DNA from: a virus | Length of the DNA: 64,000 nt | Virus record (IMG/VR): IMGVR_UViG_3300035703_000021 | Location: 62,001-126,000 of that record | Reading direction: 5' to 3' (one strand) | Part shown: in pieces, positions 1 through 64,000 of the stretch | Layout of the letters: each line of letters begins with the position of its first letter | Numbering within the stretch: position 1 is the stretch's first letter | Translations under genes and position numbers: made by a program | The notes under the pieces: generated by a model | Databases searched by the model: none | What the model was told of the DNA's origin: nothing | The model's input: the letters and a program-made list of their open reading frames with translations, nothing else

Positions 1-6
1 GGTAGG

Positions 7-450
7 GTGGGCGTGGTAGCCACCGATAGCCTTCTCAACGTATTCAAAAATATCACCAGAATAGCCGCACTTAACTCCCTATCTAAGAAAGAAGCCAACT
101 ATATCACGTCAAACTTCATATCCAAAGCGGACAAGGAGTGGAAGTCACTGGAGCCTGGAGGTGGTCTTGTCGATATCACGAGCTTTGTTCTCGGCCTTAT
201 TCCCATCGACGTACCTCCAGTGTTTGACAAGTGCCTAACAAAAAGGGATAAGAGTAAGGCTCTTAATGACTCCCTATCCGCGAAGATAAACTCACCCACC
301 CCTCCTCAACCGGAGTCACTATTCGACTCTAAATTGCCCAGTTACTTAACCTCACCGCAGGCTAGGGCCGATAACCCCAGTCTAGGATCCCTCCTCGATC
401 AGATCACCTACCAACAGAACCGAGCCCAAACCGGCGAGGCGGAATGCTAA
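7..450 (+). CDS. Hypothetical protein upstream of terminase (start uncertain)
   Basis: I do not recognise this protein of about 147 residues. The reading frame is open to the left edge of the window, so the GTG at position 7 may not be the true start and the gene may be truncated here. The C-terminal third is rich in Pro, Ser and Gln and looks disordered. Its TAA stop overlaps the terminase start in a TAATG junction, so the two are translationally coupled. A small terminase subunit often sits in this place, but nothing in the sequence confirms that role. Confidence 0.6.
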   Translation: MGVVATDSLLNVFKNITRIAALNSLSKKEANYITSNFISKADKEWKSLEPGGGLVDITSFVLGLIPIDVPPVFDKCLTKRDKSKALNDSLSAKINSPTPPQPESLFDSKLPSYLTSPQARADNPSLGSLLDQITYQQNRAQTGEAEC

Positions 451-2063
451 TGAACAAAAAAGAACTCAAGCAGGAAAAAGAACAAGTCATCGAGATGGAG
501 AAGAGCATCAAGTCTCTCTCCGCGTCCGACAAGCAGGAGCTTCTCAGGCTTAAGTGCCGCACCGACTTTCTCACCTTCGCGAGGTACATCACCTCCGAGG
601 TGCCGATCGCGGGCAAATTCACACCATTCAAAGTCCATCACGTCATCGGCGACTTCCTACAGCATATCGGTGACGGCGAGAAGAACTACAAGCAGTCGGC
701 CATCTCCCTACCTCCACGTACCGGAAAGTCGTTGCTCATCTCCAAAATCTTCCCAGCGTGGCAGATGGGCCGGAGCCCTACAGCGCAGTTTATCATGAGC
801 TCCTACGCCCTTCAGCTGACGAATGAGAACTCGCGTGCCGTCATCGAGTACATCTCCCACGAGCAGTTTAAGTGGCTCTTTCCGGAGTGCGAGATCGACC
901 GAGATAAATGTAACCTGAGCGCCATACGCAACAACAACGGCGGGCTGATTAAGATCGCCTCGGCCGGCGGTAGTGTGACGGGTTTTGGTTTTGGAGTGAT
1001 CAGCGACGACGATCTGCCGGGAGTGGGTATTCTGGACGACCTTCTGGCGGACGGTAACTCCGCCACCATCATGGAGACGACCTTTGCCTGGACTCAGGCC
1101 CAGTTCCTCACCCGTGGACTTCCCAACCACGCCATCATCTCCATGGGCACGAGGTTCCACGTCGATGATGTGATCGGCCGGTTGCTTAAGGCCGACCCCG
1201 AGGGCTGGAGAGAGCTTAATGTTCCGGCTCTGTGCGTCGACGAGGACAACGACGTTCTAGAGCGGAAGCTCGGGGAGTCGCATTGGCCCGAGTTCTTCCC
1301 CGTGGAGAACCTGGAAGCGGTTAAGAAATCCATCGGTGACCGGGACTTCAACTCCCTGTACCAGGGCAGGCCGGCTGGTGAGCAGGGCGCCATCTTCAAG
1401 GAGATGTGGTTTGATTACCACGGCAAGAATCTCGGCAAGTACGCGTTCATCTACGCCACGATCGACACGGCGTACAAAGCGGATAGGATGAACGACTACA
1501 CGGCGATATGCATCTGGGGCTACGATAGGGCTCACACCAAGCTCCACCTCATCCACTACATATTGGAGCGGTTAGAGTTTCCTGACCTGGAGAAGATCTT
1601 TCCCAACCTCATCAAGCAGTGGAAGATCAGGTGTATTTACATCGAGGGGCGGGCGCAGGGAGTCCCGCTCATCCAGACTCTGAAGCGCACCGTTAATATC
1701 TCCATCAAAGAACTGGTACCAAACAAAGATAAGGTGCTGCGAGCCAACGCCATCGCTCCCATCATCGAGGACGGCGCGGTGTCCCTCTACGAGAACCTAC
1801 CCAACCTGGCCGACAGGATCTCCGAGCTTACCTCCTTCCCGTTTATCAAGAACGATGACTTTGTCGACGCTTTCGTCTACGGCGTCACAGTTTATAGAGA
1901 TGAGATAATGGGTGGTCGAACTGTTCACGGAGGGGACAGAGGGCGCCTGCCACGTCTAGTCCACGATCCCTTCTTCCAGGGAGGAAGCAGAAGGATCTCG
2001 AGTGATATGGGCCTGGTGGGGGCTAATCGCGGCTACACAGGAAGTACTACAAAGTACCTATAG
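450..2063 (+). CDS. terL: Terminase large subunit (TerL)
   Basis: This is the DNA-packaging motor ATPase and nuclease, which docks on the portal, pumps DNA into the prohead and cuts the concatemer. A Walker A motif, PPRTGKS, is at about residues 88-94, followed by a Walker B segment, VGILDDL, at about 191-197. The C-terminal RNase H-like nuclease shows ATIDTAYKAD near residue 336 and a late acidic DDFVDAF near 468. The length of about 537 residues is normal for the family. I chose the ATG at 450 over the in-frame ATG at 444 because GAGG at 436-439 is correctly spaced for 450 and too close for 444. The start overlaps the preceding stop by one base. Confidence 0.95.
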   Translation: MNKKELKQEKEQVIEMEKSIKSLSASDKQELLRLKCRTDFLTFARYITSEVPIAGKFTPFKVHHVIGDFLQHIGDGEKNYKQSAISLPPRTGKSLLISKIFPAWQMGRSPTAQFIMSSYALQLTNENSRAVIEYISHEQFKWLFPECEIDRDKCNLSAIRNNNGGLIKIASAGGSVTGFGFGVISDDDLPGVGILDDLLADGNSATIMETTFAWTQAQFLTRGLPNHAIISMGTRFHVDDVIGRLLKADPEGWRELNVPALCVDEDNDVLERKLGESHWPEFFPVENLEAVKKSIGDRDFNSLYQGRPAGEQGAIFKEMWFDYHGKNLGKYAFIYATIDTAYKADRMNDYTAICIWGYDRAHTKLHLIHYILERLEFPDLEKIFPNLIKQWKIRCIYIEGRAQGVPLIQTLKRTVNISIKELVPNKDKVLRANAIAPIIEDGAVSLYENLPNLADRISELTSFPFIKNDDFVDAFVYGVTVYRDEIMGGRTVHGGDRGRLPRLVHDPFFQGGSRRISSDMGLVGANRGYTGSTTKYL

Positions 2064-2074
2064 ACGTTACAATA

Positions 2075-2083
2075 TGGTATAAT
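2075..2083 (+). promoter_or_regulatory. Extended -10 promoter (TGGTATAAT)
   Basis: A perfect TG-N-TATAAT lies in the 56-base gap after terL, 36 nt before the thioredoxin ATG. No convincing -35 box is visible, as expected for an extended -10 promoter. It probably gives the thioredoxin/sigma/DCL operon host-type transcription independent of terL. The same nonamer precedes other non-structural genes in the window. Confidence 0.65.
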
Positions 2084-2119
2084 ACGTAGCGTATTACCCC
2101 TTGCAAGGATACAAAAATT

Positions 2120-2440
2120 ATGACAGATCAACAATTCAGATACAGAGTTGTTTTCTTCCAGCAGCCAGGTTGCGTGGCCTGTAACACGATGAAGCCTGTG
2201 TGGGTCGATGCCGCCAACGAGCTCTCCGAGGAGTACCCGCACTACTCCATCGGGTTCGGCGAGTGGGATGTCACGTCCGATAACTGGGCGTTCTGCGACC
2301 AGATCGAGTGCGATGGCACACCGAATTTCGCTGTGTTCGACGATGAGGCTGAGCTCCTAGGCCTAAATACCGATGGGATTCTGGCGAAGACACAACTCAA
2401 GGACTTCATCATCAGCGCCATAGAAGAAGTTAGAGAATGA
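2120..2440 (+). CDS. Thioredoxin-like protein
   Basis: This is a small thiol-disulfide oxidoreductase of 106 residues, the usual thioredoxin size. The redox motif PGCVAC, with Cys18 and Cys21, follows the first beta strand. A cis-proline-type GTPNFAVF lies near residue 66. The active site is C-V-A-C rather than C-G-P-C, so its redox potential may differ from host thioredoxin. Phage thioredoxins serve as reductants for ribonucleotide reductase or as polymerase processivity factors; which applies here cannot be seen. It is the first gene behind the extended -10 promoter at 2075, and its stop overlaps the sigma-like gene by four bases (ATGA). Confidence 0.85.
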   Translation: MTDQQFRYRVVFFQQPGCVACNTMKPVWVDAANELSEEYPHYSIGFGEWDVTSDNWAFCDQIECDGTPNFAVFDDEAELLGLNTDGILAKTQLKDFIISAIEEVRE

Positions 2441-3189
2441 CAGCGAACTACACAGCCAAGCCTAGAAGAAGCTCCTGCCGCGAGACGGAACGAGACAAGC
2501 AGATCATCTCGCAGATGTGGAAGGCTAATCAGGTGGCCAGAAAGATCTCCAGTTTTACCGGGTTGCCATACGAGGAGCTTAGGGACGCCGCGCTCGAGTA
2601 CATCGTACGTATCTACGATTCCTGGGACCAGAGTAAGGGCGCCAACTTCTCCACATGGGTGAATAGGTGCTTGCAGTTCCACATGCTGAACTATCTTCGC
2701 GACAACTCCCGCCTCGTGAAGATTCCTCGCTCGTACTCCGATCTCTACCTCAAGATCCGTAAGTACATCATCGAAGACCCGGACATCACGGACGACCAGA
2801 TCGCGGAGAAAGTGCAGGTGTCGGTGAAGAAGATCCGGGCTGTGCGCCAGGCCTTCTCGATGAGCTTCTCGCAGATCACCGAGTACTCCAATGTGATCGA
2901 GCCGGATTACGAGACCGAGCTTACAATGGGCGATCTGATGACCTCCCATAAGGACCTGCTGCATAAGATCACAGACCTCGAGCCGGATGACGAGACTTTT
3001 CTCACGGACTACCTCGTGAAGAAGAGAAGCGTCTCCACCCTGCTTCGTAAGAACCCTCACCTTCGTAACGCGGAAGACATCAGACGCTACTCGGAGCAGC
3101 TTATAGAATTTATCCTATGCGACACTCCGTATCCATCCAAGATCATACCTACACCAAAAGTGGCTTCGAGAAAAAGTGGAGCGAAGTAA
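2437..3189 (+). CDS. Sigma-70 family RNA polymerase sigma factor
   Basis: A 250-residue sigma-like protein. Residues about 45-105 have the region 2 pattern: a helix that includes YEELRDAALEYIVRIYDSW, then GANFSTWVNRCLQFHMLNYLRDN. The next segment (VKIPRSYSDLY, then DITDDQIAEKVQVSVKKIRAV) resembles region 3, with its helix-turn-helix-like stretch. A clear region 4 is less obvious. Its role would be to redirect host RNA polymerase core to phage promoters, like T4 gp55. It is co-transcribed with thioredoxin, overlapping it by four bases, and its 3' end overlaps the next gene by 73 bases. It is the natural candidate reader of the GTT(T/G)AA octamer promoters of this genome; that link is inferred. 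Confidence 0.85.
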   Translation: MTANYTAKPRRSSCRETERDKQIISQMWKANQVARKISSFTGLPYEELRDAALEYIVRIYDSWDQSKGANFSTWVNRCLQFHMLNYLRDNSRLVKIPRSYSDLYLKIRKYIIEDPDITDDQIAEKVQVSVKKIRAVRQAFSMSFSQITEYSNVIEPDYETELTMGDLMTSHKDLLHKITDLEPDDETFLTDYLVKKRSVSTLLRKNPHLRNAEDIRRYSEQLIEFILCDTPYPSKIIPTPKVASRKSGAK

Positions 3190-3815
3190 CCTCGGCGACG
3201 GAGTGTAACTACTTCGTCAGGGGCGATGACGAGGCATTTCTCAACGCTGTGATCGATCTCGTGCCCAAGTGGAAGACGATCAAGGATCGTGGTCCGGTAC
3301 GTTACAAGATCCGCAATAAGAAGTTCCAGGGCAGGCCTGTGAAAGGGATCGTTATGATCACTTCCAGGTCGAAGAGAGAGGTGTGGCTAGGAAAGGGCCA
3401 GGTGGTGGGAGCGTTATTCCCGCGCACCGTGGAAGTACCCGAGTACAAGCAGAACAAGAAAGACGCTCTTGTGGCCATGAGGCAGATCATAGATCCTCAG
3501 ATCAAGACATTCAGAATGAGTGTACTTCGCCAGCTCAAAAAGAAACCGATGCGGTGCCCCGTGAAAGGTGACTTTATCGAAGCTGCGGAGTTCCACATCG
3601 ACCATAAGTACCCGTTCAAGAACCTTGTAGAGGAGTGGTGCAGGGACGAGAAGGTGGATCTGGAGAGGGTTGATGTGTACTGCAGGGGGACAAAGTGTTA
3701 CTTCAAGGACACCGATCTCGCCGAGAGATGGTTCGACTACCACATGATGAACGCACAGCTTCAGGTACTCAGCGCCAAGGCCAATCTGGAAAAAGGCTCT
3801 AAGTACTTCGGTTAG
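3117..3815 (+). CDS. DCL/DUF3223-like protein
   Basis: A protein of 232 residues. The segment VKGDFIEAAEFHIDHKYPF, followed by KNLVEEW near residues 145-170, matches the C-terminal signature I associate with the DUF3223/DCL family, in which a CP..G segment is followed by HVDH.PPF. The front half (VRGDDEAFLNAVIDLVPKW) also fits that family. Plant DCL proteins act in plastid rRNA processing; the role in phages is unknown. The ATG at 3117 lies 73 bases inside the sigma gene and has a weak ribosome site, but there is no other early in-frame start. The stop overlaps the converging gene at 3812. An HNH-type nuclease is an alternative reading of the His-Asp-His motif. Confidence 0.65.
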   Translation: MRHSVSIQDHTYTKSGFEKKWSEVTSATECNYFVRGDDEAFLNAVIDLVPKWKTIKDRGPVRYKIRNKKFQGRPVKGIVMITSRSKREVWLGKGQVVGALFPRTVEVPEYKQNKKDALVAMRQIIDPQIKTFRMSVLRQLKKKPMRCPVKGDFIEAAEFHIDHKYPFKNLVEEWCRDEKVDLERVDVYCRGTKCYFKDTDLAERWFDYHMMNAQLQVLSAKANLEKGSKYFG

Positions 3816-4507
3816 CGCTTACGCTTCTTCTTCTTGCTGCTCTTAGGAGCAGATCTGGCGGGAGCAAAACCACCACCCCCGGATCTCTCGGCTATCTCAT
3901 CACCCACACCGGTGAACTTCAGGTTGGCGACTTCGGAGCTCAGATCGACATCATCGAACATCACATTGAATATCTCCAACGCCGCGTCAGCCAGCATATT
4001 CTCCAAGCCCTGAGTTGTCTTTGCCCCAGTCAACCAGGGCTTTCTCCTATCCACGCCCGCCGCGTAGCCCATGGTATTAAGCACCTCGTAGACTCCCTGG
4101 CTCCTACGGTTTACAAGGTGGGCGCCGTAGAGCCTTCCGGTGATGATCCGTACGCCCTCCTCCCTGTACCTTCTCTTGAGGAATTGAATAACCGCGCCGT
4201 CGGGGTTCTGGGCCTCCAGATACCCCTCGAGTTCCTTGATGGCATTCTCAGCGCGCATGACGAGCGCCTCGCCAGGGCGACCTTTGTACTCCACTTCGAC
4301 GTTGGCCTCGCCCAGAGCCCTGATGTACTGCGAGAAGTTATACTCTACCTCCTCGGTGTATTTTTCCGCAACGTGGGCGAGCATGGCTTTCCTCACGCCT
4401 TCCATTTGAGCCTGGAGGATCTGGGATTTGGCGGTCTCCATGATCTGCTTCTTCGAGCTGGAGAGCACCGAGCCCATGATGGCTGAGGCTAGGGCTCGGT
4501 AGATCAT
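3812..4507 (-). CDS. Hypothetical protein with basic C-terminal tail
   Basis: A 231-residue protein that I do not recognise. The N-terminal 120 residues look helical (for example QIMETAKSQILQAQMEGVRKAML). The C-terminus becomes Gly, Ser and Lys rich and ends in SSKKKKRKR, a strongly basic tail suited to nucleic acid or acidic partners. Its start overlaps the stop of the hub gene by four bases, so it is translated after the hub and is probably a virion or tail-assembly protein. Its stop overlaps that of the converging DCL-like gene by four bases. Confidence 0.7.
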   Translation of the reverse strand: MIYRALASAIMGSVLSSSKKQIMETAKSQILQAQMEGVRKAMLAHVAEKYTEEVEYNFSQYIRALGEANVEVEYKGRPGEALVMRAENAIKELEGYLEAQNPDGAVIQFLKRRYREEGVRIITGRLYGAHLVNRRSQGVYEVLNTMGYAAGVDRRKPWLTGAKTTQGLENMLADAALEIFNVMFDDVDLSSEVANLKFTGVGDEIAERSGGGGFAPARSAPKSSKKKKRKR

Positions 4508-7500
4508 GATGGTTTATCGCATTTTATCTGCTTTACGATCTGCTCGGCAAATTGCTGACGTTTTGCTATACCTCCGCTGGCCACCTCGTACTGCCTCCTC
4601 CAGATCTCTGCGGCGGCGGACGCTGACGTAGCGCTGTTCATAGCCTGTACCGTACCTCCGCCTCTTTGCTTGATGTCCTGTACCATAAACTCGAGCTGGC
4701 ACTGCAGGGTGCTGGTCTGCCCACACTTCTGAATTGCCCGTATTTTTCTGGACCCTCCCCACTGCGCGAGTCCGTAGCATTTTTCAGGGACACCTGAGTC
4801 GGTTTTGCAGGTTACGCCTTGGATGGAGGTGTTGTGAACGTTGGGGTTGAAGTTACTCTCCTCTTGTAGATTGCCAAGTGCTCCGGCAAAAGCGTTAGGA
4901 GTGTTCAATCCGGCAGAGTATAGGGCGTTGATAATAGAGTCCTTTGTCCCGTCCCCTGTTTTGCAGTTTGCCTGGGGAAAGGACGTGGAGGTATCGCTTG
5001 GAGACGTGGAGTCACTGCCCTGGCTGAGGAAGGTGCTGAGCGCTTGGGCCTCGGGGCAACGTTCCTCGGTTGAGTCCTTGCCACTCTCGGTTATCCAGTT
5101 CAGTTCGCCTATCGACCGGATGTAGTCGTAGTAGTTGGACGAGATCTTGGCGTCTCCGCTTTTCCGCATGCTCTTCAGGTAATTTTGGAAGGTAGGTACT
5201 GTGGTTTTTATTGTTCCCCAGGCTGTGACTCCCTCGATCTGAACCCTCAGATCCCCCTCACGCCACCTGTACTCGCACTCACTCACGAACCAGTTCTTGA
5301 AGCGATTAGCGATCCAGACGCCCGGATCTCTGCTGGCCGGTCTGCCCTCTTCCACCCACGCGTCGTAGTCGGTGATGAAGGACAGGATAGTGCGGCCCGG
5401 GATGATACGCAGGGCTCTGGGCACTCCTTTGAAGCTCGTCTCGACCATAAGGCCGGAGGTTGTTGGTGAGCCCTGTATGGTCGGGTTATTCTTACCCCCT
5501 CCGGAGGAGGTAGAGAGACCTGCGATGTTTGGCGGAATAGACTTATCCTGTAGGTGCGCGAGGATCATCTCCTTGCCATCGGGACGTTTTATGATTACGG
5601 CGTTCCCGTATCCTCTCCAGTTTTCTTTGGTTTCCACGATCGTCGCCCCTCCAGTAACAGAGACTGGCTGACCGTTTATGTTCTCGCCGCCGGGTCCGGG
5701 TCCGGAGAAGTCTATACCGTAATGCATTCCCCCAGTTCTAGGACCGTAGGGTGAGTAAACGCCCCAAGCGCTGGCCGGTTTGCCCGCGATAAGAACATAC
5801 GGATCAACATCGGCTGCGGTAATAGGTTGCCCCCGGCCTCCGGGTTGAGTAAATGGGCCAAGCTCGGCGTGAAGGTGGGGACCACTGGACTCCCCGGTAG
5901 ATCCTACTCTACCAACATTGATCGAAGACGCCGCGGACGCAGACGCGGAAGAAGCAGCACCAGCAGCAGTAGTTCCAGTCCGAGCCTTTTCGGCGGCGAT
6001 GGCCCGCATTACCGGATCGCCTAATTGAGCATACAACTTCTCTCTCGTGGCTGGGTCAGAGGACCTAGACGCCGTTAACGTGGCGCTGTCCATCCTACCC
6101 AACTCTACGATCGTAACTCCCCTATCACCGGCACCAAGACACCCGGAGTGGTTCTTACCAAATGCTCCATATGAGGAGGCCAGAGTGTCATCTAGAACTC
6201 CGATGTTATTAGCGTACCTACCGCACGGAGGTATGACACCGGAGCTTCCACTCGCTTGGTCCATGTGCAGATCGATGGCTTTACCACCCGCATCAACAAC
6301 TTTTTTACCCTGAGTCCAAAGTGCGTTGGGATTATTAACGTCTGAGATATTTGTTGTTGAAGATGGTATGTTAAACTCTACGTACCCCTGAAGACCGTAC
6401 TTGGATACATTTCTCTGCATCCAAAGCGCTACCTCCCTCACCAGAGCCTTCTCCCCAGCGGCACCGGTCTGACCTGTGGTGATGTCTCCGTGGCCGGGGG
6501 TAATCAGTACCTTATTAGGTTTCTGGGTGTTATTAGCGCTCCAGTCCTTAAGATTCGCTTTCGGGGCTGCGGGTACCACCGCACCGACCGGAGATGTCGT
6601 AGGAGCGTTACTGGTAACAGAGGGAGAAGGAGCGGGTGGTATCTCGGTCTCGGGGAACGCCCAGTCCCATACGATCTTAGGGTTCAAGGTCGTTACCTGG
6701 CCGCTGTGCCCAACAATATAGAACCGGACAAACTCTTTCTTCTCGGAGGTGGATGTACCGATCTCCTGATTGATCTCGACTTTGTCCTTAGCCTTCACCT
6801 TCACCGTGGTGAGACCTGTGGACTCCTGGAGGATGGGTCTGTAGAAGCACTTCTTACTCCCCTCCTTCTCGCAGATATGCAGGGAGAAGTTGGTCTTGAT
6901 GAGAATGCGACCGTCGGCCTGGCTTGCCTCCTGTACATCACCGCTCAGAAACGAGATGGAAGTGGTGCCGTTGGGAGCAACACCGAACAGATTCAGGCCA
7001 TCCTTACTTATCTTTGTGGCCTCCTCGTTGATGACTTGGATGCCCTTGGTGTTGGCGGACGCGGACTGCTGGTCACGCCACACGTACCCGGTGGCCGTAG
7101 GCGCCCCTTTAACGTTCTTTGGTACCTTCTCGAAGAGCCCTGGAAAGTTGACCTTCTTGACCTTCTCCATCGCCTTCTTTCTCTTTTGGGGTGCTACGTC
7201 GCCGATGAAGTAGGTACTAGCCTTGAAGGCCTCGGAGACGTACGGGTCTTTATTATTTATCCTGGAGGCCATCCCGGCGTTGAGGGCCAGGGCCGTAAGC
7301 TCCGGCTGACCGGAGATCTCGTAGCCTTCGTAGAGTCCCTTGCCGAGGTAGAACACTGAGCACCCTTGGTCCACTTCGCCACGGGTGCACATCGAGATCT
7401 TGTTAGCGTACTCGCGGATGGGCAGGGAGAGCGAATTGCCGTTGACGGAGTCAAGGACTTTTTTGATAGCTTCGCCGGTAGTTATACCCGTGTAACGCAC

Positions 7501-8208
7501 AGTGCGCGGGAGTATTCTCTTTCTCTCCGGCTCCGAGTTGGAGTTAGCGCAGAACGATACGGAGTAACCCAGGCTCTCGGCGAGCTTCTTGAGCGCCTGC
7601 TCGATCTCAACGCCCTCGTCGAGGGTCATATTCACGAGGGACTGGTTGAATATCACCGACCGAGCTTCCACTCCGCGAATGGTGACGCTTGGGTACTTGG
7701 TCCCGTGGGAGACCGAGAATCCGCTCACGCGAAAGTAGAAGTCGGTGCCAAAAGACGTTCCCTTCACATCGTACCACAACGACACGAGGAGGAACGGGAA
7801 GTTCTTGATCCCAAGCCCGGAGGAGTCCTCGCCTTCGACCGCCGTGTCTACGTACTTGAAGCACTTATCAACGTACGGGTCCTGGCCTTCCTCGCATGGT
7901 GGCAGAAGAATGTTATTTGCCGCGGCTACGTTGGCCTGAGTGTACAGCTGTGCGGCGTCAAACAAAGCCGGCCAAGCCAGCCCGGTTAGGTACGGATCGG
8001 AGATGGTTACCGAGCATGTCGACTGCGAGAGGGCGTTAGTGGCCGCGGTGGCGGGTGTAGAAGCGTTCGCGTTGGCAAAGGCTAGATTGGGTTGCCACTT
8101 CAGTTTTACGCTCAGCTCCTGAACCTGTCTCTCATCGAAGACGATAAGCTGCTCCGACCCGTACGGTCTATAACCTACGCGTGCTCGGCAGCGATACAGA
8201 CTCGACAC
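4504..8208 (-). CDS. Baseplate hub with amidase, permuted M23 peptidase and tail lysozyme domains
   Basis: A 1234-residue tail-tip protein. Residues 1-350 resemble a gpD-type hub barrel. An amidase_3-like domain at about 565-745 has PGHGD (His573), Glu586, DLHMD (His648) and VELGR (Glu702), matching the Zn ligands and catalytic Glu. An M23 peptidase at about 764-895 is in permuted order: GPHLHAEL (His778, His780) comes before GGMHYGIDF (His829, Asp833), GYGNAVI and LAHL. Residues 915-1050 may form a second hub-like beta domain. Residues 1083-1230 match phage tail lysozyme: GNLQEESNFNP (probable catalytic Glu1117) and YGLAQWGGSR. Pro- and Ala/Ser-rich linkers separate the modules. The protein presumably cleaves peptidoglycan stem, cross-link and glycan bonds during injection. 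It also has a Cys motif at 101-119 shared with the 14171-15844 protein. Confidence 0.9.
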   Translation of the reverse strand: MSSLYRCRARVGYRPYGSEQLIVFDERQVQELSVKLKWQPNLAFANANASTPATAATNALSQSTCSVTISDPYLTGLAWPALFDAAQLYTQANVAAANNILLPPCEEGQDPYVDKCFKYVDTAVEGEDSSGLGIKNFPFLLVSLWYDVKGTSFGTDFYFRVSGFSVSHGTKYPSVTIRGVEARSVIFNQSLVNMTLDEGVEIEQALKKLAESLGYSVSFCANSNSEPERKRILPRTVRYTGITTGEAIKKVLDSVNGNSLSLPIREYANKISMCTRGEVDQGCSVFYLGKGLYEGYEISGQPELTALALNAGMASRINNKDPYVSEAFKASTYFIGDVAPQKRKKAMEKVKKVNFPGLFEKVPKNVKGAPTATGYVWRDQQSASANTKGIQVINEEATKISKDGLNLFGVAPNGTTSISFLSGDVQEASQADGRILIKTNFSLHICEKEGSKKCFYRPILQESTGLTTVKVKAKDKVEINQEIGTSTSEKKEFVRFYIVGHSGQVTTLNPKIVWDWAFPETEIPPAPSPSVTSNAPTTSPVGAVVPAAPKANLKDWSANNTQKPNKVLITPGHGDITTGQTGAAGEKALVREVALWMQRNVSKYGLQGYVEFNIPSSTTNISDVNNPNALWTQGKKVVDAGGKAIDLHMDQASGSSGVIPPCGRYANNIGVLDDTLASSYGAFGKNHSGCLGAGDRGVTIVELGRMDSATLTASRSSDPATREKLYAQLGDPVMRAIAAEKARTGTTAAGAASSASASAASSINVGRVGSTGESSGPHLHAELGPFTQPGGRGQPITAADVDPYVLIAGKPASAWGVYSPYGPRTGGMHYGIDFSGPGPGGENINGQPVSVTGGATIVETKENWRGYGNAVIIKRPDGKEMILAHLQDKSIPPNIAGLSTSSGGGKNNPTIQGSPTTSGLMVETSFKGVPRALRIIPGRTILSFITDYDAWVEEGRPASRDPGVWIANRFKNWFVSECEYRWREGDLRVQIEGVTAWGTIKTTVPTFQNYLKSMRKSGDAKISSNYYDYIRSIGELNWITESGKDSTEERCPEAQALSTFLSQGSDSTSPSDTSTSFPQANCKTGDGTKDSIINALYSAGLNTPNAFAGALGNLQEESNFNPNVHNTSIQGVTCKTDSGVPEKCYGLAQWGGSRKIRAIQKCGQTSTLQCQLEFMVQDIKQRGGGTVQAMNSATSASAAAEIWRRQYEVASGGIAKRQQFAEQIVKQIKCDKPS

Positions 8209-8220
8209 ATCTTGCTCTTA

Positions 8221-8952
8221 TCAGGCGACGGCAACGACCGTGGCCAGAGCCGCGGTCTTCTGAGTAGCGCCGGTGGAGACGGCGGTGTTGACATTGAGAG
8301 CAACAACCTGACCGACCTTGAACCCACCACCGGCTGTGGTAATGGCTCCGATCGCGGTGATCTTGCCGGCTGTGACGGTGGCGGTGGCCACACCGAAGGC
8401 GTAACCTGCGGGATTGGTAGTCTCTGTCGACTCGATCTTGACCGACACTGTGCCGGAAGTCGCGGTGCCGTCTGTCGTGTAGCCGCTTCCCTGCTTAGTG
8501 AGCGAGAGGGTCACCAGGCCACCAACCGGAGCCTGTGGAGCGGGAACGACCTCGGCGATGATCGCGGAGATGACCTCGGCTAGGTTGAATGTCGCGACCA
8601 TGAAGTGGAAATCCTCCTCTCCCTCCATGCCGACGTAGCGGGTGACGTTCACGAGCAGGGCATTGATGGCTGCCTTGTCAGCGGCGGGGACATCGGCGTT
8701 AGCGTTGAGCGCTTCGCAGATATACTCGAGCAGGCCGTAGGCAAATTTCTTAGCCTCGAAGCCCATCGTGGGGCCGGCTTTAACAAACGAGTCGTAGAGA
8801 GCAAGGCGGTTAGCCGCTGTGTTCGAGCCGTTGGAGTAGGACGAGACAAGAGCGTCTGTGCGAGCCTCGTTCAGAAATTCCTGGAGCTTAATCTTGTACT
8901 CGAATTGGATTCCGAGTGTGCGATGTAGACCCTGGTTAAGAATAGTAGCCAT
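8221..8952 (-). CDS. Putative virion protein with GxGY beta module
   Basis: A 243-residue protein whose function I do not recognise. Residues 1-135 look alpha-helical. The C-terminal half is a low-complexity beta region: LTKQGSGYTTDGTAT, then AFGVATATVTAGKITAIGAI and AGGGFKVGQ. This pattern (GxGY, then ATA and a G-x-I-T-A-I strand) recurs in the proteins at 14171-15844 and 40714-42594 and is typical of phage fibre or capsid-decorating beta modules. It is the first gene behind the octamer promoter at 9004 and leads into the hub gene 12 nt downstream. A structural role near the hub is therefore likely. Confidence 0.75.
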   Translation of the reverse strand: MATILNQGLHRTLGIQFEYKIKLQEFLNEARTDALVSSYSNGSNTAANRLALYDSFVKAGPTMGFEAKKFAYGLLEYICEALNANADVPAADKAAINALLVNVTRYVGMEGEEDFHFMVATFNLAEVISAIIAEVVPAPQAPVGGLVTLSLTKQGSGYTTDGTATSGTVSVKIESTETTNPAGYAFGVATATVTAGKITAIGAITTAGGGFKVGQVVALNVNTAVSTGATQKTAALATVVAVA

Positions 8953-9003
8953 GGTGGAGTAATACTTCCAGATGCCCTCTGTCGTAGGGCGTAATCGATA
9001 TAT

Positions 9004-9011
9004 CTTTAAAC
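9004..9011 (-). promoter_or_regulatory. Candidate late promoter octamer (GTTTAAAG)
   Basis: On the minus strand GTTTAAAG, followed by ATATATCG, lies 51 nt before the ATG of the 8221-8952 gene. The octamer contains the last codon and stop (GTT TAA) of the kinase gene. It would drive the 8952, 8208 and 4507 structural genes. Confidence 0.6.
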
Positions 9012-9593
9012 AGGGATAAGGCGATCGAGCAGGTTAAAGTCCCGGTCGGTGTCGCGAAGGACGGTGTGAGGGAGAAGGGAGTAGTGGTTGAGGTAGTTGT
9101 GCATGTAGTCGTAGTAAGCGTAGTGCTCGGCTTCCCGCGCTTTCATCTTATTCTTGATCCACCAGGCCGTGGCGTCCGGGTACTCCTCGCGTACCTCGAT
9201 GAGGTGGTGAGGCTGGCTCCACTCCCACTCCCGCTCGAGAAGGAACACTTTTACGTCCGAACTACGCTCCAGGAAGTAAGACTCAGCGGCCTGGGCCCAC
9301 TCATGGGAGATGGTGATCCGCCTCCGAAACTCGTCGTAGAAGCAGACTTCAGAGAACCCCCGATCACACAGGATGAACTCCGGCATCGTCTCCAGAACGG
9401 AGTCGAAGGGCCCGATGTACTGCTCAATGGGGTTGGAGTGGTGGGGTTGGGGGCCGGAGAAGTGCAGAGCGGTGGCGTCAAGGTCCCTGCGCCGGAACCG
9501 CTCGAGGGTATTCTCGATGATGGTGGATTTGCCAACTCTGTCGGCTCCGAGCAGAACGACTGTGACGGGCTTGGGCATTGGAAGTGAGATCAT
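9006..9593 (-). CDS. P-loop nucleotide kinase (thymidylate kinase-like)
   Basis: A 195-residue protein of the P-loop NMP-kinase type. The Walker A motif GADRVGKST is at residues 16-24. LCDRGFSEVCFYDEF, with Asp77 and Arg78, matches the DR-x-x-S/Y nucleoside-monophosphate-binding motif of thymidylate and deoxynucleoside kinases. A lid-like Arg-rich stretch follows at 110-145. It probably phosphorylates deoxynucleotides for phage DNA synthesis; polynucleotide kinase activity is an alternative. Two starts are possible, Met1 at 9593 or Met6 at 9578. Neither has a Shine-Dalgarno sequence, and the promoter -10 at 9603 leaves almost no leader for the first. Confidence 0.8.
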   Translation of the reverse strand: MISLPMPKPVTVVLLGADRVGKSTIIENTLERFRRRDLDATALHFSGPQPHHSNPIEQYIGPFDSVLETMPEFILCDRGFSEVCFYDEFRRRITISHEWAQAAESYFLERSSDVKVFLLEREWEWSQPHHLIEVREEYPDATAWWIKNKMKAREAEHYAYYDYMHNYLNHYSLLPHTVLRDTDRDFNLLDRLIPV

Positions 9594-9602
9594 AGTAGTC
9601 GT

Positions 9603-9611
9603 ATTATATCA
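9603..9611 (-). promoter_or_regulatory. Sigma-70 promoter with extended -10 (TGATATAAT)
   Basis: Read on the minus strand, TTGACC is followed after 18 nt by TATAAT preceded by TG-A, so both the -35 and extended -10 elements are good. The -10 ends only 9 nt before the kinase ATG at 9593, so the transcript would begin within a few bases of the start codon. The same 164-base divergent gap also holds the plus-strand octamer at 9720 and a GC-rich inverted repeat near 9637-9658. Confidence 0.7.
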
Positions 9612-9719
9612 TGGATAGTGGCTCGTGGTCAAGAGTGCGCGCTCGCGCGCTGGCGCCCGTAGCCCAGTGCATAGTAACTTTTTAACTATTACTTTTGACT
9701 AACGTACTAAAATACTAAA

Positions 9720-9727
9720 GTTTAAAG
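9720..9727 (+). promoter_or_regulatory. Candidate late promoter octamer (GTTTAAAG)
   Basis: GTTTAAAG followed by TAGAGATATAC lies 30 nt before the ATG at 9758, in an AT-rich part of the divergent gap. It belongs to the octamer family placed before structural genes. Confidence 0.6.
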
Positions 9728-9757
9728 TAGAGATATACGATCGCGCAGAGCCGGAAC

Positions 9758-10099
9758 ATGCCCGCCACCCCACAACCTCCTTTCCATCGCTGGGGAGTCA
9801 GATTCACAGCCGACTCCACTCATAACCTATCCTACCTCCAGACAGAGCACGACGAGAACGAGGATTTTGCCTACAGAGGGGAACTTTTCCTCAACGAGAC
9901 GCTGGACCAGGCGTACTACGTCGACAGCACCGGAGTGGCGAGGAAGTTGGGTGGCAGAGACCCGATCCCCTTCTCCCAGATCGACTTCACCGGGCTTCGT
10001 AACTTCGCCGACGACGCCGCAGCCGCCGCTGCTTCTCCCGCAGTGGCGCTGGGTGGGATGTATAGGACCGGAAGCACATTAAAGATCCGAGTGGTTTAA
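9758..10099 (+). CDS. Small putative virion protein
   Basis: A 113-residue protein of unknown function. It begins MPATPQPPFHRWGVRF, has a central segment (GELFLNETLDQAYYVDSTG) like the beta hairpins found at the N-termini of fibre proteins (an ELA.N...D..Y...G pattern), then an Ala-rich helix DDAAAAAASPAVALGG. The short C-terminal tail may be a trimerisation or attachment piece. It stands alone between the octamer at 9720 and the terminator at 10164. A tail-fibre-associated or head-fibre role is plausible. Confidence 0.65.
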   Translation: MPATPQPPFHRWGVRFTADSTHNLSYLQTEHDENEDFAYRGELFLNETLDQAYYVDSTGVARKLGGRDPIPFSQIDFTGLRNFADDAAAAAASPAVALGGMYRTGSTLKIRVV

Positions 10100-10101
10100 A
10101 G
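10094..10101 (+). promoter_or_regulatory. Octamer GTTTAAAG before a terminator and phoH
   Basis: The octamer overlaps the stop of the 9758 gene (GTT TAA AG). About 62 nt downstream the terminator hairpin begins, and phoH follows. If it is a promoter, it would make a transcript of about 80-95 nt ending at the hairpin, or reach phoH by read-through. It may instead be a chance match, because GTT TAA arises easily at stop codons. Confidence 0.35.
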
Positions 10102-10163
10102 ATTGTCAGGATGTGAAAACACTTCTACATGTCCCATAAGCATGAGTCAGAGTGACCCGAAGG

Positions 10164-10195
10164 CCCGAGGAGTTAGTAACTCCCGGGTCTTTTTT
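10164..10195 (+). terminator. Rho-independent terminator upstream of phoH
   Basis: A strong hairpin: CCCG pairs with CGGG around GGAGTTA/TAACTCC, separated by a very short loop, followed by TCTTTTTT. It ends transcription from the 9758 unit or attenuates transcription into phoH. No other gene of useful size lies between 10100 and 10220. Confidence 0.85.
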
Positions 10196-10220
10196 CGCAC
10201 CTACACTAGACGTAAATCTC

Positions 10221-10964
10221 ATGGCCAGAAAATCAACACGGAAACAGCGCCAGCTCGAAGATAACAATCTGCTCTCGTCAGAGAGCACAGCTCCGCAGCC
10301 TAAGTTCCAAGAAAATCGTGTTATTATGCCTCGCAATCCCAACCAGGTGGACGCGATGAGATACCTACGCACGAGAACTCTCACGCTTCTCTCCGGGCCT
10401 CCTGGCACCGCTAAGACCCTTCTTGCTACCTACGTAGCCTGCGAGAAGATGCAGAAGCGCGAGATCGACAAAATCTACTACGTGAAGCCCGTTGTCAACG
10501 TCCCCGGTGAGCAGGGCCTCGGCTTCCTACCTGGCAACCTAGATGAGAAGATCGCTCCGCACATCAGCCCGATCCGCGACTCGTTGGAGGTGTTCATGCC
10601 CAAAGGCAAGGCCGAGTACCTCCTCTCAAAGAAGCACATCGAGTTTCTCCCCATCGAGCACCTCAGGGGGCGTTCGCTCCACCGCTGCATGATCATCGCC
10701 GACGAGATGCAGAACGCCACCACTCATAGCGTCATGACCATTCTCACCCGTCTCGGAGACGGATCGAGCGTGGCGGTACTGGGCGACGTAGTCCAGCGTG
10801 ACCTGGCCAACCGATTTGGCGGAGATGGCCTATCCGACGCCCTCAATCGCCTTCGCTTCCTTCCTGACGTCGGGCATGTTGAGTTCGGGTTTGATGACAT
10901 TGTTCGTTCGGAGTTTGTTCAGTCGGTGATCAGAGCGTACTCCGATCTCTACCAGTCAAAATAG
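10221..10964 (+). CDS. phoH: PhoH-like ATPase
   Basis: A 247-residue P-loop ATPase of the PhoH family. Walker A GPPGTAKT is at residues 59-66 and Walker B MIIADEMQN at about 157-165. The segments PVVNVPGEQGLGFLPG and LGDVVQRDL are also typical of the family. PhoH is very common in cyanophages; its function is uncertain, with RNA-related ATPase or phosphate-stress roles proposed for bacterial relatives. I start it at the ATG at 10221 because the longer frame would begin inside the terminator hairpin. Its promoter is unclear: it lies just after the terminator and ahead of the octamer at 10986. Confidence 0.93.
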   Translation: MARKSTRKQRQLEDNNLLSSESTAPQPKFQENRVIMPRNPNQVDAMRYLRTRTLTLLSGPPGTAKTLLATYVACEKMQKREIDKIYYVKPVVNVPGEQGLGFLPGNLDEKIAPHISPIRDSLEVFMPKGKAEYLLSKKHIEFLPIEHLRGRSLHRCMIIADEMQNATTHSVMTILTRLGDGSSVAVLGDVVQRDLANRFGGDGLSDALNRLRFLPDVGHVEFGFDDIVRSEFVQSVIRAYSDLYQSK

Positions 10965-10985
10965 TATCGAGACCTTACTCGACGA

Positions 10986-10993
10986 GTTGAAAG
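10986..10993 (+). promoter_or_regulatory. Candidate late promoter octamer (GTTGAAAG)
   Basis: GTTGAAAG lies 31 nt before the ATG at 11025. A TATAAT at 10999-11004 follows closely, so a host-type -10 may also be present, though without the TG extension. Confidence 0.5.
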
Positions 10994-11024
10994 CTTAATA
11001 TAATAGAGATGTTGTGTTAAACCC

Positions 11025-14000
11025 ATGGCCACAAAAATAAGTGGAAGTTTTAATCTTTCAGGTCAGTCACTAATCAGTGCACTTAGAAAGAGGGCGGGTA
11101 GACGCGAAGGCAATTCTAATTTCATAGGACTGCAGCGTTCCCTGGCGTTATCGGATGTTAACGATCCGACAAAGTCGCTGAACAACGTTCTCGACAAGAT
11201 CAGCCTTCTGCTTTCCGCGGAGCGTAATCAATACGGTTCCGGATTCAACGCCGTGGACTGGGACGTAACACGCGATTTCATAAACGAGAGGATCGACAAG
11301 GCGTTCCTCAGCCGCTTGGCCAACGCCTCCATCGGGGGCGGAAGTCTCGGTAGCACGGTGTCCATAACACCGAGAATAAGGATCCAGGACAGACTGAACT
11401 TCCTTAACTCGTTCTATGGTGAGGGGAGCTTTGCTGGGCTGCACAGCGGCCCAGACGCTCAGTTCTACAAGGCTCCAACACCCCTCCATATAGGGTTTAT
11501 CAAGTTCTCATTTAATGAGATCACCGGCTCCATGACTGTTACCGAGCTCAAGGGACCCGATGGCACCTCCGATATTACCGCCTCGAGCGTGCTTGGATCG
11601 GAGTCAGTGGTAGTGCTCGATCTCTCGCAGTACAGCAGCACCGGTTTTGAGGTGGATCTTGAGGGGCTAGGGATATCCGCCAGGCTACAGTCCCCGTCAA
11701 CCTGGACCGTGGAGGGTGATTCTGCCCTTGAAAAACTAAATAAGATCAAACTAGCGGTAGGAGGAGCGGGAACTTTCGCCACTCTCAGATTCAGGCTGGT
11801 GAGACCCTACTCGTTCCTCAACGCGCCGAGATGGTTCTACGAGTCCCCCTCGGTTTCGTCGGAGAGCGTGGCCGAAAGCGCCGACGATCTGAACCCAACC
11901 ACATCCCCCCGGGTACTCAAAAACGACAACGGCACCATTGTTCCTTTCGTGCAGAAGGGCTACTGGTACAGTCGTGGGTACGTTGAGACCAGATGGTCGC
12001 CAACGGAACTGTCCCTCGTTACAAACAACGGTGCCAATCCCTCTACTGTGGTGGAGGACTCCAATATGAGATGGCAGGAGCCTCCGTCGAAGCTTCGCAC
12101 TCAGACATACAACTGGGGGGTTAGGTGGGACGGATTTTTGCGCGTCACTGAGGGTACATACGCCTTCGAGATTCAGACAAACGCGCAGGTGAAGATCGAC
12201 ATGGCCATCGCCTCTGGTGGTGGCTGGGGGAACGTGTTCAACACTTCCACCGCCCCTAAGCAGGGAGACCAACTGTACATCTCATCGAGTACTTTTAATA
12301 CGTCGGCGTTGGATGACAGGTATAAGTATTTTCAGGCTACGGGCTGGGTGGCGTACGTTCCCATTACGATAAGAATGTACCACGGCGGCCCGGACAAGGT
12401 CCAGCCTGAGGAGGTGATCTCGCCTGAGCCCAACCTATTCATCAAGACCACGTCGCTCCCGTCTACTAAGACTTTCTACAGCAGAGACTACTCGGTGACG
12501 CTCGCGGGAACCGACGGCGCTTGGACTCTTACCAGTTCCAACCTTGCCGCTCTCATCTCCATCCTGCAGGACGCGAATGCTTCCGTGTCCTACTCATTGA
12601 CCGCTCTGGGGACCCAGGTGCTCGCGACCCCATTGGCTATCTCGCTGACAACCAACGGCACCACTGTCAGCAGCGCGACGACAGGACTCGCCGCCGGAAC
12701 TTACACTCTCGCAATCAGACCTAACCGCCCTACGGAGTTCAACGCGAACCTGTACGCCCTGTGGAAGGGTCGTATAGCGTCCCCTCAGTCCACTCATAAG
12801 AGTTACGCGGATTTGATCGATGGCTCATTTACTCCCGATATTCAGAAGATCGCCTTTGACTCTAGGCCGGAGTGGTGGAAAGTGAGTGAAGGCCACTCCT
12901 ACAACAACCAGCAGTTGCCTTCGTCGAGCAACGACCCTCTGGACGGATTCGTACGTAATTCATTTAAGAGCGTTCTGAAGTCAGACGCGCCAGGCGTCGG
13001 GCTTTACGGAAACGGAGGCAGCCCAGTCACGTATACCTCGCGCCCGAATATGATCCTGGGCGAGGCTCGGTTTGGTGTTACAGATACGTTAGGGTCCAAT
13101 TACATCGGTGTTCGGATCGTTCCTAATCTTCTCGGGGAGGGCGGAAAGTTCACTATTAACGCTCTGCCTGTTAATAATGCTACCTTTACCGACTCAACGC
13201 TTCTGGGCCAGAATGACCTTGGAGGTGGCTCTAATCACCTTACTTTCGCGGGGGATAAGCTTAATCCTAGGGTGATGCAGGTCTACCTATGGACCAACCC
13301 GACCATACCTTCAACTTCTACGTACAATAAGTACTTTCTTCACATCAATCTTACTAACGTAACGCAGTCAGATAACCCAGTTACTTACGGACTACCACCA
13401 TTCAGCAGCAATGAGTGGTTGTCTCCTATCACGATCATGGGCACCAGAGTGGCTAGTGATTCGGCATTTACAACGCCGTCGAATTTTGTCTCGCCCCTAC
13501 CTCTCACGGCGGAGAAGATCACTCTTGGAGCGTACGATCTTCTAGCGTTCTCCGTGAATCTTTCGTCTATCCTCGTCGGTGGTGGAGAGGTGAATCAATT
13601 TTCAGGTAAGTACCTTCAGTTTTTCACTGAAGACGACCTTGCGTTCCAGTACTCCAGAGTGGATACAGGGGAGTCGCTTTCGTTCGCTGACGTTCTAAAG
13701 CTAACTTACACGGGCACTGCACCTAACTACGTATTTCAAGGAGCGAGCAGCGAGATCCCCAGACCACCATCCGACCGCGTTACTCCGTTTGGATTCGATA
13801 AATCTCAATTCAGCACCGGACTGTGCTATCCTCCATACAGTATCGGCAATCCGCTGCTCAGTAGCGTTGCGATAGAGGACACTCCTCTGTACACAACTCC
13901 CAGCGGCAATTACGACGTGTTCTGGGGAGATCCTACCAAGTCGGGTCTGGGAGGTAATACCCTAACACTTACGGAGAAGATCGAGTTTCAGAGCGCCGAC

Positions 14001-14174
14001 GCCACGGGCATCGAAACGCTCAGCTCTCCTCCGACCGTGCTGTACTCCCAGTACACTCACAGACTGAAGATAGACTCCCCGCTCCAGGGTTCCTTCGACG
14101 AGGACGTGCTGGAGCACATCGGCAACGGTGAGAAGGTTAAGGAGTCCTACTACGCCTACGTTCAGCTGGCCTAA
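11025..14174 (+). CDS. Large virion protein with PA14-like domain
   Basis: A 1049-residue protein, probably a tail appendage or adhesin. Residues about 320-460 resemble a PA14 carbohydrate-binding beta barrel: a segment with the WSPTEL start, then NWGVRWDGFLRVTEGTYAF, QVKIDMA and a late VPITIRMYHGG strand. The rest is beta rich with Ser/Thr/Gly-rich turns; the N-terminal 130 residues are helical (SLISALRKRAGRREGN). PA14 domains bind glycans, so contact with host surface polysaccharide is plausible. It is the only gene behind the octamer at 10986. Its stop overlaps the converging gene by four bases, with no visible terminator. PA14 is called from sequence pattern only. Confidence 0.75.
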   Translation: MATKISGSFNLSGQSLISALRKRAGRREGNSNFIGLQRSLALSDVNDPTKSLNNVLDKISLLLSAERNQYGSGFNAVDWDVTRDFINERIDKAFLSRLANASIGGGSLGSTVSITPRIRIQDRLNFLNSFYGEGSFAGLHSGPDAQFYKAPTPLHIGFIKFSFNEITGSMTVTELKGPDGTSDITASSVLGSESVVVLDLSQYSSTGFEVDLEGLGISARLQSPSTWTVEGDSALEKLNKIKLAVGGAGTFATLRFRLVRPYSFLNAPRWFYESPSVSSESVAESADDLNPTTSPRVLKNDNGTIVPFVQKGYWYSRGYVETRWSPTELSLVTNNGANPSTVVEDSNMRWQEPPSKLRTQTYNWGVRWDGFLRVTEGTYAFEIQTNAQVKIDMAIASGGGWGNVFNTSTAPKQGDQLYISSSTFNTSALDDRYKYFQATGWVAYVPITIRMYHGGPDKVQPEEVISPEPNLFIKTTSLPSTKTFYSRDYSVTLAGTDGAWTLTSSNLAALISILQDANASVSYSLTALGTQVLATPLAISLTTNGTTVSSATTGLAAGTYTLAIRPNRPTEFNANLYALWKGRIASPQSTHKSYADLIDGSFTPDIQKIAFDSRPEWWKVSEGHSYNNQQLPSSSNDPLDGFVRNSFKSVLKSDAPGVGLYGNGGSPVTYTSRPNMILGEARFGVTDTLGSNYIGVRIVPNLLGEGGKFTINALPVNNATFTDSTLLGQNDLGGGSNHLTFAGDKLNPRVMQVYLWTNPTIPSTSTYNKYFLHINLTNVTQSDNPVTYGLPPFSSNEWLSPITIMGTRVASDSAFTTPSNFVSPLPLTAEKITLGAYDLLAFSVNLSSILVGGGEVNQFSGKYLQFFTEDDLAFQYSRVDTGESLSFADVLKLTYTGTAPNYVFQGASSEIPRPPSDRVTPFGFDKSQFSTGLCYPPYSIGNPLLSSVAIEDTPLYTTPSGNYDVFWGDPTKSGLGGNTLTLTEKIEFQSADATGIETLSSPPTVLYSQYTHRLKIDSPLQGSFDEDVLEHIGNGEKVKESYYAYVQLA

Positions 14175-15844
14175 ATGGCCAGCATTTTCGCATCCTTGAT
14201 TGTCGTACCTTCCATATAGGAGAAGAGAGGCCACAGTTTCAGTTGAGCCGTCAGGCTGTCCACTGTCAGGGTCCTGTGGAACACGAATCCACCGGCCCCG
14301 GCCGTTGAGGATATATTCTGGATCAGAGTGGAGATCTGCGTATTGAATCCTCTGATTGAGGCTGTGGTTAACGGCTCACCTGGCTTATAGTAGGATGCAC
14401 TTACGGAGTACTTGTAGGCTCCGGATTCCGCCAGCGCGGCTCCGGAGATGTTATAAATTGCCGGACTGAGATACAACCTGCCGTTCTGGCTCATGAACGC
14501 CTTGTCGTCGGAACTGAATGCTCTCTGATACTTCTCTCCGGTCCACAGCCAGATTCCTGGCACGGCCTGACCGCTAAGAGTGACCTGACCGGGTTGGCTA
14601 AGTGAGGCCAGAGCGAAGAAGTCTACGGACGACTGGTCCAGCACTCCGTCCGGGTCCCTGAACACCATTCTGTGTTCCGTGGAGATATTTCGTCCTTCGA
14701 TGATATTGTACTTAGAACCCAAGTTGTTTGTCTTGTCAAATTCCGTCTTCTGCACACGTTTGTTCTGAATGAAGTACTTGAATCCGTCCCTTAGCGTCTC
14801 AGTGGCGCCTGAGAGGTTTCTTAGGCTGCCGCTAATGTCCTCGGCGGACTCGTAACCGTCTTCGTACGACCAGAAGAAGGACCGACCGTTGAGATTGTAG
14901 AGCTGGATCAGGTTATCTGATGAGATCTGGTCCTGTCTCTTGAGTACAAGGGAGGGTGATGGAGCCGGGTTTATAACCTGCGCGGTGTCGTAGGCCAGGC
15001 CAAGATACACGTACTTGGAAGTTTTGTCGTCGAATAGGAAGAACCCATCCCTGTCCGCGAACTTCACTCGGTAGGTGTACCTCTCGTTCTTTAGCAAGGC
15101 TTTTGTGGACACCTCACCGTTGGCGTAGCTATCATGATACAGGGCGTTACCGGAGTAGTTAAAGCACTTATCCTCGGCCGGGTCTTCGTAGGATTCGCAC
15201 GACGGTAGAAGCTCTAGGGCCTCACCGGCTATGTACTTACTACCGCCCGAGACTATATCGAAGGTGGAGGTGCGGCTTATGGTCCCGTCGGAGTTAACCG
15301 TAACAGTCACCACCGCGTCCTTAGATCCAGACTCCCTACCCACTACGCGGGCATTGACTGTTGCCGGGAGGGTCACAGCCACGCCATTGGCGTCTTTCAC
15401 GGAGTACTGCTCGCCCGAACCGAGCACACTAACAGCGACGATGGAGCCATTGACTGAGGACTTAATTGGAGCACCAACGCTTAGCTCAGCACCACTACGT
15501 AGATCCAGAGCTACGGGGAATTTATCAAACCAGACTCTGTTCTCGTCGGAGAACGTGTACAGCGCTTGCACTAGGCTATCGGCCCCGCTTCCCAGCTTTC
15601 CCTGCGTGATGAATTTGGTTCTGAGCGACACGACTCCCGCGGAGTCTGCCAGAGGTTCGTTGATAAGCCCGTAGATCTGATTGTCGGACTGCGTGCTTGG
15701 GGAGTACACAGCGGACTCCAATCTGCTCGCGAACGCGAACAGCAGAAGATCCTGGTGTACCTGCGGAGCGTATAGCTTCTGGAGCGCGTCCGTGGCATTC
15801 AAGCCCGCCTCGGATAGGTTATTTCTGGTATAGAGTCCTGACAT
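14171..15844 (-). CDS. Putative tail fibre/virion protein with Cys motif
   Basis: A 557-residue protein of beta-rich composition. Residues 135-215 carry a GSGEQYSVKDANG...GGSKYIAGE module like those in the 8221-8952 and 40714-42594 proteins. Residues 212-230 (LLPSCESYEDPAEDKCFNY) closely match residues 101-119 of the hub protein, suggesting a shared disulfide or metal-binding element. The rest contains aromatic, Gly-rich strands such as YRVKFADRDGFFLFDD. It is the last gene of the 19444-14171 unit, nine bases after the LRR-like gene. A structural role in the tail tip or fibres is inferred; the exact part is unknown. Confidence 0.7.
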   Translation of the reverse strand: MSGLYTRNNLSEAGLNATDALQKLYAPQVHQDLLLFAFASRLESAVYSPSTQSDNQIYGLINEPLADSAGVVSLRTKFITQGKLGSGADSLVQALYTFSDENRVWFDKFPVALDLRSGAELSVGAPIKSSVNGSIVAVSVLGSGEQYSVKDANGVAVTLPATVNARVVGRESGSKDAVVTVTVNSDGTISRTSTFDIVSGGSKYIAGEALELLPSCESYEDPAEDKCFNYSGNALYHDSYANGEVSTKALLKNERYTYRVKFADRDGFFLFDDKTSKYVYLGLAYDTAQVINPAPSPSLVLKRQDQISSDNLIQLYNLNGRSFFWSYEDGYESAEDISGSLRNLSGATETLRDGFKYFIQNKRVQKTEFDKTNNLGSKYNIIEGRNISTEHRMVFRDPDGVLDQSSVDFFALASLSQPGQVTLSGQAVPGIWLWTGEKYQRAFSSDDKAFMSQNGRLYLSPAIYNISGAALAESGAYKYSVSASYYKPGEPLTTASIRGFNTQISTLIQNISSTAGAGGFVFHRTLTVDSLTAQLKLWPLFSYMEGTTIKDAKMLAI

Positions 15845-15853
15845 AGTGATCTT

Positions 15854-18800
15854 TTAGTTGAGTCTTAGGATCTGGTTGGAAGCGTTTCTCCAGCAGATTC
15901 CGCTGATGCCGGATGGGCAGGAGGCGAGGGAGGTTAGGCCCGAGTCCGTGATCGACTGGTTTCGAGTCGTAACAACCTCGTAAGTTGTTGATACTGTCGT
16001 CGGGGATGTAAGTGGGGCCACGTAGGTAAATCCCATATCAAACCTGATGCCGGACAGGTTTCTGAACTTAGTGCCCAGTGGGCTCTCAGTTACTATCTGT
16101 GTTTTGTTCCTCTGTATCTTGTGATAAGCTCCGTTCACGAAGGCTCCTGGAACCTGCCTTGTTGTCGTACCGGCAGCCACCAGCTTGGTTTCGGAAGCAC
16201 CGGCTTCATTTGTAACGGTGACCTGATTGAATACGTCAAGTGTCTCCGATCTGAAAAGCGAAGTAACCACGTCCGGGCCGGGGGCAACTGTGGTGGGAAA
16301 GATCTCCTGCTGCGTATAGTTAGAGTACTTGCCAGCCGAAGAGAGCTTGTTTCCCGAGAGTCTCACTAAGCAGTTAGTGAATCTCCGCAGTTTATCTATA
16401 TCAACAACCTGGGATATGAGTCTCTGCACCACGGAGACGGGAAGGTTGTTCTCTGACAGATCCACGGTTATCTTCCTGGAGCCACCAGAGAAGATTTTTG
16501 ATAGCGTCGAGGAAGAGCAGTCCGTGAGCATATTCCTACCAAAATCCACCGCGGAGTACGAGTCGTCAGCCACCTTGCCGAATCCGTTTCTGATATCCAG
16601 AGTCCCAGAGAGCCTGCAGTTTCTTGCTCTGAACCTCGATACTTCCGAGAACCCTGACTTGAACCACCCGGAGATGTCAACAGTATTTCTGGTGAATACG
16701 AGAGTGCTGGATAGCGGATCAGGAATATTGCTGCTGATGGTCACGGTTGTATCTGTCACCGAGAGCACTCTGGCCAGCTCCGGCCCCGTGGCACTGGCCC
16801 TCACGGAGTCATTTACCAGCACCTTCTGCCTCATCGCTGAGCCACCGGTCAGTGTGAATACGGCATCATCCGGATCGGCGCTCGAGGCCGGAATAGCTCT
16901 GGAGATGCTCAGGCCACTTACCGACGTGCCCGAATGCGAACCGGATACGCAAGCGTCTCTCAACTCCGGTACTCCCCAGTCGCTTCTGTAAACACTCTCA
17001 AGGCAGTTATTCACATCCACCACCTGAACTTCCGTAGTTGATGTGCCCTCGAAATCGGGAGGAAGGGCCCCTCCGTTCTCCGCGTTGCAACTCCAGGCGA
17101 CTACGGAAACGATATCGCGGGCAAAGTAGAAATTGGACGGGGCGATAGACAGCGTTCTGAGGTCGTAGAAATCCGACCGGTTAATGTCCACTCCGATCTG
17201 CTTTCTGTCCGTCTCGTAAAGTCTCGTGGTTGGGAAGATGGGGAATCTTCCGGTCAGTCTACTGGCCACAGATTCAAATGATGTCAGGCTGTACAGATTC
17301 TTCAAGTCGTTCTTCCTGAATCTATATGCCGGACCGAAGTACCCTATCGAGAATCCTGTGAGCTTGTGCTCGGCTCCTAAAGCCCGGTCGGGAGCAAAAT
17401 TACCGGGAAGAAGGAAGCTTACACCGTTATCCACAATCGCGGACAGACTATTGCATCTCCCAATGCTTATAGCGACGAGGTTTCCGGTCTCAGTGGCCGG
17501 ATTACTACCGAGCGAGGGCATGACCCCCGTGGTGTTAGATTCGTACAGGTAGAGACCCGTTAGCTTCGGTGCCCTGAGAGCCGAGGACACATTGTCGAAC
17601 TTAGCGCCGCCGGAGAACGACGCGTCAAGAGACGTAAGAGAACTCCACTGTCCGGACTGAAGATTGATTGAGACACCCGTTCTGTTGATATCGATGGAGA
17701 CGGTGTTCAGCAGCCAAGTGCTCCAGCTGGTGTCCGATGGGTTATTGATGTAACCAACGATATTGTGATGCTGCCCGTACCTTCCTCCAACATTAAATGA
17801 TCTCATCAAGTACCGTGATACGTGATTACTGTTGGTATGGTCGGCTGAAGTTCCGACGTTCGAGATATTCCCCTCCGCCCCTGAGCCGTAGATGTTGTAA
17901 TCGATCAGAAAGCCGTTATTTTTGATCCTAGGAAGACTACCGAACAGGTATCTGTAAAGCCGGTCTGGATCGAAGTTAGACCAGTCAAGAGACCTCAGAT
18001 TCGGGAACACATCGTCGAATCTAGGGCTTCTGCCATAGAATCGGTCCCCTAGCCTAAGTGACTCCATCGCTGAGAACTCCCTGAAGTCGGTTCCAGCGAC
18101 CCGGCTCTCGTTGCGAATGTACTTTCTGAATATCGGATCCGACCAGTCATTGCCGTCCTCGTTGAGGAATACGCCTTTCTTAGGAACGGTTAAGTAGCTG
18201 ATTCCGGTGTACAGCTGGCCAAACCCAGTTGCAACTGCCGAGGAATCTCGTATATCAAACCATCCCATCGGCCCGCTTCTCCAGACGTCTCCGGAGTTGC
18301 CTAGATCCAGGACTCTCAGCTTATTCTTTAGGGTCTTAAGCCACAGCGGAAGGATCGTTATCGATCCCTCGGACATTCTAAAGACCTCGAGGTTGTTAAA
18401 TCCAATGAGTCCTAAGTCCTTGCGATCGGGGAACTCCTTCACGTCTATGCCGGAAAACTCCAGCCCCTTAACCTTCTCGGGGTTTACGTAGATGTACAGG
18501 TACAGATCGTAGAGATTCTGGTATCCGGTTTTTGTGATGTCTAGGTTCAGAGTGTATGTCAGCGATCCCTCTTGCTGACTTGCCGACGAAACCGGCAGGA
18601 ACTCCACCGGCGCGGCGTTAGGACGGGCTTGGGCCGGCTGGATCTGGAATCCGTAGAAGTACGGAGCGTTAGCGTCGGTAAACGTAAACGTGATAGAGCC
18701 TGTGGCCATACGGCAGAATATTCTCAGTGGCGTATTCTTGGTGGCCAAAAGCCTAACGGGTGCGCTTGTTCCCGTGTTGCCGTTATCTATGTCAACTCTG

Positions 18801-19444
18801 AGCGCGTGGGTGGGGGACTCAGCAACATCGGACTTCTTGAGAAAGTTTGTCTTGGGGATGAAGATTCGATTAACATGCGAGCGTTTACGAACTCTAATGC
18901 TCCCCGAGTACTTCGCGCTCTTAAAATACCCAACGTTGGTCGTATCCATCTCGGCGTTGAACAGGCTAGCGCGGGATGTGGACATCGCTACGGTTTGCCT
19001 TACAGGACTACCGAATAGGCTTTCGCCGATCGTGTTCGCCTTGTAATTAACTCCCTCGCACTGCAGGGATCCGTTATAAATGATTACGTTGGAGGTTTTC
19101 ACCTGGGGCGAACCCACCCCACCGAGCGGATACTCGGGGGAGTAAAAGTCCTTATTAACGTACAAGCTCGTGGGTATTCTGTCTAAGAATACCTCCGTAA
19201 GCTGGTTCAGCGACGGAAGAAGCAACTTTTCCAGGCCAGAAGCCGATCTCAGGTCCTCTGCGGAATTGAGTTTTGTGTGAAGTCCGTACAGCGAATCGAG
19301 AATCTCAGGTTTGATCTGAATGTTTCTCAGAGCGCTTCGCTTATCTGACTCAAAAATCTCCGACAGGTTCTGAAAGCTATCGGAGATAAGGCCGATACTC
19401 GGTCTAGAAAACTGCCCAAAACCTAGAAAAGATGACTCACTCAT
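15854..19444 (-). CDS. Large virion protein with irregular leucine-rich repeats
   Basis: A 1196-residue protein. The first 350 residues have an anchoring-type helical start (SLYGLHTKLNSAEDL) and beta segments. From about 350 to 1060 it shows irregular leucine-rich-repeat units: LRVLDLGNSGDV, LRSLDWSNFDP, LTSLDASFSGGAKF, LTGLYLYESNTTGV, VAISIGRCNSL, FRARNCRLSGTLDI and ITVDLSENNLP. Repeat lengths vary and long insertions interrupt them. A solenoid of this kind is suited to protein or glycan recognition, so it is probably a receptor-binding or fibre protein. The first gene behind the octamer at 19470, it is followed closely by 14171-15844. LRR assignment is by eye. Confidence 0.75.
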   Translation of the reverse strand: MSESSFLGFGQFSRPSIGLISDSFQNLSEIFESDKRSALRNIQIKPEILDSLYGLHTKLNSAEDLRSASGLEKLLLPSLNQLTEVFLDRIPTSLYVNKDFYSPEYPLGGVGSPQVKTSNVIIYNGSLQCEGVNYKANTIGESLFGSPVRQTVAMSTSRASLFNAEMDTTNVGYFKSAKYSGSIRVRKRSHVNRIFIPKTNFLKKSDVAESPTHALRVDIDNGNTGTSAPVRLLATKNTPLRIFCRMATGSITFTFTDANAPYFYGFQIQPAQARPNAAPVEFLPVSSASQQEGSLTYTLNLDITKTGYQNLYDLYLYIYVNPEKVKGLEFSGIDVKEFPDRKDLGLIGFNNLEVFRMSEGSITILPLWLKTLKNKLRVLDLGNSGDVWRSGPMGWFDIRDSSAVATGFGQLYTGISYLTVPKKGVFLNEDGNDWSDPIFRKYIRNESRVAGTDFREFSAMESLRLGDRFYGRSPRFDDVFPNLRSLDWSNFDPDRLYRYLFGSLPRIKNNGFLIDYNIYGSGAEGNISNVGTSADHTNSNHVSRYLMRSFNVGGRYGQHHNIVGYINNPSDTSWSTWLLNTVSIDINRTGVSINLQSGQWSSLTSLDASFSGGAKFDNVSSALRAPKLTGLYLYESNTTGVMPSLGSNPATETGNLVAISIGRCNSLSAIVDNGVSFLLPGNFAPDRALGAEHKLTGFSIGYFGPAYRFRKNDLKNLYSLTSFESVASRLTGRFPIFPTTRLYETDRKQIGVDINRSDFYDLRTLSIAPSNFYFARDIVSVVAWSCNAENGGALPPDFEGTSTTEVQVVDVNNCLESVYRSDWGVPELRDACVSGSHSGTSVSGLSISRAIPASSADPDDAVFTLTGGSAMRQKVLVNDSVRASATGPELARVLSVTDTTVTISSNIPDPLSSTLVFTRNTVDISGWFKSGFSEVSRFRARNCRLSGTLDIRNGFGKVADDSYSAVDFGRNMLTDCSSSTLSKIFSGGSRKITVDLSENNLPVSVVQRLISQVVDIDKLRRFTNCLVRLSGNKLSSAGKYSNYTQQEIFPTTVAPGPDVVTSLFRSETLDVFNQVTVTNEAGASETKLVAAGTTTRQVPGAFVNGAYHKIQRNKTQIVTESPLGTKFRNLSGIRFDMGFTYVAPLTSPTTVSTTYEVVTTRNQSITDSGLTSLASCPSGISGICWRNASNQILRLN

Positions 19445-19469
19445 CTGCTTGTATTCCGTTACTAGTTAA

Positions 19470-19477
19470 CTTTCAAC
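19470..19477 (-). promoter_or_regulatory. Candidate late promoter octamer (GTTGAAAG)
   Basis: On the minus strand GTTGAAAG followed by TTAACTAGTAACG lies 25 nt before the ATG at 19444, in the 38-base gap after the 19483-23517 gene. Confidence 0.55.
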
Positions 19478-19482
19478 AAGAC

Positions 19483-22400
19483 TTACTGCTCACTGTAATT
19501 CAGCGACATGTAAATCTCGTTATTTGTCTCGTCGTGATTGCCCAGGGCCCTCGCGATGAAGAAGGTCGCTAGGTTGCCATCATCCTCGTTGACAATGCTT
19601 TCGGCCGAAACATTGAACACGGTGTTCAGATCTATCTCAGTTGGGGTGTTGGCGGAGACGTAGTAAGTGGCAAGAGGAGTACCCTGGTTGCTTGTTAGCC
19701 ATCTGATGGGGTAGTCGGAAGCTGTGAAGATACCCGCCGAGTTTACGCCTCCAGGTGACAGGAAGCTTCCGCACTTCTTAGGAGATGTGTGGATGGACTT
19801 GTAGGTGTCCAGATTGGCCTCGCTCGCGTTCACCGTGGGCGCTGTGGATTTACCCAGGCTGTCGATGTGAGTGTAGGAGCTGATCACTTTCACCGGGCCG
19901 CCGGCCTGAGGGTTCGATGACCATTCACTGTGGAAATCGGTTTGGTCATCGGAGATGGAGACGGTGCTTCTGTGCGGGCTGAATGGCTCGACTTTGACAC
20001 CATTGGGGGTCTTCTGCCCGATCCATACCCCACCCAGAGATGCCCCCTGTCTGCCCTGGATAAATACGCGGATGAACGGTACGTTCCCCGGAGCGATCTT
20101 GGATACGAGAATCTGACGGACTTCAGACTTCTTGTTCATGGTGGCGATGTAGACGATGTTGTAAGATACGTCCACAGTGCCTGTAAAGATTCCGCCTGGC
20201 AACGAGGTGCCAATGGGCAGAAGGTACTGAGTCACTTCTCCAACGGTCCTGACGATACCGCCACTCGTTACGCTATTGACCGAAACCCCACTCTGGACTA
20301 TAGTAACAGTGAACGTATCAGTTCCCAGGTTAGGCCACGGGCCCGATGGGTCACTGACATAGTACTGGATGGTTCCCGGCGCTTCCGGGTCTTCCTCGGA
20401 GATAATCGTAACGTTCTCCCGGAGTTCTCTTCCAGCTTTACAGTACAGTCCTCTGCACAGTCCTCCCTCTGTCCCTGGGACGCTCAATCGACTATCGAAG
20501 TAGTCGATATCGGTAAAGTAATAGTTCTGGTACTCTCCTACTTCCAAGTTGTAGGTGTCCGTAGCGACAGTGGGACTCGTCTCCATGTACAGAGTATTGT
20601 TCGCGTAGGTGGCGGAGGTGAAATCGTACGGTAGGCCCTCGTAGAAAGTTTGGCCGTCGTAGGATGCGTTAGCTTGGATTCCCCAGTTAGGACCGGAGTT
20701 ATCCTCGTGCAGAGGATCCCCAGGAGTCGTGCTTGGCCACACGAACCCTACTCTAAAAGAGGAGGCGTGGGACCCATCACCTAGCCCGGAGAGCTCGCCT
20801 CCGACCCAGTACACGTAGAATTCGCTGCTTAGAACGTCGATAGTACTCAGAAGGATCTGATCACGTCTGAAGTAGTCGAACTCGATGTCGTAACCCGTCT
20901 CATACGGAGAGACGGGGGCGTACGTGAACGGTAGGTAGACCTTATCCGCTGTTGGGAGCGGTTTTCTGCTTGACAGGTACTCACTGCTCTGACCATCTCT
21001 CTGCAGTTTGAGAGCGACCGTATTGGGAACACTGAAATCCTTCTGGGAGGCGGGGAACAGGCCGTAGAGGTCATCCCCGATGATCCTGATCGCTTGGTTG
21101 CCTATAACCGACCAGTTGGATTGGATGGTAGGGTTTCTGAAGTCTCCTGATGAAGCTTGGCTGTAGGCCGCGACTGCGGTGTGAGTCGAAGCGTTATCCT
21201 CGGAGATACCCAGGGCCGGGAAGTTCAGCTCGTAGTACGGGCTGATCGCGAACTTACCTTTGAGCCTTCTTTGCTCTGGCAACGGATTCCAGACGTACCC
21301 TTCCTGGTGCGAGTAGGCCCACTCGGGACATCCTTTCTGCCTGACGATCTTAACCTCGCAATCACGCTGGCTGTGCACAAAAAGGTTCTGAGGAAATATC
21401 TCCTTCTTGTTGTAGAGTTCCGTTCCGAACCTATTCACTAGGAGCTGGCGAGGCTTAACGCCCATCACCGTCGTCCAGTCGATTGCATTGAGTCGAGTTT
21501 TGGACTGGGAGAACCCGGGGTTGGGAAGGTTTCTGACCTTGGACTGGGCGTTGAGGCTGTACAGAGTACCCTCGTCGTATCCATCAATATAGTATGATGC
21601 TCCGAACTTATTAACGTACTGATCAACTCTAATGGCGGAGGAGTCCTGGACTTTGAGTCTGTACTTGAAATAAAAGAACGGATCTGCTAAGCAGGGCTGA
21701 CCGAGTTGGTTCTCGATGACGAGAGTGTGCATCGTCACCCATCTACACTCGTTATTCTCCACCGGAACGTACGCGTAGAACCTGGCCCCAATGGCTCCGT
21801 ACCATCCGAACTCGATCTTGTACATGGTTACGGTGTCCGGATTGAGCAGGTAACCTGTCTCGCCCTCGCCGCTGAGGGAGTCCCCGTTCATTATCTTCTG
21901 CTCGATAACGGTCTCGTACTGAACTTTGCCGTTTCTAACTATCGTTTTTGTATTCTCTGCGTACTCAGCCTCGCTGAGAAACTGCGTATCCTCCAGGGGA
22001 ACGGTGGATCTTCTCACGATGGAGAAGAGGGCGCCATTGGCGAGCCTGAACATGTAGGAGTCGGTATCGTTTTCCACTCCGAACTCCAGGATGGTTCCGG
22101 GTCCAGCTCCGATCTCGCTTACTTTAACACCGTAGGTGAAACCGCTGATCCGACCCGGCTGGTAACGGAAAGCCCTGATGGACTTCAGAGTTATCTCGGA
22201 GTACACTCCTTGGACTCCGCCAATTCTATTACCGTTTGTGGGAAGGTCGATCTGCTCCCCAAACGCTTGGGACGGCCACGCGTTTGTAAAGGTGTTGTTA
22301 TTTCGATCAGCCACAGTGGGTGTGTCTAGCACAAAATAGGGAAGCTTCAGGTCTCTCTCGAGCTGGGTTACAGTGGACTGGTTCTTGTGAATCGTGAACT

Positions 22401-23517
22401 CCCAGTCCTTAAGGTCCTGACGGATCTCACTCCACCGGAGTCCGTGATACTTTTCCCAGAGTTCCGCGATGGGATTTGTTTTGATTCGGAAGTGCCCGCG
22501 ATCCTCCGCACGGCCCTCAGGGTAGTATACGCGAGTGGTGCCGAAGAAGAAGCTATCCCATGTTGCGCTGAGATTACCCGGAAGGTTGATATTAGCTTCT
22601 GTGATAAATACGTTTGAGGTCCCCCACAGAGAGGCTACGGATCTCCAGTTCTCTATTTCCGCGATGTTGAAGTTGTACGCGCGGCCGCTGGGAATGATGG
22701 GGTAGTTGGTTGCGGAGCCGAAACGCAACTGCTGGATATCCAGCCAAAGCTTATCCCAGTACAGCTCATTGAAGGAGAAAGTTCCGTCTCCGTTGTCGAT
22801 AGGAGGATACTTGCCGAGAGTCGGCAGAAGGTTGAACTCTCCCCACTGATTAGGCGTGAACTCATTAACCATGTACCTGAATAGGTACAGCGCGACCACG
22901 CTGTTGATATACTGCCCCCAGGTGGTGTATCTTTCCGCTCCGCCAGGATTCACAAGTTGGTCCTGGATCGAAGGTCTTGGGGGCTCTAGGAACGGTGTAG
23001 GATTCGCGGATAAAACAATGGCGGAATTTTTACTATCCTCGTTGTACGCTACGGGGTAGTAATTACCGGTGGAACTCGGCCTTCTCGTCCACCACCATCT
23101 GAATACGTCGTCAGGGTATCCCGCGGAATCGACTCTCCAGTCCTTTGGATCTAAGCCATAGGACGATACGTTTCCAAACAATCCCTGCTGAGACGTCTCC
23201 CGGTTAACCCCGAGAAGAGACCTGGAGACTTCGCTCTGCTCCGCAAACTGCTCCACCATTGGCAAAGCCGCCGGATCCCCTTTGCTGAAAGCATTGGCCA
23301 CGCTCCGGCCGTCATTCTTGTAGGAGTCGGAGTCGAGCACGACGCTAGGCGCCCTGCTCTGACCATACTCGCTCCGTCTGTAGGCGTCCTTCTCGGTGAC
23401 AAGAGGGGCCCCCTGCTCGGTTGTCAGAGGGAAGCCTCTGATGTCGACCATCTGCTTTACGCTTCGCGTTTTACGCGGTGGCGTTTTATCCGCTCTTAGA
23501 CTCTTTTTTCTTGCCAT
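19483..23517 (-). CDS. Very large virion protein, paralogue of the next gene
   Basis: A 1344-residue beta-rich protein with a basic start (MARKKSLRADKTPPRKTR). It shares several blocks with the upstream-transcribed 1023-residue protein: FRYQPGRISGFTYGVKV, MYKIEFGWYGAIGARFYAYV, RWVTMH...ENQLGQ and KFGASYYIDGYDEGT. These are clear paralogous cores, surrounded by unrelated extensions. Proteins with these blocks are common large virion proteins of marine myoviruses in my memory, with unknown function. A GGGAGGAG ribosome site precedes the ATG, three bases from the previous stop. Two copies may decorate the same tail organelle. Confidence 0.75.
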   Translation of the reverse strand: MARKKSLRADKTPPRKTRSVKQMVDIRGFPLTTEQGAPLVTEKDAYRRSEYGQSRAPSVVLDSDSYKNDGRSVANAFSKGDPAALPMVEQFAEQSEVSRSLLGVNRETSQQGLFGNVSSYGLDPKDWRVDSAGYPDDVFRWWWTRRPSSTGNYYPVAYNEDSKNSAIVLSANPTPFLEPPRPSIQDQLVNPGGAERYTTWGQYINSVVALYLFRYMVNEFTPNQWGEFNLLPTLGKYPPIDNGDGTFSFNELYWDKLWLDIQQLRFGSATNYPIIPSGRAYNFNIAEIENWRSVASLWGTSNVFITEANINLPGNLSATWDSFFFGTTRVYYPEGRAEDRGHFRIKTNPIAELWEKYHGLRWSEIRQDLKDWEFTIHKNQSTVTQLERDLKLPYFVLDTPTVADRNNNTFTNAWPSQAFGEQIDLPTNGNRIGGVQGVYSEITLKSIRAFRYQPGRISGFTYGVKVSEIGAGPGTILEFGVENDTDSYMFRLANGALFSIVRRSTVPLEDTQFLSEAEYAENTKTIVRNGKVQYETVIEQKIMNGDSLSGEGETGYLLNPDTVTMYKIEFGWYGAIGARFYAYVPVENNECRWVTMHTLVIENQLGQPCLADPFFYFKYRLKVQDSSAIRVDQYVNKFGASYYIDGYDEGTLYSLNAQSKVRNLPNPGFSQSKTRLNAIDWTTVMGVKPRQLLVNRFGTELYNKKEIFPQNLFVHSQRDCEVKIVRQKGCPEWAYSHQEGYVWNPLPEQRRLKGKFAISPYYELNFPALGISEDNASTHTAVAAYSQASSGDFRNPTIQSNWSVIGNQAIRIIGDDLYGLFPASQKDFSVPNTVALKLQRDGQSSEYLSSRKPLPTADKVYLPFTYAPVSPYETGYDIEFDYFRRDQILLSTIDVLSSEFYVYWVGGELSGLGDGSHASSFRVGFVWPSTTPGDPLHEDNSGPNWGIQANASYDGQTFYEGLPYDFTSATYANNTLYMETSPTVATDTYNLEVGEYQNYYFTDIDYFDSRLSVPGTEGGLCRGLYCKAGRELRENVTIISEEDPEAPGTIQYYVSDPSGPWPNLGTDTFTVTIVQSGVSVNSVTSGGIVRTVGEVTQYLLPIGTSLPGGIFTGTVDVSYNIVYIATMNKKSEVRQILVSKIAPGNVPFIRVFIQGRQGASLGGVWIGQKTPNGVKVEPFSPHRSTVSISDDQTDFHSEWSSNPQAGGPVKVISSYTHIDSLGKSTAPTVNASEANLDTYKSIHTSPKKCGSFLSPGGVNSAGIFTASDYPIRWLTSNQGTPLATYYVSANTPTEIDLNTVFNVSAESIVNEDDGNLATFFIARALGNHDETNNEIYMSLNYSEQ

Positions 23518-23520
23518 AAA

Positions 23521-26500
23521 TCACTGCTCCTCCCAGGTAAGGGAGTTTACAACTGAGAGTTGGGTTGAAGGTTCCGTACTTGACGAAGTTGACTCCCACA
23601 TCGCGTAAGCGCAGAGGATATCCACCTCATTAGTAAGAGGATAGGAGATATATTCCTTATTATACGCGAAGTAGTCAGCCAGATCAAATTGAGCGCCTCC
23701 CTCATTACAGTACAAGGAGAAGATCGTGTTTCCTGTCCCCGCTACTGGCGCCAGTTGGAAGTCCTGCGAAACGGAAGCTCCGGAGAGCTGGGCGATGGAC
23801 TCAAAAGTTCCAATGATGTCCGACTCGTTCCACTTCTTCTGATCCTCGTATTTAGAGTGCGTAAAATCTCCTGAGAACTGCGTGATACTTCCCTGAGTGT
23901 TAAAATTGTACATTTTTACAGGAAGAAGTCCGCCAAAAACAGTGAAAGGTTCGTTTTTTGCCTCGTAATTCTGGATCCAGTAATCGGACCCCTTGCGGAA
24001 AAGTCTGACAAGCACGGCGCTCTCAGACACTCCCGGCGAGGCTGGGAATCCGCCAGGGGGAATGGATCCCGTCGCGATGCCTCTCATATAGCAGTGAATG
24101 TACGCGCCATCGAAGGACAGAAGACTCTGTAGACTTGTAAAGTCGGGAGCAGAGATATTAGCTCCCGTGCCAGAGGCAAAGATCTTCCTAGGTACAGTTC
24201 CTGATCCCAGGTTAAATCCATTTGAGGTATTAGTGCTAGAACTATAAAGTGAGATGGGGTAACTCTGGTTTAGCGAGGAGTTATTTAAGTTGTTGGTAAT
24301 GAGTAGCGGATTTTTGATGAAGTTAATGGTAAGGATATTGCTATCGGATGATGGGTCAGTCACCCCGATCCCGTACTTAATCGGATAGAGCTGTATTCTG
24401 TTTCTGATGCCAACTCCTGCTCCGTTACTAACCTCGTCCTTAGCTCTTAGAGCAATCATAGCTCGCTGGCGACGTGGGACGATTAACTCTATGTCAGTAC
24501 CCACCCCAAAAGCGGTTACGGCTTTATTGAAGTACAGCCTGATTTTATCAGGAGAGTCATTCTCAACCCAGATAACTCTCATCGTTGTATCCGACTTCAG
24601 ATACGCCCCTACAAGTTGATCTTTTTGCGCTTGAGGAACAGCCTCTGAGGTATCAACGCTAAAGTAATTCGAGGTTGAAACTCCGGAGACTTCGGCTCTG
24701 ATTCCACTATACGCAACGCTCTTGGAGTAATCGGAAGACTTGGAAAGTAGTTTCACGGTTCCCTTGTCCCCACCATCGATATAGTAGGAAGCGCCGTACT
24801 TGACAAGCTTGCTCTTTCCACTGTCTGGTAGGCCATTGCTCAGGCCCGCGTGAGTCATGTACGTGATGGGTAGAGTAGCGTTACCCAGTGAGGCCACATC
24901 AAGCTGGTTAGAAGCTCTCATATGGTGCACTCTCACCCACCTTGCTTCTCCGTTGCCTACAGGAACGTAGCAGAGGAACAGAGCACCGACCGCACCATAC
25001 CAGGAAAACTCGATCTTCCACATGGTTACCTTGGTGAAGTCGATATCGTACACGGAGGTATCCGTTAAGATGTTGCCAGCAACATCAATAACAACGGGAT
25101 CACCCGGGCGCTTGATGCCGGTATCCGCGGGGTCCACGTTAGCCGTAGAGACGTCGCTCCAGCGGACGGTGTTGGTGAGGCCATTGAGTTGGTCGTTGCT
25201 GAACATTGCACGGACAGGCCTCCACTCGTACACCACTCTGTACTGAGGAGGAACACAAATCTTAAACCACTCTTTGAGGGTTAGATTTTTGCGTCCAACG
25301 TCGGAGTTGGCAACGTCGTAGGACGAGACTCTATGCGCGGAAGGGAAGGCCGTGGAGTATTCTCCGTTCTGCACTTGGGTGCTTCCCTGAACCGATACGA
25401 GTAGATTCCACACTTTAACAGCACTATCGGTGGCGTTAGGAGCGGTATCGTATCCGAATCTCGCGTTGGAGGTGTCTACGTTCAGGATGTTCAAACCCTC
25501 TTCTGTAGTAGTTGTTCCGATCTGGTCTGTAAATCCAACCCCACCTCCTCTGCTCAGATTGGTGACAATGTCCTCCCAGCGGCAGTGGGCGTCTAGACGA
25601 ATATAATTCGTATTAGGCTTCATATAGTCCTGTTTGCTGTAGCCTCTATACTCATCGCTATCTTTACTAATATCTTTTTGATCAAAGGGAAACTGAAACT
25701 TCCTACCGGAGAAGTGCTCCACAAATGCACCAGCGGCGTCGCGATAAGCTAGCCTCACAGCGTAGCCTTCGTTGTAATTGTAATCTGACAGCGTGTTGGG
25801 AGCCGCTTCGATGGCCCTAACGTCCGCCGGAGCGTAGCAAAGACTAGGATCGTGAATCGCCGCGGCTACGTAGCACAAGCCGTTTCGGTAGATGACCGGA
25901 TCGACTCCAACGACTCCCCAGTTACCCTCTTTGATATTGGTGCTGCCTGTCGAACCCGTGATAGCGTTCCAGCGCTCTGGAGTCGTCTCCACTCCGGTGG
26001 GCTGGGTGTAAGTCAGAGCCTGCGTGCGGCGAACGCACCTAAAGTCGTTACTATCTCCACCGTTTACCATCTCGAAGTAGTAGCCATCGTACTTGTCGAA
26101 AATGCCCCACTTCTTGATGGTAGGGGCGCCTTTCATAGTGTTACGAGCCGGGGTGGCGGCCTCGTAGGTGGACTTGGTGCGGTTCATCTTTACACCCATG
26201 GTCGAGGATGACACACGACCAGGTTGGTATCTGAAGAACCTCTTCGAGGTCAGCACGGCGGTTCTTCCTGTGGAGGCCACTACCTCCGCCCCAGCTTCCT
26301 CCGCGAGGTGGTTCACTCCGGTGCCAGTGTCCGGGTCGTTCTCCAGAGGAACCTGAGACCACTCGGATGGGTTGACGTCGTACGTGTTAACGTCAGCAAA
26401 AATGCCCAAAGCCACTTCGGCTCTAGGGATTCCGAGCAAGCTAAGAGCGACCTCGGACTGAATCTTGTTCTGCTCCTCCACGGGGATAGGAGGCTGGTCC

Positions 26501-26592
26501 TCAGCGAATACTACTGGGAGGGAGTTAACCGCCTTCTGCTGACCTAGGGGTACCGGGGCGGTTTTGCCGATGATAGTCTGTTTGTTAGCCAT
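23521..26592 (-). CDS. Large virion protein, paralogue of 19483-23517
   Basis: A 1023-residue beta-rich protein. Its shared core with the 1344-residue paralogue includes FRYQPGRVSSSTMGVKM, MWKIEFSWYGAVGALFLCYV, ARWVRVHHMRASNQL and KYGASYYIDGGDKGT. It has a short Pro-rich N-terminus (KTAPVPLGQQKAVNSLPVVF) that may be an attachment peptide. It is translated just after the beta-helix spike gene and before its paralogue, all in one unit, so these three probably belong to the same tail or fibre structure. The function of the family is unknown to me. Confidence 0.75.
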   Translation of the reverse strand: MANKQTIIGKTAPVPLGQQKAVNSLPVVFAEDQPPIPVEEQNKIQSEVALSLLGIPRAEVALGIFADVNTYDVNPSEWSQVPLENDPDTGTGVNHLAEEAGAEVVASTGRTAVLTSKRFFRYQPGRVSSSTMGVKMNRTKSTYEAATPARNTMKGAPTIKKWGIFDKYDGYYFEMVNGGDSNDFRCVRRTQALTYTQPTGVETTPERWNAITGSTGSTNIKEGNWGVVGVDPVIYRNGLCYVAAAIHDPSLCYAPADVRAIEAAPNTLSDYNYNEGYAVRLAYRDAAGAFVEHFSGRKFQFPFDQKDISKDSDEYRGYSKQDYMKPNTNYIRLDAHCRWEDIVTNLSRGGGVGFTDQIGTTTTEEGLNILNVDTSNARFGYDTAPNATDSAVKVWNLLVSVQGSTQVQNGEYSTAFPSAHRVSSYDVANSDVGRKNLTLKEWFKICVPPQYRVVYEWRPVRAMFSNDQLNGLTNTVRWSDVSTANVDPADTGIKRPGDPVVIDVAGNILTDTSVYDIDFTKVTMWKIEFSWYGAVGALFLCYVPVGNGEARWVRVHHMRASNQLDVASLGNATLPITYMTHAGLSNGLPDSGKSKLVKYGASYYIDGGDKGTVKLLSKSSDYSKSVAYSGIRAEVSGVSTSNYFSVDTSEAVPQAQKDQLVGAYLKSDTTMRVIWVENDSPDKIRLYFNKAVTAFGVGTDIELIVPRRQRAMIALRAKDEVSNGAGVGIRNRIQLYPIKYGIGVTDPSSDSNILTINFIKNPLLITNNLNNSSLNQSYPISLYSSSTNTSNGFNLGSGTVPRKIFASGTGANISAPDFTSLQSLLSFDGAYIHCYMRGIATGSIPPGGFPASPGVSESAVLVRLFRKGSDYWIQNYEAKNEPFTVFGGLLPVKMYNFNTQGSITQFSGDFTHSKYEDQKKWNESDIIGTFESIAQLSGASVSQDFQLAPVAGTGNTIFSLYCNEGGAQFDLADYFAYNKEYISYPLTNEVDILCAYAMWESTSSSTEPSTQLSVVNSLTWEEQ

Positions 26593-26601
26593 AGTGGGAG
26601 A

Positions 26602-28872
26602 TTAGAATGTGTGAACAAAGAGATTTCCGTCGGCGATGAAGTAGTTCGGACGGAGGATGGAGAGGCTGCCGCCAAGAAACTCGACGGTGTCTGTCAGTGT
26701 AAGGCCAGATATAGTATTTAGAAGGATCGAGTTGGTTCCGACGTCCAGTCCCACAATGGGATACGCGTTGTTCTGATTCCACCCCGCCAGGTTAGTGTTC
26801 GAGAACCCACTGATGATGAGTCTATCACTCTGGGAAACGTTGCTCTCACCGTAGATCTGAAAGCCAAGGATATCGCTGGAATTGCGAAGTCTGATGGCCA
26901 CATACTGGCTGGTGCCGATGGTGACCTGACGGATAGACAGCGGGCGAAAATCACCGATTAGCACGTTCCCTTTAACCTCGTACATGTAACCGTTTGGATT
27001 GTCCAGATTACCAGTGGCCAGCACGATCTTGCCACCCACGCTCAGATTGGCTGTTCCTCCGGGTAGAGTAAGGGAGAAGATACCAGCTTCCAGCTGATCA
27101 GCTGTCTGCAGCACTCTGAAAGAACCTGCCGCTGTTCCGGTTTTCACGCCCTCGGCGTTAAGCCCGTATATGAAGGCTTCTACGCTATCTTTAGAGATAC
27201 CAACTGACTCCCCGCCGTAGGTCACGGTCATGTAGATGGGGTCTAAGGAGTATCCCTTTCTGACCTCGATGGTCGCCCTACTGTACTCGTTGTTGTACGT
27301 ATCGATCGAGCGGATGATGGAGTCATTGTCGCTGTACGCCAGGTTGCCCTGTGCGTTCCACTGGCTCGAGGTCTCCAGCACAAGCCCGCGATCACCACAA
27401 CCTCGGATAATGTTGCTGTTGATAGTGCTGTACTCCGTGCTGATGATCTGAGGCCCTGTAGTAGCAAACTCCATCAGGTTGCCCTGGGCGATGACGCTCT
27501 CGCTGGTATCTACCAGAAGCGGAGACACCGCCTGCTCGTAGGATCTGCCCGTTCTAACAATCTTATTATTGAGAAGGCTTATGCCCTTGGAGTTGTAGAT
27601 CGCGACTCCACCTCCACCATTATCGACTACCGTGCAGTCTGACACAACCACGTCATCGGCATTGCGAACCAGAAGAGTTACCTCCGAAGTCACAGGGGAA
27701 GTCAGAGAGAACGACTCGTTGCGATTGCCATCGAGTGCAACCGATCTGATTCTCAGGCCAGAGATTCTGGGCGTCACCGATTGGCCCGTGAAGTTGATGA
27801 GTCCTGAGGCCGAAGGGTTCGCCAGAGTGGACGGAAGTCTGCGAAGTACGGACCCTCCACCGACTCCTCTAATGGAGATGTTGGAGTAGTCGATCTCTGC
27901 AGTGTTACTAAAGGAACTGTCCCTCATATTATACACGCCAGCGGGCAAGAACACCTCCTTGATCTGGCTTGCTGAAGCTAGGTTGATGGCCTGACGGATA
28001 TACTTGGTGTCGTCGATGGTAAATCTCACGGTGTTCCCGATCGCCATCGAGCTGCTGGGTGAGAGGTTTTTGCACTGAATATACGCTTGCTGTGTCCCCT
28101 CGGCGATCGGAAGGATCTCCAAAGTCTCCTTCGACGTCATCTTCTTCACCAGAGCTACCTCTCCGGCTCCTGTAGCGAACAGGTCGGACATGTACGAGGG
28201 AACTTGCGCTTCCAGCTCCCACGCCGGAATCTCAGTGGGGCCCAAGTCCCTGAATATGAGCGCTCCTGCTCCGGGGTAACCGATCTTGTTGTTTCCGATC
28301 ACGCCGAGAAACTCCACCCTGTTGCCCCAGACCCTGTAGATGATCGGAAGCACGTACTGAGAAGTCCTGGAAAAGCTCAGTTGGACGTACTGCTCCGTGT
28401 TCCAGAGATCCGGATTGAGAATCTTCGACCCTACGTTGGCGTTTGGTCTGACAATGTAGGAGTTGCGGTAGCTTGGAATCACACCTTTGCTCGCGTTGTA
28501 CCCGAACACGTAGTACGTCAGAGGAGCGAGATTGGCATTGGTAACGGTGGAGGTGGAGAAGTCAACATTTCCAGCTACCACGTGGCCTGTCACGGTAAGA
28601 TTTGCCGTTTCAGGCAGAACGTTAGTGCTGTAGCTAAATGCCTGGATCTCTACTCCCCCTTTGAGGATATCTAGGTACTGAAACAAGGTACCTCCAGAGC
28701 CGTCCGTTATGTTGCTGATAGTGACCGTATCCCCACTTATGTTGGATACGGTACCAGTAAACTCGAGTTCTCCACGCCCAGACGCTCCGATATTTCTCGC
28801 GTTGATATACGCGTTTCTATCCTCCGGGACTTGTACAATGACCTCTGAGGTCAGTTGTGGAATGTAGCGCAT
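26602..28872 (-). CDS. Beta-helix tail spike/fibre
   Basis: A 756-residue protein. Residues about 290-520 form a right-handed parallel beta-helix pattern: KEVFLPAGVYNMRD, SNISIRGVGGGS, DVVVSDCTVVDNGGGGVAIYNSKGISLLNNKI and ESVIAQGNLMEFA, with stacked Asn/Gly turns. This is the pectate-lyase-like fold of many tailspikes, which bind or cut surface polysaccharide. No catalytic triad can be assigned by eye. Flanking regions are beta rich. It is the first gene behind an octamer promoter at 28894, 21 nt upstream, and an AAAGAGG ribosome site precedes the ATG. It leads into the paralogous 23521 and 19483 genes. Confidence 0.85.
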   Translation of the reverse strand: MRYIPQLTSEVIVQVPEDRNAYINARNIGASGRGELEFTGTVSNISGDTVTISNITDGSGGTLFQYLDILKGGVEIQAFSYSTNVLPETANLTVTGHVVAGNVDFSTSTVTNANLAPLTYYVFGYNASKGVIPSYRNSYIVRPNANVGSKILNPDLWNTEQYVQLSFSRTSQYVLPIIYRVWGNRVEFLGVIGNNKIGYPGAGALIFRDLGPTEIPAWELEAQVPSYMSDLFATGAGEVALVKKMTSKETLEILPIAEGTQQAYIQCKNLSPSSSMAIGNTVRFTIDDTKYIRQAINLASASQIKEVFLPAGVYNMRDSSFSNTAEIDYSNISIRGVGGGSVLRRLPSTLANPSASGLINFTGQSVTPRISGLRIRSVALDGNRNESFSLTSPVTSEVTLLVRNADDVVVSDCTVVDNGGGGVAIYNSKGISLLNNKIVRTGRSYEQAVSPLLVDTSESVIAQGNLMEFATTGPQIISTEYSTINSNIIRGCGDRGLVLETSSQWNAQGNLAYSDNDSIIRSIDTYNNEYSRATIEVRKGYSLDPIYMTVTYGGESVGISKDSVEAFIYGLNAEGVKTGTAAGSFRVLQTADQLEAGIFSLTLPGGTANLSVGGKIVLATGNLDNPNGYMYEVKGNVLIGDFRPLSIRQVTIGTSQYVAIRLRNSSDILGFQIYGESNVSQSDRLIISGFSNTNLAGWNQNNAYPIVGLDVGTNSILLNTISGLTLTDTVEFLGGSLSILRPNYFIADGNLFVHTF

Positions 28873-28889
28873 TTGTTTTAACCTCTTTT

Positions 28890-29072
28890 CTAGCTTTCAA
28901 CAAAAAATCTTCCGAGGAGCGGGTGGGAGTCAAGTCCCGACTCGCGGATCTCTTCCAGAGATTTTTTGTACTCAGCCTCTAGACCCTCGGAGTTTTTAAG
29001 AGCGTTGAGTTTATCCTCGATCTGGTGGGGATCCGGGTACTTGCCGTCGATCCTGTATATATCAGATATCAT
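28890..29072 (-). CDS. Small hypothetical protein
   Basis: A 60-residue, charged, largely helical protein (NALKNSEGLEAEYKKSLEEIRESG). The function is unknown. Its ATG overlaps the end of the upstream gene by about 11 bases, showing tight coupling with the two small virion-type genes before it. Its last codons (GTT GAA AGC TAG) hold the octamer that seems to be the promoter of the beta-helix gene. Short proteins with an LDSHPLLGRFF-like end occur in many cyanophages in my memory, but I cannot name a role. Confidence 0.6.
   Translation of the reverse strand: MISDIYRIDGKYPDPHQIEDKLNALKNSEGLEAEYKKSLEEIRESGLDSHPLLGRFFVES
28894..28901 (-). promoter_or_regulatory. Candidate late promoter octamer (GTTGAAAG)
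   Basis: On the minus strand GTTGAAAG followed by CTAGAAAAG lies 21 nt before the ATG at 28872. It is built into the last codons of the preceding small gene. Confidence 0.5.
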
Positions 29073-29457
29073 AAGTGGTCAACGGGGTGTGCAGAGTGTA
29101 CGAGAGTAGAGCGTCAAGGGAGTTGACGGCGGAGCTATCGTGCCAGACGTAGAGTTTATCACCCTCCTTAAGAGTGATCTTGTTCCCGCTGATAATATCA
29201 TAGGAGATATTAGGAGGAAGATTAAGACCGTTGAGGATGTAAGCGGTGGTGGAACCGTTGGTTACTTTTGCGAAAACACCGATATTAGAGGCCGTTTTAT
29301 TGCAGACCAGAAGTGAAGTCACCAGAGCGAATCGCTTCTGGTAGTCGTATTGCACACCGGCTGTAACAGGCACATCGATCATAAGCCCGGCGGTAGCTCC
29401 CTCAACGTTTGTAGGGGAGGCTAGTTTGTTTGTGGAAACGTTAGAGGGGAGAAACAT
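29062..29457 (-). CDS. Small beta-sandwich virion protein (family A)
   Basis: A protein of 131 residues from the ATG at 29457. An upstream in-frame ATG at 29511 would overlap the previous gene by 47 bases and has no ribosome site; the 29457 start has GGAG at a suitable distance and a short gap. The pattern is a small beta sandwich: a middle segment LVTSLLVCNKTASNIGVFAKV, then NLPPNISYDIISGNKITLKEGDKLYVW. Similar layouts occur in the 34725-35096 and 40377-40709 proteins, so these look like paralogues. They are probably minor virion or fibre-associated components of unknown function. Confidence 0.65.
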   Translation of the reverse strand: MFLPSNVSTNKLASPTNVEGATAGLMIDVPVTAGVQYDYQKRFALVTSLLVCNKTASNIGVFAKVTNGSTTAYILNGLNLPPNISYDIISGNKITLKEGDKLYVWHDSSAVNSLDALLSYTLHTPLTTYDI

Positions 29458-29464
29458 AGCTCGA

Positions 29465-29773
29465 TTAGCTCCAAAGGATAGAGTTAATAAATTGTGAGGC
29501 GTGAAGGCCAATAATGTCAGCCCGGCGAATTACCGAGTAGGCTGTGATGGGTTCGGATTCGACCTCCACAGCGTTACGCCCGAGAACGAGAGGTACCTCG
29601 GTGCCAAATCCGTCCTGGATACGCCCCTGGTTTCTAAGAGTTAGATTACCCGTGCGCCGAGCAGGAATGAAGGAGATAGCTACACCATCAGTATCCGGCG
29701 AACCGGTTACGTTAGTGAGAATAACGTTGTTAAACGTTTTTGATATTTCAAAATCTTTGATGTTGAGCGCCAT
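29465..29773 (-). CDS. Small virion-type protein
   Basis: A 102-residue protein of unknown function. It has a beta-rich composition (FNNVILTNVTGSPDTDGVAIS, then RRTGNLTLRNQGRI) and a short C-terminal helix. It is the first gene of a three-gene unit (29773 to 28890) starting at the divergent octamer at 29816. The order of small beta proteins before a beta-helix spike suggests fibre-associated or virion proteins. No domain is recognised. Confidence 0.6.
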   Translation of the reverse strand: MALNIKDFEISKTFNNVILTNVTGSPDTDGVAISFIPARRTGNLTLRNQGRIQDGFGTEVPLVLGRNAVEVESEPITAYSVIRRADIIGLHASQFINSILWS

Positions 29774-29815
29774 CAGGTAATAAACCTCAGATTTCTAGTT
29801 TATAGGTCTTAGTAA

Positions 29816-29823
29816 CTTTAAAC
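29816..29823 (-). promoter_or_regulatory. Candidate late promoter octamer in divergent gap
   Basis: GTTTAAAG on the minus strand, followed by TTACTAAGACCTATAAAC, lies 42 nt before the ATG at 29773. It is nearly palindromic (CTTTAAAC on the plus strand) and lies 22 nt before the plus-strand ATG at 29846, so it might serve both directions. Confidence 0.55.
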
Positions 29824-29845
29824 AAATCCTCAGGAGATGTAAACA

Positions 29846-30007
29846 ATGGGTAAGAAAGAACTAGCGACTTTAGTCGATGCCTACGCTGACGCTAAAGCGT
29901 CCGGAAATAAGCACCTTATCCAGAGCATGATCGCCCAGCTCGAGGCCGCTCTGGACGAGATCTTCGGTAAGGAGCCTGATGTCGAAGCCGAGACCGACGA
30001 GGATTGA
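29846..30007 (+). CDS. Small helical hypothetical protein
   Basis: A 53-residue protein too short for most gene lists. It starts MGKKELATLVDAYADAKASG, continues with HLIQSMIAQLEAALDEIFG and ends in an acidic tail. A CAGGAG ribosome site nine bases before the ATG supports it. The whole protein is predicted helical by eye. It lies just after the divergent octamer and 21 bases before the 30029 gene, with which it forms a unit ending in a strong terminator. The function is unknown. Confidence 0.7.
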   Translation: MGKKELATLVDAYADAKASGNKHLIQSMIAQLEAALDEIFGKEPDVEAETDED

Positions 30008-30028
30008 AGCTAACGGAATCCTCCACAG

Positions 30029-30388
30029 ATGAAGATCACAAGGCTTAGAGGCGGTAACTCCCAGTTCCCCGACGAGAAGGAGATCGGAGACGTAGTGCTG
30101 TTCGCGCTGGGAGATGTATTCTGCTGGGATGGCGGGATGTGGCAGCTCGTGGGAGGAAGATTTGTCCCAGTGGCGATGAGAGAGAGTTTTATCTCCTACG
30201 TTTCCAATGGGTGGCCGAGTGCTAATGACGCACGTTTCGACCTACCGACTCTGCTTGATCTGTCCGTGTTCACGGACTACGGTCCCTACGACGTTGTCCC
30301 TGCGGACAAAAAGATGATCGAGAAGTTCGTCAAGAGAGTCGTAGAGGTCGCTGAGAGGTGCGAGAGAAATCTCCAAGCTCAGAACTAA
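30029..30388 (+). CDS. Hypothetical protein
   Basis: A 119-residue protein that I do not recognise. The first half is beta rich (GDVVLFALGDVFCWDGGMWQLVGGRFVPVA), the second half helical and ending in FVKRVVEVAERCERNLQ. It follows the 53-residue gene in the same unit, and a bidirectional terminator starts 14 bases after its stop. The isolated plus-strand island between two minus-strand blocks suggests expression separate from the fibre genes. Confidence 0.65.
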   Translation: MKITRLRGGNSQFPDEKEIGDVVLFALGDVFCWDGGMWQLVGGRFVPVAMRESFISYVSNGWPSANDARFDLPTLLDLSVFTDYGPYDVVPADKKMIEKFVKRVVEVAERCERNLQAQN

Positions 30389-30401
30389 ACGTACTAAAAG
30401 A

Positions 30402-30448
30402 GCGACGCTCCATCCGAACAGAGGATGGAAACATCGCCTTTTTTTTTT
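30402..30448 (+). terminator. Bidirectional rho-independent terminator
   Basis: A hairpin with stem CCATCC (30410-30415) and GGATGG (30423-30428), extended by GCGA/TCGC, followed on the plus strand by ten T residues (30439-30448). On the minus strand the same hairpin is followed by TCTTTT. It sits between converging genes ending at 30388 and 30469 and can stop both. Confidence 0.85.
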
Positions 30449-30468
30449 GCCGACTTTAGGAACAGAGC

Positions 30469-30810
30469 CTACCAGGGAGTACCGGACGCTCTGGACGGAA
30501 AGGCTTGCTCGTCGAGTTGGAGCGTGAGCGCCGCCTCAATCTCAGCCACCTTCTCGATGCCTCCTAGGGCTTCCTGGGTCCACTGCAGGACGAGTTCTGG
30601 GGTGAGTTCGTTGTAGGGTACGAAATCCTCAGACTCCGGATCACCCGCGGGTAAGCCAATAGAGCCGTAGGTGGAGGAGGTTAGAACCGCGCCGCCATCT
30701 CCTTCACGCGTAGCGGTAACGATCCAGTGGACGGAGTAGACCTCGCCCGAGGGAAGATTACGATCTAGCGAGGCAATACCCCAAGTAAAAGTGTCTTGAG
30801 CCGCTGTCAT
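30469..30810 (-). CDS. Conserved cyanophage-type small protein (DUF7936-like)
   Basis: A 113-residue protein starting with TFTWGIASLDRNLPSG, then VYSVHWIVTATREGDGGA, a YGSIGL strand, FVPYNELTPELVLQWTQEALG and a C-terminal SGTPW. This layout (a W-x-I-x-x-L-x-R start, VHW, YG, PY-x-x-LT, and PW end) is that of a small protein very common in cyanophages and pelagiphages, which I recall as DUF7936. Its function is unknown. It follows the coiled-coil gene by six bases and is read from the extended -10 promoter at 31047. Confidence 0.7.
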   Translation of the reverse strand: MTAAQDTFTWGIASLDRNLPSGEVYSVHWIVTATREGDGGAVLTSSTYGSIGLPAGDPESEDFVPYNELTPELVLQWTQEALGGIEKVAEIEAALTLQLDEQAFPSRASGTPW

Positions 30811-30816
30811 GGTGGA

Positions 30817-31026
30817 TTAAGCGGTAGCTTCGGCGGTCTCAGCGGCCTCGGCACTGAAATCCCCAGCATCATCTTCGGGGAGTTGAAGGGCCATAGCCTC
30901 CACCGCGCCCTGAAGCTTGAGCACGAGGGTCTCGCGTTGAGCCAGAGCCTGGCGAAGTTGAGCGAGTTCACCCTGGGCTTTTTCCAGCTGGGCGGTGAAA
31001 TTTTCTTTGAGTTCTTTGGGGTCCAT
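30817..31026 (-). CDS. Small coiled-coil protein
   Basis: A 69-residue protein. Residues 5-50 form a heptad-rich coiled coil (NFTAQLEKAQGELAQLRQALAQRETLVLKLQ is the core of this region). The C-terminal end is acidic and Ala rich. Small coiled-coil proteins paired with the DUF7936-like gene are common in cyanophages; the role is unknown, perhaps oligomerisation or scaffolding. It is the first gene behind the extended -10 promoter at 31047. No good ribosome site is visible before the ATG. Confidence 0.65.
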   Translation of the reverse strand: MDPKELKENFTAQLEKAQGELAQLRQALAQRETLVLKLQGAVEAMALQLPEDDAGDFSAEAAETAEATA

Positions 31027-31046
31027 AGTTTTCTGCGGAGGATACT

Positions 31047-31055
31047 ATTATATCA
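31047..31055 (-). promoter_or_regulatory. Extended -10 promoter (TGATATAAT)
   Basis: On the minus strand TGATATAAT lies 20 nt before the ATG at 31026. A GTTTAAGT octamer-like sequence also lies about 14 nt upstream of the TATAAT, so this gap may combine both promoter types. Confidence 0.6.
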
Positions 31056-31084
31056 CATAGATACTTAAACCGAGCGAGCAGTTT

Positions 31085-31789
31085 TTAGCGAGAAGCGTCG
31101 AAAGCGCAGTGGGACCTGATCCCGTCCGCTAGCACGTAGTGAAAGAACACCTGGTGATAGTACGTGGTGGTTGCTTTGTCTCCGAAGTCTCTGGGGTAGG
31201 GCATTGGATCCCTCCAGTGGGGTCTCTCGCACCCCTTATACACCATACCATCTCCAGGGGAGAGAATAACGGACCGATTCTCGCCACGCTTGGCGATAGC
31301 GGTCTTCTCCTCGTCCGTGTAGGTGTCGGGTGTTTTGATGTGAATCGGCCACGGATCCTCGACATTGGAGCCGATGTGCACCGTCACCGATATCTCGCAG
31401 GCGTCACGGTCAGCGTGGCGAGCCAGCGCCTGGCCGGGGAAGTAGAAACGATCGTAGTAGTAGGTGTTGTAGAGCTTGCGCCCTATCTCCTTCTCGAGTT
31501 TTAATCTGATCTCTGAGTGAATGGAGCGGTACTGCGGATGCCAGTAGCAGGCGTGAGATCCCTCCACTTGCGCCTCGACTTCCGTGTAAGTGTACTGATC
31601 GAGTTTCTTCCCCCAGTAGTTGACCTGGCCCCTTCTGTCGGGGACCGGGCGGTGAAGCTCCTGCGGATCGTATAGATCTTTCAGTACCAGGTAACCGTCG
31701 GCATCAAACTGAGGGTTTCGTGTCCAAGACGTCCCCGAGTTCTTTCTCTCCTGCTCGAAGAGTGCCTCCTCTGTCATGTGCTCTGCCAT
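31085..31789 (-). CDS. 2OG-Fe(II) oxygenase-like protein
   Basis: A 234-residue protein with the double-stranded beta-helix pattern of 2-oxoglutarate/Fe(II) dioxygenases. ALARHADRDACEISVTVHIG supplies His125 and Asp127, and GCERPHWRDPMP supplies the distal His191. A later Arg would bind 2-oxoglutarate. The substrate is unknown; in cyanophages such enzymes are common, and roles in protein, nucleic acid or metabolite hydroxylation are only proposed. The start at 31789 gives a TGATG overlap with the upstream oxygenase gene; a longer TTG start is less likely. The two form one operon from the promoter at 32437. Confidence 0.75.
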   Translation of the reverse strand: MAEHMTEEALFEQERKNSGTSWTRNPQFDADGYLVLKDLYDPQELHRPVPDRRGQVNYWGKKLDQYTYTEVEAQVEGSHACYWHPQYRSIHSEIRLKLEKEIGRKLYNTYYYDRFYFPGQALARHADRDACEISVTVHIGSNVEDPWPIHIKTPDTYTDEEKTAIAKRGENRSVILSPGDGMVYKGCERPHWRDPMPYPRDFGDKATTTYYHQVFFHYVLADGIRSHCAFDASR

Positions 31790-32409
31790 CACTTCCACCT
31801 CGGTCCGACTACCCAACCGACAAGGCTCTTACGTGTCCCTTTTGTGACTTTGACAACGCGATGCTGAGTTCGGGAATCGAAGACTACAACTGTTCCGCGC
31901 TTTCTGGGAGCGAAGTAGGACTTTCCGTCCTCGGCGAGGAGCTGGAGATTCCCGCCCTCGTAGTCATCGGGGTCAGAGAGCTGGATGACGAAGGAGAGCT
32001 TCCTCACCAACTCCAGTTTCTCGTTGAGGTAGTCCTGCGTTCTGCCCTCGTGGTGGTTACCGACGCTTACGGGCTTGTAGTGCCCCGAGATACCGGCGTC
32101 ATTATGCCAGCCGTAGAACTCACCGACATCGTACTGGGTAAATTGCATGGCCTCCCCATCGATGTTCCGTATGTCGTAGAGGAAGTTCTCGCGATTAGCC
32201 CTCTCGATGTAGTGCCACGCGAACCCGGCGGTCCAGTGAGTTGTCGGGACCCAGGCGTTCTTCGAGTTTCTCTTGTCGCGATTCAGAGCGTCTCCCATAA
32301 GCTTGGAGTCGCCCATCTGGTCTTGGAAATTCTCCGTGAGGCTTTTTTCGATGCTTTCTACAACTTCTTTTGGTATGTCACTAAAATACCAAGTTGACTG
32401 ATATGCCAT
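31789..32409 (-). CDS. 2OG-Fe(II) oxygenase (PKHD-type)
   Basis: A 206-residue oxygenase of the PKHD/prolyl-hydroxylase-like type. YGWHNDAG gives the metal ligands His102 and Asp104, and FDSRTQHRVVKVTKGTRKSL gives His183 and the 2-oxoglutarate-binding Arg193. LSDPDDYEGGNLQLL is the usual strand between them. The complete triad predicts activity, with an unknown substrate. It overlaps the second oxygenase by one base. The pair sits amid virion genes but has its own extended -10 promoter, so it is probably expressed earlier. Confidence 0.9.
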   Translation of the reverse strand: MAYQSTWYFSDIPKEVVESIEKSLTENFQDQMGDSKLMGDALNRDKRNSKNAWVPTTHWTAGFAWHYIERANRENFLYDIRNIDGEAMQFTQYDVGEFYGWHNDAGISGHYKPVSVGNHHEGRTQDYLNEKLELVRKLSFVIQLSDPDDYEGGNLQLLAEDGKSYFAPRKRGTVVVFDSRTQHRVVKVTKGTRKSLVGWVVGPRWK

Positions 32410-32436
32410 AGATTCCGCGGTTAGTAGCGTAAACCT

Positions 32437-32445
32437 ATTATACCA
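32437..32445 (-). promoter_or_regulatory. Extended -10 promoter (TGGTATAAT)
   Basis: On the minus strand TGGTATAAT lies 27 nt before the ATG at 32409, just after the stop of the 32452-32850 gene. It would drive the two oxygenase genes. No clear -35 box is seen. Confidence 0.65.
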
Positions 32446-32451
32446 TAAGTG

Positions 32452-32850
32452 TTACTGCGCTGGGGTGGTCATAATCACCCACTCCTGGGAGTCCTCGTTC
32501 CACTCGTAGTAGTTTCCGGCGATCCTCTGCTCCTCAGTGAGCTCGGGCTGTGGGGTAGGTGGATCCCACTCGAAAGTCTCGGTATTTAGTACCCACGAAG
32601 AATAGGGTCGGGGGAATAGAAACACGTCGTGCTCCACGTTATAGACCATTCCTATCCCGGCGTAGCGATACCTGAAATTGTTGTTATACGACGTCTGGAT
32701 CCACATCGTCGCGGGGCCATGTACAGATCTAAGGTACTGCACTCCGAGCTCCTCGTTTTCGTCCCCGTTCTCGTCGAGGATATCCTCGTTTCTCACAACC
32801 GAGACACGCATAACAGTGTTGTCGTAGTCGATCTGCGCAAAGTGTGCCAT
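32452..32850 (-). CDS. Conserved cyanophage-type small protein
   Basis: A 132-residue acidic protein beginning MAHFAQIDYDNTVMRVSVV and ending with a Tyr/Trp-rich YYEWNEDSQEWVIM. A middle block, YNNNFRYRYAGIGMVYN, followed by DVFLFPRPYSSWVLN, closely resembles a small protein frequently found next to fibre genes in cyanophages. The function is unknown. An AAGGAGG ribosome site precedes the ATG. It is the last gene of the 35096-32452 unit. Confidence 0.7.
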   Translation of the reverse strand: MAHFAQIDYDNTVMRVSVVRNEDILDENGDENEELGVQYLRSVHGPATMWIQTSYNNNFRYRYAGIGMVYNVEHDVFLFPRPYSSWVLNTETFEWDPPTPQPELTEEQRIAGNYYEWNEDSQEWVIMTTPAQ

Positions 32851-32865
32851 ATAAATTTTACCTCC

Positions 32866-34719
32866 TTATTCTGGGTATTGGATAATGACAATTCCTGGCC
32901 CACCGGTCCCTCCAAATAGCCCCGGAGCACCGCATCCACCTCCTCCTCCGGTGTTTGCCTGTGCCTGAGTGGGACTCAACGGTCTACCAGCACCACCACC
33001 TCCAGCCAATGGTGCAGGGCCTGCGGGCCAACCACCTCCACCACCAGCAAAATATCTTTGCCCAGCTACAGGCCCGGGCGTTCCGTACGCGGGCGGAGAT
33101 ATAACCGAGTACCATCCAGTACCTCCTACTAATGGACCACCGGGGCTTCCGCCAGCACCTCCGCCTGCGCCTCCGCTAACAGCTGCCGGGAATCCCACTG
33201 GTCCACCATTATTGCCTTGAGTGCCCAAGCTATCCGGCGAAGTCGGTGTTGCAGAACCGTTGCCACTACCGCCGGGAATGGCAGGCTTAGCGCCTCCGCC
33301 GCCTGAACCACCAGATCCGCCGGTGACTACAGTAGCAGTAGGACCTGCATTGGCCCCTCCACCACCACCGTAAGCGATAATTTGCGTAGGGCCTGGGGCA
33401 CCGATAGTTGTTGGAGTGCCCGCAGCAGCCGTTCCTCCGGCAGTTCCACCAGGATTTCCTCCGGAGCCTATAGAAATTGGATAAGGCCCGGCGCCCACGG
33501 GCATCTGCTCTCCAACTCGGACGGAGTACCCGGGGTTCCAAGGATGTGAATTGGTCGGTACGGCAGTGGTGGTATCAGAAGCTTGAATAGAAGTCACAAA
33601 TCCACCGCCGCCACCACCACCACCAATTCCAGGTCCTACTCCTCCTCCTCCTGCTCCACCTCCTCCCACGGCGAGGTAATCAATCCACTGAAGGGTCGGG
33701 TCCGTAATCGTGAAAGTTCCTGGCGCGGTGAAGATGTGCCTCCAGACTCCGGGATGGTTGGGGTCTGTGCTTGGTTCAATGATTCCTCCCGTCGCTCTCT
33801 GGTAGGGCGCCACTTTTTTATATCTTATACAGACAATCCCTGAGCCGCCAGTAAACCCAGTGTTTGATCCACCGTATCCGCTGTTAGCCGGTGACGTTCT
33901 AGATGCAGGTGCTGGAGTCGGGAATCCCCATCCACCAGCAGAGTAACCACCGGAAGAGACCAACGGATTCCATCCGGGTAGAACGCCTGGGGAAATCGCT
34001 TTGCTGACGATGCTTGCCGGGAAGTTGGGATCGATTCTTCCGGGCCCTCCCGCACCTCCCAGGCCAATTACACCGACCGTGCCAGCTCCACCAGCACCAC
34101 CACCACCACCACCGGCATACGAGGAGGTTGGTACGAAGGCCGCTCCAGAAGCTCCATCGTATCCCTGCCTAGGTATTGTTGGGACCGGCCAGTTACCAAG
34201 GCCCCCTCCAAATGCTCCACCACCACCTCCTCCACTACCACCGCCGGTAGCTCCTATACCAGGTTGTGTTCCTCCTCTACCCCCGCCTGTTGCAGTTATA
34301 GAGAAAGCCGAGGAAGGGCTTCCAGAAACTCCCGAACCACCTCCTCCTCCGACAACTATCGGATAGGATCCTGGAGAGTTTGATACCACTATGTTCCCGA
34401 ATAAAAACCCCCCTCCACCTCCTCCACCTCCGGAGGAAGTGTTATATCTGCCTCCACCCCCGGCAGCGATCATGTAATCGACGCTATCAATCGCAGCCGG
34501 AGGCCTGTTGACTAGAAAAGTCCCGTCGCCGGTAAATATATGATAGATATACCCGTCGTTCCCATCGACAATAGTACCCCCGGTGGCGTAATTGCCCAGA
34601 CCGGGAGCGTTCTCCGAGGTGTAGAATTCCCGGCTCTTTCCGCTGGCATTGTACCTGGTGGCGGGGGATCCTGGCGCCCAGTTCTTTGAGCCCGGAGAGT
34701 TTACGCTCTTTCCTGCCAT
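32866..34719 (-). CDS. Glycine-rich adhesin/fibre with two repeated modules
   Basis: A 617-residue protein of extreme glycine content. Two related modules are visible: the first with YIYHIFTGDGTFLVNRP then IDSVDYMIAAGGGG, the second with GVWRHIFTAPGTFTITDP then IDYLAVGGGGAGGGG. Each leads into long runs such as GGGGGGGGFLFG. This is a glycine-rich domain of the kind seen in tail fibre tips, where Gly runs may form polyglycine-II sandwiches. It is probably a receptor-binding tip. It follows the small 34725 gene by five bases. Confidence 0.8.
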   Translation of the reverse strand: MAGKSVNSPGSKNWAPGSPATRYNASGKSREFYTSENAPGLGNYATGGTIVDGNDGYIYHIFTGDGTFLVNRPPAAIDSVDYMIAAGGGGRYNTSSGGGGGGGGFLFGNIVVSNSPGSYPIVVGGGGGSGVSGSPSSAFSITATGGGRGGTQPGIGATGGGSGGGGGGAFGGGLGNWPVPTIPRQGYDGASGAAFVPTSSYAGGGGGGAGGAGTVGVIGLGGAGGPGRIDPNFPASIVSKAISPGVLPGWNPLVSSGGYSAGGWGFPTPAPASRTSPANSGYGGSNTGFTGGSGIVCIRYKKVAPYQRATGGIIEPSTDPNHPGVWRHIFTAPGTFTITDPTLQWIDYLAVGGGGAGGGGVGPGIGGGGGGGGFVTSIQASDTTTAVPTNSHPWNPGYSVRVGEQMPVGAGPYPISIGSGGNPGGTAGGTAAAGTPTTIGAPGPTQIIAYGGGGGANAGPTATVVTGGSGGSGGGGAKPAIPGGSGNGSATPTSPDSLGTQGNNGGPVGFPAAVSGGAGGGAGGSPGGPLVGGTGWYSVISPPAYGTPGPVAGQRYFAGGGGGWPAGPAPLAGGGGAGRPLSPTQAQANTGGGGGCGAPGLFGGTGGPGIVIIQYPE

Positions 34720-34724
34720 GTCTC

Positions 34725-35096
34725 TTACGCCTCCTTGTCCCCGAGTACCAGGACTGTTAGGTCGTCGGCGGTGTCACCGGACCCCGCGTTGTTCTTGACA
34801 AATATAGCGTCGTTCGTGGCGGATATCACTATGGGAAATGGCAGTTCGAAGAAGTAGGTGTCCAGTGGCTGGAGGGAGAGCTTCGCGACTCTATTGGATG
34901 CGGTGACCGTGCCGAGGGACCCAGCGCTATTCTGGACGACGTGTATATCCACCACGACCGAGTTCACCGTGGCCTGCGAGTGAACAAGGATGCCGCGAAT
35001 GTACGACTTTGTATTACTAGCGACTGAGTACACGGCAGTGGTGGTATTATTCTCCACCACTACTGGGAAACCCAGTCCAACTTTCTGTAGTGCCAT
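34725..35096 (-). CDS. Small beta-sandwich virion protein (family A)
   Basis: A 123-residue protein. It has strands such as TTTAVYSVASNTKSYIRGIL, a central VVDIHVVQNSAGSLGTV and a final NDAIFVKNNAGSG. It resembles the 29062-29457 and 40377-40709 proteins in length and strand order, so these look like a small paralogous set. A similar small beta protein often accompanies fibre genes in cyanophages. It is the first gene of the unit from the octamer at 35133. The function is unknown; a fibre-associated or head-decorating part is plausible. Confidence 0.65.
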   Translation of the reverse strand: MALQKVGLGFPVVVENNTTTAVYSVASNTKSYIRGILVHSQATVNSVVVDIHVVQNSAGSLGTVTASNRVAKLSLQPLDTYFFELPFPIVISATNDAIFVKNNAGSGDTADDLTVLVLGDKEA

Positions 35097-35132
35097 AGTT
35101 TAAGTCTGGTCGTGTGTCAATACTTTTTATAC

Positions 35133-35140
35133 CCTTAAAC
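35133..35140 (-). promoter_or_regulatory. Candidate late promoter octamer (GTTTAAGG)
   Basis: On the minus strand GTTTAAGG followed by GTATAAAAAG lies 36 nt before the ATG at 35096. The same GTTTAAGGGTA core precedes the sheath gene at 58204. Confidence 0.6.
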
Positions 35141-35144
35141 CCAT

Positions 35145-38100
35145 TTAGCCGAATAGCATCACTTCGATAGCGTCGACTCCGCCGCCGCCGCCAGCCGCTG
35201 CCCAGGACAACACTCCGGATCCGTTTGTGACTAGCGCTTGGCCGTTAGTCCCGTCCGCGCTAGGCAGAGTCCACACCGTATTAGCCGTTAGAGACGTTGG
35301 AGCTTTGAACCCGACGTAATTCGTTCCGTTATTAACATCCTCAAGAATCCTGATCTCTCCGGAGTTTGTTATTCTGAGCCTCTCCCCCGCGCCTCCGTAG
35401 CCGGTGACTATGAAATCATTTGAGGAGATGGTGAAGTTGTTGTTTGGCGCGCCCGCAACCTGCATCAGCATACCTGATCCGCCAGGACCAAGGCTGAAGT
35501 TCCCGCTGTTTAAGTACAGTGAGTTGGTGCTCTTCACCCATATAGATTCAGTGTACGTCCATCCGCCTGTTACCTCGAGCCTCCCGGACGGACTTGTGGT
35601 ACCAATGCCAACATTTTGAGAAGTATCGATCCTTAATGCTTCTGTGGATAAAGTTCCAAGAACTAGAGGCGATCCGCCATTAGTATAAATAACTCCAATC
35701 GCGGTATTTTGAAATGCAAGAGTTCCTGCATCGGCATAGGGAATAGAACCGAAGAGAGTTCCAGCAGTACTAGTTCCGTACTTTAGAATTCCGGTACCCT
35801 TATACGATGGTGTTGAAAAATAATCCTGGTCTGCCGCCCAAACCGATGATGGGCTAGTATTTCCAACATTTCTTGCCTGAATTATCGCGCCGCCGTAGTT
35901 TACATCTAAACCAGAATTCGCAGTTCCACTGAATGGGTTAGTAGTGCCAACGCCAACATTGCCGCTAAAAAAGCCATTTCTTACGTCAATATCCCCTACC
36001 GTCCCGGAGTACACCTCACCGGACTGACTGGACTGCGGGATGAACGTAAATCTCCCAGTGGACTGATCAAGACCAAAGAAGCCACTCTTAGACTTTACGG
36101 TGGTCCCCAGCGTTGTCGTGTACGTTCCGGCCGTCACGGTCGAAGTGACCACAAAGGTGAACGTTGTTCCCGTAGGCACCGACGCAATAGCCCACGTACC
36201 GTTGAGCTTGGTCTGCTCCGTTCCTGTCGCTCCGGAGATAGTGATGATATCTCCGACGGCGTAACCCGACGTAGAGGCCACCGTGCCAGTCACAGTTGTC
36301 GTTCCGTTGCCGATGTAGTTTGTTATTGTGAGCGCGGTGCCATTCCACTTGAACTCCACGCCCCTGTCCTTGGTCACCTCGGCGACGGAGGTATCGCCTC
36401 CGAGGGTGATGATAGGATCATCGATTGTCAGAGTCGTGGAATTAACCGTGGTTGTAGTGCCGTTGACGGTCAGGTTTCCGGTAATGGATACGTTGTTTCT
36501 GATCGTCGTGGTCCCTGACGTGGCCCCTAGAGTTAGGGCGGTAGAGGCCCCAAAAGCATTAATTGTGGTAGCTGTGGTGTTAAATACGTTAAACGAGGCG
36601 CTGCCAGTAGTAACAGAGGTGGTAAAAGACGGGGATGTGCCGAATACTAGCACTCCGGATCCCGTCTCATCGGAGATAACGCCAGCGAGTTGCGCTGACG
36701 TTGTCGCCGCGAATTGCGCGAGGGTTCCACTTGTCAGTCCCAGGCCCGTTGTGGGGTGTACGTGGTCCTGGCGGGAGTAGCGTAGGCTCGTTCCAACAGC
36801 CGCGGTCCCTAGAGCCAGAGGGTTGGTAGCGCTGGCCTGCCCCACGACAAACTCCGTGGTGGCGATCTGAGTCGTGTTGGTGTCCACCGCCGCTGTGGTG
36901 GAGATAGGAGTCCCTGTCAGAGTGGGTGACGCCGACATCACGACATTGCCGCTTCCCGTGATGGCGTTACTGACTAGGTTGTCGTTAGCGTCAGTGAATA
37001 CGGCCTGGGAGGCGGTAAGCCCTGTAATACGAACCGATCCACCAAAGAGCGAGACACCCGTATTAACGTAAAGCGAGTAGGCATTCGTGAGAGTGACGTT
37101 GGTACCGGCGGTCGGAGCTCCGTCGATGTAAACAGTGGAGGCGTTAGTGTACGTAACCGAGGTATTAGTCGCCGCGATGGAGGGATTATCGAAGGCTACA
37201 ATAGCGCCGTGGGTGGCGGTGCCCGACGCCGCTGTTGTTGAGTCGGTGTAGGTACCCGTTCCGGTGTACAGTTTGGCGGGAGCGGTTACTGTGAGCGCTG
37301 AGCCACTCGCCGCTTGGCTACCAAACGTACTCAGCCCATTGGAGGCAACGCTAACACGCTGTACACCGTTAGTATTAACAGCTACCTCATTAGCCCCAGT
37401 CGCAGTTAGGTTAAGAGCCCCCGAGGTGGCGGTCAGTGTCACGGCTCCCGTGCCGGTAATGTTCCCCACGGACGTTAGCGATCCGGTGACGTTTGCCGAG
37501 CCGTTGAAGTTCTGGCCCCACAGAGTCCGGGTCGTGGAGAGAGTAGCAGCGCTGCCGTCAATGCTCGTGATGCCGGTCAGTGCTAAGGAACCGCTGGCTC
37601 TGTTGATCGCCACCGCTGTGGTGCCGATGTGCATCGTCTGGTTATTAACGGCCAGAGTACCCGATGTGGGTAGAGTTACGTCCGTCAGCCCTGTCGTTGT
37701 GAGAGTCAGGCCAAAATTACCGCTCGTTGTGAAGCTATTCGCCAGGCTTATATTCCCGCTCAACGTGATGCTTCTATTTGCGTCGTTTACATCTACGCTG
37801 AGAGTTCTAGAAGCGGTCAGATCGTCGGAGTTCGTTATCTCCAGGTAGTGAGAGGTGTTAGCGTCGTCTTTGAGATATATATTGCCAAAGTAACCGGATT
37901 GCTCCGAAGAGGTACTTGCCGACAGAAAGTCGCCACTAGTCCCAGATCCTGAGATCCTGCTCACCCAGGATAAGGTGCCATTGCCGTCAGTACCTAGAAC
38001 CTGATCGGGATCCCCGTCGTTTGGAGGCAGGATTAGAGTTACGTCAGCCGCCAGACTCGATGGGGCCTTTATAGCGATGTAGTTAGTACCGTTGGCGGAA

Positions 38101-38330
38101 GCTTCGTAGTATCTTGTTGCCGACTGATTCTGTAGCGAGATATCGCTGGTGAACGTTGTCGTGGAGGAAGACGCTCCGATCTCCACGATCGAGATCGTTC
38201 CACCGGCGTCCTTCTTCGTAAAAAGCCGGCCGTCGTAGGTATTAACAGCGAGCTCCCCAAGCTGCAGGTCCCCAACCGCTGGGACCTTTCCCTGCACAGC
38301 GGACCTCTTGATTTTGAACGTATTTGCCAT
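35145..38330 (-). CDS. Long tail fibre protein
   Basis: A 1061-residue fibre-like protein. The N-terminus (FKIKRSAVQGKVPAVGDLQLGELAVNTYDG) is the typical cyanophage fibre start: IKRS, then GELA-N, then D-G. The body is Thr/Ser/Gly/Val-rich with many short beta repeats. A module of YY-x-ASANGTNYIAIKAPSSL type near residue 75 is echoed near the C-terminus as NNGTNYVGFKAPTSL, followed by ...LSWV/LSWAAAG. The end GGGGVDAIEVMLFG resembles a trimer-tip or attachment tail. It is the single gene of a unit behind the octamer at 38395. Confidence 0.8.
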   Translation of the reverse strand: MANTFKIKRSAVQGKVPAVGDLQLGELAVNTYDGRLFTKKDAGGTISIVEIGASSSTTTFTSDISLQNQSATRYYEASANGTNYIAIKAPSSLAADVTLILPPNDGDPDQVLGTDGNGTLSWVSRISGSGTSGDFLSASTSSEQSGYFGNIYLKDDANTSHYLEITNSDDLTASRTLSVDVNDANRSITLSGNISLANSFTTSGNFGLTLTTTGLTDVTLPTSGTLAVNNQTMHIGTTAVAINRASGSLALTGITSIDGSAATLSTTRTLWGQNFNGSANVTGSLTSVGNITGTGAVTLTATSGALNLTATGANEVAVNTNGVQRVSVASNGLSTFGSQAASGSALTVTAPAKLYTGTGTYTDSTTAASGTATHGAIVAFDNPSIAATNTSVTYTNASTVYIDGAPTAGTNVTLTNAYSLYVNTGVSLFGGSVRITGLTASQAVFTDANDNLVSNAITGSGNVVMSASPTLTGTPISTTAAVDTNTTQIATTEFVVGQASATNPLALGTAAVGTSLRYSRQDHVHPTTGLGLTSGTLAQFAATTSAQLAGVISDETGSGVLVFGTSPSFTTSVTTGSASFNVFNTTATTINAFGASTALTLGATSGTTTIRNNVSITGNLTVNGTTTTVNSTTLTIDDPIITLGGDTSVAEVTKDRGVEFKWNGTALTITNYIGNGTTTVTGTVASTSGYAVGDIITISGATGTEQTKLNGTWAIASVPTGTTFTFVVTSTVTAGTYTTTLGTTVKSKSGFFGLDQSTGRFTFIPQSSQSGEVYSGTVGDIDVRNGFFSGNVGVGTTNPFSGTANSGLDVNYGGAIIQARNVGNTSPSSVWAADQDYFSTPSYKGTGILKYGTSTAGTLFGSIPYADAGTLAFQNTAIGVIYTNGGSPLVLGTLSTEALRIDTSQNVGIGTTSPSGRLEVTGGWTYTESIWVKSTNSLYLNSGNFSLGPGGSGMLMQVAGAPNNNFTISSNDFIVTGYGGAGERLRITNSGEIRILEDVNNGTNYVGFKAPTSLTANTVWTLPSADGTNGQALVTNGSGVLSWAAAGGGGGVDAIEVMLFG

Positions 38331-38365
38331 CTGGCGCCCTAGTAGATGCTATTTAGCAGGAGATT

Positions 38366-38383
38366 GACCCTTATATAAGGGTC
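38366..38383. repeat. Perfect 18-bp palindrome GACCCTTATATAAGGGTC
   Basis: An exact inverted repeat lies in the 94-base gap between the two long fibre genes, 12 nt downstream of the octamer promoter in the direction of transcription. It could be an operator for a dimeric protein or a hairpin in the leader RNA. No T-run follows, so it is not a normal terminator. Confidence 0.55.
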
Positions 38384-38394
38384 TCATGTACCTA

Positions 38395-38402
38395 CTTTAA
38401 AC
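38395..38402 (-). promoter_or_regulatory. Candidate late promoter octamer (GTTTAAAG)
   Basis: On the minus strand GTTTAAAG followed by TAGGTACATGAG lies 64 nt before the ATG at 38330, the longest leader in the set. The 18-bp palindrome sits within this leader. Confidence 0.55.
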
Positions 38403-38424
38403 TGAACGCCTCCGCTCAATAGGG

Positions 38425-39999
38425 TCAGAATGTTCCGCCGTCAAAGGTGATATTATCGATGGTGCCGCCAGTGATGTTAACGTTGCTGGCGTCCTGAGTT
38501 GAAATCGTTCCCAGTCCCAGTGTAGTTCTACCAGCAGCCGCGTCGGCGTCGTCGATCAGAGAGCGGCCGAATGCGGTGAGAGTCGTAAGTGAAGCGGCGC
38601 TAGCACCGGTGTAGTAAGCCAGTCTGTCAGCAGCCGGAGTTAGACCACCAACGGTCGATAGTGCGGCCGTCAGAGCGATCGTGGGATTACCAGCGACACC
38701 ATCGCCATTAGTTACAGAGCCGCCATTACCGCTGAAAGTAATCGTCCGGGCCGCTACTGTGCCCGCTCCAGTACGAGTGATAAGTCCATTAGTGGCCAGG
38801 TTGTGAAGCGCCAGCGCTTGGCCTGTTAGAGAGACGTCGTCGGCGTTCGAAGCGATACCTGTACCAGCTCCGACGTTTAGAGTGTTGCCGGATTTAGTAA
38901 GACCACTTCCTGCGGTGATCTGACCTGCTCCGGAGAATTGGGCAAAGGCCAGAGAACTGGGGCTTGTTGCTCCGCCGATCGTGATGGGATTATTGGTAGT
39001 CAGTACCCAGCCGGAGTCAGCGTTGGTAGTACCCTCTTCCACGAAGGTGAATGCACCCGCTGTTACTTCAGCGTCTGAGTCGAAATCCGTAGCTCTATCC
39101 CAGACACCGTTTGCGCCGGTGCCCAAAGTCGTTACCACCCAGATACCGTTCTGGACATCCGTGGCCCCGGACTGATCCTTGAGCAGGATTCTGTCGCCGG
39201 CTGCCAGGTTCACTCCGTCCAGGACGTTAGGAGCGGCAGTGATCTGGCCTCTGGCGGATGTTCCTCCAGTTGCGTTGTATGTAACGGTTATGTTCCCAGC
39301 AGACGCCACTCGAACCGACTGCTTAACGTCAAGCCCGGATCTAGCCGCGTCAACGTAAGCCTTATTTGCCGCGTCGGTATCTGCTGTTGGAGTAGCCAGG
39401 TTTGTGATCTTCTGGCTGTTCAGCGACACCGCGGCGGTGGGGGCCGCCATCTGATCCAGACGACTTGTTCTTACCTGCGTATCGAAGTCACTAATCTTAG
39501 CGGCTGTGAGGGTCGGGATATCGCTCGCGGCCAGGGTGGTGCCCGATGTAACCAGGCCTTTGCTATTGATCGTTACCTTGGTGAACGTACCGGCGGTCGC
39601 AACGTCACTCTTAAGAGTTACCGTGATCGCGGTCGTACCCGAACCGGTGGCGTCACCGCTCAGGGTGATCGTCTGGTTCCCAGTCAAGTAATTCTGGTTC
39701 TTTACGAAGGCGGTCGAAGCTGCCTTTGTGCTGTTATCCGAAGTCGCCTGGGTGGGAACGACAATGTCACCCGAAAAAGTCTTGTTACCGGATATGGTCT
39801 GGGCGGTGCTTAGAGTCGCGAACGCTCCGGGACCTCCGATAGTCAGTATGGATCCAGCAGTGCCTCCAGCACCTCCAGTACCTTTACCATAGTAAAGTAC
39901 GTCATCTACTTCGTTAAAGGCCAATTCCGCATTGGCCAGTGAGCTAGGCGCGCCAGTAGCCCCGGAGGTTCTGCGTTTAATTCTGATGGTATTGGCCAT
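38425..39999 (-). CDS. Tail fibre protein
   Basis: A 524-residue fibre. It opens with IRIKRRTSGATGAPSSLANAELAFNEVDD, the cyanophage-type fibre start. Residues 90-230 hold T4/lambda-like fibre repeat signatures: ATSDNSTKAASTAFV and PTADTDAANKAYVDAARSGL. Next comes the LDVKQSVRVAS...GDRILLKDQ module found in many phage fibres. The C-terminal 150 residues are Ser/Thr/Gly-rich. It is a structural host-recognition component. The octamer at 40044 precedes it. Confidence 0.85.
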   Translation of the reverse strand: MANTIRIKRRTSGATGAPSSLANAELAFNEVDDVLYYGKGTGGAGGTAGSILTIGGPGAFATLSTAQTISGNKTFSGDIVVPTQATSDNSTKAASTAFVKNQNYLTGNQTITLSGDATGSGTTAITVTLKSDVATAGTFTKVTINSKGLVTSGTTLAASDIPTLTAAKISDFDTQVRTSRLDQMAAPTAAVSLNSQKITNLATPTADTDAANKAYVDAARSGLDVKQSVRVASAGNITVTYNATGGTSARGQITAAPNVLDGVNLAAGDRILLKDQSGATDVQNGIWVVTTLGTGANGVWDRATDFDSDAEVTAGAFTFVEEGTTNADSGWVLTTNNPITIGGATSPSSLAFAQFSGAGQITAGSGLTKSGNTLNVGAGTGIASNADDVSLTGQALALHNLATNGLITRTGAGTVAARTITFSGNGGSVTNGDGVAGNPTIALTAALSTVGGLTPAADRLAYYTGASAASLTTLTAFGRSLIDDADAAAGRTTLGLGTISTQDASNVNITGGTIDNITFDGGTF

Positions 40000-40043
40000 T
40001 TACTTAGTAATTGGGGGTGAAATGGATCTTCGAATCTTCAAAT

Positions 40044-40051
40044 CTTTCAAC
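40044..40051 (-). promoter_or_regulatory. Candidate late promoter octamer (GTTGAAAG)
   Basis: On the minus strand GTTGAAAG followed by ATTTGAAGATTCG lies 44 nt before the ATG at 39999, in the gap after the 40055-40360 stop. Confidence 0.5.
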
Positions 40052-40054
40052 TAC

Positions 40055-40360
40055 TCAGAAATTGCCACCATCCGTGATAGTGATCACAGTGTTTACATCA
40101 TTTATAACGTACTTGTTCTGCGTCTGATTAAATACCACAACGCTCTTATCCACTCTAGCGCTGTCGTCCACATTGGCCAGGCTTCCAAAATCCGGTTTGT
40201 TGCCCACATGCCAGACTTCGTTTGAATTGACCTTTAGAGACTCAGCGTTAATATCACCTTTGACCTCGACATCACCCACGACCTCGGCGACTTGGGTGTC
40301 ATTGGTATACCCGGGAATACCAACATTAAGGTTTTTAACTCTTCCAGATAAGTAGTCCAT
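40055..40360 (-). CDS. Short tail fibre fragment-like protein
   Basis: A 101-residue protein. The start GRVKNLNVGIPGYTNDTQ, followed by VVGDVEVKGDINAESL, matches the repeated head segment of cyanophage tail fibres (NLKVGI-x-GYT-x-x-x-x-VLxVxG). The end is NKYVINDVNTVITITDGGNF. It may be a short fibre joint protein, or a leftover piece of a longer fibre. It lies 16 bases after the 40377-40709 gene in the same unit and shows no frameshift by eye. Confidence 0.65.
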   Translation of the reverse strand: MDYLSGRVKNLNVGIPGYTNDTQVAEVVGDVEVKGDINAESLKVNSNEVWHVGNKPDFGSLANVDDSARVDKSVVVFNQTQNKYVINDVNTVITITDGGNF

Positions 40361-40376
40361 CTACTGCGTCCTCACA

Positions 40377-40709
40377 TTAATCCAGGGTCTCCAGGATGGA
40401 GACGATGAACTTTAGATTCGACCCGTTACTGCCGGATAGGTACAGTTTGTCACCCGACTGCAGCACCAGCTTCCCGGCCAGTAGATTAACGGTATCTTTG
40501 AACGGTACCGGGAAGGTCTTGCAGATCTCCGTATTCACTGCACCTCTATTATGCACCAGAGTCACATCGTATGATACGCTGGAGCTGATATTTGTTACCT
40601 GGGCGAGTAGTATCACAGCTACGTACCCTACGGGAGCGGTGTAGACCAGAGTTGACGAGGTAGAAACTACCTGGGTGATCGTCTTAAACGAGTTAGTTTT
40701 TAATGCCAT
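40377..40709 (-). CDS. Small beta-sandwich virion protein (family A)
   Basis: A 110-residue protein: SSTLVYTAPVGYVAVILLAQV, then YDVTLVHNRGAVNTEIC and VPFKDTVNLLAGKLVLQSGDKLYL. The pattern of Y-T-AP-G-Y strands followed by a GDKLYL turn is the clearest example of the small paralogous set that includes 34725-35096 and 29062-29457. It lies four bases after the beta-helix fibre gene. It is probably a fibre-associated or decoration subunit; the function is unknown. Confidence 0.7.
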   Translation of the reverse strand: MALKTNSFKTITQVVSTSSTLVYTAPVGYVAVILLAQVTNISSSVSYDVTLVHNRGAVNTEICKTFPVPFKDTVNLLAGKLVLQSGDKLYLSGSNGSNLKFIVSILETLD

Positions 40710-40713
40710 CGGT

Positions 40714-42594
40714 TTACGCTCCTAACGCGAGGATGAATGGTGTTACTGCGGAGAACAGACTTCTGGAGTACGCGCTTCCGGAGATAAGTCCCAGGGCCTG
40801 GTCGATAACCACACCGTCTCCTATCCTGAAGTTACCGGAGTGGTCCGTGCTGGTGTATATCACGCTTCCACCGTTTCCCATAGTAATCTCGTTCTCCTGA
40901 ATCGGCTGCCCACCGTTTCTCGGTAGAGCGGTGTCTATATTCGTTCCCGATCCGACGTACTCGAAGGAATGACTGGAGGCCAGCAGCCTGGTCTGCTTGT
41001 GCAGGTATACGGTGTCGGATACGGAGAGGGCAAACGGAATCTCGTCTCTAAGGGTGATAACGTAATTACCCTCAGAAACCTCTCTGGATTCTCCGACTAG
41101 GAAGTAGGTCGGTGACACCTGCGCAGTGGCTTGCGCTCCGGTACCCGTCGCTGGAGGGTCTATAGTGACGGATGGCGGGGATGATGAGTAACCCCTGCCT
41201 GAGGAGATAATCTCCACCGCGGTGACCGTTCCGTCCGAGATTTCAGCGATGGCCGTCGCGGTAATCCCCCAAGACTGCGAGGGAGAGCCCACTGTGACGC
41301 TTGGGGCTGAGGTATACCCGCTGCCTCCATTGTCGATGATTATTCTCTCGACCTGATAGTAGACGTTGTTGATGTAGATCGCCTGGCCATCGAACGGCCT
41401 TGTGCTTTTGACTTTGACTTTACCTCCGGACTGGTAGGTATGGTCGATACTAGACGTACCCACCTGCACGATGAACTGCGTGGCGGAGACGGTAGAGCTC
41501 ACTCTGAACACGTGTCCGTACTGACCGGATGGGAAGATCTGCGAGGAAACCGAGCCTCCTGACGAGCAGCTGAAAGTGAGATTACGAAGCTCCGCATCCA
41601 TCCCAGCCTGTAATCCATGGGCGGTGGAAGTCGTAACAGTTAGCAGTCCTGTGTTCTTATTGTAAACCGCGGCGGTTACGTCCTTCTCCACGGGTGCAAT
41701 ATTAACAGTCACTGTATTACTGCCCTCGGGCTCAGCGCTCGTAACACTTCCGGTGTACTTTAAAGCACTAACACCGTCCGCCACGAGACCGTAGTTCCCC
41801 ATGGAGGAGTTGGAGTTTGTCAGATCGCAGCCTCCGCCACTCAGGCATTCCACAGCCTTATCGCAGCAGATCGTGAACATCGATACCAGCTGAGCGTATC
41901 CCTCATTGAGAATCTGAGCCCCGATTCCTCCCTGATTGTACTGAGTGTAGGAGTCGACAACCATGCTCTTTAGCTGGCCAAGGCAGTGAGCTCCGTCAAC
42001 TCTGAGTCCCGTGGAATTCTTGATAAAGTTGGTGCAGTTCTGGATGTACGGGGACTGATCTATGTATGGGGGGTCAAAAGGATTGAACGCGAATATCGCC
42101 CCGGGATTGGGGACCGAGGCCACGAACGACATATTCGATATGTAAGAGCCATTGCTTACGTAGAATAAGTCGGCCTCATTCTGAGGAGATACGCTAACCT
42201 CTCTCAGCGAGTCACCGATTATGCTCACCTGCTCGGGTACGCTTAGCGGGTTATTCTCCGAGTAACTACCGGCTGATACTTTTATCAGAGTACCAGGTGT
42301 GGCTATGGCCAAGGCTGATTTGATAGTGGCTTTAGCATTCTGCAGGCTAACGCCGGAATTGGAGTCATTTCCGTCCTTGGTGACAAAAAGAACGTTTGTT
42401 ACAGCGGCGTACTTCCACCTCGTTCCGACTCCGGTTGATGATAGGAACTGCCCTGGATTACCAAAGTTATTTAACCCGTCTCTCAGCCCCTCCGGGACTG
42501 AGATATTCCCCTCTTCGTCAAGTATATCTCTGAGATTATCACCAGCGCCGGTGGATAGTCCATGGGGCACATTAAATTTCTTTATATTTGCCAT
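40714..42594 (-). CDS. Beta-helix tail fibre/spike
   Basis: A 626-residue virion protein. The segment LFVTKDGNDSNSGVSLQNAK near residue 68, followed by IKSALAIATPGTLIKVSAGSY and PEQVSIIGDSL, is the start of a right-handed beta-helix like those of cyanophage spike proteins; it continues to about residue 270 with YISNMSFVA and KNSTGLRVDGA. Residues 425-510 carry two GSGYTSAPSVTV / GRGYSSSPPSVTI modules. The C-terminus (SGNFRIGDGVVIDQALGLISG) may form a trimer cap. It leads a three-gene unit behind the octamer at 42631. Confidence 0.8.
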   Translation of the reverse strand: MANIKKFNVPHGLSTGAGDNLRDILDEEGNISVPEGLRDGLNNFGNPGQFLSSTGVGTRWKYAAVTNVLFVTKDGNDSNSGVSLQNAKATIKSALAIATPGTLIKVSAGSYSENNPLSVPEQVSIIGDSLREVSVSPQNEADLFYVSNGSYISNMSFVASVPNPGAIFAFNPFDPPYIDQSPYIQNCTNFIKNSTGLRVDGAHCLGQLKSMVVDSYTQYNQGGIGAQILNEGYAQLVSMFTICCDKAVECLSGGGCDLTNSNSSMGNYGLVADGVSALKYTGSVTSAEPEGSNTVTVNIAPVEKDVTAAVYNKNTGLLTVTTSTAHGLQAGMDAELRNLTFSCSSGGSVSSQIFPSGQYGHVFRVSSTVSATQFIVQVGTSSIDHTYQSGGKVKVKSTRPFDGQAIYINNVYYQVERIIIDNGGSGYTSAPSVTVGSPSQSWGITATAIAEISDGTVTAVEIISSGRGYSSSPPSVTIDPPATGTGAQATAQVSPTYFLVGESREVSEGNYVITLRDEIPFALSVSDTVYLHKQTRLLASSHSFEYVGSGTNIDTALPRNGGQPIQENEITMGNGGSVIYTSTDHSGNFRIGDGVVIDQALGLISGSAYSRSLFSAVTPFILALGA

Positions 42595-42630
42595 GGAGAT
42601 CGGTAGCTAACTTGGTTCCTCGATATGAAC

Positions 42631-42638
42631 CTTTAAAC
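42631..42638 (-). promoter_or_regulatory. Candidate late promoter octamer (GTTTAAAG)
   Basis: On the minus strand GTTTAAAG followed by GTTCATATCG lies 36 nt before the ATG at 42594. Its GTTTAA is the final Val codon and stop of the 42633-43550 gene. Confidence 0.55.
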
Positions 42639-43550
42639 CAAGAGAGACGTCCTGAGAACCTTGATTTTCAAGGGAAATGAGATGGAAGAGTCTTTTTCAA
42701 AAGTCAGAACGACTTCCTGTGATACGTTATTTATAGTCAGATCAAGCTCTCCCAAGTACTGACTCGCGGTGTCTAGCACTCCGTACTCAGTCAGAAAAGC
42801 ACCGGTGCCGTCGTGAATAGCTAGAACCTCTCTTACTTGGTAAGTCTTAGGAGATGGTTTGTTCACCTCGATCTGAACGGTATACTTAGCGGAGCGGTAG
42901 CTCAACGGGAAGCTTTCGATAGCGACTGGGACGAAAGACGCTGCTGATATCTCGGTTGTTTTGATGGATATCTGGGATACCGACGCCGAATTACCATCAG
43001 TCTTAAATACGTAGGATCCGCTTAGCTCAACGCTTGTCGCAAAGTTGTTTCCGGCATTTATGAACAGTTTATTTCCACTCGCTGTGGATTGCCCGGCTAA
43101 CGCTACTTTATTATTTATCTTTAGATTAATGCCTTCCGTGTGGATAAAATTGTCCCCATCAGCCCAGTCCCTAAACTGATCTAGACTTTGATCTTTGGAA
43201 GCGGAAGTTTGGGAGGATATCTCCAGCCACTCAGATGAATCACCGTCCCAGACTTTGAATGAGTAATTACTTTCGCCCAGCGAGGTGTCTATCCAGCACT
43301 CGCCGTCCGACAGTACTGAGTAGTACCCGGACTCGGAGGCATCATTGTTTGGTGGAAGAGGCCCGTAGTGTATCGGTCCTATCTTCCTGATTCTTCGCGT
43401 ACCGTCGCTGGAGATGTCTTTGAAGTACAGTCCGGGATCGCCAGCGTTGTAGTTGAGGGCTAATTCACCGTTGTCTATGTCAAGTAGCTCGGGACGCTTT
43501 GAAAGCTCCTGTGACCTGCGGAGGTAGATTCTGTCTCTAAGTTCTGCCAT
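42633..43550 (-). CDS. Tail fibre protein
   Basis: A 305-residue fibre protein. The N-terminus (LRDRIYLRRSQELSKRPELLDIDNGELALNYNAGDPGLYFKD) has the GELA-x-N-Y-x-AG-D-P-G-L-Y-F pattern of cyanophage fibre starts. A second segment, DGECWIDTSLGESNYSFKVWDGDSSEW, resembles a small binding module. The C-terminal 170 residues are beta rich. It ends exactly where the next octamer promoter begins. It is translated last in the 45928-42633 unit. Confidence 0.75.
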   Translation of the reverse strand: MAELRDRIYLRRSQELSKRPELLDIDNGELALNYNAGDPGLYFKDISSDGTRRIRKIGPIHYGPLPPNNDASESGYYSVLSDGECWIDTSLGESNYSFKVWDGDSSEWLEISSQTSASKDQSLDQFRDWADGDNFIHTEGINLKINNKVALAGQSTASGNKLFINAGNNFATSVELSGSYVFKTDGNSASVSQISIKTTEISAASFVPVAIESFPLSYRSAKYTVQIEVNKPSPKTYQVREVLAIHDGTGAFLTEYGVLDTASQYLGELDLTINNVSQEVVLTFEKDSSISFPLKIKVLRTSLLV

Positions 43551-43561
43551 GGTAGTGTTAG

Positions 43562-44401
43562 TTAGTAGACTAAAGCGTCGATTACGTAGTTCTCGTCATC
43601 TCCCTGGACGATATTGTCTATGACCTCAGTTATATAGTCCTCCATGTACTTCTTATTCACAGCGTCGAGTAGGTGAGTGGGATCAGCCACTCCACTGATA
43701 CGTCTGAGATTGACGTCAAGAGCGGGCCTCCAGCTCTCGATATTCTGCCCAATCACCATGTGGCCGTAGAATTCCACCCGGCCCGAGGTCCTCACTCTAC
43801 CAACCGAGTTGGACTGATTATCCACCCAGTGCTGGATAGTGGTGATGTCGGAGTCGGTGGAGGCGATGAGGGTGAGAGGCACGGCCTCGCTAGCGCCTGG
43901 TGAGATAGTATTATCAGCAGTGGTGATAGGTTGTTTGAGGATGAATCCGTCACCCACTTCCACAGCCGCGATAAGAGTATCTACCTCGCCCTTGGTGTAT
44001 GTCTGGGACCTATTATAGTAGTTTTGAGCAAGGTAGGAGAGGACACTGTCATATGAGTCCGAGACCTTCTCATTGACTTCAGATTCCGTGATAAACTGCA
44101 CGAGGGATGTACCAATCTCCGATTCCAGATCCGCGAGCCTAGCATCCACCTCGGCTTTAGTATACACCGAGGAGATATCAGCCTTGGTCCTGAGAAAGCG
44201 CTGGACCTCTGACTTGGTATAGAAATCCTGAAGGTTAGCTTCGCCTGTAGCCGAACGCGTCTTCGAGTAAACGTTGGGAGTTGATGAGAAGGACTGGGTC
44301 TGCGTGGGGTTAAGTGCCTCCTGGGATGTAGGAAGTACCCTACTAATACCATTATCACCGCAGGATGGGTTGCTTCCTCCTCCGCCGAATACTTTTGCCA
44401 T
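43562..44401 (-). CDS. Tail fibre protein with coiled-coil repeats
   Basis: A 279-residue protein. After a disordered Ser/Thr/Gly head, it has repeated FYTKSEVQRFL, VYTKAEVDARL, FITESEVNEKV and TYTKGEVDTLI units. This is the YTKxEVDxxL trimeric coiled-coil repeat common in phage fibres. A beta domain follows (TLIASTDSDITTIQHWVDN) and then DAVNKKYMEDYI, a fibre repeat-like end. It is probably a fibre shaft or collar fibre. It lies four bases from the 44406-45476 gene in the same unit. Confidence 0.75.
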   Translation of the reverse strand: MAKVFGGGGSNPSCGDNGISRVLPTSQEALNPTQTQSFSSTPNVYSKTRSATGEANLQDFYTKSEVQRFLRTKADISSVYTKAEVDARLADLESEIGTSLVQFITESEVNEKVSDSYDSVLSYLAQNYYNRSQTYTKGEVDTLIAAVEVGDGFILKQPITTADNTISPGASEAVPLTLIASTDSDITTIQHWVDNQSNSVGRVRTSGRVEFYGHMVIGQNIESWRPALDVNLRRISGVADPTHLLDAVNKKYMEDYITEVIDNIVQGDDENYVIDALVY

Positions 44402-44405
44402 CTAC

Positions 44406-45476
44406 TTAATCCTCCTCCTGTGGTTGGTTAAGAGCGTTTATTTCCGCCTGTGTAAGAACTCTCGGAGGCGGTACTATTTCCACCTTCTCGTCAAGAGTAC
44501 GCGTTCTAGGTGCCAGGCGATAAGGCACTGGAACCTCAACAAAGTGGCCCTTAGATCCGATCTCCACCACGTCGTAGCCAAGCGCGGGCTCCTTCTTCCT
44601 TTGGTACTCGAGACACCTGTTTCGGCCCGTGGGCACGCAGTAGATCTTCTGCCAGAGCGGACTACGTGGGTTAAATACTGCCTGAGCAGTAAGAGCTTCC
44701 TCGGTGGCGGGGATATCCTGCCTAGCGATATAAACGCAGATCGTGTCCTCACATTCTCCACCTACCAGGACGATATCACCCGCTCTGTAAAAGAAGTCTC
44801 TACGAACTCTGGCGCCATCCCACTCGTCCGAAGATCTACCATCCAAGCAGTTCTGCAGATCGCTTAAGGTCAGGCCCTGCTGCACGCAGGACTGAAGGCT
44901 CTGAGTCTTGAGCGCCTCGTCCCAACTCCTGTTGTATTTACCCCACTCGGTGTCAAAAAGCTTCAGCTCGTAAAAATCGTAACGTTCCAGCAGTTCCTTG
45001 ACGGAAGGCAAACCGGCCGGCACCGTTGTCTCCACCTGGCAGATCCTATCCCACTTAGAGTAGTCAAATGCTCCCGTAATGGCGAGGATATTTTGCTTGG
45101 CTTTGTACAATCCCACTCTGTACCCGTCGTCCTCGATAAGTAGAACCAACGAGTTCTGCTGGTAGGCAACTATGGACCTGTACTGAGCTATGTCCCACTT
45201 ATTATTCGAGTTGGATAGCAGAAGATTAGGCGTTAAGTTGCTAATCTGCCAGGGAAATTCTATATCTCCCCACGATTTGTATAGTCCTTTTTGCGGATTG
45301 TAGATGCTATACATGTCAAAGAGCTGCTCGATGCTCATTCCGCAAGTGTTAACACTCGCCCTGGAGCAGCTCTTATCAACCACCTCAGCTATCCCACCAG
45401 CCTCCTCGATGGCGTCTTTCTGATCGTCAGAGGGTTGCTCAAAGCACCCTCTAAAGTAGAGGTTGGAGAGCGTCAT
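44406..45476 (-). CDS. Virion protein of unknown function (Cys-rich)
   Basis: A 356-residue protein that I do not recognise. It has several cysteines in pairs (CSRASVNTC near residue 38, QSCVQQGLTLSDLQNC in the middle, GGECEDTIC later). Repeated elements around W-G-x-Y (GLYKSWGDIEF, EWGKYNRSWDEAL) suggest a duplicated domain of about 130 residues. The C-terminus is Pro/Arg rich and likely disordered. A GTGAGG ribosome site precedes the ATG. Its place in the unit after the putative tube and before fibre genes points to a tail or neck role. Confidence 0.7.
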   Translation of the reverse strand: MTLSNLYFRGCFEQPSDDQKDAIEEAGGIAEVVDKSCSRASVNTCGMSIEQLFDMYSIYNPQKGLYKSWGDIEFPWQISNLTPNLLLSNSNNKWDIAQYRSIVAYQQNSLVLLIEDDGYRVGLYKAKQNILAITGAFDYSKWDRICQVETTVPAGLPSVKELLERYDFYELKLFDTEWGKYNRSWDEALKTQSLQSCVQQGLTLSDLQNCLDGRSSDEWDGARVRRDFFYRAGDIVLVGGECEDTICVYIARQDIPATEEALTAQAVFNPRSPLWQKIYCVPTGRNRCLEYQRKKEPALGYDVVEIGSKGHFVEVPVPYRLAPRTRTLDEKVEIVPPPRVLTQAEINALNQPQEED

Positions 45477-45499
45477 ACTTCAACCTCACTGCGCTAGGA

Positions 45500-45928
45500 T
45501 CAGTTGTATGTGAAAGTATCCATCACGAACGTTAGTTCGAGAGTGGAGACGTTGGATGAGGTGCGATCGGCGGTTCCGAAGTTCAGACTTGTCATCTGCG
45601 CGTCGGGGATTGTGATGGTGCGCTGGCCGACAGGCTGAGGATCCTCTCCGCAGGAGACGGGAGTGATGGTCAGGGTGACAAACTCGCAGCCGTAGGATTT
45701 CCAGAAGTCGACGATGTCAGCGTGCTTTTCAGGGTCGAAGGGCACGGTCATTGTTACCTCGGAGAGGGTGCGAGGGCCGCGAAGGTTGAAGATACGTCCG
45801 CGTACACCATCGGCGTACTGGGATGTACCAGCGGTGTCGCGGATTCCGCTGAAGTTGGTGAAGTAGTGCTGGAAAGGGGACGCTTGGATCCAGAACTGTG
45901 ACTGCGTTACCGGCTTGTAAGAGAGCAT
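45500..45928 (-). CDS. Putative tail tube protein
   Basis: A 142-residue protein beginning MLSYKPVTQSQFWIQASPFQHYF. It then runs GPRTLSEVTMTVPFDPEKHADIVDFW, FVTLTITPVSC and TLELTFVMDTFTYN. The order of strands with a connecting helix (TVPFD...FW) and a final LEF-like strand fits the gpFII/T4 gp19-type tube fold used by contractile tails. The length of about 140 fits. It is the first gene of the 45928-42633 unit, just downstream of the portal in the minus direction and behind the octamer at 45960. The sheath gene lies 12 kb away on the other strand, which is unusual; the tube call is tentative. Confidence 0.55.
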   Translation of the reverse strand: MLSYKPVTQSQFWIQASPFQHYFTNFSGIRDTAGTSQYADGVRGRIFNLRGPRTLSEVTMTVPFDPEKHADIVDFWKSYGCEFVTLTITPVSCGEDPQPVGQRTITIPDAQMTSLNFGTADRTSSNVSTLELTFVMDTFTYN

Positions 45929-45959
45929 GGCAGGATAGCTATACTGATATCTAACCAGT

Positions 45960-45967
45960 ATTTAAAC
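45960..45967 (-). promoter_or_regulatory. Candidate late promoter octamer (GTTTAAAT)
   Basis: On the minus strand GTTTAAAT followed by ACTGGTTAGATATC lies 31 nt before the ATG at 45928, in the gap after the portal gene. Confidence 0.55.
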
Positions 45968-45985
45968 TAAGCCCACCTGGCCAAA

Positions 45986-47932
45986 TTACATGAAGTACGG
46001 AGCGAACCACTTCCAGTACCCAACCTTCCTGCAGTCGATGACCACGCACTCCTTGTGCACCACGGAGCGATTGAGCCTGTAGATGCGCTCGTAGAGATCA
46101 AGAAGCCTGGATGTGTCGCACGCCTTGAGGTCATCGACGCGGATCATATTCTCGAAGGTGTGAAGCTCTCCGTCCAGGTCGCTGAGACTCATTGACTGCT
46201 CCGGATTGAGATGCACCACCTTCTTAACTTCCTCGATGAGACGGCGGGAGCCGTGGGAGATATCGCCTGGGGAGGTGTACTCGTTGACGTGGATGCGAGA
46301 CGCTGAGGCTTCGGAGTCGCCGTTGTCGGAGACGATACGCTGGAACCCGACGTCGTCGAGTGTGCCATCGAACTTGGACGCGATGATCTTCGCGATCTTA
46401 TCCTTCCGGGTCTTGTCGGACTCGTCACCGACCTCGTCGTAGTCGCTCTCGGCGAAGTCGAACAAGCTGAGAAGGTCGCTCTGGTCGGCTCCGAAGGCTC
46501 CCTGGGCACCGTCAGCGGCCTTGTCCGGGCCGCTCAGGTCCTTGGGTTCGGCCATAGGAGCCGCGCCTCCGGGCGCTCCAGGGGCTCCTGGGGCTCCTCC
46601 CATCATGGCGTTCATGTCCACCTTGCCAAGAGAAGGAATCTCGAGCTTGTCCCTCACCCAGTCAAGGTCCTTGACCTCGTAGCCGATGGCCTGGAGCTGG
46701 GTAAGCATCTGCACAATCTTCACGGGATCGTCGCGTTGCTCTAGATCATCAAAGTTTCTACGAAGTCGAGGAATAGCTGAGCCCGGATAGTTAAGCTCAA
46801 CAATCCAGCGTACAAGAGTAGCGTTAATCGTCTCGTCAAGTTCCTCCGAGAACGCTTTAGCTTTACGCATGCGAACCGAATCGGAGATCTGGTCGCGAGC
46901 GTAGGATCCGACGTTTCCCGTCTCCTGGCCGACGGTATTTTCTCCGTTGAGGACGAAGCTGATCTGCTGGTCAACATACTCGATGAGTTTCTCGTAGACT
47001 TCGGAGCGGCCTTGGCTCTCCAGCCAACTGATATCCATCTCGTCGGGGATAACGATGGCGGTCTCCTGACCCAGGCGCTGAAGCGCTGTGAAGAGCGACT
47101 GAACCTCCTCGTCGGGGGTACCGAGCGAGAACTTACCCACCGCGGTGGGGGTCGTGTGCTTGTCGGCGTACTGGAGCCAGAAGGACATCAGCGTCCGTCT
47201 GAACTCCACAAGACTGTAGAGCTGGCGCCCCAGACCCGTACCGTAGGGATCCATGAAATTGCTGTAGGCCCAGTGTCTGTGGATGACCATCGAGCGCAGG
47301 GGGAGTGGAATGCCCTCGATGGGGGAGTCCACTGTCATCAGTCTCGGAGAGATGGTCCCGTCCTCGTTCAGGACGAACTGGAATCTGCGCGGGTCACGGA
47401 TCTTGATCTCCGATGGCACGATGTAGTTCCCCTGGCGCATCCAGCAGATCTCGCCGATCGCTATGCCAAGGATAATAGCCTCGCACATTCCGCGGATGAA
47501 CGTATCGAACGCGGAGTTAGACGTGACGAGCATCTCCTTGCCGTAGGCCTGGCGAGTATTCGTGCCCATGCGCTTCAGCACCTGGCGGACAAACTCCGCC
47601 ACCTCCTCGTCTTTGTCGGAGGGGCTTGCCGGATCCACTTCCCACTTGCGCTGTACGATCTCCCCCGTAATCTTCTCCCACGCTGAAATGATGTGACTGT
47701 CATTGAACAGCCGCATGTACTTCTCGATGGCTCTGGGGCCTCCGCCACCCTCCTCGATGAGGATATCGTCGCGGCGAGGGAGAATCGTGCCGGAGTTGAG
47801 GTAGGGAGTTGCCGTGAAAGCGTATGGGTCAGCTTTGTAGCCGGCCAGGCTACCCTGGGACACTCCTAGGCTGAAGTACCTATCGAAGTAGCCTACTTTT
47901 ACTTGTTTTGCTACAGCGCGGTCCTCGGCCAT
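45986..47932 (-). CDS. Portal protein (DUF935/Mu gp29-like)
   Basis: A 648-residue portal protein. The segment MRLFNDSHIISAWEKITGEIVQRKWEV, then FIRGMCEAIILGIAIGEICW, VIHRHWAYSN and DPYGTGLGRQLYSLVEFRR follow the DUF935/Mu gp29 portal pattern. The stem and crown helices follow, with an insert of Gly/Ala/Pro (about residues 440-460, APGAPGAPGG), and an acidic C-terminal tail of about 170 residues. It forms the dodecameric ring through which DNA passes and on which TerL docks. The C-terminal extension is longer than in Mu. It lies apart from the protease and capsid genes, and on the opposite strand, which is unusual. Confidence 0.88.
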   Translation of the reverse strand: MAEDRAVAKQVKVGYFDRYFSLGVSQGSLAGYKADPYAFTATPYLNSGTILPRRDDILIEEGGGGPRAIEKYMRLFNDSHIISAWEKITGEIVQRKWEVDPASPSDKDEEVAEFVRQVLKRMGTNTRQAYGKEMLVTSNSAFDTFIRGMCEAIILGIAIGEICWMRQGNYIVPSEIKIRDPRRFQFVLNEDGTISPRLMTVDSPIEGIPLPLRSMVIHRHWAYSNFMDPYGTGLGRQLYSLVEFRRTLMSFWLQYADKHTTPTAVGKFSLGTPDEEVQSLFTALQRLGQETAIVIPDEMDISWLESQGRSEVYEKLIEYVDQQISFVLNGENTVGQETGNVGSYARDQISDSVRMRKAKAFSEELDETINATLVRWIVELNYPGSAIPRLRRNFDDLEQRDDPVKIVQMLTQLQAIGYEVKDLDWVRDKLEIPSLGKVDMNAMMGGAPGAPGAPGGAAPMAEPKDLSGPDKAADGAQGAFGADQSDLLSLFDFAESDYDEVGDESDKTRKDKIAKIIASKFDGTLDDVGFQRIVSDNGDSEASASRIHVNEYTSPGDISHGSRRLIEEVKKVVHLNPEQSMSLSDLDGELHTFENMIRVDDLKACDTSRLLDLYERIYRLNRSVVHKECVVIDCRKVGYWKWFAPYFM

Positions 47933-47937
47933 GCGTT

Positions 47938-48141
47938 TTACTCTTCGGAGCTGTTGATGTCTTTTGATTCTTTAAACTCGAAAGAGTTAGACCGATCGAC
48001 GTAAACGACATCCGCGTCCAGTATCAGATCGTACAGTTCCTGGGCGCTGATCTCACCCTTATTGTATCTTTCGATGGCCTCGTCAGCCCCATCGACGATC
48101 ACCGGCTGGGAGTTGGTGACTATATTCACTCCTCTTTCCAT
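47938..48141 (-). CDS. Small hypothetical protein before portal
   Basis: A 67-residue protein of unknown function, with an acidic helical C-terminus (ERYNKGEISAQELYDLILDADVVYVD). The ATG at 48141 is preceded by AAGGAGG at proper spacing, so I use it instead of longer in-frame starts. It overlaps the end of the upstream gene by 16 bases and ends five bases before the portal ATG, so the three are coupled. It may be a portal accessory or head-assembly protein. Confidence 0.6.
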   Translation of the reverse strand: MERGVNIVTNSQPVIVDGADEAIERYNKGEISAQELYDLILDADVVYVDRSNSFEFKESKDINSSEE

Positions 48142-49094
48142 TTCTTCTGATCCTCCTTCGAGGACTGCAAAATCACTTCCAGTTGTGCTTTCCATTTTGG
48201 TTCGTAAGATGAGAGGTAGATATGCCACTTCTTGGGCCACTCCTTCTCTGAGAACTTGTGCTCGAGTTCGGAGGGACATGTGGTCGTGAAGGCTTTGCGC
48301 AACGCCCCGATTCCCGCGGCGACAAAATTGTATCTGTTTTTAACGTAGTAGCGCTCCAGAGTGTCGAGAGGAACGTGGGGGAAGTTCTTCTCGAACTCGG
48401 AGAAGAGCGGAGAGTTCTTCACATCTACTTTGGACTCCTCCTCTGCTTTGTGAGACACGTAGAGGTAAGCCTCGTCGAGAATATCGGCGATGAGACTCGA
48501 GTTGAACGGGCACTGCTCGTAGTCATTGATCTCCTTCCAGAACACCTTCAGAGACTCGTACGCGGCGGTGATGCTGTGCTTCGAGAACTTGGAGAACCGA
48601 TCCTTCAGGTCCTTCTTGAGTGTCTCTACGAGGTGGATGTCACTAGCCTCAGGCCATTTAGCGACTCGGTGGCCGCATCCACTCGCCCACAGAAACGCGA
48701 GAAGCAAGGTCTTTATGCGCCCCTCCTTGAGGTCCTTGACAGGGACGACGTTGTTGTCCTGAATGTGAGCGTACCACTGCTCGAAGAGCTTAGTGGAGCG
48801 TTCGTTGGCTCCTTCCCAGACCTTTGTTTTGGATACCAAGCCGATGTGCTTATCACCGCAGGCCCCGTAGGAGCTTAGCTCGTTGAACTTGCGGTCGTCG
48901 TCGGTTACGCCATCCTGCGCAGCTTCGACGAGTTTCGCAGATCCCCCACCCCGTCTCGAAGCTATTCTCAGCTCCTCAAGCTTGAGCTCGTGGGAGAATG
49001 TGGCCTCCAGTTTCCACCGGTCGTGCTGGAGCAGCCGCTCCAGCAGCGACTCACTTAGTTGCGGGGCTAGAGCTATCAGCTGGTCCAGTTCCAA
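48126..49094 (-). CDS. Hypothetical protein
   Basis: A 322-residue helical protein that I do not recognise. It has segments such as ERLLQHDRWKLEATFSHELKLEEL and FSKFSKHSITAAYESLKVFWKEI, and is Trp and Lys rich toward the end (EWPKKWHIYLSSYEPKWKAQLEV). The only early in-frame start is TTG at 49094, which lies 44 bases inside the upstream gene and has no clear ribosome site, so the true start is uncertain. It sits upstream of the portal in one transcription unit, so a head or packaging role is possible. Confidence 0.6.
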   Translation of the reverse strand: MELDQLIALAPQLSESLLERLLQHDRWKLEATFSHELKLEELRIASRRGGGSAKLVEAAQDGVTDDDRKFNELSSYGACGDKHIGLVSKTKVWEGANERSTKLFEQWYAHIQDNNVVPVKDLKEGRIKTLLLAFLWASGCGHRVAKWPEASDIHLVETLKKDLKDRFSKFSKHSITAAYESLKVFWKEINDYEQCPFNSSLIADILDEAYLYVSHKAEEESKVDVKNSPLFSEFEKNFPHVPLDTLERYYVKNRYNFVAAGIGALRKAFTTTCPSELEHKFSEKEWPKKWHIYLSSYEPKWKAQLEVILQSSKEDQKKWKEE

Positions 49095-49521
49095 GGCGAC
49101 GAAGGCTTACATCTATAGTACTAATTATATCCTTATAAGTCCAGGTGTCAATGATTTTGTTAAAAATCTTGGGACTTACCCGGCCGATATCCATGCCGTC
49201 CCGGAGGATGTAGTTGAGTCTCTCCCACGGCGACTGGCCGGGCTCCTCATAGATAAATATCGTGGGCCCTTCGGCGCCTTCCATTCCCTCCACGACCGCG
49301 CAGGCCTTAAAGAACTCGGACAGGGACTGAGTATCGTACCCGCAGAAGATCACGAAGTCGGTGGATTTTACGGAGGCCTCCGTAACGCTCTGCCTCACTT
49401 TCAGATCCACTCCGTCCTTTTCCGTCAGCACCTGCTCCAGGTGCACTGCCATCTTATTGAGATCGGAGGAGTTATCCACGGCTTTACTCTTAAGCAGAAT
49501 CACCGAGATTTTAGATTGCAT
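49051..49521 (-). CDS. Rossmann-like hypothetical protein
   Basis: A 156-residue protein. It starts with a strand (SKISVILLKSK), a long helix-rich segment, then STDFVIFCGYDTQSLSEFFKAC and GPTIFIYEEPGQSPWERL, a layout like a Rossmann-type sheet. Such patterns occur in nucleoside deoxyribosyltransferases and TIR- or LOG-like proteins, but I see no catalytic signature that decides among them. It is the first gene of the unit leading to the portal, behind the octamer at 49544. The function is unknown. Confidence 0.6.
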   Translation of the reverse strand: MQSKISVILLKSKAVDNSSDLNKMAVHLEQVLTEKDGVDLKVRQSVTEASVKSTDFVIFCGYDTQSLSEFFKACAVVEGMEGAEGPTIFIYEEPGQSPWERLNYILRDGMDIGRVSPKIFNKIIDTWTYKDIISTIDVSLRRLGTGPADSSSPATK

Positions 49522-49543
49522 AACCTACCTTACGTTCCAATAG

Positions 49544-49551
49544 CTTTAAAC
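49544..49551 (-). promoter_or_regulatory. Candidate late promoter octamer (GTTTAAAG), divergent pair
   Basis: On the minus strand GTTTAAAG followed by CTATTGGAACG lies exactly 22 nt before the ATG at 49521. It is paired with the plus-strand octamer at 49557, also 22 nt from its ATG. Confidence 0.65.
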
Positions 49552-49556
49552 TTAAA

Positions 49557-49564
49557 GTTTAAGG
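49557..49564 (+). promoter_or_regulatory. Candidate late promoter octamer (GTTTAAGG), divergent pair
   Basis: GTTTAAGG followed by TTTATCTAG lies exactly 22 nt before the ATG at 49587. It is 13 bp from its minus-strand partner, measured start to start. Confidence 0.65.
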
Positions 49565-49586
49565 TTTATCTAGATACGTCGCGTCC

Positions 49587-52500
49587 ATGACTCCGCAGTT
49601 TTTTGAAGAGATTCGTATCAATTTGCAGAGACTCGTTCTGAGAAGCGTGTCCCTCTACGAGGAGAAATTCGGCAAATTCAAGATCGATGCCTCCAAGCAA
49701 AGCTTCCTAAACAGTGGAATTGAGATCCTCAGCCTCGTTCTCGATAGGGTCGAGAGAGATGAGGAGGTCTCCGTGCTTCCCTTTAAGCAGATCCTGCTGG
49801 AGATTCTTTTTGAGCTGGAGTTCGATACGGACGTTATAAAGAACCTACTGCCCTATCTCAAGTCAGGTCTTGAGGAGTCTATAAGGTCAAAGCCAAATTA
49901 CGACGCCAACCTCACGCGTATCATAGACAGCTACTTCATCCTGTTCTCGGAGAACATCAGTAGCTACTCGTTCTACGCGTCCAGTTCAGCGCTCGATATC
50001 CTTCAGGAGCAGCCGGAGTACCAGTACTCCGAAAAGCTTTACGCTCTTGTGCCTCTGGAGATCGACGAGAGTGCCGGCAGAGTATACACTCTCTTCCCGA
50101 GAAGCAGGTACTGGGAGGAGTATCAGTTGCTTAGCGAGGAATCCTCCTACTCCCCTCTCAGCTACAATAGAACGGCTTCCAAGCTCGGACTGGCTAAATA
50201 CGCCATTCCTATCACCTACCAGAGTCTTGTCGTGTACGACGGGGACCTGTACAAACTGAGTCCTGACGTTGCTGCTCCCACCCGTGTATATTTTGATCAG
50301 ACCCAGTGGACAAAATACTCACCTAAAAAATTCGATTCCTCAAAATCATTCAGAACTGTCTACGAATCGAAGATCCGCTCCGCCTTCTCCAAAGTAACCG
50401 AGGAGGGATTCGATGTCAATTCGATCGTATCCGATTCGAACGTATCAAGATACTCCAGAGACGTAGCGGTGGATGAGTCACTGCTCCCATCAACCTTCGG
50501 CGGAATAGGAAAGCAGATCCTAGACTCTATCAAAAACCTTAGGAAGATCTCCGAGGCTTTCGGAGGGTACCAGGGTTCTCCCGTCGGCGGTGTGGAGTAC
50601 ATCACAAATTTCTCCGAGTCGCTTCTAGCTGCCACGTTAGGACGGTACCTTCCTGAGGCTTACGATACCTACGAGGGGAAATCGACTTTTGGCCGATTCG
50701 ACATACTCTTCAAGTCCTCGATCACAACGAATAGGATCCCAGGATTGAAGTTTCTTGACAAATTCGGAAGCCTTAAATCATTTGTCCAGGGCCAAAAACT
50801 ACCCACCGGGACCACGATCGCGCGCGAAAAGGTCGTTTACAACCCGGTCTACTCGCAGTTTTTCAACGGGATACAGGACAGGTACAACGTTCTACTCGCT
50901 ACGACAACCTACGCGGAGAAGGCAAGAGTCGATCTTCTTCTGTTCGCGATAGAGAGCCTTTACAGAAGGTCGCTAATTGTCGGTGATACAGTAGCTGCTA
51001 TATCCAATACACTTGACTCCACGGGCAAGGTGCCAGGCTACGAGGGGCTTGGATCAGTAAAAACGCAGATAGACGAGCTCCAGAGAGTCTTTCCGCCCAC
51101 GATGTACGTGCTTGATCAGGGTGGCATCGCGGGATTCACAGGCGCTATTAAGTACCTTCTCAACAGCTACTCTAGGTTCTCAAAGGCGGTGATAGATCCG
51201 TTGCTTCCGGGTCAGTCTCTGGAGTTTTTTGGTCCTTGGGTGGAGAGAATCGCCAACAAACTCGAGGAGGTTAATCTACTCCTGAAGAATCTTGGGATAA
51301 CAACCTCGGCGTTCATCCCGAACCTCTCATTCGAGTCATTCGAGGCAAACAATCAAAGAACGATCTCCTATCTGAGTTCGCTTGGCTTCAGGGACTACGA
51401 GATAAATAAGCTTCTAGAAGCTGAGGATTTCGCCCAGCTGGTCTCCAATTTCGCGCCGCTTTCAGACTCTAACGATCTGAAGTCCTTTTTCAAAGCCTAT
51501 GAGCTGAGCCAGCTAATATACGAGTTTGGCGGACAGAGCGGCGTTGACGCCTACCTATCCTTCCTGTACTCTCAGAACTCACTTAGCTCCCTGCTCAACA
51601 TCCTGAATCTGTCGCAAAAAGACAAGTCTAAAGCAACGTACGTTAACATAGACAAGTACCCAACGCTAATCGGCCTTCTCATCGGGCTCACGTACGCGGT
51701 AGACGCTTCGCAGCTCGTGAAGTTCACGGAGATTCTGGGGGAGAATAATCTGACCCTTTTGCAATCTATCTCCTACCTCTATCAGAACGGACAGAGCACA
51801 ATCATCAAGAACAGGGAGGACGTGGACTTCCTAGAGCCACTTGTTGAGCAAATGATCACTGGGGTATACAAAGATGATCCGTTCTCGTCTCCGACGCTAA
51901 ACTACGATCAAGTTAACTCTCTGGCACCTATCGCCCTTAAGCAGTGGACGGAGATCATAGGAGATAACCTGGGCCGTATGGATTCCAAGAGTCTCGTAAA
52001 AAATCTGTACGATAGGGCGCAGGGACTGACTCCGAAAGAGCTTGTCGCGATCCTGAACATGCCGGACTCGCCCAATAACTTCGGGGCTCTTGTGGATGGG
52101 TTTAGTGGCGGATCATTTACCAGCTTCTTGAGATACGCCAGTCTATCCGGAATCGCGCTTAAGCTCGGATTCTACAAGAACTCGTACCAGACGGACAACT
52201 TTAAGATCGCAGATGGTCAGGAGTTTTACGCTATACCGAAATTAGTCGAAGCGATAGATGGCCTTATCGACTCAATATCGATTATCAGAACCATATTCAG
52301 CTCAAAATTGAACTACACCGTAACCACGGACAAGGATTTTGCCGATAGCCTCCAGCCTCTGATCTACTCCCAGAACAAAGAGTTCGAAGCCATTCCCCAG
52401 CTCATCTCGCTGAGAGCCCAGGGTGGTAGTCTGCCAGGACAGACTTCTCTCGCCTCCTCGTCGGTCATCGCTGAGAGCCCAGGCATCGGAAACTCGAGAG

Positions 52501-53450
52501 TGCCAAACAGAGTCCCAGTGGCCAACTCGGTCACTCCTGAGCAGGCCAGAGTGATCTTTGAGGCGACTAGTGAGGCACGGGAGCTGGGAGCCGTAGTCGG
52601 AGCGCGTAGTAGCCTTATAAGTAAGTACGTGAAGTTCTCGGACGAAAACATCCTGGCAAATGAAATCGCTCTCACAGACGAAACCTCCGGACTGTCGGAG
52701 GCTAGATTACAAAAATCCTCCTTCGCGCCCGCGACAAGATTCGAACTCGATGACGGCCAGGCCGCTTCCAAAGCCAAACCCTACACCGTCCTGGGTATGT
52801 ACGAAGAGCTGGAAGGGGGCCCATCTCTTAAAAACTCCACTCTAGGAGCCAATTACATCTCCGCAGAGGAGGACAACGGTGTTGAGACTGCTTTTAATCC
52901 TGTCGAGTCGTGTAAAAGGTTCGGAGGGGCGAACTGCGAGTCGCTGTACTCCGACTCCCAGGCCCGGTGCGTCAAAGGCTTTAGCAAGGCTCTCTTCCCG
53001 GAGACCTACTCGGAAGTTCCTGGGCTCTCAACATCCTCGGTAGCTGTGGACAGGCCTCTAGGAACTTTCGCGGAGTACAAACCCTCTAAGCTCCTCGTGC
53101 CTACAACTTCCTACGCCGTCCCGCACGCCTACATGTCTCTCCTTCCCGACACCACGCTCATCGGCGAGAAGGGAGAGCCTATCCTGATGACCGTGTTCGC
53201 TGACCCTCTAGTCTACGAGTCTGGAGGATCGGAGCTGAGCGAGTACGGAAATACCGAGTTTGGCATCGTTGAGTTCATAAGGGCAAAGCTGGAGAGGAAC
53301 ACCGAGTTCAGCTGCGCTACTTTCGAATCCCCCTTCTACTACCAGATCTGCATGAATATCATGAAGTGCAAGAGGTTCTCCCCACCGCTAGATGGCCAGT
53401 ACTCTCTCGATTTCTGTCCTCGGACCCTCTCAGGAGGTAGACTCAAGTGA
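49587..53450 (+). CDS. Very large virion protein of unknown function
   Basis: A 1287-residue protein that I do not recognise. Residues 1-130 are helical (EIRINLQRLVLRSVSLYEEKF). The central 1000 residues alternate Ser/Tyr-rich helices (for example LLKNLGITTSAFIPNL and SLLNILNLSQKDK) with repeats of the type FG-x-x-x-Y...SLS. The C-terminal region has cysteines (CKRFGGANCESLYSD) and aromatic-Ser strands. It is too long for a baseplate wedge of known small type, and tape-measure coiled coils are not obvious. It begins a plus-strand unit ending at 55174. A structural role is inferred from size, position and late promoter. Confidence 0.65.
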   Translation: MTPQFFEEIRINLQRLVLRSVSLYEEKFGKFKIDASKQSFLNSGIEILSLVLDRVERDEEVSVLPFKQILLEILFELEFDTDVIKNLLPYLKSGLEESIRSKPNYDANLTRIIDSYFILFSENISSYSFYASSSALDILQEQPEYQYSEKLYALVPLEIDESAGRVYTLFPRSRYWEEYQLLSEESSYSPLSYNRTASKLGLAKYAIPITYQSLVVYDGDLYKLSPDVAAPTRVYFDQTQWTKYSPKKFDSSKSFRTVYESKIRSAFSKVTEEGFDVNSIVSDSNVSRYSRDVAVDESLLPSTFGGIGKQILDSIKNLRKISEAFGGYQGSPVGGVEYITNFSESLLAATLGRYLPEAYDTYEGKSTFGRFDILFKSSITTNRIPGLKFLDKFGSLKSFVQGQKLPTGTTIAREKVVYNPVYSQFFNGIQDRYNVLLATTTYAEKARVDLLLFAIESLYRRSLIVGDTVAAISNTLDSTGKVPGYEGLGSVKTQIDELQRVFPPTMYVLDQGGIAGFTGAIKYLLNSYSRFSKAVIDPLLPGQSLEFFGPWVERIANKLEEVNLLLKNLGITTSAFIPNLSFESFEANNQRTISYLSSLGFRDYEINKLLEAEDFAQLVSNFAPLSDSNDLKSFFKAYELSQLIYEFGGQSGVDAYLSFLYSQNSLSSLLNILNLSQKDKSKATYVNIDKYPTLIGLLIGLTYAVDASQLVKFTEILGENNLTLLQSISYLYQNGQSTIIKNREDVDFLEPLVEQMITGVYKDDPFSSPTLNYDQVNSLAPIALKQWTEIIGDNLGRMDSKSLVKNLYDRAQGLTPKELVAILNMPDSPNNFGALVDGFSGGSFTSFLRYASLSGIALKLGFYKNSYQTDNFKIADGQEFYAIPKLVEAIDGLIDSISIIRTIFSSKLNYTVTTDKDFADSLQPLIYSQNKEFEAIPQLISLRAQGGSLPGQTSLASSSVIAESPGIGNSRVPNRVPVANSVTPEQARVIFEATSEARELGAVVGARSSLISKYVKFSDENILANEIALTDETSGLSEARLQKSSFAPATRFELDDGQAASKAKPYTVLGMYEELEGGPSLKNSTLGANYISAEEDNGVETAFNPVESCKRFGGANCESLYSDSQARCVKGFSKALFPETYSEVPGLSTSSVAVDRPLGTFAEYKPSKLLVPTTSYAVPHAYMSLLPDTTLIGEKGEPILMTVFADPLVYESGGSELSEYGNTEFGIVEFIRAKLERNTEFSCATFESPFYYQICMNIMKCKRFSPPLDGQYSLDFCPRTLSGGRLK

Positions 53451-54265
53451 ATTCAAAGATTCAGACTTTCTTCAAAACAGTTAAGGGAGCTCGGCAGCTC
53501 TCTTTCGGCGAGAGAGCTCAGGAGAATTTTAACTACGTCGAGCTGAACACAAATGGTATCCCATTCTCGGACAACGTTGTAAGCCTGTTCAAGCAGATGA
53601 ATGATTCCTACGTTCTGGAGATATCGAGAGACCAAAGAGTTCCTATCATCATCCCAGAGATGAAACTCTCTAACCAGGAGATACTGACGTGGGAGGATCA
53701 CTGGGTCTCAGCGGAGAACAACGCGCTCGTGGACCCTTACATTCAGAAGATCAACCTCCAGAGAAATAGATTAGTCCACGCGAACTTCAACGTGCACAGA
53801 GCTGAGCTTAGTCACCTAAGCCTAGAGGCCAACACGAATATGAGGGCCGTAATGATCACCTCAGCTCCCAAACTCGAGGTTCTAAATGTCTCCAACTGCC
53901 CCGGTCTTAACGTTATCAACCTGGGAGACAATAGATCTCTTAAAGCCCTACTTGCAAGGAATTGCAACCTGTCCTCCTTGGCTCAGGAACGCCTCCTAAG
54001 AGACTTCAGACCTGTAACCACTTCGTCGTCGAATAGGGACTTCGCGATGTTCAGAAAAACGTACGAGACTCTGGTCGATCTAAGAGGCACGGATATAGAC
54101 TGGTCGAACAGGAAAGTAGCATCCAAGATCCGTGTTCTTCTGTGCAATAACTGGCTGGTTCTGTGGGATAATCCTCCGCCCGTTACAGTGGTTCCGCCTC
54201 ACATGTACTCGTTTTTCACCAGTAGTCTTGAGAATTCCCTGATTAAAGACTACTATAGTGCTTAA
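53447..54265 (+). CDS. Small leucine-rich-repeat-like protein
   Basis: A 272-residue protein. Residues 105-185 show LRR units: IQKINLQRNRL, AELSHLSLEANTN, KLEVLNVSNCPGLNVINLGD and LKALLARNCNLSS. The flanks are mixed alpha/beta. The GTG start at 53447 has a perfect AGGAGG ribosome site nine bases upstream and overlaps the previous stop by four bases. It is translated after the 1287-residue protein and probably assembles with it. The LRR pattern matches the irregular repeats of the 15854-19444 protein, so a shared recognition role is possible. Confidence 0.7.
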   Translation: MNSKIQTFFKTVKGARQLSFGERAQENFNYVELNTNGIPFSDNVVSLFKQMNDSYVLEISRDQRVPIIIPEMKLSNQEILTWEDHWVSAENNALVDPYIQKINLQRNRLVHANFNVHRAELSHLSLEANTNMRAVMITSAPKLEVLNVSNCPGLNVINLGDNRSLKALLARNCNLSSLAQERLLRDFRPVTTSSSNRDFAMFRKTYETLVDLRGTDIDWSNRKVASKIRVLLCNNWLVLWDNPPPVTVVPPHMYSFFTSSLENSLIKDYYSA

Positions 54266-54274
54266 CAGAGAATA

Positions 54275-55174
54275 ATGGCTGATCTACGAAGTCGGTTTAT
54301 CGAGGACTACGCCGGAGGCCTCCTCAACGTTGCTAGGCAGGAGCTCTCCACGGCTGGCGAAGTTCTCGCGCAGGACGGCTTGACATCCGAAGGCACACTC
54401 TTCGTGGAGGATGGCACTGGCACGAAGAGCGGCCTAAAACTCGGAGTTAGTCTGGCCGAAGTTGTGGATCCTACGACCGAAACCGGCGTTGTTAATGTAC
54501 GCTACGCCGACCGTACGTACGCGAAGATCAGGGACCTCAAGATATTCTCAACGGCTATTGCCTCAGCCCAAGCGGCTCTAGCCGAAGCCACATCTACGTC
54601 CGTCTCTAACCTGGAGACTACTCTCCAGCTCCTAGAGGACGACATCTCCTCCATAGGAGAGAATTTTCAGCAGAATCTGGCCACAGGTCAGGAGCAACTT
54701 CAGACTCTTAGCCTGACGCAGAGAGACCTGCTCGAGTCAAAAGCCGTGACGGACGTCAAGATCCAGAGCTTAGAGGCCAGAGTGCTGGCCCTAGAGGTCC
54801 CTACGAGCTCGCCTCCCGAAGTTGTAACTCTCGCCACCTCTACAAATCAACTGTACTACTCAGGCACGATCCAGATCGTAGGAGCCAACGTAACCGGAAC
54901 AGGCACTGCCTTTGACACGCAACTGGATATTGGTGATGTGTTCGTAGCAACGGTTCCCGCGATCACAGCCGAAGGAACTACGATTCCAGAGGAGGAAGTG
55001 GAGTTCACGGTGACCAGTTTTGACACAACAACCCCGGCCACAAAGATCACCGTCACTCCAACAAGTAAGACTATATCCTCGAACGTAAGGTTCAGAAGAA
55101 GCCGGGACCTTGACCTGAGAAAGAAGATCAACGAGATCATCGGAGCCCTGAAAACTCTAGATCTCGTTGTATAG
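54275..55174 (+). CDS. Coiled-coil fibre protein
   Basis: A 299-residue protein. The N-terminus (RFIEDYAGGLLNVARQELST, then LFVEDGTGTKSGLKLG) is the conserved start of a structural protein found in cyanophages. Residues 95-175 form a long coiled coil (SVSNLETTLQLLEDD through SLEARVLALE). The C-terminal 120 residues are a beta domain (VTGTGTAFDTQLDIGDVF), then a short helix. It is probably a trimeric fibre, for example a collar or neck fibre. Its stop overlaps the converging 55157 gene by 18 bases. Confidence 0.75.
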   Translation: MADLRSRFIEDYAGGLLNVARQELSTAGEVLAQDGLTSEGTLFVEDGTGTKSGLKLGVSLAEVVDPTTETGVVNVRYADRTYAKIRDLKIFSTAIASAQAALAEATSTSVSNLETTLQLLEDDISSIGENFQQNLATGQEQLQTLSLTQRDLLESKAVTDVKIQSLEARVLALEVPTSSPPEVVTLATSTNQLYYSGTIQIVGANVTGTGTAFDTQLDIGDVFVATVPAITAEGTTIPEEEVEFTVTSFDTTTPATKITVTPTSKTISSNVRFRRSRDLDLRKKINEIIGALKTLDLVV

Positions 55175-55519
55175 TTCGTTTATTATCTCGTCGATAGTCT
55201 CTATATCTACGCGGACCGAGTAAAGCGGGCCAACTTTACGAAGTATAAAAAACACGAGCCCAACTGACCTCTCCTCCTCTGTGCGAAAGAGCGAGTCGAA
55301 GATCTTGTCGTACTTGTCCTCTCCACCGATCATCTGATACACCGTATCCGGATCGAAGATCCACATGCAGTCTGTTTTATCCGCTGTTGCAACGTAAAGT
55401 GCGAAAGGGGTCCTGTGCATAAGGACCTGCTCCAAGCACTCCAGCGTGTCCTGAAGATTCTCAGTGTTTCTCAGCGACTCCCTCAAGGACTTCTTCTCGT
55501 GCTCGGAGTTCAGGCTCAT
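55157..55519 (-). CDS. Hypothetical protein following dCMP deaminase
   Basis: A 120-residue protein of unknown function. The ATG at 55519 overlaps the dCMP deaminase stop (ATGA); longer in-frame starts fall inside the deaminase gene. It is acidic, with a helical head (KKSLRESLRNTENLQDTLECLEQVL) and a mixed beta end (VGLVFFILRKVGPLYSVRVDI). It is co-transcribed with the deaminase from the promoter at 55948. Its last 18 bases overlap the fibre gene on the other strand. Confidence 0.65.
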   Translation of the reverse strand: MSLNSEHEKKSLRESLRNTENLQDTLECLEQVLMHRTPFALYVATADKTDCMWIFDPDTVYQMIGGEDKYDKIFDSLFRTEEERSVGLVFFILRKVGPLYSVRVDIETIDEIINELYNEI

Positions 55520-55926
55520 TGAACTTTCTCCACGTCGACCCCTAGCTCTTGAAGAACATCCAGGCCCTCGGTGATCCTGTACTCGTGTCTGTAGTATACC
55601 TTTCTGACCCCGCTCTGGGCCAGTAGCTTGGAACACTCTGGGCAGGGAGAGTGAGTGCAGAAGAGCTCGGCTCCCTCTATAGACTCTGTCGATTTGGCCA
55701 TCTTGACAAGAGCGTTCTGCTCCGCGTGAAGCACGAATGGCGATGTTGTTCCGTCTTCCTTCTCGCAAACGTTCGTCCTGAACCCGCTCGGAGTCCCGTT
55801 CCATCCGTGAGCTAAAATAGAACCATTTTTCACCACGATAGCTCCAACTTTTAATCTTCTACATTCGGAAACTTGAGCAAATCGCTCAGCGATATCCATG
55901 TACGCTTTAACTAGCTCAGGCTTCAT
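55516..55926 (-). CDS. dCMP deaminase
   Basis: A 136-residue deoxycytidylate deaminase-like enzyme making dUMP from dCMP for thymidylate synthesis. HAEQNALVK supplies His67 and catalytic Glu69, and SPCPECSKLL supplies Cys95 and Cys98, the zinc ligands. GWNGTPSGF near residue 41 is the usual substrate loop. The complete zinc site predicts activity. It works with the P-loop kinase at 9006-9593 in nucleotide supply. It has its own extended -10 promoter. Confidence 0.93.
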   Translation of the reverse strand: MKPELVKAYMDIAERFAQVSECRRLKVGAIVVKNGSILAHGWNGTPSGFRTNVCEKEDGTTSPFVLHAEQNALVKMAKSTESIEGAELFCTHSPCPECSKLLAQSGVRKVYYRHEYRITEGLDVLQELGVDVEKVQ

Positions 55927-55947
55927 ACAATCCTAGATCCTAGTGTA

Positions 55948-55956
55948 ATTATATCA
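55948..55956 (-). promoter_or_regulatory. Extended -10 promoter (TGATATAAT)
   Basis: On the minus strand TGATATAAT, preceded by another TG, lies 21 nt before the ATG at 55926, overlapping the stop codon of the preceding small gene. It drives the deaminase and the 55519 gene. A short AGGAT ribosome site follows. Confidence 0.65.
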
Positions 55957-56208
55957 CACCTTGAAGGATCGGTTTCCGCCTAGGCCGAGCTTATTTACAA
56001 TGTGTCTATTGAACTTTCTGAGCAGCCTTTTATCCTCCTCTCCAAGGAAGACTTTGTCGCTCGGTGGAGCGTCAGGGACGTCCTCCGGTGGTGCAGGAGG
56101 CACGATCTCCTCTACGGTCTGCTCCTCTGGCTCTGCCCGAAGTACCTCCTCTTCCACCAGTTCCGGGGAGTCAGAGGATGATGATGCTCGGCGTCTCGAT
56201 GTTGTCAT
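55954..56208 (-). CDS. Small acidic/Pro-rich hypothetical protein
   Basis: An 84-residue protein. The head is basic and Ser rich (MTTSRRRASSSSDSPEL), the middle is acidic and Pro rich (EEIVPPAPPEDVPDAPPSD), and the end is basic and helical (RLLRKFNRHIVNKLGLGG). The ATG at 56208 overlaps the stop of the previous gene in ATGA. It looks mostly disordered, with a basic C-terminal helix that could bind nucleic acid. The function is unknown. Confidence 0.55.
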   Translation of the reverse strand: MTTSRRRASSSSDSPELVEEEVLRAEPEEQTVEEIVPPAPPEDVPDAPPSDKVFLGEEDKRLLRKFNRHIVNKLGLGGNRSFKV

Positions 56209-56411
56209 GGTCTTCGTACTCTGCGGCAGGAGCTGCAGGATTGGTAAGGTGATCTTGTTAGTGGAGATGGAATCTGCTCCCACCCGCTCTGAGTAAGGCC
56301 GGTCGCGAGATCGCTAGAAGGATTCTGCTTAGGCTTGGACGGAGCTCTCTCCGCCCACTTCCTCCAGCTCGAGAGCTCCGAGGCCGATACGGAGTCGGGT
56401 AGATTGTTCAT
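56205..56411 (-). CDS. Small hypothetical protein
   Basis: A 68-residue protein starting MNNLPDSVSASELSSWRKWAERA, then Pro/Ser rich with a Cys/Arg-rich end. I place the start at 56411 because the octamer at 56432 lies 20 nt upstream of it, inside what would otherwise be the first codons of a longer frame. It is coupled to the 55954 gene by an ATGA overlap. The function is unknown. Confidence 0.5.
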   Translation of the reverse strand: MNNLPDSVSASELSSWRKWAERAPSKPKQNPSSDLATGLTQSGWEQIPSPLTRSPYQSCSSCRRVRRP

Positions 56412-56431
56412 GATTCCTAACTCTACATGGT

Positions 56432-56439
56432 CTTTAAAC
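56432..56439 (-). promoter_or_regulatory. Candidate late promoter octamer (GTTTAAAG)
   Basis: On the minus strand GTTTAAAG followed by ACCATGTAGAG lies 20 nt before the ATG at 56411. It lies back to back with the plus-strand extended -10 promoter at 56448. Confidence 0.55.
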
Positions 56440-56447
56440 CTCAATCC

Positions 56448-56456
56448 TGGTACAAT
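56448..56456 (+). promoter_or_regulatory. Extended -10 promoter (TGGTACAAT)
   Basis: TG-G-TACAAT ends only six bases before the ATG at 56463, so the transcript would begin at or next to the start codon. Only one base differs from the other extended -10 sites. Confidence 0.55.
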
Positions 56457-56462
56457 AGGACC

Positions 56463-56693
56463 ATGAAATTATTCCGCTTTCACTACGTGTGGGACTTTGG
56501 CCACGAATGGTACGCCTCGTTTCTCTGCCGAGACAGGTGGTCGGTTCTTCACGTGAATGTCAATCTCGACGACTACTTCATCTGGGACGCGTCGGTGTAT
56601 CTTGCCGTGAATAAAGGATGCCCACTGCAGTTCAAGCTCAGCGTCTGTAGCTTTACACTCTACCTAAAATTGTTCTCCGAGTTCTACTACTAA
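56463..56693 (+). CDS. Small hypothetical protein, possibly leaderless
   Basis: A 76-residue protein rich in Phe, Tyr and Trp (FRFHYVWDFGHEWYASFLC, then FIWDASVYLAVNKG). The function is unknown. I start it at 56463 because the extended -10 promoter ends six bases upstream, which leaves essentially no leader; a longer frame would start upstream of the promoter. It lies alone on the plus strand between two minus-strand genes. Confidence 0.55.
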   Translation: MKLFRFHYVWDFGHEWYASFLCRDRWSVLHVNVNLDDYFIWDASVYLAVNKGCPLQFKLSVCSFTLYLKLFSEFYY

Positions 56694-56697
56694 GCCT

Positions 56698-57069
56698 TTA
56701 GGTAGAGGCTCCGCCCACTTTATCGATAGGATCGTAGGTCTTTCCAGGCACTTCCGCATCCTTATTTGCTTCCAGTAGATTCTCCGCCACGGCAGGCTCC
56801 TGAAGCCCTGAAGGATCCATTTGAGTCCACTGCTGCCATCCCCACATATCCTCCGAGCCAAGCGGGTGCGGGATTTGGGGCTTGGAGCCAGCGGCCCGGG
56901 CTCTCGAGTTCCTGAGAGGGCCAGGGTTAACCCGGTTGGATGTTCTGAGATAGTCCGGCTGCGAGAGTTGCTGGCGTACGAGCGACGTTATCTGGGTATC
57001 TGTGGACCTGTAATCCGAAGAAGCCTTAAGCTCTTCCCACTTCTCGTAGGGGTTGTTATTTACAGCCAC
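56698..57069 (-). CDS. Hypothetical protein (GTG start)
   Basis: A 123-residue protein of unknown function. It starts at GTG (57069) as VAVNNNPYEKWEELKASS with Met read at the first codon, and is rich in Pro, Arg and Gln in the middle (TSNRVNPGPLRNSRARAAG). It looks mostly disordered with a short helical head. The octamer at 57092 lies exactly 22 nt upstream, supporting this start. It may be a head-assembly or accessory protein, since it is expressed divergently with the chaperone-like genes. Confidence 0.6.
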   Translation of the reverse strand: MAVNNNPYEKWEELKASSDYRSTDTQITSLVRQQLSQPDYLRTSNRVNPGPLRNSRARAAGSKPQIPHPLGSEDMWGWQQWTQMDPSGLQEPAVAENLLEANKDAEVPGKTYDPIDKVGGAST

Positions 57070-57091
57070 GGCATCCGTCTCTCTAAGATAA

Positions 57092-57099
57092 ATTTAAAC
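57092..57099 (-). promoter_or_regulatory. Candidate late promoter octamer (GTTTAAAT), divergent pair
   Basis: On the minus strand GTTTAAAT followed by TTATCTTAG lies exactly 22 nt before the GTG at 57069. It is paired with the plus-strand octamer at 57106. Confidence 0.6.
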
Positions 57100-57105
57100 A
57101 AAGGG

Positions 57106-57113
57106 GTTTAAAG
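57106..57113 (+). promoter_or_regulatory. Candidate late promoter octamer (GTTTAAAG), divergent pair
   Basis: GTTTAAAG followed by AAAGGAACAC lies exactly 22 nt before the ATG at 57136, repeating the spacing of the pair at 49544/49557. Confidence 0.6.
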
Positions 57114-57135
57114 AAAGGAACACATCATAAACACC

Positions 57136-57513
57136 ATGGCGGTAAGCAAAATGAGTCGGGAGGCGTCAGTGGTGGCGACTCACGCTGATGAAGAAGACGA
57201 TCTCTTCGACTTCGGAGAGCCGGAAGTTATTCCAGTTGAGATCTCTCCGGGTAAGTTCCTGACGCTGAAGGAACCTACTGCTAACGATCTTATCGAGATC
57301 AGCAAGATCTCCAATAATAAGAACATCGACGAGATCGAAGCAACTCTGCAGACCATCTGCATCCTCTACGTTCCCGATCCAGGGAAAAGACGACTGTCGT
57401 TAAAAGAAGCTAAAAGGCTCCGTCCCAAGCAGCTGAAAAAGCTGGGAGCGGCCATCAACGAGCTGCTTGGAATGGACGAGGAACCCGCAGCCGATGAAGA
57501 AGGAGAGCAGTGA
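57136..57513 (+). CDS. Putative tail assembly chaperone 1
   Basis: A 125-residue protein. The segment VEISPGKFLTLKEPTANDLIEISK matches the 'F-x-T-L-x-EPT-x-x-DL' start of Mu gp41-type tail assembly chaperones. The rest is helical (DEIEATLQTICILYV, then RLRPKQLKKLGAAINELLG) with an acidic tail. Tail chaperones coat the tape measure during assembly. It overlaps the next gene, which is in the +1 frame, by 20 bases. A shared LxFRDITG-type motif in that gene suggests duplication. It is just upstream of the sheath gene. Confidence 0.6.
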   Translation: MAVSKMSREASVVATHADEEDDLFDFGEPEVIPVEISPGKFLTLKEPTANDLIEISKISNNKNIDEIEATLQTICILYVPDPGKRRLSLKEAKRLRPKQLKKLGAAINELLGMDEEPAADEEGEQ

Positions 57514-57943
57514 TCTTGACGTTGTGAGAAATCACGACTACACGGTAACTATCACGGACGCGAAAGGTCGAAAATTAAACTTCAGGGACATCACAGGAAG
57601 CGACCTGGAATACCTTGACAGGATCATAGGAAGCTTCGAAGAGAAAAGCGAGAAACACCTCTCATTTGACGATGTTATCTCTGTGTTAACAACACTCAGC
57701 ACCAGGGATTTCGACTTTAAGAGGCTAACGCAGAGAACTCTCTCTCAGCTCTTCGAGGCTGTTCAGGAGCACATCCTCTGCAACTATATGGCAAAGTACG
57801 TGTGGTTGGGCCAGTGCTACAGCATCCAAAACGGATCGTTCTCTGGACTTAGCGCAATGGAAGAGGTACCGATGACAAAATTTATCGCGATGATCCAGAT
57901 TCACAAGGAGGCGATAGAGTCAATTAACAAACCCACTGAATGA
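57494..57943 (+). CDS. Putative tail assembly chaperone 2 (paralogue)
   Basis: A 149-residue protein. Its KGRKLNFRDITGSDLEYLDRI repeats the pattern of KFLTLKEPTANDLIEISKI in the preceding gene, so the two look like paralogues. The rest is helical. The ATG at 57494 overlaps the previous gene by 20 bases in another frame. Many phage chaperone pairs are made by ribosomal frameshifting; no convincing slippery heptamer is visible in the overlap, so reinitiation is more likely here. Its stop overlaps the next start (ATGA). Confidence 0.6.
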   Translation: MKKESSDLDVVRNHDYTVTITDAKGRKLNFRDITGSDLEYLDRIIGSFEEKSEKHLSFDDVISVLTTLSTRDFDFKRLTQRTLSQLFEAVQEHILCNYMAKYVWLGQCYSIQNGSFSGLSAMEEVPMTKFIAMIQIHKEAIESINKPTE

Positions 57944-58182
57944 CAGACTCCGAAAGACTGAAACTCATCCTGATACTGTGCTCGATCTGCCTTAAGCAGG
58001 ATATCTCGGAGCTCAAAGCGTTTATCAGCGTAAGCGCTAGGTACGTAGACACAAACGACTTCAATAAGATACTTAGAAAATCGATCAGAGTCCTAGAGAC
58101 TAGGAGGTGCGGAGCTATATCGTGCCCCGACTGGCTCATGGGGGAACTTTTCCAGCTTTACAAGATCGACGTGATCGACTAA
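57940..58182 (+). CDS. Small hypothetical protein
   Basis: An 80-residue helical protein (TDSERLKLILILCSICL, then FNKILRKSIRVLETRRC), with four cysteines. The function is unknown. Its ATG overlaps the chaperone-like gene's stop (ATGA), so the three are translated together. The next gene, sheath, has its own octamer promoter 21 bases after this stop. Confidence 0.6.
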   Translation: MTDSERLKLILILCSICLKQDISELKAFISVSARYVDTNDFNKILRKSIRVLETRRCGAISCPDWLMGELFQLYKIDVID

Positions 58183-58203
58183 ACACGCATAAAATAGCCG
58201 TTT

Positions 58204-58211
58204 GTTTAAGG
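58204..58211 (+). promoter_or_regulatory. Candidate late promoter octamer (GTTTAAGG)
   Basis: GTTTAAGG followed by GTAGTAATG lies 34 nt before the sheath ATG at 58246. Its GTTTAAGGGTA core matches that at 35133. Confidence 0.6.
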
Positions 58212-58245
58212 GTAGTAATGAAAGATATAGTGTCTTCAATCCCCT

Positions 58246-60900
58246 ATGGCCAATCCAATCAGAATCAATGCTGCCACATTGAATCGGCCGGGAGTCTTCG
58301 TTACCCAAACTTCGACTGGCTCTCTTCCACAGCCCATCGCCACCCACGCGGTAGGATATATCTTCGGTACGACTCCTTCCGAGGATTATTACAAAGAAGA
58401 TGCTATTAACGCCTACACCGATCTGCAACCTTATGTTCCCACTCAGATCGGGTCCGTTGATGATTTTACCAGCAGGATCGGCGGCAAGCCTCCTGTGGGT
58501 AATAAGGGAGCTTTAGCTACCTATGATAGCGTCAAAGCTTTTTTCGACAACGTTGGTGTTAACGGCATTCTTTACTTCACCAGAGTCACTCCGACTCCTG
58601 AGACTGTTGTTGACATCGGTACTTCCACAGCTGGCACAGGATATAACGCCTTTGCTATCAAAGTAAACGGAAGGTATTTTGGTACCCCGATTGGTATCAG
58701 CGATCCTGACGGGACCGAGATCCGCGTGATCACCACAACTGCTCTTGACAAGATCGATAACGCGAGAGACGTTTTCACCTACCTTTCCGGTAACGGTGAC
58801 AACTTTGCCGACTACTATCGTATCGAGCAGGATGCGACTGAGGCTCTTGCAGGTAAGTTCAGAATTTTCTCCAAGAACAGCACGGATCTTCCCGAGGTTG
58901 GCAGATTCTACGCCTATCAGTTCTCCAATAGTGAGTACGCTCAGCAGATTGACCTACTCTCCCAGAGCGATGTTGTTTCACTGTACACCTCGATCAAGGA
59001 CATCAACTTCAGATGCGTTTCCAGAGACCAAACAACTCGCGAAACGATCCTGCACATCTCGGGCGGCCAACTTAGCTCCTACAACGCTCAGCTCGCCACT
59101 CCTCTTACTCTGTCCACAGCAACCACGGCACAGAAGTCAACTCTTCTCAAGGACTTCCTTGTTAACCAGGGGGTCTACTCCGCGGTAGCAGACATCCCGG
59201 ATGACAAGTACGTTGCTATCTCCACGGATACGAGCACGAACACCTCCAAGTGGCCTATCGCTGACTCCGCGTACTGGCAGTACGATCTGGTAACCACGGC
59301 TTTTGCAAAGCTTGTGGATGGATCTAGCGCTGCTATCGTACCAAGCGGTAACCCAGTAGCCAGAACTGGCTACCTGCCCGACTCCGTTCAGGTTTTCTAC
59401 GTGAATGTGGCGGGTGAGAACAGAGCGATCATCGTGGATGGCGCGAATCCCGAAGAGCTCGCCAATGGGCTCAAGACTTCGATCGAGGCTATCCTCGCGG
59501 AGAAAGATCTTGATTCCTACTACATTGTCGAGTCGGCTACTCTGGATTCCGATACCACAAGCGGTAAGATCAGCACCACCAAGTACGTTCCTAACAACGG
59601 TCTGGATTCTAACGGCGAACTAGTCTCCGCGGCTGGTGTTCCTTACATCCGTCCCGAGCTACTCGAGCTTCCTTCAGGAGCCACAGCTTCTGACAAAGCC
59701 GGTGCCAACGGATTCTACTCTCACGACTACGTGCTGAAGATCAGAATCACCTCCAAGAACGGTGTAAGCTCACCTGTCTATGCCGGTGTTAACAGATCCG
59801 GGGCCATCGACCAGAACGTGGTCAAACTACCTTCCACAGAGCAGAACGCAAACTACGAGTCCTATAAGCTCACCGCAGGCGCTAAAGCTAACGACTTCGT
59901 CTACGCGATTGAGCAGGGCATGGAATCCAAGAGCCTAGCTCCTGGTTTCCTGTTCGCTCCCGAAGCGTACACAGTGCTCTCCTACGAAGCCGGTGTTGGC
60001 GACCTTGCTAGCCAGAACGAAGCTCGTCAGGAGCGTCTCAAGATCACCCAAACGCTGGTTAAAGCCGCTGAAGGTAAGATCGGAACCACAGAAGGACTGA
60101 CAGGAACTCAGCATATCGCTCTTATCGATTGCGGAGCCGACGAGATCTCCCTCGTAAGAGTGCAGGACGAGCTCAATCTGATCAGAAGCACTGTAGGTGT
60201 GCCTTTCGGCCACGCCGCTTACTACGCTCCTTACATCAAGAATGTCGAGGATCGTTTCGTTGCTCCTTCCGGCTTCATCGCTGGAATCGCTTGCTCGAGA
60301 TACATCAACGAGGGCTTCCAGCAGCCCCCTGCCGGTGCTCGCTACCCGCTACGTGGTGCGATCGGACTCAAGTTCGATATCTCAGCTCAGCAGCAGGAAG
60401 TGACCTACGCACTTGGCCTCAACCCTATTCGTTCCCTGCCGAACAGAGGAATCGTGGCCTGGGGCGCCAGAACACTCTCCCCCAACCCGCTCTTCAAGTT
60501 CGTAAACACACGTGCCATTCTGAACGTCCTCATCGACGTTATGAGCCGCAGCTTCGACGACATGCTCTTCGAGCAGATCGACTCCGCCGGTACCGTGTAC
60601 GCCAGAGTGAAGTCTATCGCCTCTCAGATCCTCGGCCAGTTCTTCCGTCAGGGAGCGCTGTTCGGTGCGAGACCCGAGCAAGCCTACCTCGCGGTGTGCT
60701 CATCGGCGAACAATGACGCAGCGAGCCTAGAGAACGGAACAGTTCGTCTTGACGTGTATGTGGCCACAAGCCCGACTCTCGAGCGTCTCCTGGTCACCAT
60801 CGTGAGAACTCCTGCGGGTCAGGTTGCCCAGTTAAGCGACTCTTTCTCCAGAAATGAGGAGAGATTCAACTACCTTCTCAATACCACAAACGTCTTCTGA
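58246..60900 (+). CDS. Tail sheath protein
   Basis: An 884-residue contractile sheath protein. The start (RINAATLNRPGVFVTQTSTG) is the usual N-terminal linker: RPGVFV then a linker. The C-terminal domain is typical: ALGLNPIRSLPNRGIVAWGARTL, then VNTRAILNVLIDVM and FEQIDSAGTVYARVKS, ending in a beta strand that extends to neighbouring subunits. Its 884 residues exceed the 380-660 of common sheaths; an insertion at about 150-560 probably forms an outer domain. It drives tail contraction. A strong octamer precedes it, and the protease gene follows after three bases. Confidence 0.93.
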   Translation: MANPIRINAATLNRPGVFVTQTSTGSLPQPIATHAVGYIFGTTPSEDYYKEDAINAYTDLQPYVPTQIGSVDDFTSRIGGKPPVGNKGALATYDSVKAFFDNVGVNGILYFTRVTPTPETVVDIGTSTAGTGYNAFAIKVNGRYFGTPIGISDPDGTEIRVITTTALDKIDNARDVFTYLSGNGDNFADYYRIEQDATEALAGKFRIFSKNSTDLPEVGRFYAYQFSNSEYAQQIDLLSQSDVVSLYTSIKDINFRCVSRDQTTRETILHISGGQLSSYNAQLATPLTLSTATTAQKSTLLKDFLVNQGVYSAVADIPDDKYVAISTDTSTNTSKWPIADSAYWQYDLVTTAFAKLVDGSSAAIVPSGNPVARTGYLPDSVQVFYVNVAGENRAIIVDGANPEELANGLKTSIEAILAEKDLDSYYIVESATLDSDTTSGKISTTKYVPNNGLDSNGELVSAAGVPYIRPELLELPSGATASDKAGANGFYSHDYVLKIRITSKNGVSSPVYAGVNRSGAIDQNVVKLPSTEQNANYESYKLTAGAKANDFVYAIEQGMESKSLAPGFLFAPEAYTVLSYEAGVGDLASQNEARQERLKITQTLVKAAEGKIGTTEGLTGTQHIALIDCGADEISLVRVQDELNLIRSTVGVPFGHAAYYAPYIKNVEDRFVAPSGFIAGIACSRYINEGFQQPPAGARYPLRGAIGLKFDISAQQQEVTYALGLNPIRSLPNRGIVAWGARTLSPNPLFKFVNTRAILNVLIDVMSRSFDDMLFEQIDSAGTVYARVKSIASQILGQFFRQGALFGARPEQAYLAVCSSANNDAASLENGTVRLDVYVATSPTLERLLVTIVRTPAGQVAQLSDSFSRNEERFNYLLNTTNVF

Positions 60901-60903
60901 TAA

Positions 60904-62850
60904 ATGAAAGAGCAAGTACTCAATCACAAGCAACCTCTCTCGGATCAGCAATCTAAAAAGGTTGTCTACGTCGAGATGTTCAGAGCCGGCCCGCAGATCT
61001 CATCTACGGGTCAGAAGCTGGTATTTGATGAGAGCGACTTGGATCAGGTGGTGGGGTCTTACGATCCCATCCACCACGAGGCACCCCTGATCATCGGACA
61101 CGATCAACAGGACGATACGCCAGCGCTCGGTTGGGTACGTAAAGTGTGGAGAAAAGGCAAAGAACTTTGGGGTAAGGTCGAACTTACCCCTAAGGCCGAA
61201 CAGCTCATCAAAGATGGGGTGTTCAAAAAAGTAAGTAGTTCATTCTACCTGCCCGAGGCTGAAACGAATCCTACACCTGGGAAATTATCCCTACGTCATC
61301 TCGGTTTGGTTTCTATTCCGGCAGTTAAAGGACTCACTGCTTTTTCGGAGGAATCCGAACAGCAAACGATCACAATTACCCCCTCCGAAGGGGAGTCTTC
61401 TATTTCGTTTAAAGAACACTTAGGAAAAAATCAAACTATGGCTAGGAAGAAAACCAAACCAGAAACTCCCGCTTCGGTTTCCTCGGTTATCGAGCATACC
61501 GAGGGTGGTGGGATGACTGTCAATATCAACATTGGCGGGGGCGATAAGCCTAAGAGCAATGTGTATGACGACAGCGGAAACCAGATCTCCGAAACAGGAG
61601 CTCCTGCCGAGTACGACATGGACTACGGTATGGAGTCTGATATGGAAGCGGACCCGGCCATGAGCATGGCTGATGACTCCGATTCCTCGGATGACCTCGG
61701 TCTTGAGGATGATAGCGCTGACGGAGACGTTTCCGCTGAAGGTGACGACATGGGCACCGATGTTGCTGGCGACGAAGGAGACGACATGGCTCCTGACGCC
61801 GGTATGGATGGAGGAGCGGACGACTCCGCCACTGAGCCTTCCGAAGGGGGCGATGGGGCACCTGATGATGGCACCGAGGATATCTCTGGTGACATGGAGG
61901 GAGATGATCAAAAGATCGCCCAACTCGCCTCGGAATACGAAATCGACGAGCTAATCAAGGCTCTAGCTCTTAAAACAGATGCCGCTTCCATGATGGAAGG
62001 ACAGGGAATGTCTTACGGTGAGATGCCCGAGGGCCTTAAGAAGGCCATGGAGGCTAAGAAAAAGGGAGAAGGTGAGAGTAAAGACGAAGAGGAGAAGGAA
62101 GAGGATTCGGAAGACATGGGCGAGAAGTGCACCGACGCTGGCGAGCCCAGCGGAGCTGGTGAGCCTCCCTCGGAAGAGGTGAAGGGCGCTGACGAGCCCA
62201 AGGGAGAGCAGGTTTACGCCGAGGAGGAAGCTACCGAGGAAGACGAGGAAGTTTCCGAGCATGGTGAAGGCTGCAAGGACTACGAAGAGGATGAAGACGA
62301 GAAGAAAAAGAAAATGATGAAGAGCGACATGTCAGAAGAGACCACTCCTGAAGAGGCTACAGGAACTCTGGATCATAGCGAGTCCGCTATGGGAGTTCAG
62401 GGACAGAATGACCTTCAAGCCCGGGTAGCCGAACTGGAAGAGGAACTTGCCAGACAGAAAAAGCTCATGAGAGAGAAGGAAATCTCCGATTTCTGCGAGA
62501 CTCTCTACGGCGAGGGTAAACTGACTCAGCAGATCGTCTCTAAGACCGATCTCGTTAGATTCATGGAGACTCTCAATAACAAGAACTCGGTGAACTTCTC
62601 CGAGACAGGCAAAGCCTCCCAATTTGATTTCTTCAAAGGTGTTCTGGAGAAACTACCCTCCATGGTCAGCTTCGAAGAATTTGCCACCCCTGCTTCCGCT
62701 CCCAAGAGCAGAAAGCAACCCTCTCCTTCGGCCGACGGTTACGTCTACGACCCCGCCACTGCGGACCTCCACGCTCAAGCGCTGGACTACGCAGAGGAAA
62801 AGGGCGTTGAGTACACCATCGCTCTGAAGGCTGTTCTATCCAACTCATAA
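60904..62850 (+). CDS. Prohead protease/scaffold fusion (Mu gpI-like)
   Basis: A 648-residue protein. Residues 20-145 match the Mu gpI prohead protease: EMFRAGPQISSTGQ, SYDPIHHEAPLIIGHDQQ, PALGWV, VFKKVSSSFY and LRHLGLVSIPAVKGL. Residues 225-480 are a very acidic, Asp/Glu/Ser/Gly-rich stretch, and 485-560 form a coiled coil (ARVAELEEELARQKK), the expected scaffold part. An internal ATG at residue 179 (61438), MARKKTKP, with AGGA upstream, could start a scaffold-only product as in Mu I/Z. It would shape the prohead and then be cleaved. It sits next to the decoration and capsid genes, as in Mu. Confidence 0.85.
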   Translation: MKEQVLNHKQPLSDQQSKKVVYVEMFRAGPQISSTGQKLVFDESDLDQVVGSYDPIHHEAPLIIGHDQQDDTPALGWVRKVWRKGKELWGKVELTPKAEQLIKDGVFKKVSSSFYLPEAETNPTPGKLSLRHLGLVSIPAVKGLTAFSEESEQQTITITPSEGESSISFKEHLGKNQTMARKKTKPETPASVSSVIEHTEGGGMTVNINIGGGDKPKSNVYDDSGNQISETGAPAEYDMDYGMESDMEADPAMSMADDSDSSDDLGLEDDSADGDVSAEGDDMGTDVAGDEGDDMAPDAGMDGGADDSATEPSEGGDGAPDDGTEDISGDMEGDDQKIAQLASEYEIDELIKALALKTDAASMMEGQGMSYGEMPEGLKKAMEAKKKGEGESKDEEEKEEDSEDMGEKCTDAGEPSGAGEPPSEEVKGADEPKGEQVYAEEEATEEDEEVSEHGEGCKDYEEDEDEKKKKMMKSDMSEETTPEEATGTLDHSESAMGVQGQNDLQARVAELEEELARQKKLMREKEISDFCETLYGEGKLTQQIVSKTDLVRFMETLNNKNSVNFSETGKASQFDFFKGVLEKLPSMVSFEEFATPASAPKSRKQPSPSADGYVYDPATADLHAQALDYAEEKGVEYTIALKAVLSNS

Positions 62851-62862
62851 GGAGATTAACAA

Positions 62863-63387
62863 ATGGCTAAGGACCCACGTTACATGTCCTTTGACCACCA
62901 GTATGTTGAGACTGTGACCGTCACCGACGCCACAGCTCTCACCAACGGTGTCGAGGCTCATCGCTTTGTTAAGCGCGACGGCGCTTACCCCTCCGCCAAC
63001 GGCTACGCCGCTGGTGTGAATGTCTACCGCATCTACGGCCAAGGCGAGCTGAACGCCAACGGCTACCAAGTCGATGACGGTTCGACCCTGGTGTACGAAG
63101 GTCAGCTGAATCCTTCTACCACACCTTACAAGCCCGGCGTATTCCCCTATCAGGGCCTGGCTTCCATCGTGACCACTGGTATCGTAATTGTTCAAGTGGC
63201 CGCTTCTCAGACCATCGTAGTCGATTCCCCGATCTTCGCTAACGCTTCTGGCCAAGCCGTAACCGGCGCTGCTGGAACTGGCAAGATTGTTCTAGGTCGT
63301 GCCCTCGATGCCGTGACCACTGGCCAGGGAGAAACCTCCTACGTTCGTGTGAAGCTCGGTAACGAAGCTGGCGCCGCTCTAGCTTGA
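62863..63387 (+). CDS. Capsid decoration protein (DUF2190-like)
   Basis: A 174-residue protein following the scaffold and preceding the major capsid gene, the usual place for a DUF2190 capsid stabiliser. The pattern fits: VETVTVTDATALTNGVEAHRFV, an extended middle, then IFANASGQAVTG, GKIVLGRALDAVTTGQGE and YVRVKL. This fits the decoration beta barrel that binds outside the capsid. An AAGGAGATTAAC ribosome site precedes the ATG, and almost the same sequence precedes the capsid gene. Confidence 0.75.
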   Translation: MAKDPRYMSFDHQYVETVTVTDATALTNGVEAHRFVKRDGAYPSANGYAAGVNVYRIYGQGELNANGYQVDDGSTLVYEGQLNPSTTPYKPGVFPYQGLASIVTTGIVIVQVAASQTIVVDSPIFANASGQAVTGAAGTGKIVLGRALDAVTTGQGETSYVRVKLGNEAGAALA

Positions 63388-63416
63388 TAATAGATACCTA
63401 AAGGAGATTAACAATC

Positions 63417-64000
63417 ATGATGAATCTTGATCAGGTCCGCGTAATTGACCCTATTCTTACGCAACTCGCTCAAGGGTACAAGAACGCTGAAGGCGTAGCA
63501 ACCTTCTTCGCTCCTGCAGTATCTATGAATACTCGCGCTGGACGTACCCTGGTTTTCGGTAAGGAAGCTTTCGCAGCTCAGTCCTTCCTCCGCGCTCCTG
63601 GAACTAACATCCAGAAGATCCAGAACCAATTCGGAACCCGTTCGTTCGCTCTCCGTCAGGAAGCGATCAGCTGGGAAATCGCCGAAGAGGTGGCCGCTGA
63701 GGCTAAGAACGGAGCAGCTCAGATCGACCTTCGCCAGTTCGCCGCTAAGGACGCCGCAAATCGTCTGATGCAGTCCTGGGAAGTTCAGGTTGCCACTGCC
63801 GTGACCGACACCACTCAGTACGAGACCAACAACGTGCTGAACCTGGCCACCTACAATGGTGGCGCTGACCAGTTCAACAGCCCAACCGCCGACGTGGAAG
63901 TGCTGATGGACGATGCCAAGGAGCAGGTCCGCAGCCAGATCGGTGTGTATCCTAACAAGATGGTGATCTCACCAGACGCTTTCAACGCTCTTAAGCGTAA
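63417..64000 (+). CDS. Major capsid protein (5' part)
   Basis: This gene runs off the right edge of the window; about 194 residues are visible. The start MMNLDQVRVIDPILTQLAQG, then VATFFAPAVSMNTRAGRTLVF, FALRQEAISWEIAEEVAAEAK and QVRSQIGVYPNKMVISPDAF is the pattern of HK97-fold capsid proteins related to the Mu-like/DUF2184-type group, with the E-loop region near 45-90 and the A-domain/P-domain region after. The ATG at 63417 has AAAGGAG 11 bases upstream; the adjacent ATG at 63420 is possible. It is the last gene of the window and follows the decoration gene by 29 bases. Confidence 0.85.
   Translation, partial: MMNLDQVRVIDPILTQLAQGYKNAEGVATFFAPAVSMNTRAGRTLVFGKEAFAAQSFLRAPGTNIQKIQNQFGTRSFALRQEAISWEIAEEVAAEAKNGAAQIDLRQFAAKDAANRLMQSWEVQVATAVTDTTQYETNNVLNLATYNGGADQFNSPTADVEVLMDDAKEQVRSQIGVYPNKMVISPDAFNALKR

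What the first reader, a model, noticed from the sequence alone, without database searches (positions are those of the whole stretch)
4504..8208. One hub protein carries three different cell-wall hydrolase domains, one circularly permuted
Seen: residues 565-745 have amidase_3 ligands (His573, Glu586, His648, Glu702). Residues 764-895 have M23 motifs in reversed block order: the HLH box and a following DPY end come first, then a linker, then YSPYGPRTGGMHYGIDF, GYGNAVI and LAHL. Residues 1083-1230 match a tail lysozyme (GNLQEESNFNP, YGLAQW). Known: ordinary M23 domains run H-x-x-x-D, then GYGN, then AHL, then GPHLH. Inference: a permuted M23 still closes the same fold, and the three domains would cut three different peptidoglycan bonds. 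The combination is new to me.
Basis: partly seen in the sequence, partly recalled or inferred. Interest (0 to 1): 0.78.

Follow-up and report, generated by a model that had tools for sequence, protein, structure and literature searches.

The report
Phage hub with permuted cell-wall peptidase
A tail-hub protein of an uncultured phage related to Synechococcus phages carries three cell-wall-cutting domains, one of which is a zinc peptidase whose two halves have swapped places in the chain; the same swapped peptidase turns up in DNA-entry proteins of several unrelated phages and appears not to have been described.

Summary
ORF 8208-4504 (minus strand, 1234 aa) is a baseplate hub with a gp27-like fold, split by a long insert. 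A tail lysozyme (1090-1226) follows the hub fold. Pfam, a profile search of the PDB and the conservation of all five catalytic residues (H778, H780, H829, D833, H885) show the permutation. AlphaFold2 folds 761-903 as one confident unit (pLDDT 90-98), and its best structural neighbours are all M23 enzymes. Every hub relative in which both halves could be read has the same permuted order; the amidase is optional. Permuted M23 domains also occur, collinear with this one, in tape measure proteins of Acinetobacter and Moraxella phages, in an internal virion protein of Synechococcus podophage P60 and in a small protein of S-EIVl. I found no description of a permuted M23 in the library searched. Most likely the three domains breach the wall during DNA entry. 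Metal geometry and enzyme activity are not shown. Novelty: new variant of a known kind.

The parts
4504..8208 (-). Baseplate hub protein, 1234 aa, with inserted and appended cell-wall hydrolase domains
   Evidence: orthologs in S-TIM5, S-TIM54, S-TIM61, S-TIM66 and IMG/VR contigs
7219..8208 (-). Hub fold, N-terminal part (residues 1-330), gp27-like
   Evidence: VIA-align: 8kea_A Z 14.2, 8eon_E Z 12.9, T4 gp27 1k28_D Z 11.4, spanning model about 4-999; Foldseek 8eon_E E=1.8e-4; model pLDDT only 54
6649..7200 (-). Degenerate, ordinary-order M23-like domain (residues about 337-520), without catalytic residues
   Evidence: VIA-align: Csd2 Z 10.7, SpoIIQ Z 9.9, LytM Z 9.5; 6 of 10 orthologs match PF01551 weakly, best E=3.6e-4; SpoIIQ E=0.004
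5974..6525 (-). Amidase_3-type domain (residues 562-745); ligands H573, E586, H648 and catalytic E702; optional module
   Evidence: VIA-align 4rn7 and 7agm Z 11.0, 7b3n Z 10.0, 4bin Z 9.7; PHROG_30576; residues conserved in amidase-bearing orthologs, domain absent from 8 of 14 aligned hubs
5500..5928 (-). Circularly permuted M23 metallopeptidase domain (residues 761-903)
5854..5919 (-). M23 C-half placed first: VGRVGSTGESSGPHLHAELG (residues 764-785; H778, H780)
   Evidence: PF01551 profile positions 69-87
5764..5853 (-). Connector from old C-terminus to old N-terminus (residues 786-815)
   Evidence: collinear in hubs and in Acinetobacter and Moraxella tape measure proteins
5539..5763 (-). M23 N-half placed second: YSPYGPRTGGMHYGIDF..GYGN..LAHL (residues 816-890; H829, D833, H885)
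   Evidence: PF01551 profile positions 2-56; structural match to LytM 185-274
5200..5454 (-). Hub fold, C-terminal part (residues about 919-1003), after the insert
   Evidence: aligned ranges; conserved block in all orthologs
4531..4941 (-). Phage tail lysozyme domain (residues 1090-1226)
   Evidence: PF18013 E=1.7e-21; phi29 gp13 lysozyme domain E=2e-12 with the hub-family profile

Best explanation
This is the central baseplate hub of a contractile-tailed phage of the S-TIM5 (Aurunvirus) lineage, whose isolated members infect Synechococcus. Into the gp27-like hub fold is inserted a string of wall-acting domains: a dead M23 domain, an amidase, and an M23 endopeptidase whose halves are circularly permuted (HxH half first, HxxxD and AHL half second, chain opened between the AHL strand and the VGxxGxTG strand, old ends joined by a connector of about 30 residues). 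A tail lysozyme is appended after the hub fold. The permuted M23 should close the ordinary LytM-type fold and bind one zinc through H829, D833 and H780, with H778 and H885 as catalytic histidines. When the tail contracts, the hub and its enzymes reach the periplasm and locally cut stem-peptide cross-links (M23), the MurNAc-L-Ala amide bond (amidase) and the glycan strand (lysozyme), so that the tube and DNA can pass. Shown: domain order, homology, the permuted order across the lineage, invariant catalytic residues, confident single-unit fold, hub fold. Inferred: zinc geometry, activity, bond specificity, role during entry.
For: Two PF01551 stretches in swapped order, over the cut-off. Profile of the permuted domain against the PDB: 4.6e-19 to ordinary M23 in two swapped blocks. 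AF2 of residues 741-935: 761-903 at pLDDT 90-98. The ten best VIA-align rows are all M23 enzymes (Z 5.2-6.5, rmsd mostly about 2.5, aligned over the N-half) and the next row is Z 4.0. H778, H780, H829, D833, H885 invariant in 14 aligned hubs. Permuted order also in S-TIM5, S-TIM54 and S-TIM66, whose records call the protein a virion structural protein, and in other records by Pfam profile. Hub fold Z 11-14. Amidase fold Z 9.7-11. Lysozyme 1.7e-21. Same gene neighbourhood as S-TIM5: TerL, SigF, hub, PhoH. It is the only M23 in its own record.
Against: No coordinates, so the zinc site was not measured. Foldseek alone gives only E=1.5 to lysostaphin for the permuted model, as expected for a sequential aligner but not independent support. 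The hub model has mean pLDDT 54. The amidase is under the Pfam cut-off. No activity data. In related permuted domains HLH is HLD, and in the P60 group the HxxxD motif is altered, so some relatives may be inactive or use another metal site.
Confidence: 0.77

Rival explanations
1. The two M23 half-motifs are remnants of two different broken M23 domains and do not form one active fold.
For: There is a second, degenerate M23 domain upstream at 337-520, so the protein has a history of more than one M23 copy.
Against: The upstream domain is complete by itself (fold match over 337-520). AF2 folds 761-903 as one confident unit. Both halves keep all catalytic residues and their order and near-constant spacing in every hub with both halves. 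In S-EIVl the same unit, with HLD, makes up most of a 248-aa protein with no other M23 match in its record.
Confidence: 0.05
2. The permuted M23 is a catalytically dead wall-binding or structural domain, like SpoIIQ, EnvC or Csd2.
For: M23 pseudo-enzymes are common, one lies next to it here, and relatives in other lineages vary at the third ligand (HLD) or at HxxxD.
Against: All five catalytic residues are invariant in 14 aligned hubs that are down to 32% identical overall, whereas the neighbouring dead M23 has lost them.
Confidence: 0.15
3. The permuted M23 closes by domain swapping between the three subunits of the hub trimer, not within one chain.
For: gp27-type hubs are trimers (established knowledge) and the halves are joined by a connector of about 30 residues.
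Against: The monomer model closes within the chain at high confidence, and the same unit occurs in unrelated proteins.
Confidence: 0.07
4. The protein acts from within at lysis rather than at entry.
For: Amidase, M23 and lysozyme domains also occur in endolysins.
Against: The hydrolases sit in a hub fold; S-TIM orthologs are recorded as virion structural proteins; tail lysozyme and PHROG tail hits.
Confidence: 0.03

Closest known systems
phi29 gp13 (morphogenesis protein 1; PDB 3csq)
   Same: Tail-tip protein with a tail-lysozyme domain and an M23-like domain; its lysozyme domain matches the hub-family profile, E=2e-12
   Different: No hub fold, no amidase, only two domains; the one HxH-like half detected lies late in the chain (261-290), so no sign of permutation
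Gp16, PDB 9m7n (915 aa)
   Same: Tail-lysozyme domain plus M23 in one protein
   Different: M23 in ordinary order: 796-860, then 872-897
T4 gp27-gp5 and other gp27-like hubs (E217, Mu gp44, VgrG; cyanophage A-1(L) 8kea)
   Same: Hub fold; T4 gp5 also brings a lysozyme to the spike (established knowledge)
   Different: Here the wall-acting domains are inserted into the hub fold itself, among them two M23-type domains
LytM / lysostaphin peptidase family M23 (PF01551)
   Same: Motifs HxxxD, GYGN, AHL, HxH; fold
   Different: Halves in swapped order; the VKxGDxVxxGQ hairpin between AHL and the VGxxGxTG strand is replaced by the new chain ends
Microcystis phage Ma-LMM01 gp94 and gp95
   Same: Homologous amidase in a baseplate protein (gp94, PHROG_30576), M23 encoded next door (gp95)
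   Different: M23 is a separate gene in ordinary order, E=5.5e-33 in one stretch
Circularly permuted NlpC/P60 (YaeF, LRAT families)
   Same: Circular permutation of a cell-wall peptidase fold (PMC6403190)
   Different: Cysteine peptidase, other fold, not M23

Membership tests
Peptidase M23 (PF01551) | Profile match above the curated cut-off | tested here: met
   40.3 bits against 28.7, two stretches in swapped order
Peptidase M23 (PF01551) | HxxxD, AHL and HxH catalytic residues present | tested here: met
   H829, D833, H885, H778, H780, invariant in 14 hubs
Peptidase M23 (PF01551) | Linear order HxxxD, then AHL, then HxH | tested here: not met
   Order is HxH, then HxxxD, then AHL in all hub relatives with both halves
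Peptidase M23 (PF01551) | M23 fold | tested here: met
   Confident model whose ten best VIA-align rows are all M23; the C-half cannot be aligned by a sequential method
Peptidase M23 (PF01551) | Zn-dependent endopeptidase activity | not testable with these tools
   needs an assay
Amidase_3 (PF01520) | Profile match above the curated cut-off | tested here: not met
   13.9 bits against 27
Amidase_3 (PF01520) | H-E-H zinc ligands and catalytic E | tested here: met
   H573, E586, H648, E702, kept in amidase-bearing orthologs
Amidase_3 (PF01520) | Fold | tested here: met
   Z 9.7-11.0 to AmiC, Ami1, AmiP and 4rn7 over 562-745; model confidence moderate
Phage tail lysozyme (PF18013) | Profile match above the curated cut-off | tested here: met
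   77.3 bits against 28.2
gp27-like baseplate hub | Hub fold | tested here: met
   Z 11-14 to several hubs, Foldseek E=1.8e-4 to E217; model pLDDT 54
gp27-like baseplate hub | Present in the virion at the tail axis as a trimer | not testable with these tools
   Orthologs annotated 'virion structural protein'; position not tested

The most novel reading that the evidence does not exclude
Circularly permuted M23 peptidases are a distinct clade specialised for phage DNA-entry machines, found in myophage hubs, siphophage tape measure proteins and podophage internal virion proteins; they arose once and have been exchanged between these lineages, and profile-based annotation misses or splits them.
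Probability: 0.55. Interest if true: 0.72.

Novelty: new variant of a known kind. Interest (0 to 1): 0.62.

Why it matters
A natural circular permutation of the M23 peptidase fold, conserved with its active-site residues in a phage lineage and recurring in unrelated entry proteins, would show that the two halves of this fold can be re-joined at a new point. It explains why such enzymes are missed or halved by standard profiles. It also gives ready-made, differently tethered M23 modules for enzyme work, and makes the question of how a contractile-tail phage opens a cyanobacterial wall directly testable.

Tried and rejected
Two broken domains: rejected by fold, conservation and the S-EIVl single-domain protein. 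Chance motif matches: rejected by the profile statistics. An M23 with ordinary order in this gene family: none among the hub relatives with both halves. PDB 9k2v_E (cyanophage A4 internal protein) and 9m7n as solved permuted M23: checked, both ordinary order. LAGLIDADG_2 weak hit at 965-1048 (E=0.04): taken as spurious. Using the connector to prove a single origin: shuffles are only suggestive (p 0.001-0.8; the profile version of that test failed to run), and ordinary M23 leaders resemble it in part. A tree of concatenated halves groups the permuted ones with only 0.79 support; iqtree did not run. Foldseek on the permuted model against the PDB gave no significant hit. An alignment of 18 permuted domains had no stretch conserved enough for the search for related loci. 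psbA was not found in the record, so the host is not shown by that marker. Literature: no paper in the searched library pairs M23, LytM or lysostaphin with circular permutation; subscription papers and preprints are mostly not covered.

Full report
What the sequence shows. The ORF is on the minus strand, 8208 to 4504, 1234 aa, GTG start. The gene sits between structural genes in the same order as in Synechococcus phage S-TIM5: terminase, sigma factor, two small genes, hub, virion protein, PhoH.

Permutation. Pfam M23 matches the protein above its cut-off but in two pieces: the profile's start (2-56) at residues 828-890 and its end (69-87) upstream at about 769-787 (the same in genome coordinates). 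Searching the PDB with a profile of 18 permuted domains gives 3slu at 4.6e-19. There the first part of the permuted domain aligns after the second part, with only about six residues of the ordinary enzyme between the two blocks. So the chain was opened between the AHL strand and the VGxxGxTG strand, and the old ends are joined by a connector of about 30 residues. Structure prediction from 18 related sequences folds residues 761-903 as one unit with pLDDT 90-98. The ten best VIA-align rows are LytM, StM23, lysostaphin, EnpA, DipM, a Neisseria M23 and LytU (Z 5.2-6.5), aligned over the N-half, which is what a sequential aligner can do; the next row is Z 4.0. I could not measure the metal site, because coordinates are not returned.

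Conservation. The hub family was collected from IMG/VR and isolated phages. In 14 aligned hubs, down to 32% identity, H778, H780, H829, D833 and H885 are invariant, and every hub with both halves has the permuted order. The amidase is a module present in only 6 of these 14. The lysozyme and M23 modules also come in different sequence types between close relatives (for example L005, 93% identical overall, with another lysozyme type), pointing to module exchange.

The rest of the protein. A model of residues 1-1060 has low confidence (pLDDT 54), yet its fold matches are well above background: gp27-like hubs (cyanophage A-1(L) Z 14.2, E217 Z 12.9, T4 gp27 Z 11.4) with alignments running from about residue 4 to 999, so the hub fold is split by an insert; M23 enzymes and pseudo-enzymes (Csd2 Z 10.7, SpoIIQ Z 9.9, LytM Z 9.5) over 337-520 in ordinary order; amidases (Z 9.7-11.0) over 562-745 (Foldseek). 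The upstream M23 has no catalytic motif and matches Pfam weakly in 6 of 10 orthologs. The tail lysozyme is unambiguous.

Other permuted M23 domains. The permuted domain aligns in one collinear stretch, across both halves, to tape measure proteins of Acinetobacter phages, and these to Moraxella phage tail proteins and to the 248-aa 'peptidase M23 family' protein of Synechococcus phage S-EIVl. A viral fold library gives four significant, nearly full-length hits: S-TIM5, an unnamed protein, an internal virion protein of podophage P60 and an uncultured tape measure protein; ordinary M23 proteins appear only at E above 1. P60 gp33 has a tail lysozyme domain followed by the permuted domain at its C-terminus. 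Relatives are numerous in viral contigs: 142 candidate stretches for the Acinetobacter type, 103 for the P60 type and 37 for the S-EIVl type, of which 36 span both halves. Outside the hub family the third ligand is usually Asp (HLD), and the P60 type has lost the canonical HxxxD spacing, so activity there is open. A tree of concatenated halves groups the permuted domains, weakly (0.79).

Mechanism. The hub position, virion annotation of orthologs and the three hydrolase types fit local opening of the peptidoglycan during DNA entry. That each domain cuts a different bond follows from family knowledge, not from data here. The host is presumed to be a cyanobacterium from the relatives; psbA was not found.

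Novelty. Circular permutation is documented for NlpC/P60 cell-wall peptidases (PMC6403190). No paper in the searched library reports it for M23. The hub is a known kind and each enzyme class is known; the permuted M23 and its insertion, beside a dead M23 and an amidase, into a hub fold are the new variant.

Noticed in passing
window 6649-7200 (hub residues 337-520): A degenerate ordinary-order M23 domain lies upstream of the active permuted one, recalling the inactive/active Csd2-Csd1 pair.
   Followed up: partly
L033:2958-7268; L036:1664-6052: Tape measure proteins of Acinetobacter and Moraxella phages contain a permuted M23-like domain with HLD in place of HLH.
   Followed up: partly
L137:22777-25779: Podophage P60 internal virion protein ends in tail lysozyme plus a permuted M23-like domain with an altered HxxxD motif.
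   Followed up: partly
L005:5001-8714: A contig 93% identical in the hub carries a different tail-lysozyme sequence type, suggesting recombination at that module.
   Followed up: no
L010:7152-7154: In-frame stop in an otherwise intact hub ortholog, between the DYD and WVE residues of a conserved motif; sequencing error or broken gene.
   Followed up: no
window 9006-9593: Small P-loop kinase-like ORF (AAA_28, weak) between hub-side structural genes and PhoH.
   Followed up: no
window 19483-26592: Two long structural proteins sharing PHROG_1645 in tandem.
   Followed up: no

What the first reader, a model, noticed from the sequence alone, without database searches (positions are those of the whole stretch)
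8953..58245. A single octamer, GTT(T/G)AA(A/G)(G/T), precedes nearly all structural transcription units
Seen at 9004, 9720, 10986, 19470, 28894, 29816, 35133, 38395, 40044, 42631, 45960, 49544, 49557, 56432, 57092, 57106 and 58204 (plus a doubtful one at 10094), each about 20-65 nt before a start codon and in the correct orientation. By rough reasoning a degenerate octamer of this kind would be expected about 16 times in the whole window on both strands, but less than once or twice in the small total of upstream gaps. No T4 late TATAAATA motif is seen. Inference: this is the -10-like late promoter of this phage.
Basis: partly seen in the sequence, partly recalled or inferred. Interest (0 to 1): 0.8.

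Follow-up and report, generated by a model that had tools for sequence, protein, structure and literature searches.

The report
Late promoter box of S-TIM5-like cyanophages
An eight-letter DNA switch, GTTTAAAG, sits just in front of the virion genes of a whole lineage of viruses related to cyanophage S-TIM5, and is most likely read by a sigma factor the virus carries itself, so it looks like the lineage's previously unlisted "late gene" start signal.

Summary
All 18 listed octamers are present at the stated coordinates. The window has 35 matches against 12.7 expected, and 18 lie 10-70 nt upstream of a co-directional start against 0.9 expected. Motif discovery run without the octamer as input returns GTTTAAAG in this record, in every GC class of its IMG/VR relatives tested, and in cultured cyanophage S-TIM5 (genus Aurunvirus), the nearest named relative. 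Among 93 genes shared with S-TIM5, 19 carry the box in both phages and 10 in only one (Fisher p = 4e-11). In S-TIM5 it precedes 18 of 25 virion genes that follow a gap, against 3 of 22 replication or host-like genes.

The window encodes a sigma factor (2437-3189) whose DNA-reading part is invariant across the lineage. The sigma operon itself carries a host-type TGGTATAAT promoter instead. No -35 element is found. A short TAGA initiator lies 6 bp downstream, about where transcription should start.

Best reading: GTTTAAAG is an extended -10-type late promoter read by the phage sigma on host RNA polymerase. The T4 factors gp33 and gp45 were not found, with working controls. Transcript mapping was not possible. 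New variant of a known kind.

The parts
9004..9011 (-). GTTTAAAG box, 51 nt before structural gene 8221-8952
   Evidence: S-TIM5 orthologue (105232-105987) has GTTTAAAG at -28
9720..9727 (+). GTTTAAAG box, 30 nt before 9758-10099
   Evidence: S-TIM5 orthologue has the box at -27
10094..10101 (+). GTTTAAAG, doubtful distance (119 nt) to the PhoH-like gene 10221-10964
   Evidence: the S-TIM5 PhoH-like gene also has GTTTAAAG 82 nt upstream, which favours it being real
10986..10993 (+). GTTGAAAG box, 31 nt before 11025-14174
   Evidence: S-TIM5 GTTTAAAG at -26
19470..19477 (-). GTTGAAAG box, 25 nt before 15854-19444
   Evidence: no box at the S-TIM5 orthologue
28894..28901 (-). GTTGAAAG box, 21 nt before 26602-28872
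   Evidence: S-TIM5 GTTTAAAG at -33
29816..29823 (-). GTTTAAAG box, 42 nt before 29465-29773
   Evidence: S-TIM5 GTTTAAAG at -36
31063..31070 (-).
35133..35140 (-). GTTTAAGG box, 36 nt before 34725-35096
38395..38402 (-). GTTTAAAG box, 64 nt before 35145-38330
   Evidence: S-TIM5 GTTTAAAG at -39
40044..40051 (-). GTTGAAAG box, 44 nt before 38425-39999
42631..42638 (-). GTTTAAAG box, 36 nt before 40714-42594 (tail fibre-like)
45960..45967 (-). GTTTAAAT box with TAGA initiator 6 bp downstream, 31 nt before 45500-45928
   Evidence: S-TIM5 orthologue has the same variant GTTTAAAT at -34
47970..47977 (-).
   Evidence: box in 56 of 57 portal upstream regions across IMG/VR, with invariant synonymous sites
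49544..49551 (-). GTTTAAAG box, 22 nt before 49051-49521; back to back with the next
   Evidence: S-TIM5 57054, same layout
49557..49564 (+). GTTTAAGG box with TAGA initiator 6 bp downstream, 22 nt before 49587-53450
   Evidence: S-TIM5 57041
56432..56439 (-). GTTTAAAG, doubtful: no convincing start within about 150 nt
57092..57099 (-). GTTTAAAT box with TAGA initiator 6 bp downstream, 22 nt before 56698-57069
   Evidence: S-TIM5 GTTTAAAG at -22
57106..57113 (+). GTTTAAAG box, before 57136/57169-57513; divergent with the previous
   Evidence: S-TIM5 GTTTAAAG at -25
58204..58211 (+). GTTTAAGG box, 34 nt before the tail sheath gene 58246-60900
   Evidence: S-TIM5 sheath gene has GTTTAAAG at -39
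2437..3189 (+). phage sigma factor (250 aa, Sigma70 region 2 plus region-3-like part plus C-terminal helical domain), proposed reader of the box
   Evidence: 67% identical to S-TIM5 sigma ('SigF')
2075..2083 (+). TGGTATAAT, host-type extended -10 promoter of the sigma operon (ORF 2120-2440, then sigma); no GTTTAAAG here
   Evidence: conserved in most of the closer relatives that were aligned

Best explanation
GTTTAAAG is the core of the late (virion gene) promoter of the S-TIM5-like cyanophage lineage, and works as an extended -10-type element without a -35 partner. Proposed order of events: (1) host RNA polymerase with host sigma transcribes earlier genes, including the phage sigma operon, from TATAAT-type promoters (the sigma operon carries TGGTATAAT). 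(2) The phage sigma (window 2437-3189) binds host core polymerase; its regions 2.3-2.4 and 3.0 read and open GTTTAAAG. (3) Transcription starts at a short initiator, TAGA, whose first A is 8 bp after the octamer; this would put the octamer at about -15 to -8, with T at -12, A at -11, and GTT where an extended -10 contact lies. (4) Leaders of about 20-25 nt then precede the virion genes. Shown: the box, its position, its conservation, its gene-class bias, the initiator, the sigma gene, its host-type promoter sequence, and that the phage RNA polymerase families searched for were not found. Inferred: that this sigma reads this box, the start position, and the timing.
For: Enrichment and orientation. 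EM motif discovery on upstream regions returns GTTTAAAG in the own record (about 32 of 76 gaps), in three GC classes of relatives, in S-TIM5 and in pooled contigs with a 52-65% identical sigma. 236 hits 8-80 nt upstream in 65 relatives against 17 expected. Shared promoters with S-TIM5: 19 both, 5+5 one only, 64 neither. Gene-class bias in S-TIM5: 18/25 virion genes after a gap against 3/22 replication plus host-like genes, p = 9e-5. Portal box present in 56/57 loci even though it lies in coding sequence and its T/A synonymous sites are disfavoured in the GC-rich genomes. TAGA at offset 5-7 in 38 of 127 promoters, 24 of them at offset 6, against 0-3 at the other offsets; no -35 information (upstream mean 0.025 bits). 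Sigma factor present, residues 67-89 and 97-110 invariant in 18 homologues, its own promoter host-type. Phages without this sigma are not enriched (count vs reversed-word control): Syn9 3 vs 7, P-SSM2 7 vs 10, MaAM05 16 vs 12; with it: own record 24 vs 3, S-TIM5 36 vs 8, S-TIM54 38 vs 6. No T7-type RNA polymerase (working control Syn5) and no beta-prime subunit.
Against: No transcript 5' ends, timing data or sigma-DNA binding data were available. The sigma-box link is correlational and rests on one lineage. The initiator is recognisable in only about 30% of promoters. The C-terminal domain of the sigma aligns with region 4 of bacterial sigmas in a fold search, so a -35 contact cannot be excluded on protein grounds. 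A few boxes precede hypothetical genes or lie among tRNA genes, so the box may serve more than late genes. The class bias uses deposited S-TIM5 annotation. Relatives within a clade are not independent of each other.
Confidence: 0.8

Rival explanations
1. The octamer is a -35 element (GTTTAA resembles the -35 box of SigB/SigF-type sigmas, from memory) read by sigma region 4, with a -10 element further downstream.
For: The protein is annotated SigF in S-TIM5 and its close relatives and has a C-terminal domain that aligns with region 4 of bacterial sigmas in a fold search.
Against: A -35 at that place would start transcription about 30 nt after the octamer, but 62 of 127 boxes end less than 30 nt before the start codon (median 30, S-TIM5 median 27), so about half would start at or inside the ORF. 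No -10 signal appears at SigB-like (GGGTAT) or sigma-70-like spacing. Pfam region 4 is not detected anywhere in either genome.
Confidence: 0.07
2. The octamer is the binding site of a phage activator that works with host sigma, like MotA at T4 middle promoters; TAGA plus AT-rich sequence is the -10.
For: TAGAWW lies a fixed 6 bp downstream, and about 10% of promoters have a TATAAT-like hexamer at offset 9.
Against: The octamer carries nearly all the information while TAGA is weak and nothing after it is conserved. TATAAT is depleted at box-bearing gaps (1/24) relative to others (15/58) in S-TIM5. A -10 at that place would leave very short leaders in many cases. No conserved DNA-binding regulator other than the sigma was identified, though not every hypothetical gene was searched.
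Confidence: 0.07
3. The box is real but is read by a host group 3 sigma rather than the phage sigma.
For: Phages often use host sigmas, and cyanobacteria have several alternative ones.
Against: Cyanophages of related hosts without this sigma (Syn9, P-SSM2) show no enrichment. The box is constant over relatives from 37 to 58% GC, as is the phage sigma's DNA-reading part.
Confidence: 0.04
4. It is a post-transcriptional signal in mRNA leaders (processing site or translation element) rather than a promoter.
For: It lies 20-60 nt before start codons.
Against: In a few cases it directly abuts a terminator-like hairpin and T-run of the preceding unit, so it is at the edge of a unit. It heads divergent back-to-back units. 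Its enrichment tracks the presence of the phage sigma. No Rfam family matches the window.
Confidence: 0.02

Closest known systems
T4 late promoter and gp55/gp33/gp45 system (PMC2988020)
   Same: An 8-bp, -10-only late box read by a small phage sigma on host core polymerase; the T4 late promoter is likewise described as resembling extended -10 promoters with recognition confined to the downstream site.
   Different: The box is GTTTAAAG rather than TATAAATA. gp33 and the gp45 clamp are not detected in this record or in S-TIM5, while both ring in Syn9 and P-SSM2. This sigma has a region-3-like part and a C-terminal helical domain, whereas gp55 resembles sigma-70 only in domain 2.
phiEco32 / 7-11 phage-encoded sigma promoters (PMC4331800)
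   Same: A phage sigma with a short single-block promoter (TAATGTATA) in front of structural genes, and host-type promoters for other genes.
   Different: Different host group and different box; the sigmas were not compared directly here.
Cyanophage S-TIM5 (NC_019516, genus Aurunvirus) sigma factor ('SigF')
   Same: Orthologous sigma (67% identity), same gene neighbourhood (terminase - small ORF - sigma), same box at orthologous genes.
   Different: The S-TIM5 record annotates the sigma gene but no promoter box, and no paper in the library describes one.
Ma-LMM01 late promoters (PMC5780444)
   Same: A cyanophage whose late promoters were studied by transcriptome and motif analysis.
   Different: It has no gp55-type sigma and its late genes carry host SigA-like promoters, the opposite strategy.

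Membership tests
Phage sigma-dependent late promoter | a short motif at a set place upstream of late (virion) transcription units | tested here: met
Phage sigma-dependent late promoter | phage-encoded sigma-70-family protein | tested here: met
   Sigma70_r2 above the Pfam cut-off for the window protein and matched by all 18 homologues; fold search hits bacterial sigmas
   no T7-type polymerase (control Syn5 rings), no beta-prime; this record may be incomplete, but the complete S-TIM5 genome is also empty
Phage sigma-dependent late promoter | transcripts start a fixed distance after the box, late in infection | not testable with these tools
   no RNA data held
Phage sigma-dependent late promoter | the phage sigma binds and opens the box | not testable with these tools
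   needs in vitro transcription
T4-type late transcription (gp55 system) | TATAAATA late box | tested here: not met
   2 copies in the window (35684, 42728), both inside genes; GTTTAAAG instead
T4-type late transcription (gp55 system) | gp33 co-activator | tested here: not met
   Syn9 gp33 finds P-SSM2 but not this record or S-TIM5
T4-type late transcription (gp55 system) | gp45 sliding clamp | tested here: not met
   PF09116 rings in Syn9 and P-SSM2, not in this record or S-TIM5; PF02916 was uninformative
SigB/SigF-type (group 3) -35/-10 promoter | GGGTAT-like -10 at 12-15 bp from GTTTAA | tested here: not met
   no peak in 127 promoters
S-TIM5-like lineage (Aurunvirus relatives) | orthologous virion and replication genes in matching order with S-TIM5 | tested here: met
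   93 gene products with an S-TIM5 match at E <= 1e-4; no megablast match in the phage collection for window 35000-58300

The most novel reading that the evidence does not exclude
The S-TIM5-like cyanophages run late transcription with one stand-alone phage sigma that does with a single protein what T4-like cyanophages of the same hosts do with gp55, gp33 and the gp45 clamp. It reads an eight-base extended -10 box plus a TAGA initiator, and its DNA specificity has stayed frozen while the genomes drifted from 37 to 58% GC.
Probability: 0.55. Interest if true: 0.6.

Novelty: new variant of a known kind. Interest (0 to 1): 0.5.

Why it matters
It gives a widespread cyanophage lineage, one with a cultured member (S-TIM5 on Synechococcus WH 8102), a complete and testable late-gene switch: box, start site, sigma and the promoter of the sigma itself. 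It suggests that myoviruses of the same hosts use at least two unrelated late systems (T4-type in Syn9 and P-SSM2, this one in S-TIM5). It also offers a candidate orthogonal promoter-sigma pair for cyanobacteria, and a signature for marking transcription units in metagenomic contigs of this group.

Tried and rejected
T4-type late system: rejected (no gp33, no clamp, no TATAAATA at promoters). Phage RNA polymerase as reader: none found. The clamp test with PF02916 was uninformative because Syn9 was also silent; PF09116 worked. -35 reading of the octamer: disfavoured by leader geometry and lack of a -10. Sigma-70 -35/-10 pairs at boxes: no TTGACA peak. Shine-Dalgarno positions were not informative: 21 of 117 leaders have one against 12.8 after shuffling. 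AlphaFold of the sigma is of middling confidence (mean pLDDT 64; C-terminal domain about 85), so the region 4 assignment stays open. Literature: no paper held on S-TIM5 promoters, and the octamer as a word occurs only in an unrelated paper; the S-TIM5 genome paper itself was not found in the library, so prior mention there cannot be excluded.
Full report
WHAT THE WINDOW IS. The window is bases 62001-126000 of a 138,862-base IMG/VR virus record. Its proteins match portal, terminase, sheath, head protease and major head families. In the record as a whole, 93 gene products have a match in cyanophage S-TIM5 (NC_019516, genus Aurunvirus, host Synechococcus WH 8102), in matching order, although the 23 kb tested has no close nucleotide match in the phage collection. 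It is therefore an S-TIM5-like myovirus; a cyanobacterial host is inferred from that kinship (no psbA was found in this possibly incomplete record).

THE OBSERVATION. The pattern GTTKAARK occurs 35 times against 12.7 expected. 18 hits lie 10-70 nt upstream of a co-directional start against 0.93 expected from position alone. 19 of 57 upstream segments carry it against 1.6 after dinucleotide shuffling of the same segments; reversed and complemented patterns score 0. Hits elsewhere are near the chance number. Two of the listed sites (10094, 56432) are doubtful by distance, and two sites were missed (31063, 47970). Motif discovery that was not told the octamer returns GTTTAAAG in about 32 of 76 gaps of the record, and k-mer ranking puts GTTTAA, GTTTAAA and GTTTAAAG first for lengths 6, 7 and 8.

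CONSERVATION. 65 portal loci were fetched from IMG/VR. In them the octamer lies 8-80 nt upstream of starts 236 times against 17 expected, and motif discovery returns GTTTAAAG independently in AT-rich distant, AT-rich near and mid-GC groups. In S-TIM5, using its deposited annotation, motif discovery again gives GTTTAAAG. Among the 93 shared genes, 19 have the box in both phages, 5 only here, 5 only in S-TIM5, 64 in neither (p = 4e-11); even the variant GTTTAAAT is shared at the gene next to the portal. The box before the portal gene lies inside the end of the preceding ORF as (..G) TTT AAA (G..), yet 56 of 57 loci keep a box. In the GC-rich genomes TTT and AAA are the minority codons, so codon preference does not explain it. 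Contigs whose sigma is only 52-65% identical still carry it.

WHICH GENES. In S-TIM5, 18 of 25 virion genes that follow a gap of at least 20 nt have the box, against 1 of 12 replication genes and 2 of 10 host-like genes (p = 9e-5). In this record the genes matching ribonucleotide reductase, thymidylate synthase, primase, DNA polymerase and the methylase lack it. In the window, nearly every co-directional run of virion genes begins with a box; the terminase run enters from outside the window. The word 'late' rests on this gene-class bias; timing is not measured.

ANATOMY OF THE PROMOTER. 127 non-redundant promoters were aligned on the octamer. The octamer carries nearly all the information. Upstream (-50 to -4) there is almost none (mean 0.025 bits, maximum 0.13), so no -35 element is visible. 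Downstream, TAGA occurs at offset 5-7 in 38 promoters, 24 of them at exactly 6, against 0-3 at each other offset. Nothing after TAGA is conserved. If its first A is the start site, the octamer spans about -15 to -8, putting T at -12 and A at -11 as in ordinary -10 elements and GTT at the extended -10 position; this is inference. The distance from octamer to start codon has a median of 30 nt, and 62 of 127 are below 30, so a -35 reading would start transcription at or inside many ORFs. In a few places the box directly abuts a terminator-like hairpin and T-run.

The record encodes one recognisable sigma-70-family protein (window 2437-3189), in the order terminase - small CxxC ORF - sigma, as in S-TIM5, where it is annotated RNA polymerase sigma factor (SigF in the close relatives). 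It has region 2 and a weak region 3 match. Residues 67-89 and 97-110 (regions 2.3-2.4 to 3.0) are invariant in 18 homologues that are 66-98% identical overall. A C-terminal helical domain aligns with region 4 of bacterial sigmas by fold, but Pfam region 4 is silent. No T7-type polymerase (control Syn5 rings) and no beta-prime subunit was found. GTTTAAAG is over-represented only in the phages with this sigma: own record 24 against 3 for the reversed word, S-TIM5 36/8, S-TIM54 38/6; Syn9 3/7, P-SSM2 7/10 and Microcystis phage MaAM05 (a distant sigma) 16/12 are not.

A CASCADE. The sigma operon has no octamer in this record. Here and in most of the closer relatives aligned, TGGTATAAT (extended -10, host type) stands just before the small ORF that precedes the sigma gene (window 2075-2083). 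In S-TIM5, TATAAT is found in 15 of 58 gaps without the box and in 1 of 24 with it. This fits host sigma making the phage sigma, which then turns on the GTTTAAAG promoters.

COMPARISON. It works like the T4 late promoter, an 8-bp element recognised only at the -10 site (PMC2988020), and like the phiEco32/7-11 phage sigma promoters (PMC4331800). It is not a member of the T4 system: gp33 and the gp45 clamp ring in Syn9 and P-SSM2 but not here or in S-TIM5, and TATAAATA is not at the promoters. It contrasts with Ma-LMM01, whose late genes use host SigA-like promoters (PMC5780444). I found no description of this box in the papers held; the S-TIM5 genome paper was not found there, so priority is not certain.

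VERDICT. The kind is known; the box, the sigma pairing and the lineage-wide constancy appear to be new. Not shown: transcript starts, timing, and direct recognition by the sigma.

Noticed in passing
window 2064-2120 and upstream of sigma in L083-L113: The phage sigma operon (small thioredoxin-like CxxC ORF 2120-2440, then sigma) is headed by a conserved TGGTATAAT host-type extended -10 promoter.
   Followed up: yes
L012 8630-12837 (record about 134630-138837): A cluster of 24 tRNA genes within about 4.2 kb at the end of the record, with a few GTTTAAAG/GTTGAAAG copies among them.
   Followed up: no
window 49544-49564 and 57092-57113; S-TIM5 57041-57061 and 49537-49569: Divergent units have back-to-back boxes only 5-6 bp apart (5 and 17 bp in S-TIM5); two polymerases could hardly occupy both at once.
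   Followed up: partly
window 47970-47977: The portal promoter box is embedded in the coding end of the preceding gene and holds the minority codons TTT and AAA in GC-rich relatives.
   Followed up: yes
window 29846-30388: A short plus-strand run of two small conserved genes of unknown function inside the virion region, without the box here and in S-TIM5.
   Followed up: no
loci L013-L077: The lineage spans about 37-58% GC across contigs whose portal proteins are 60-96% identical, a wide range for close relatives.
   Followed up: no
S-TIM5 record (L079-L082), gaps without the box: The strongest motif in these gaps is a GGGC...GCCC hairpin with T-run, terminator-like.
   Followed up: no
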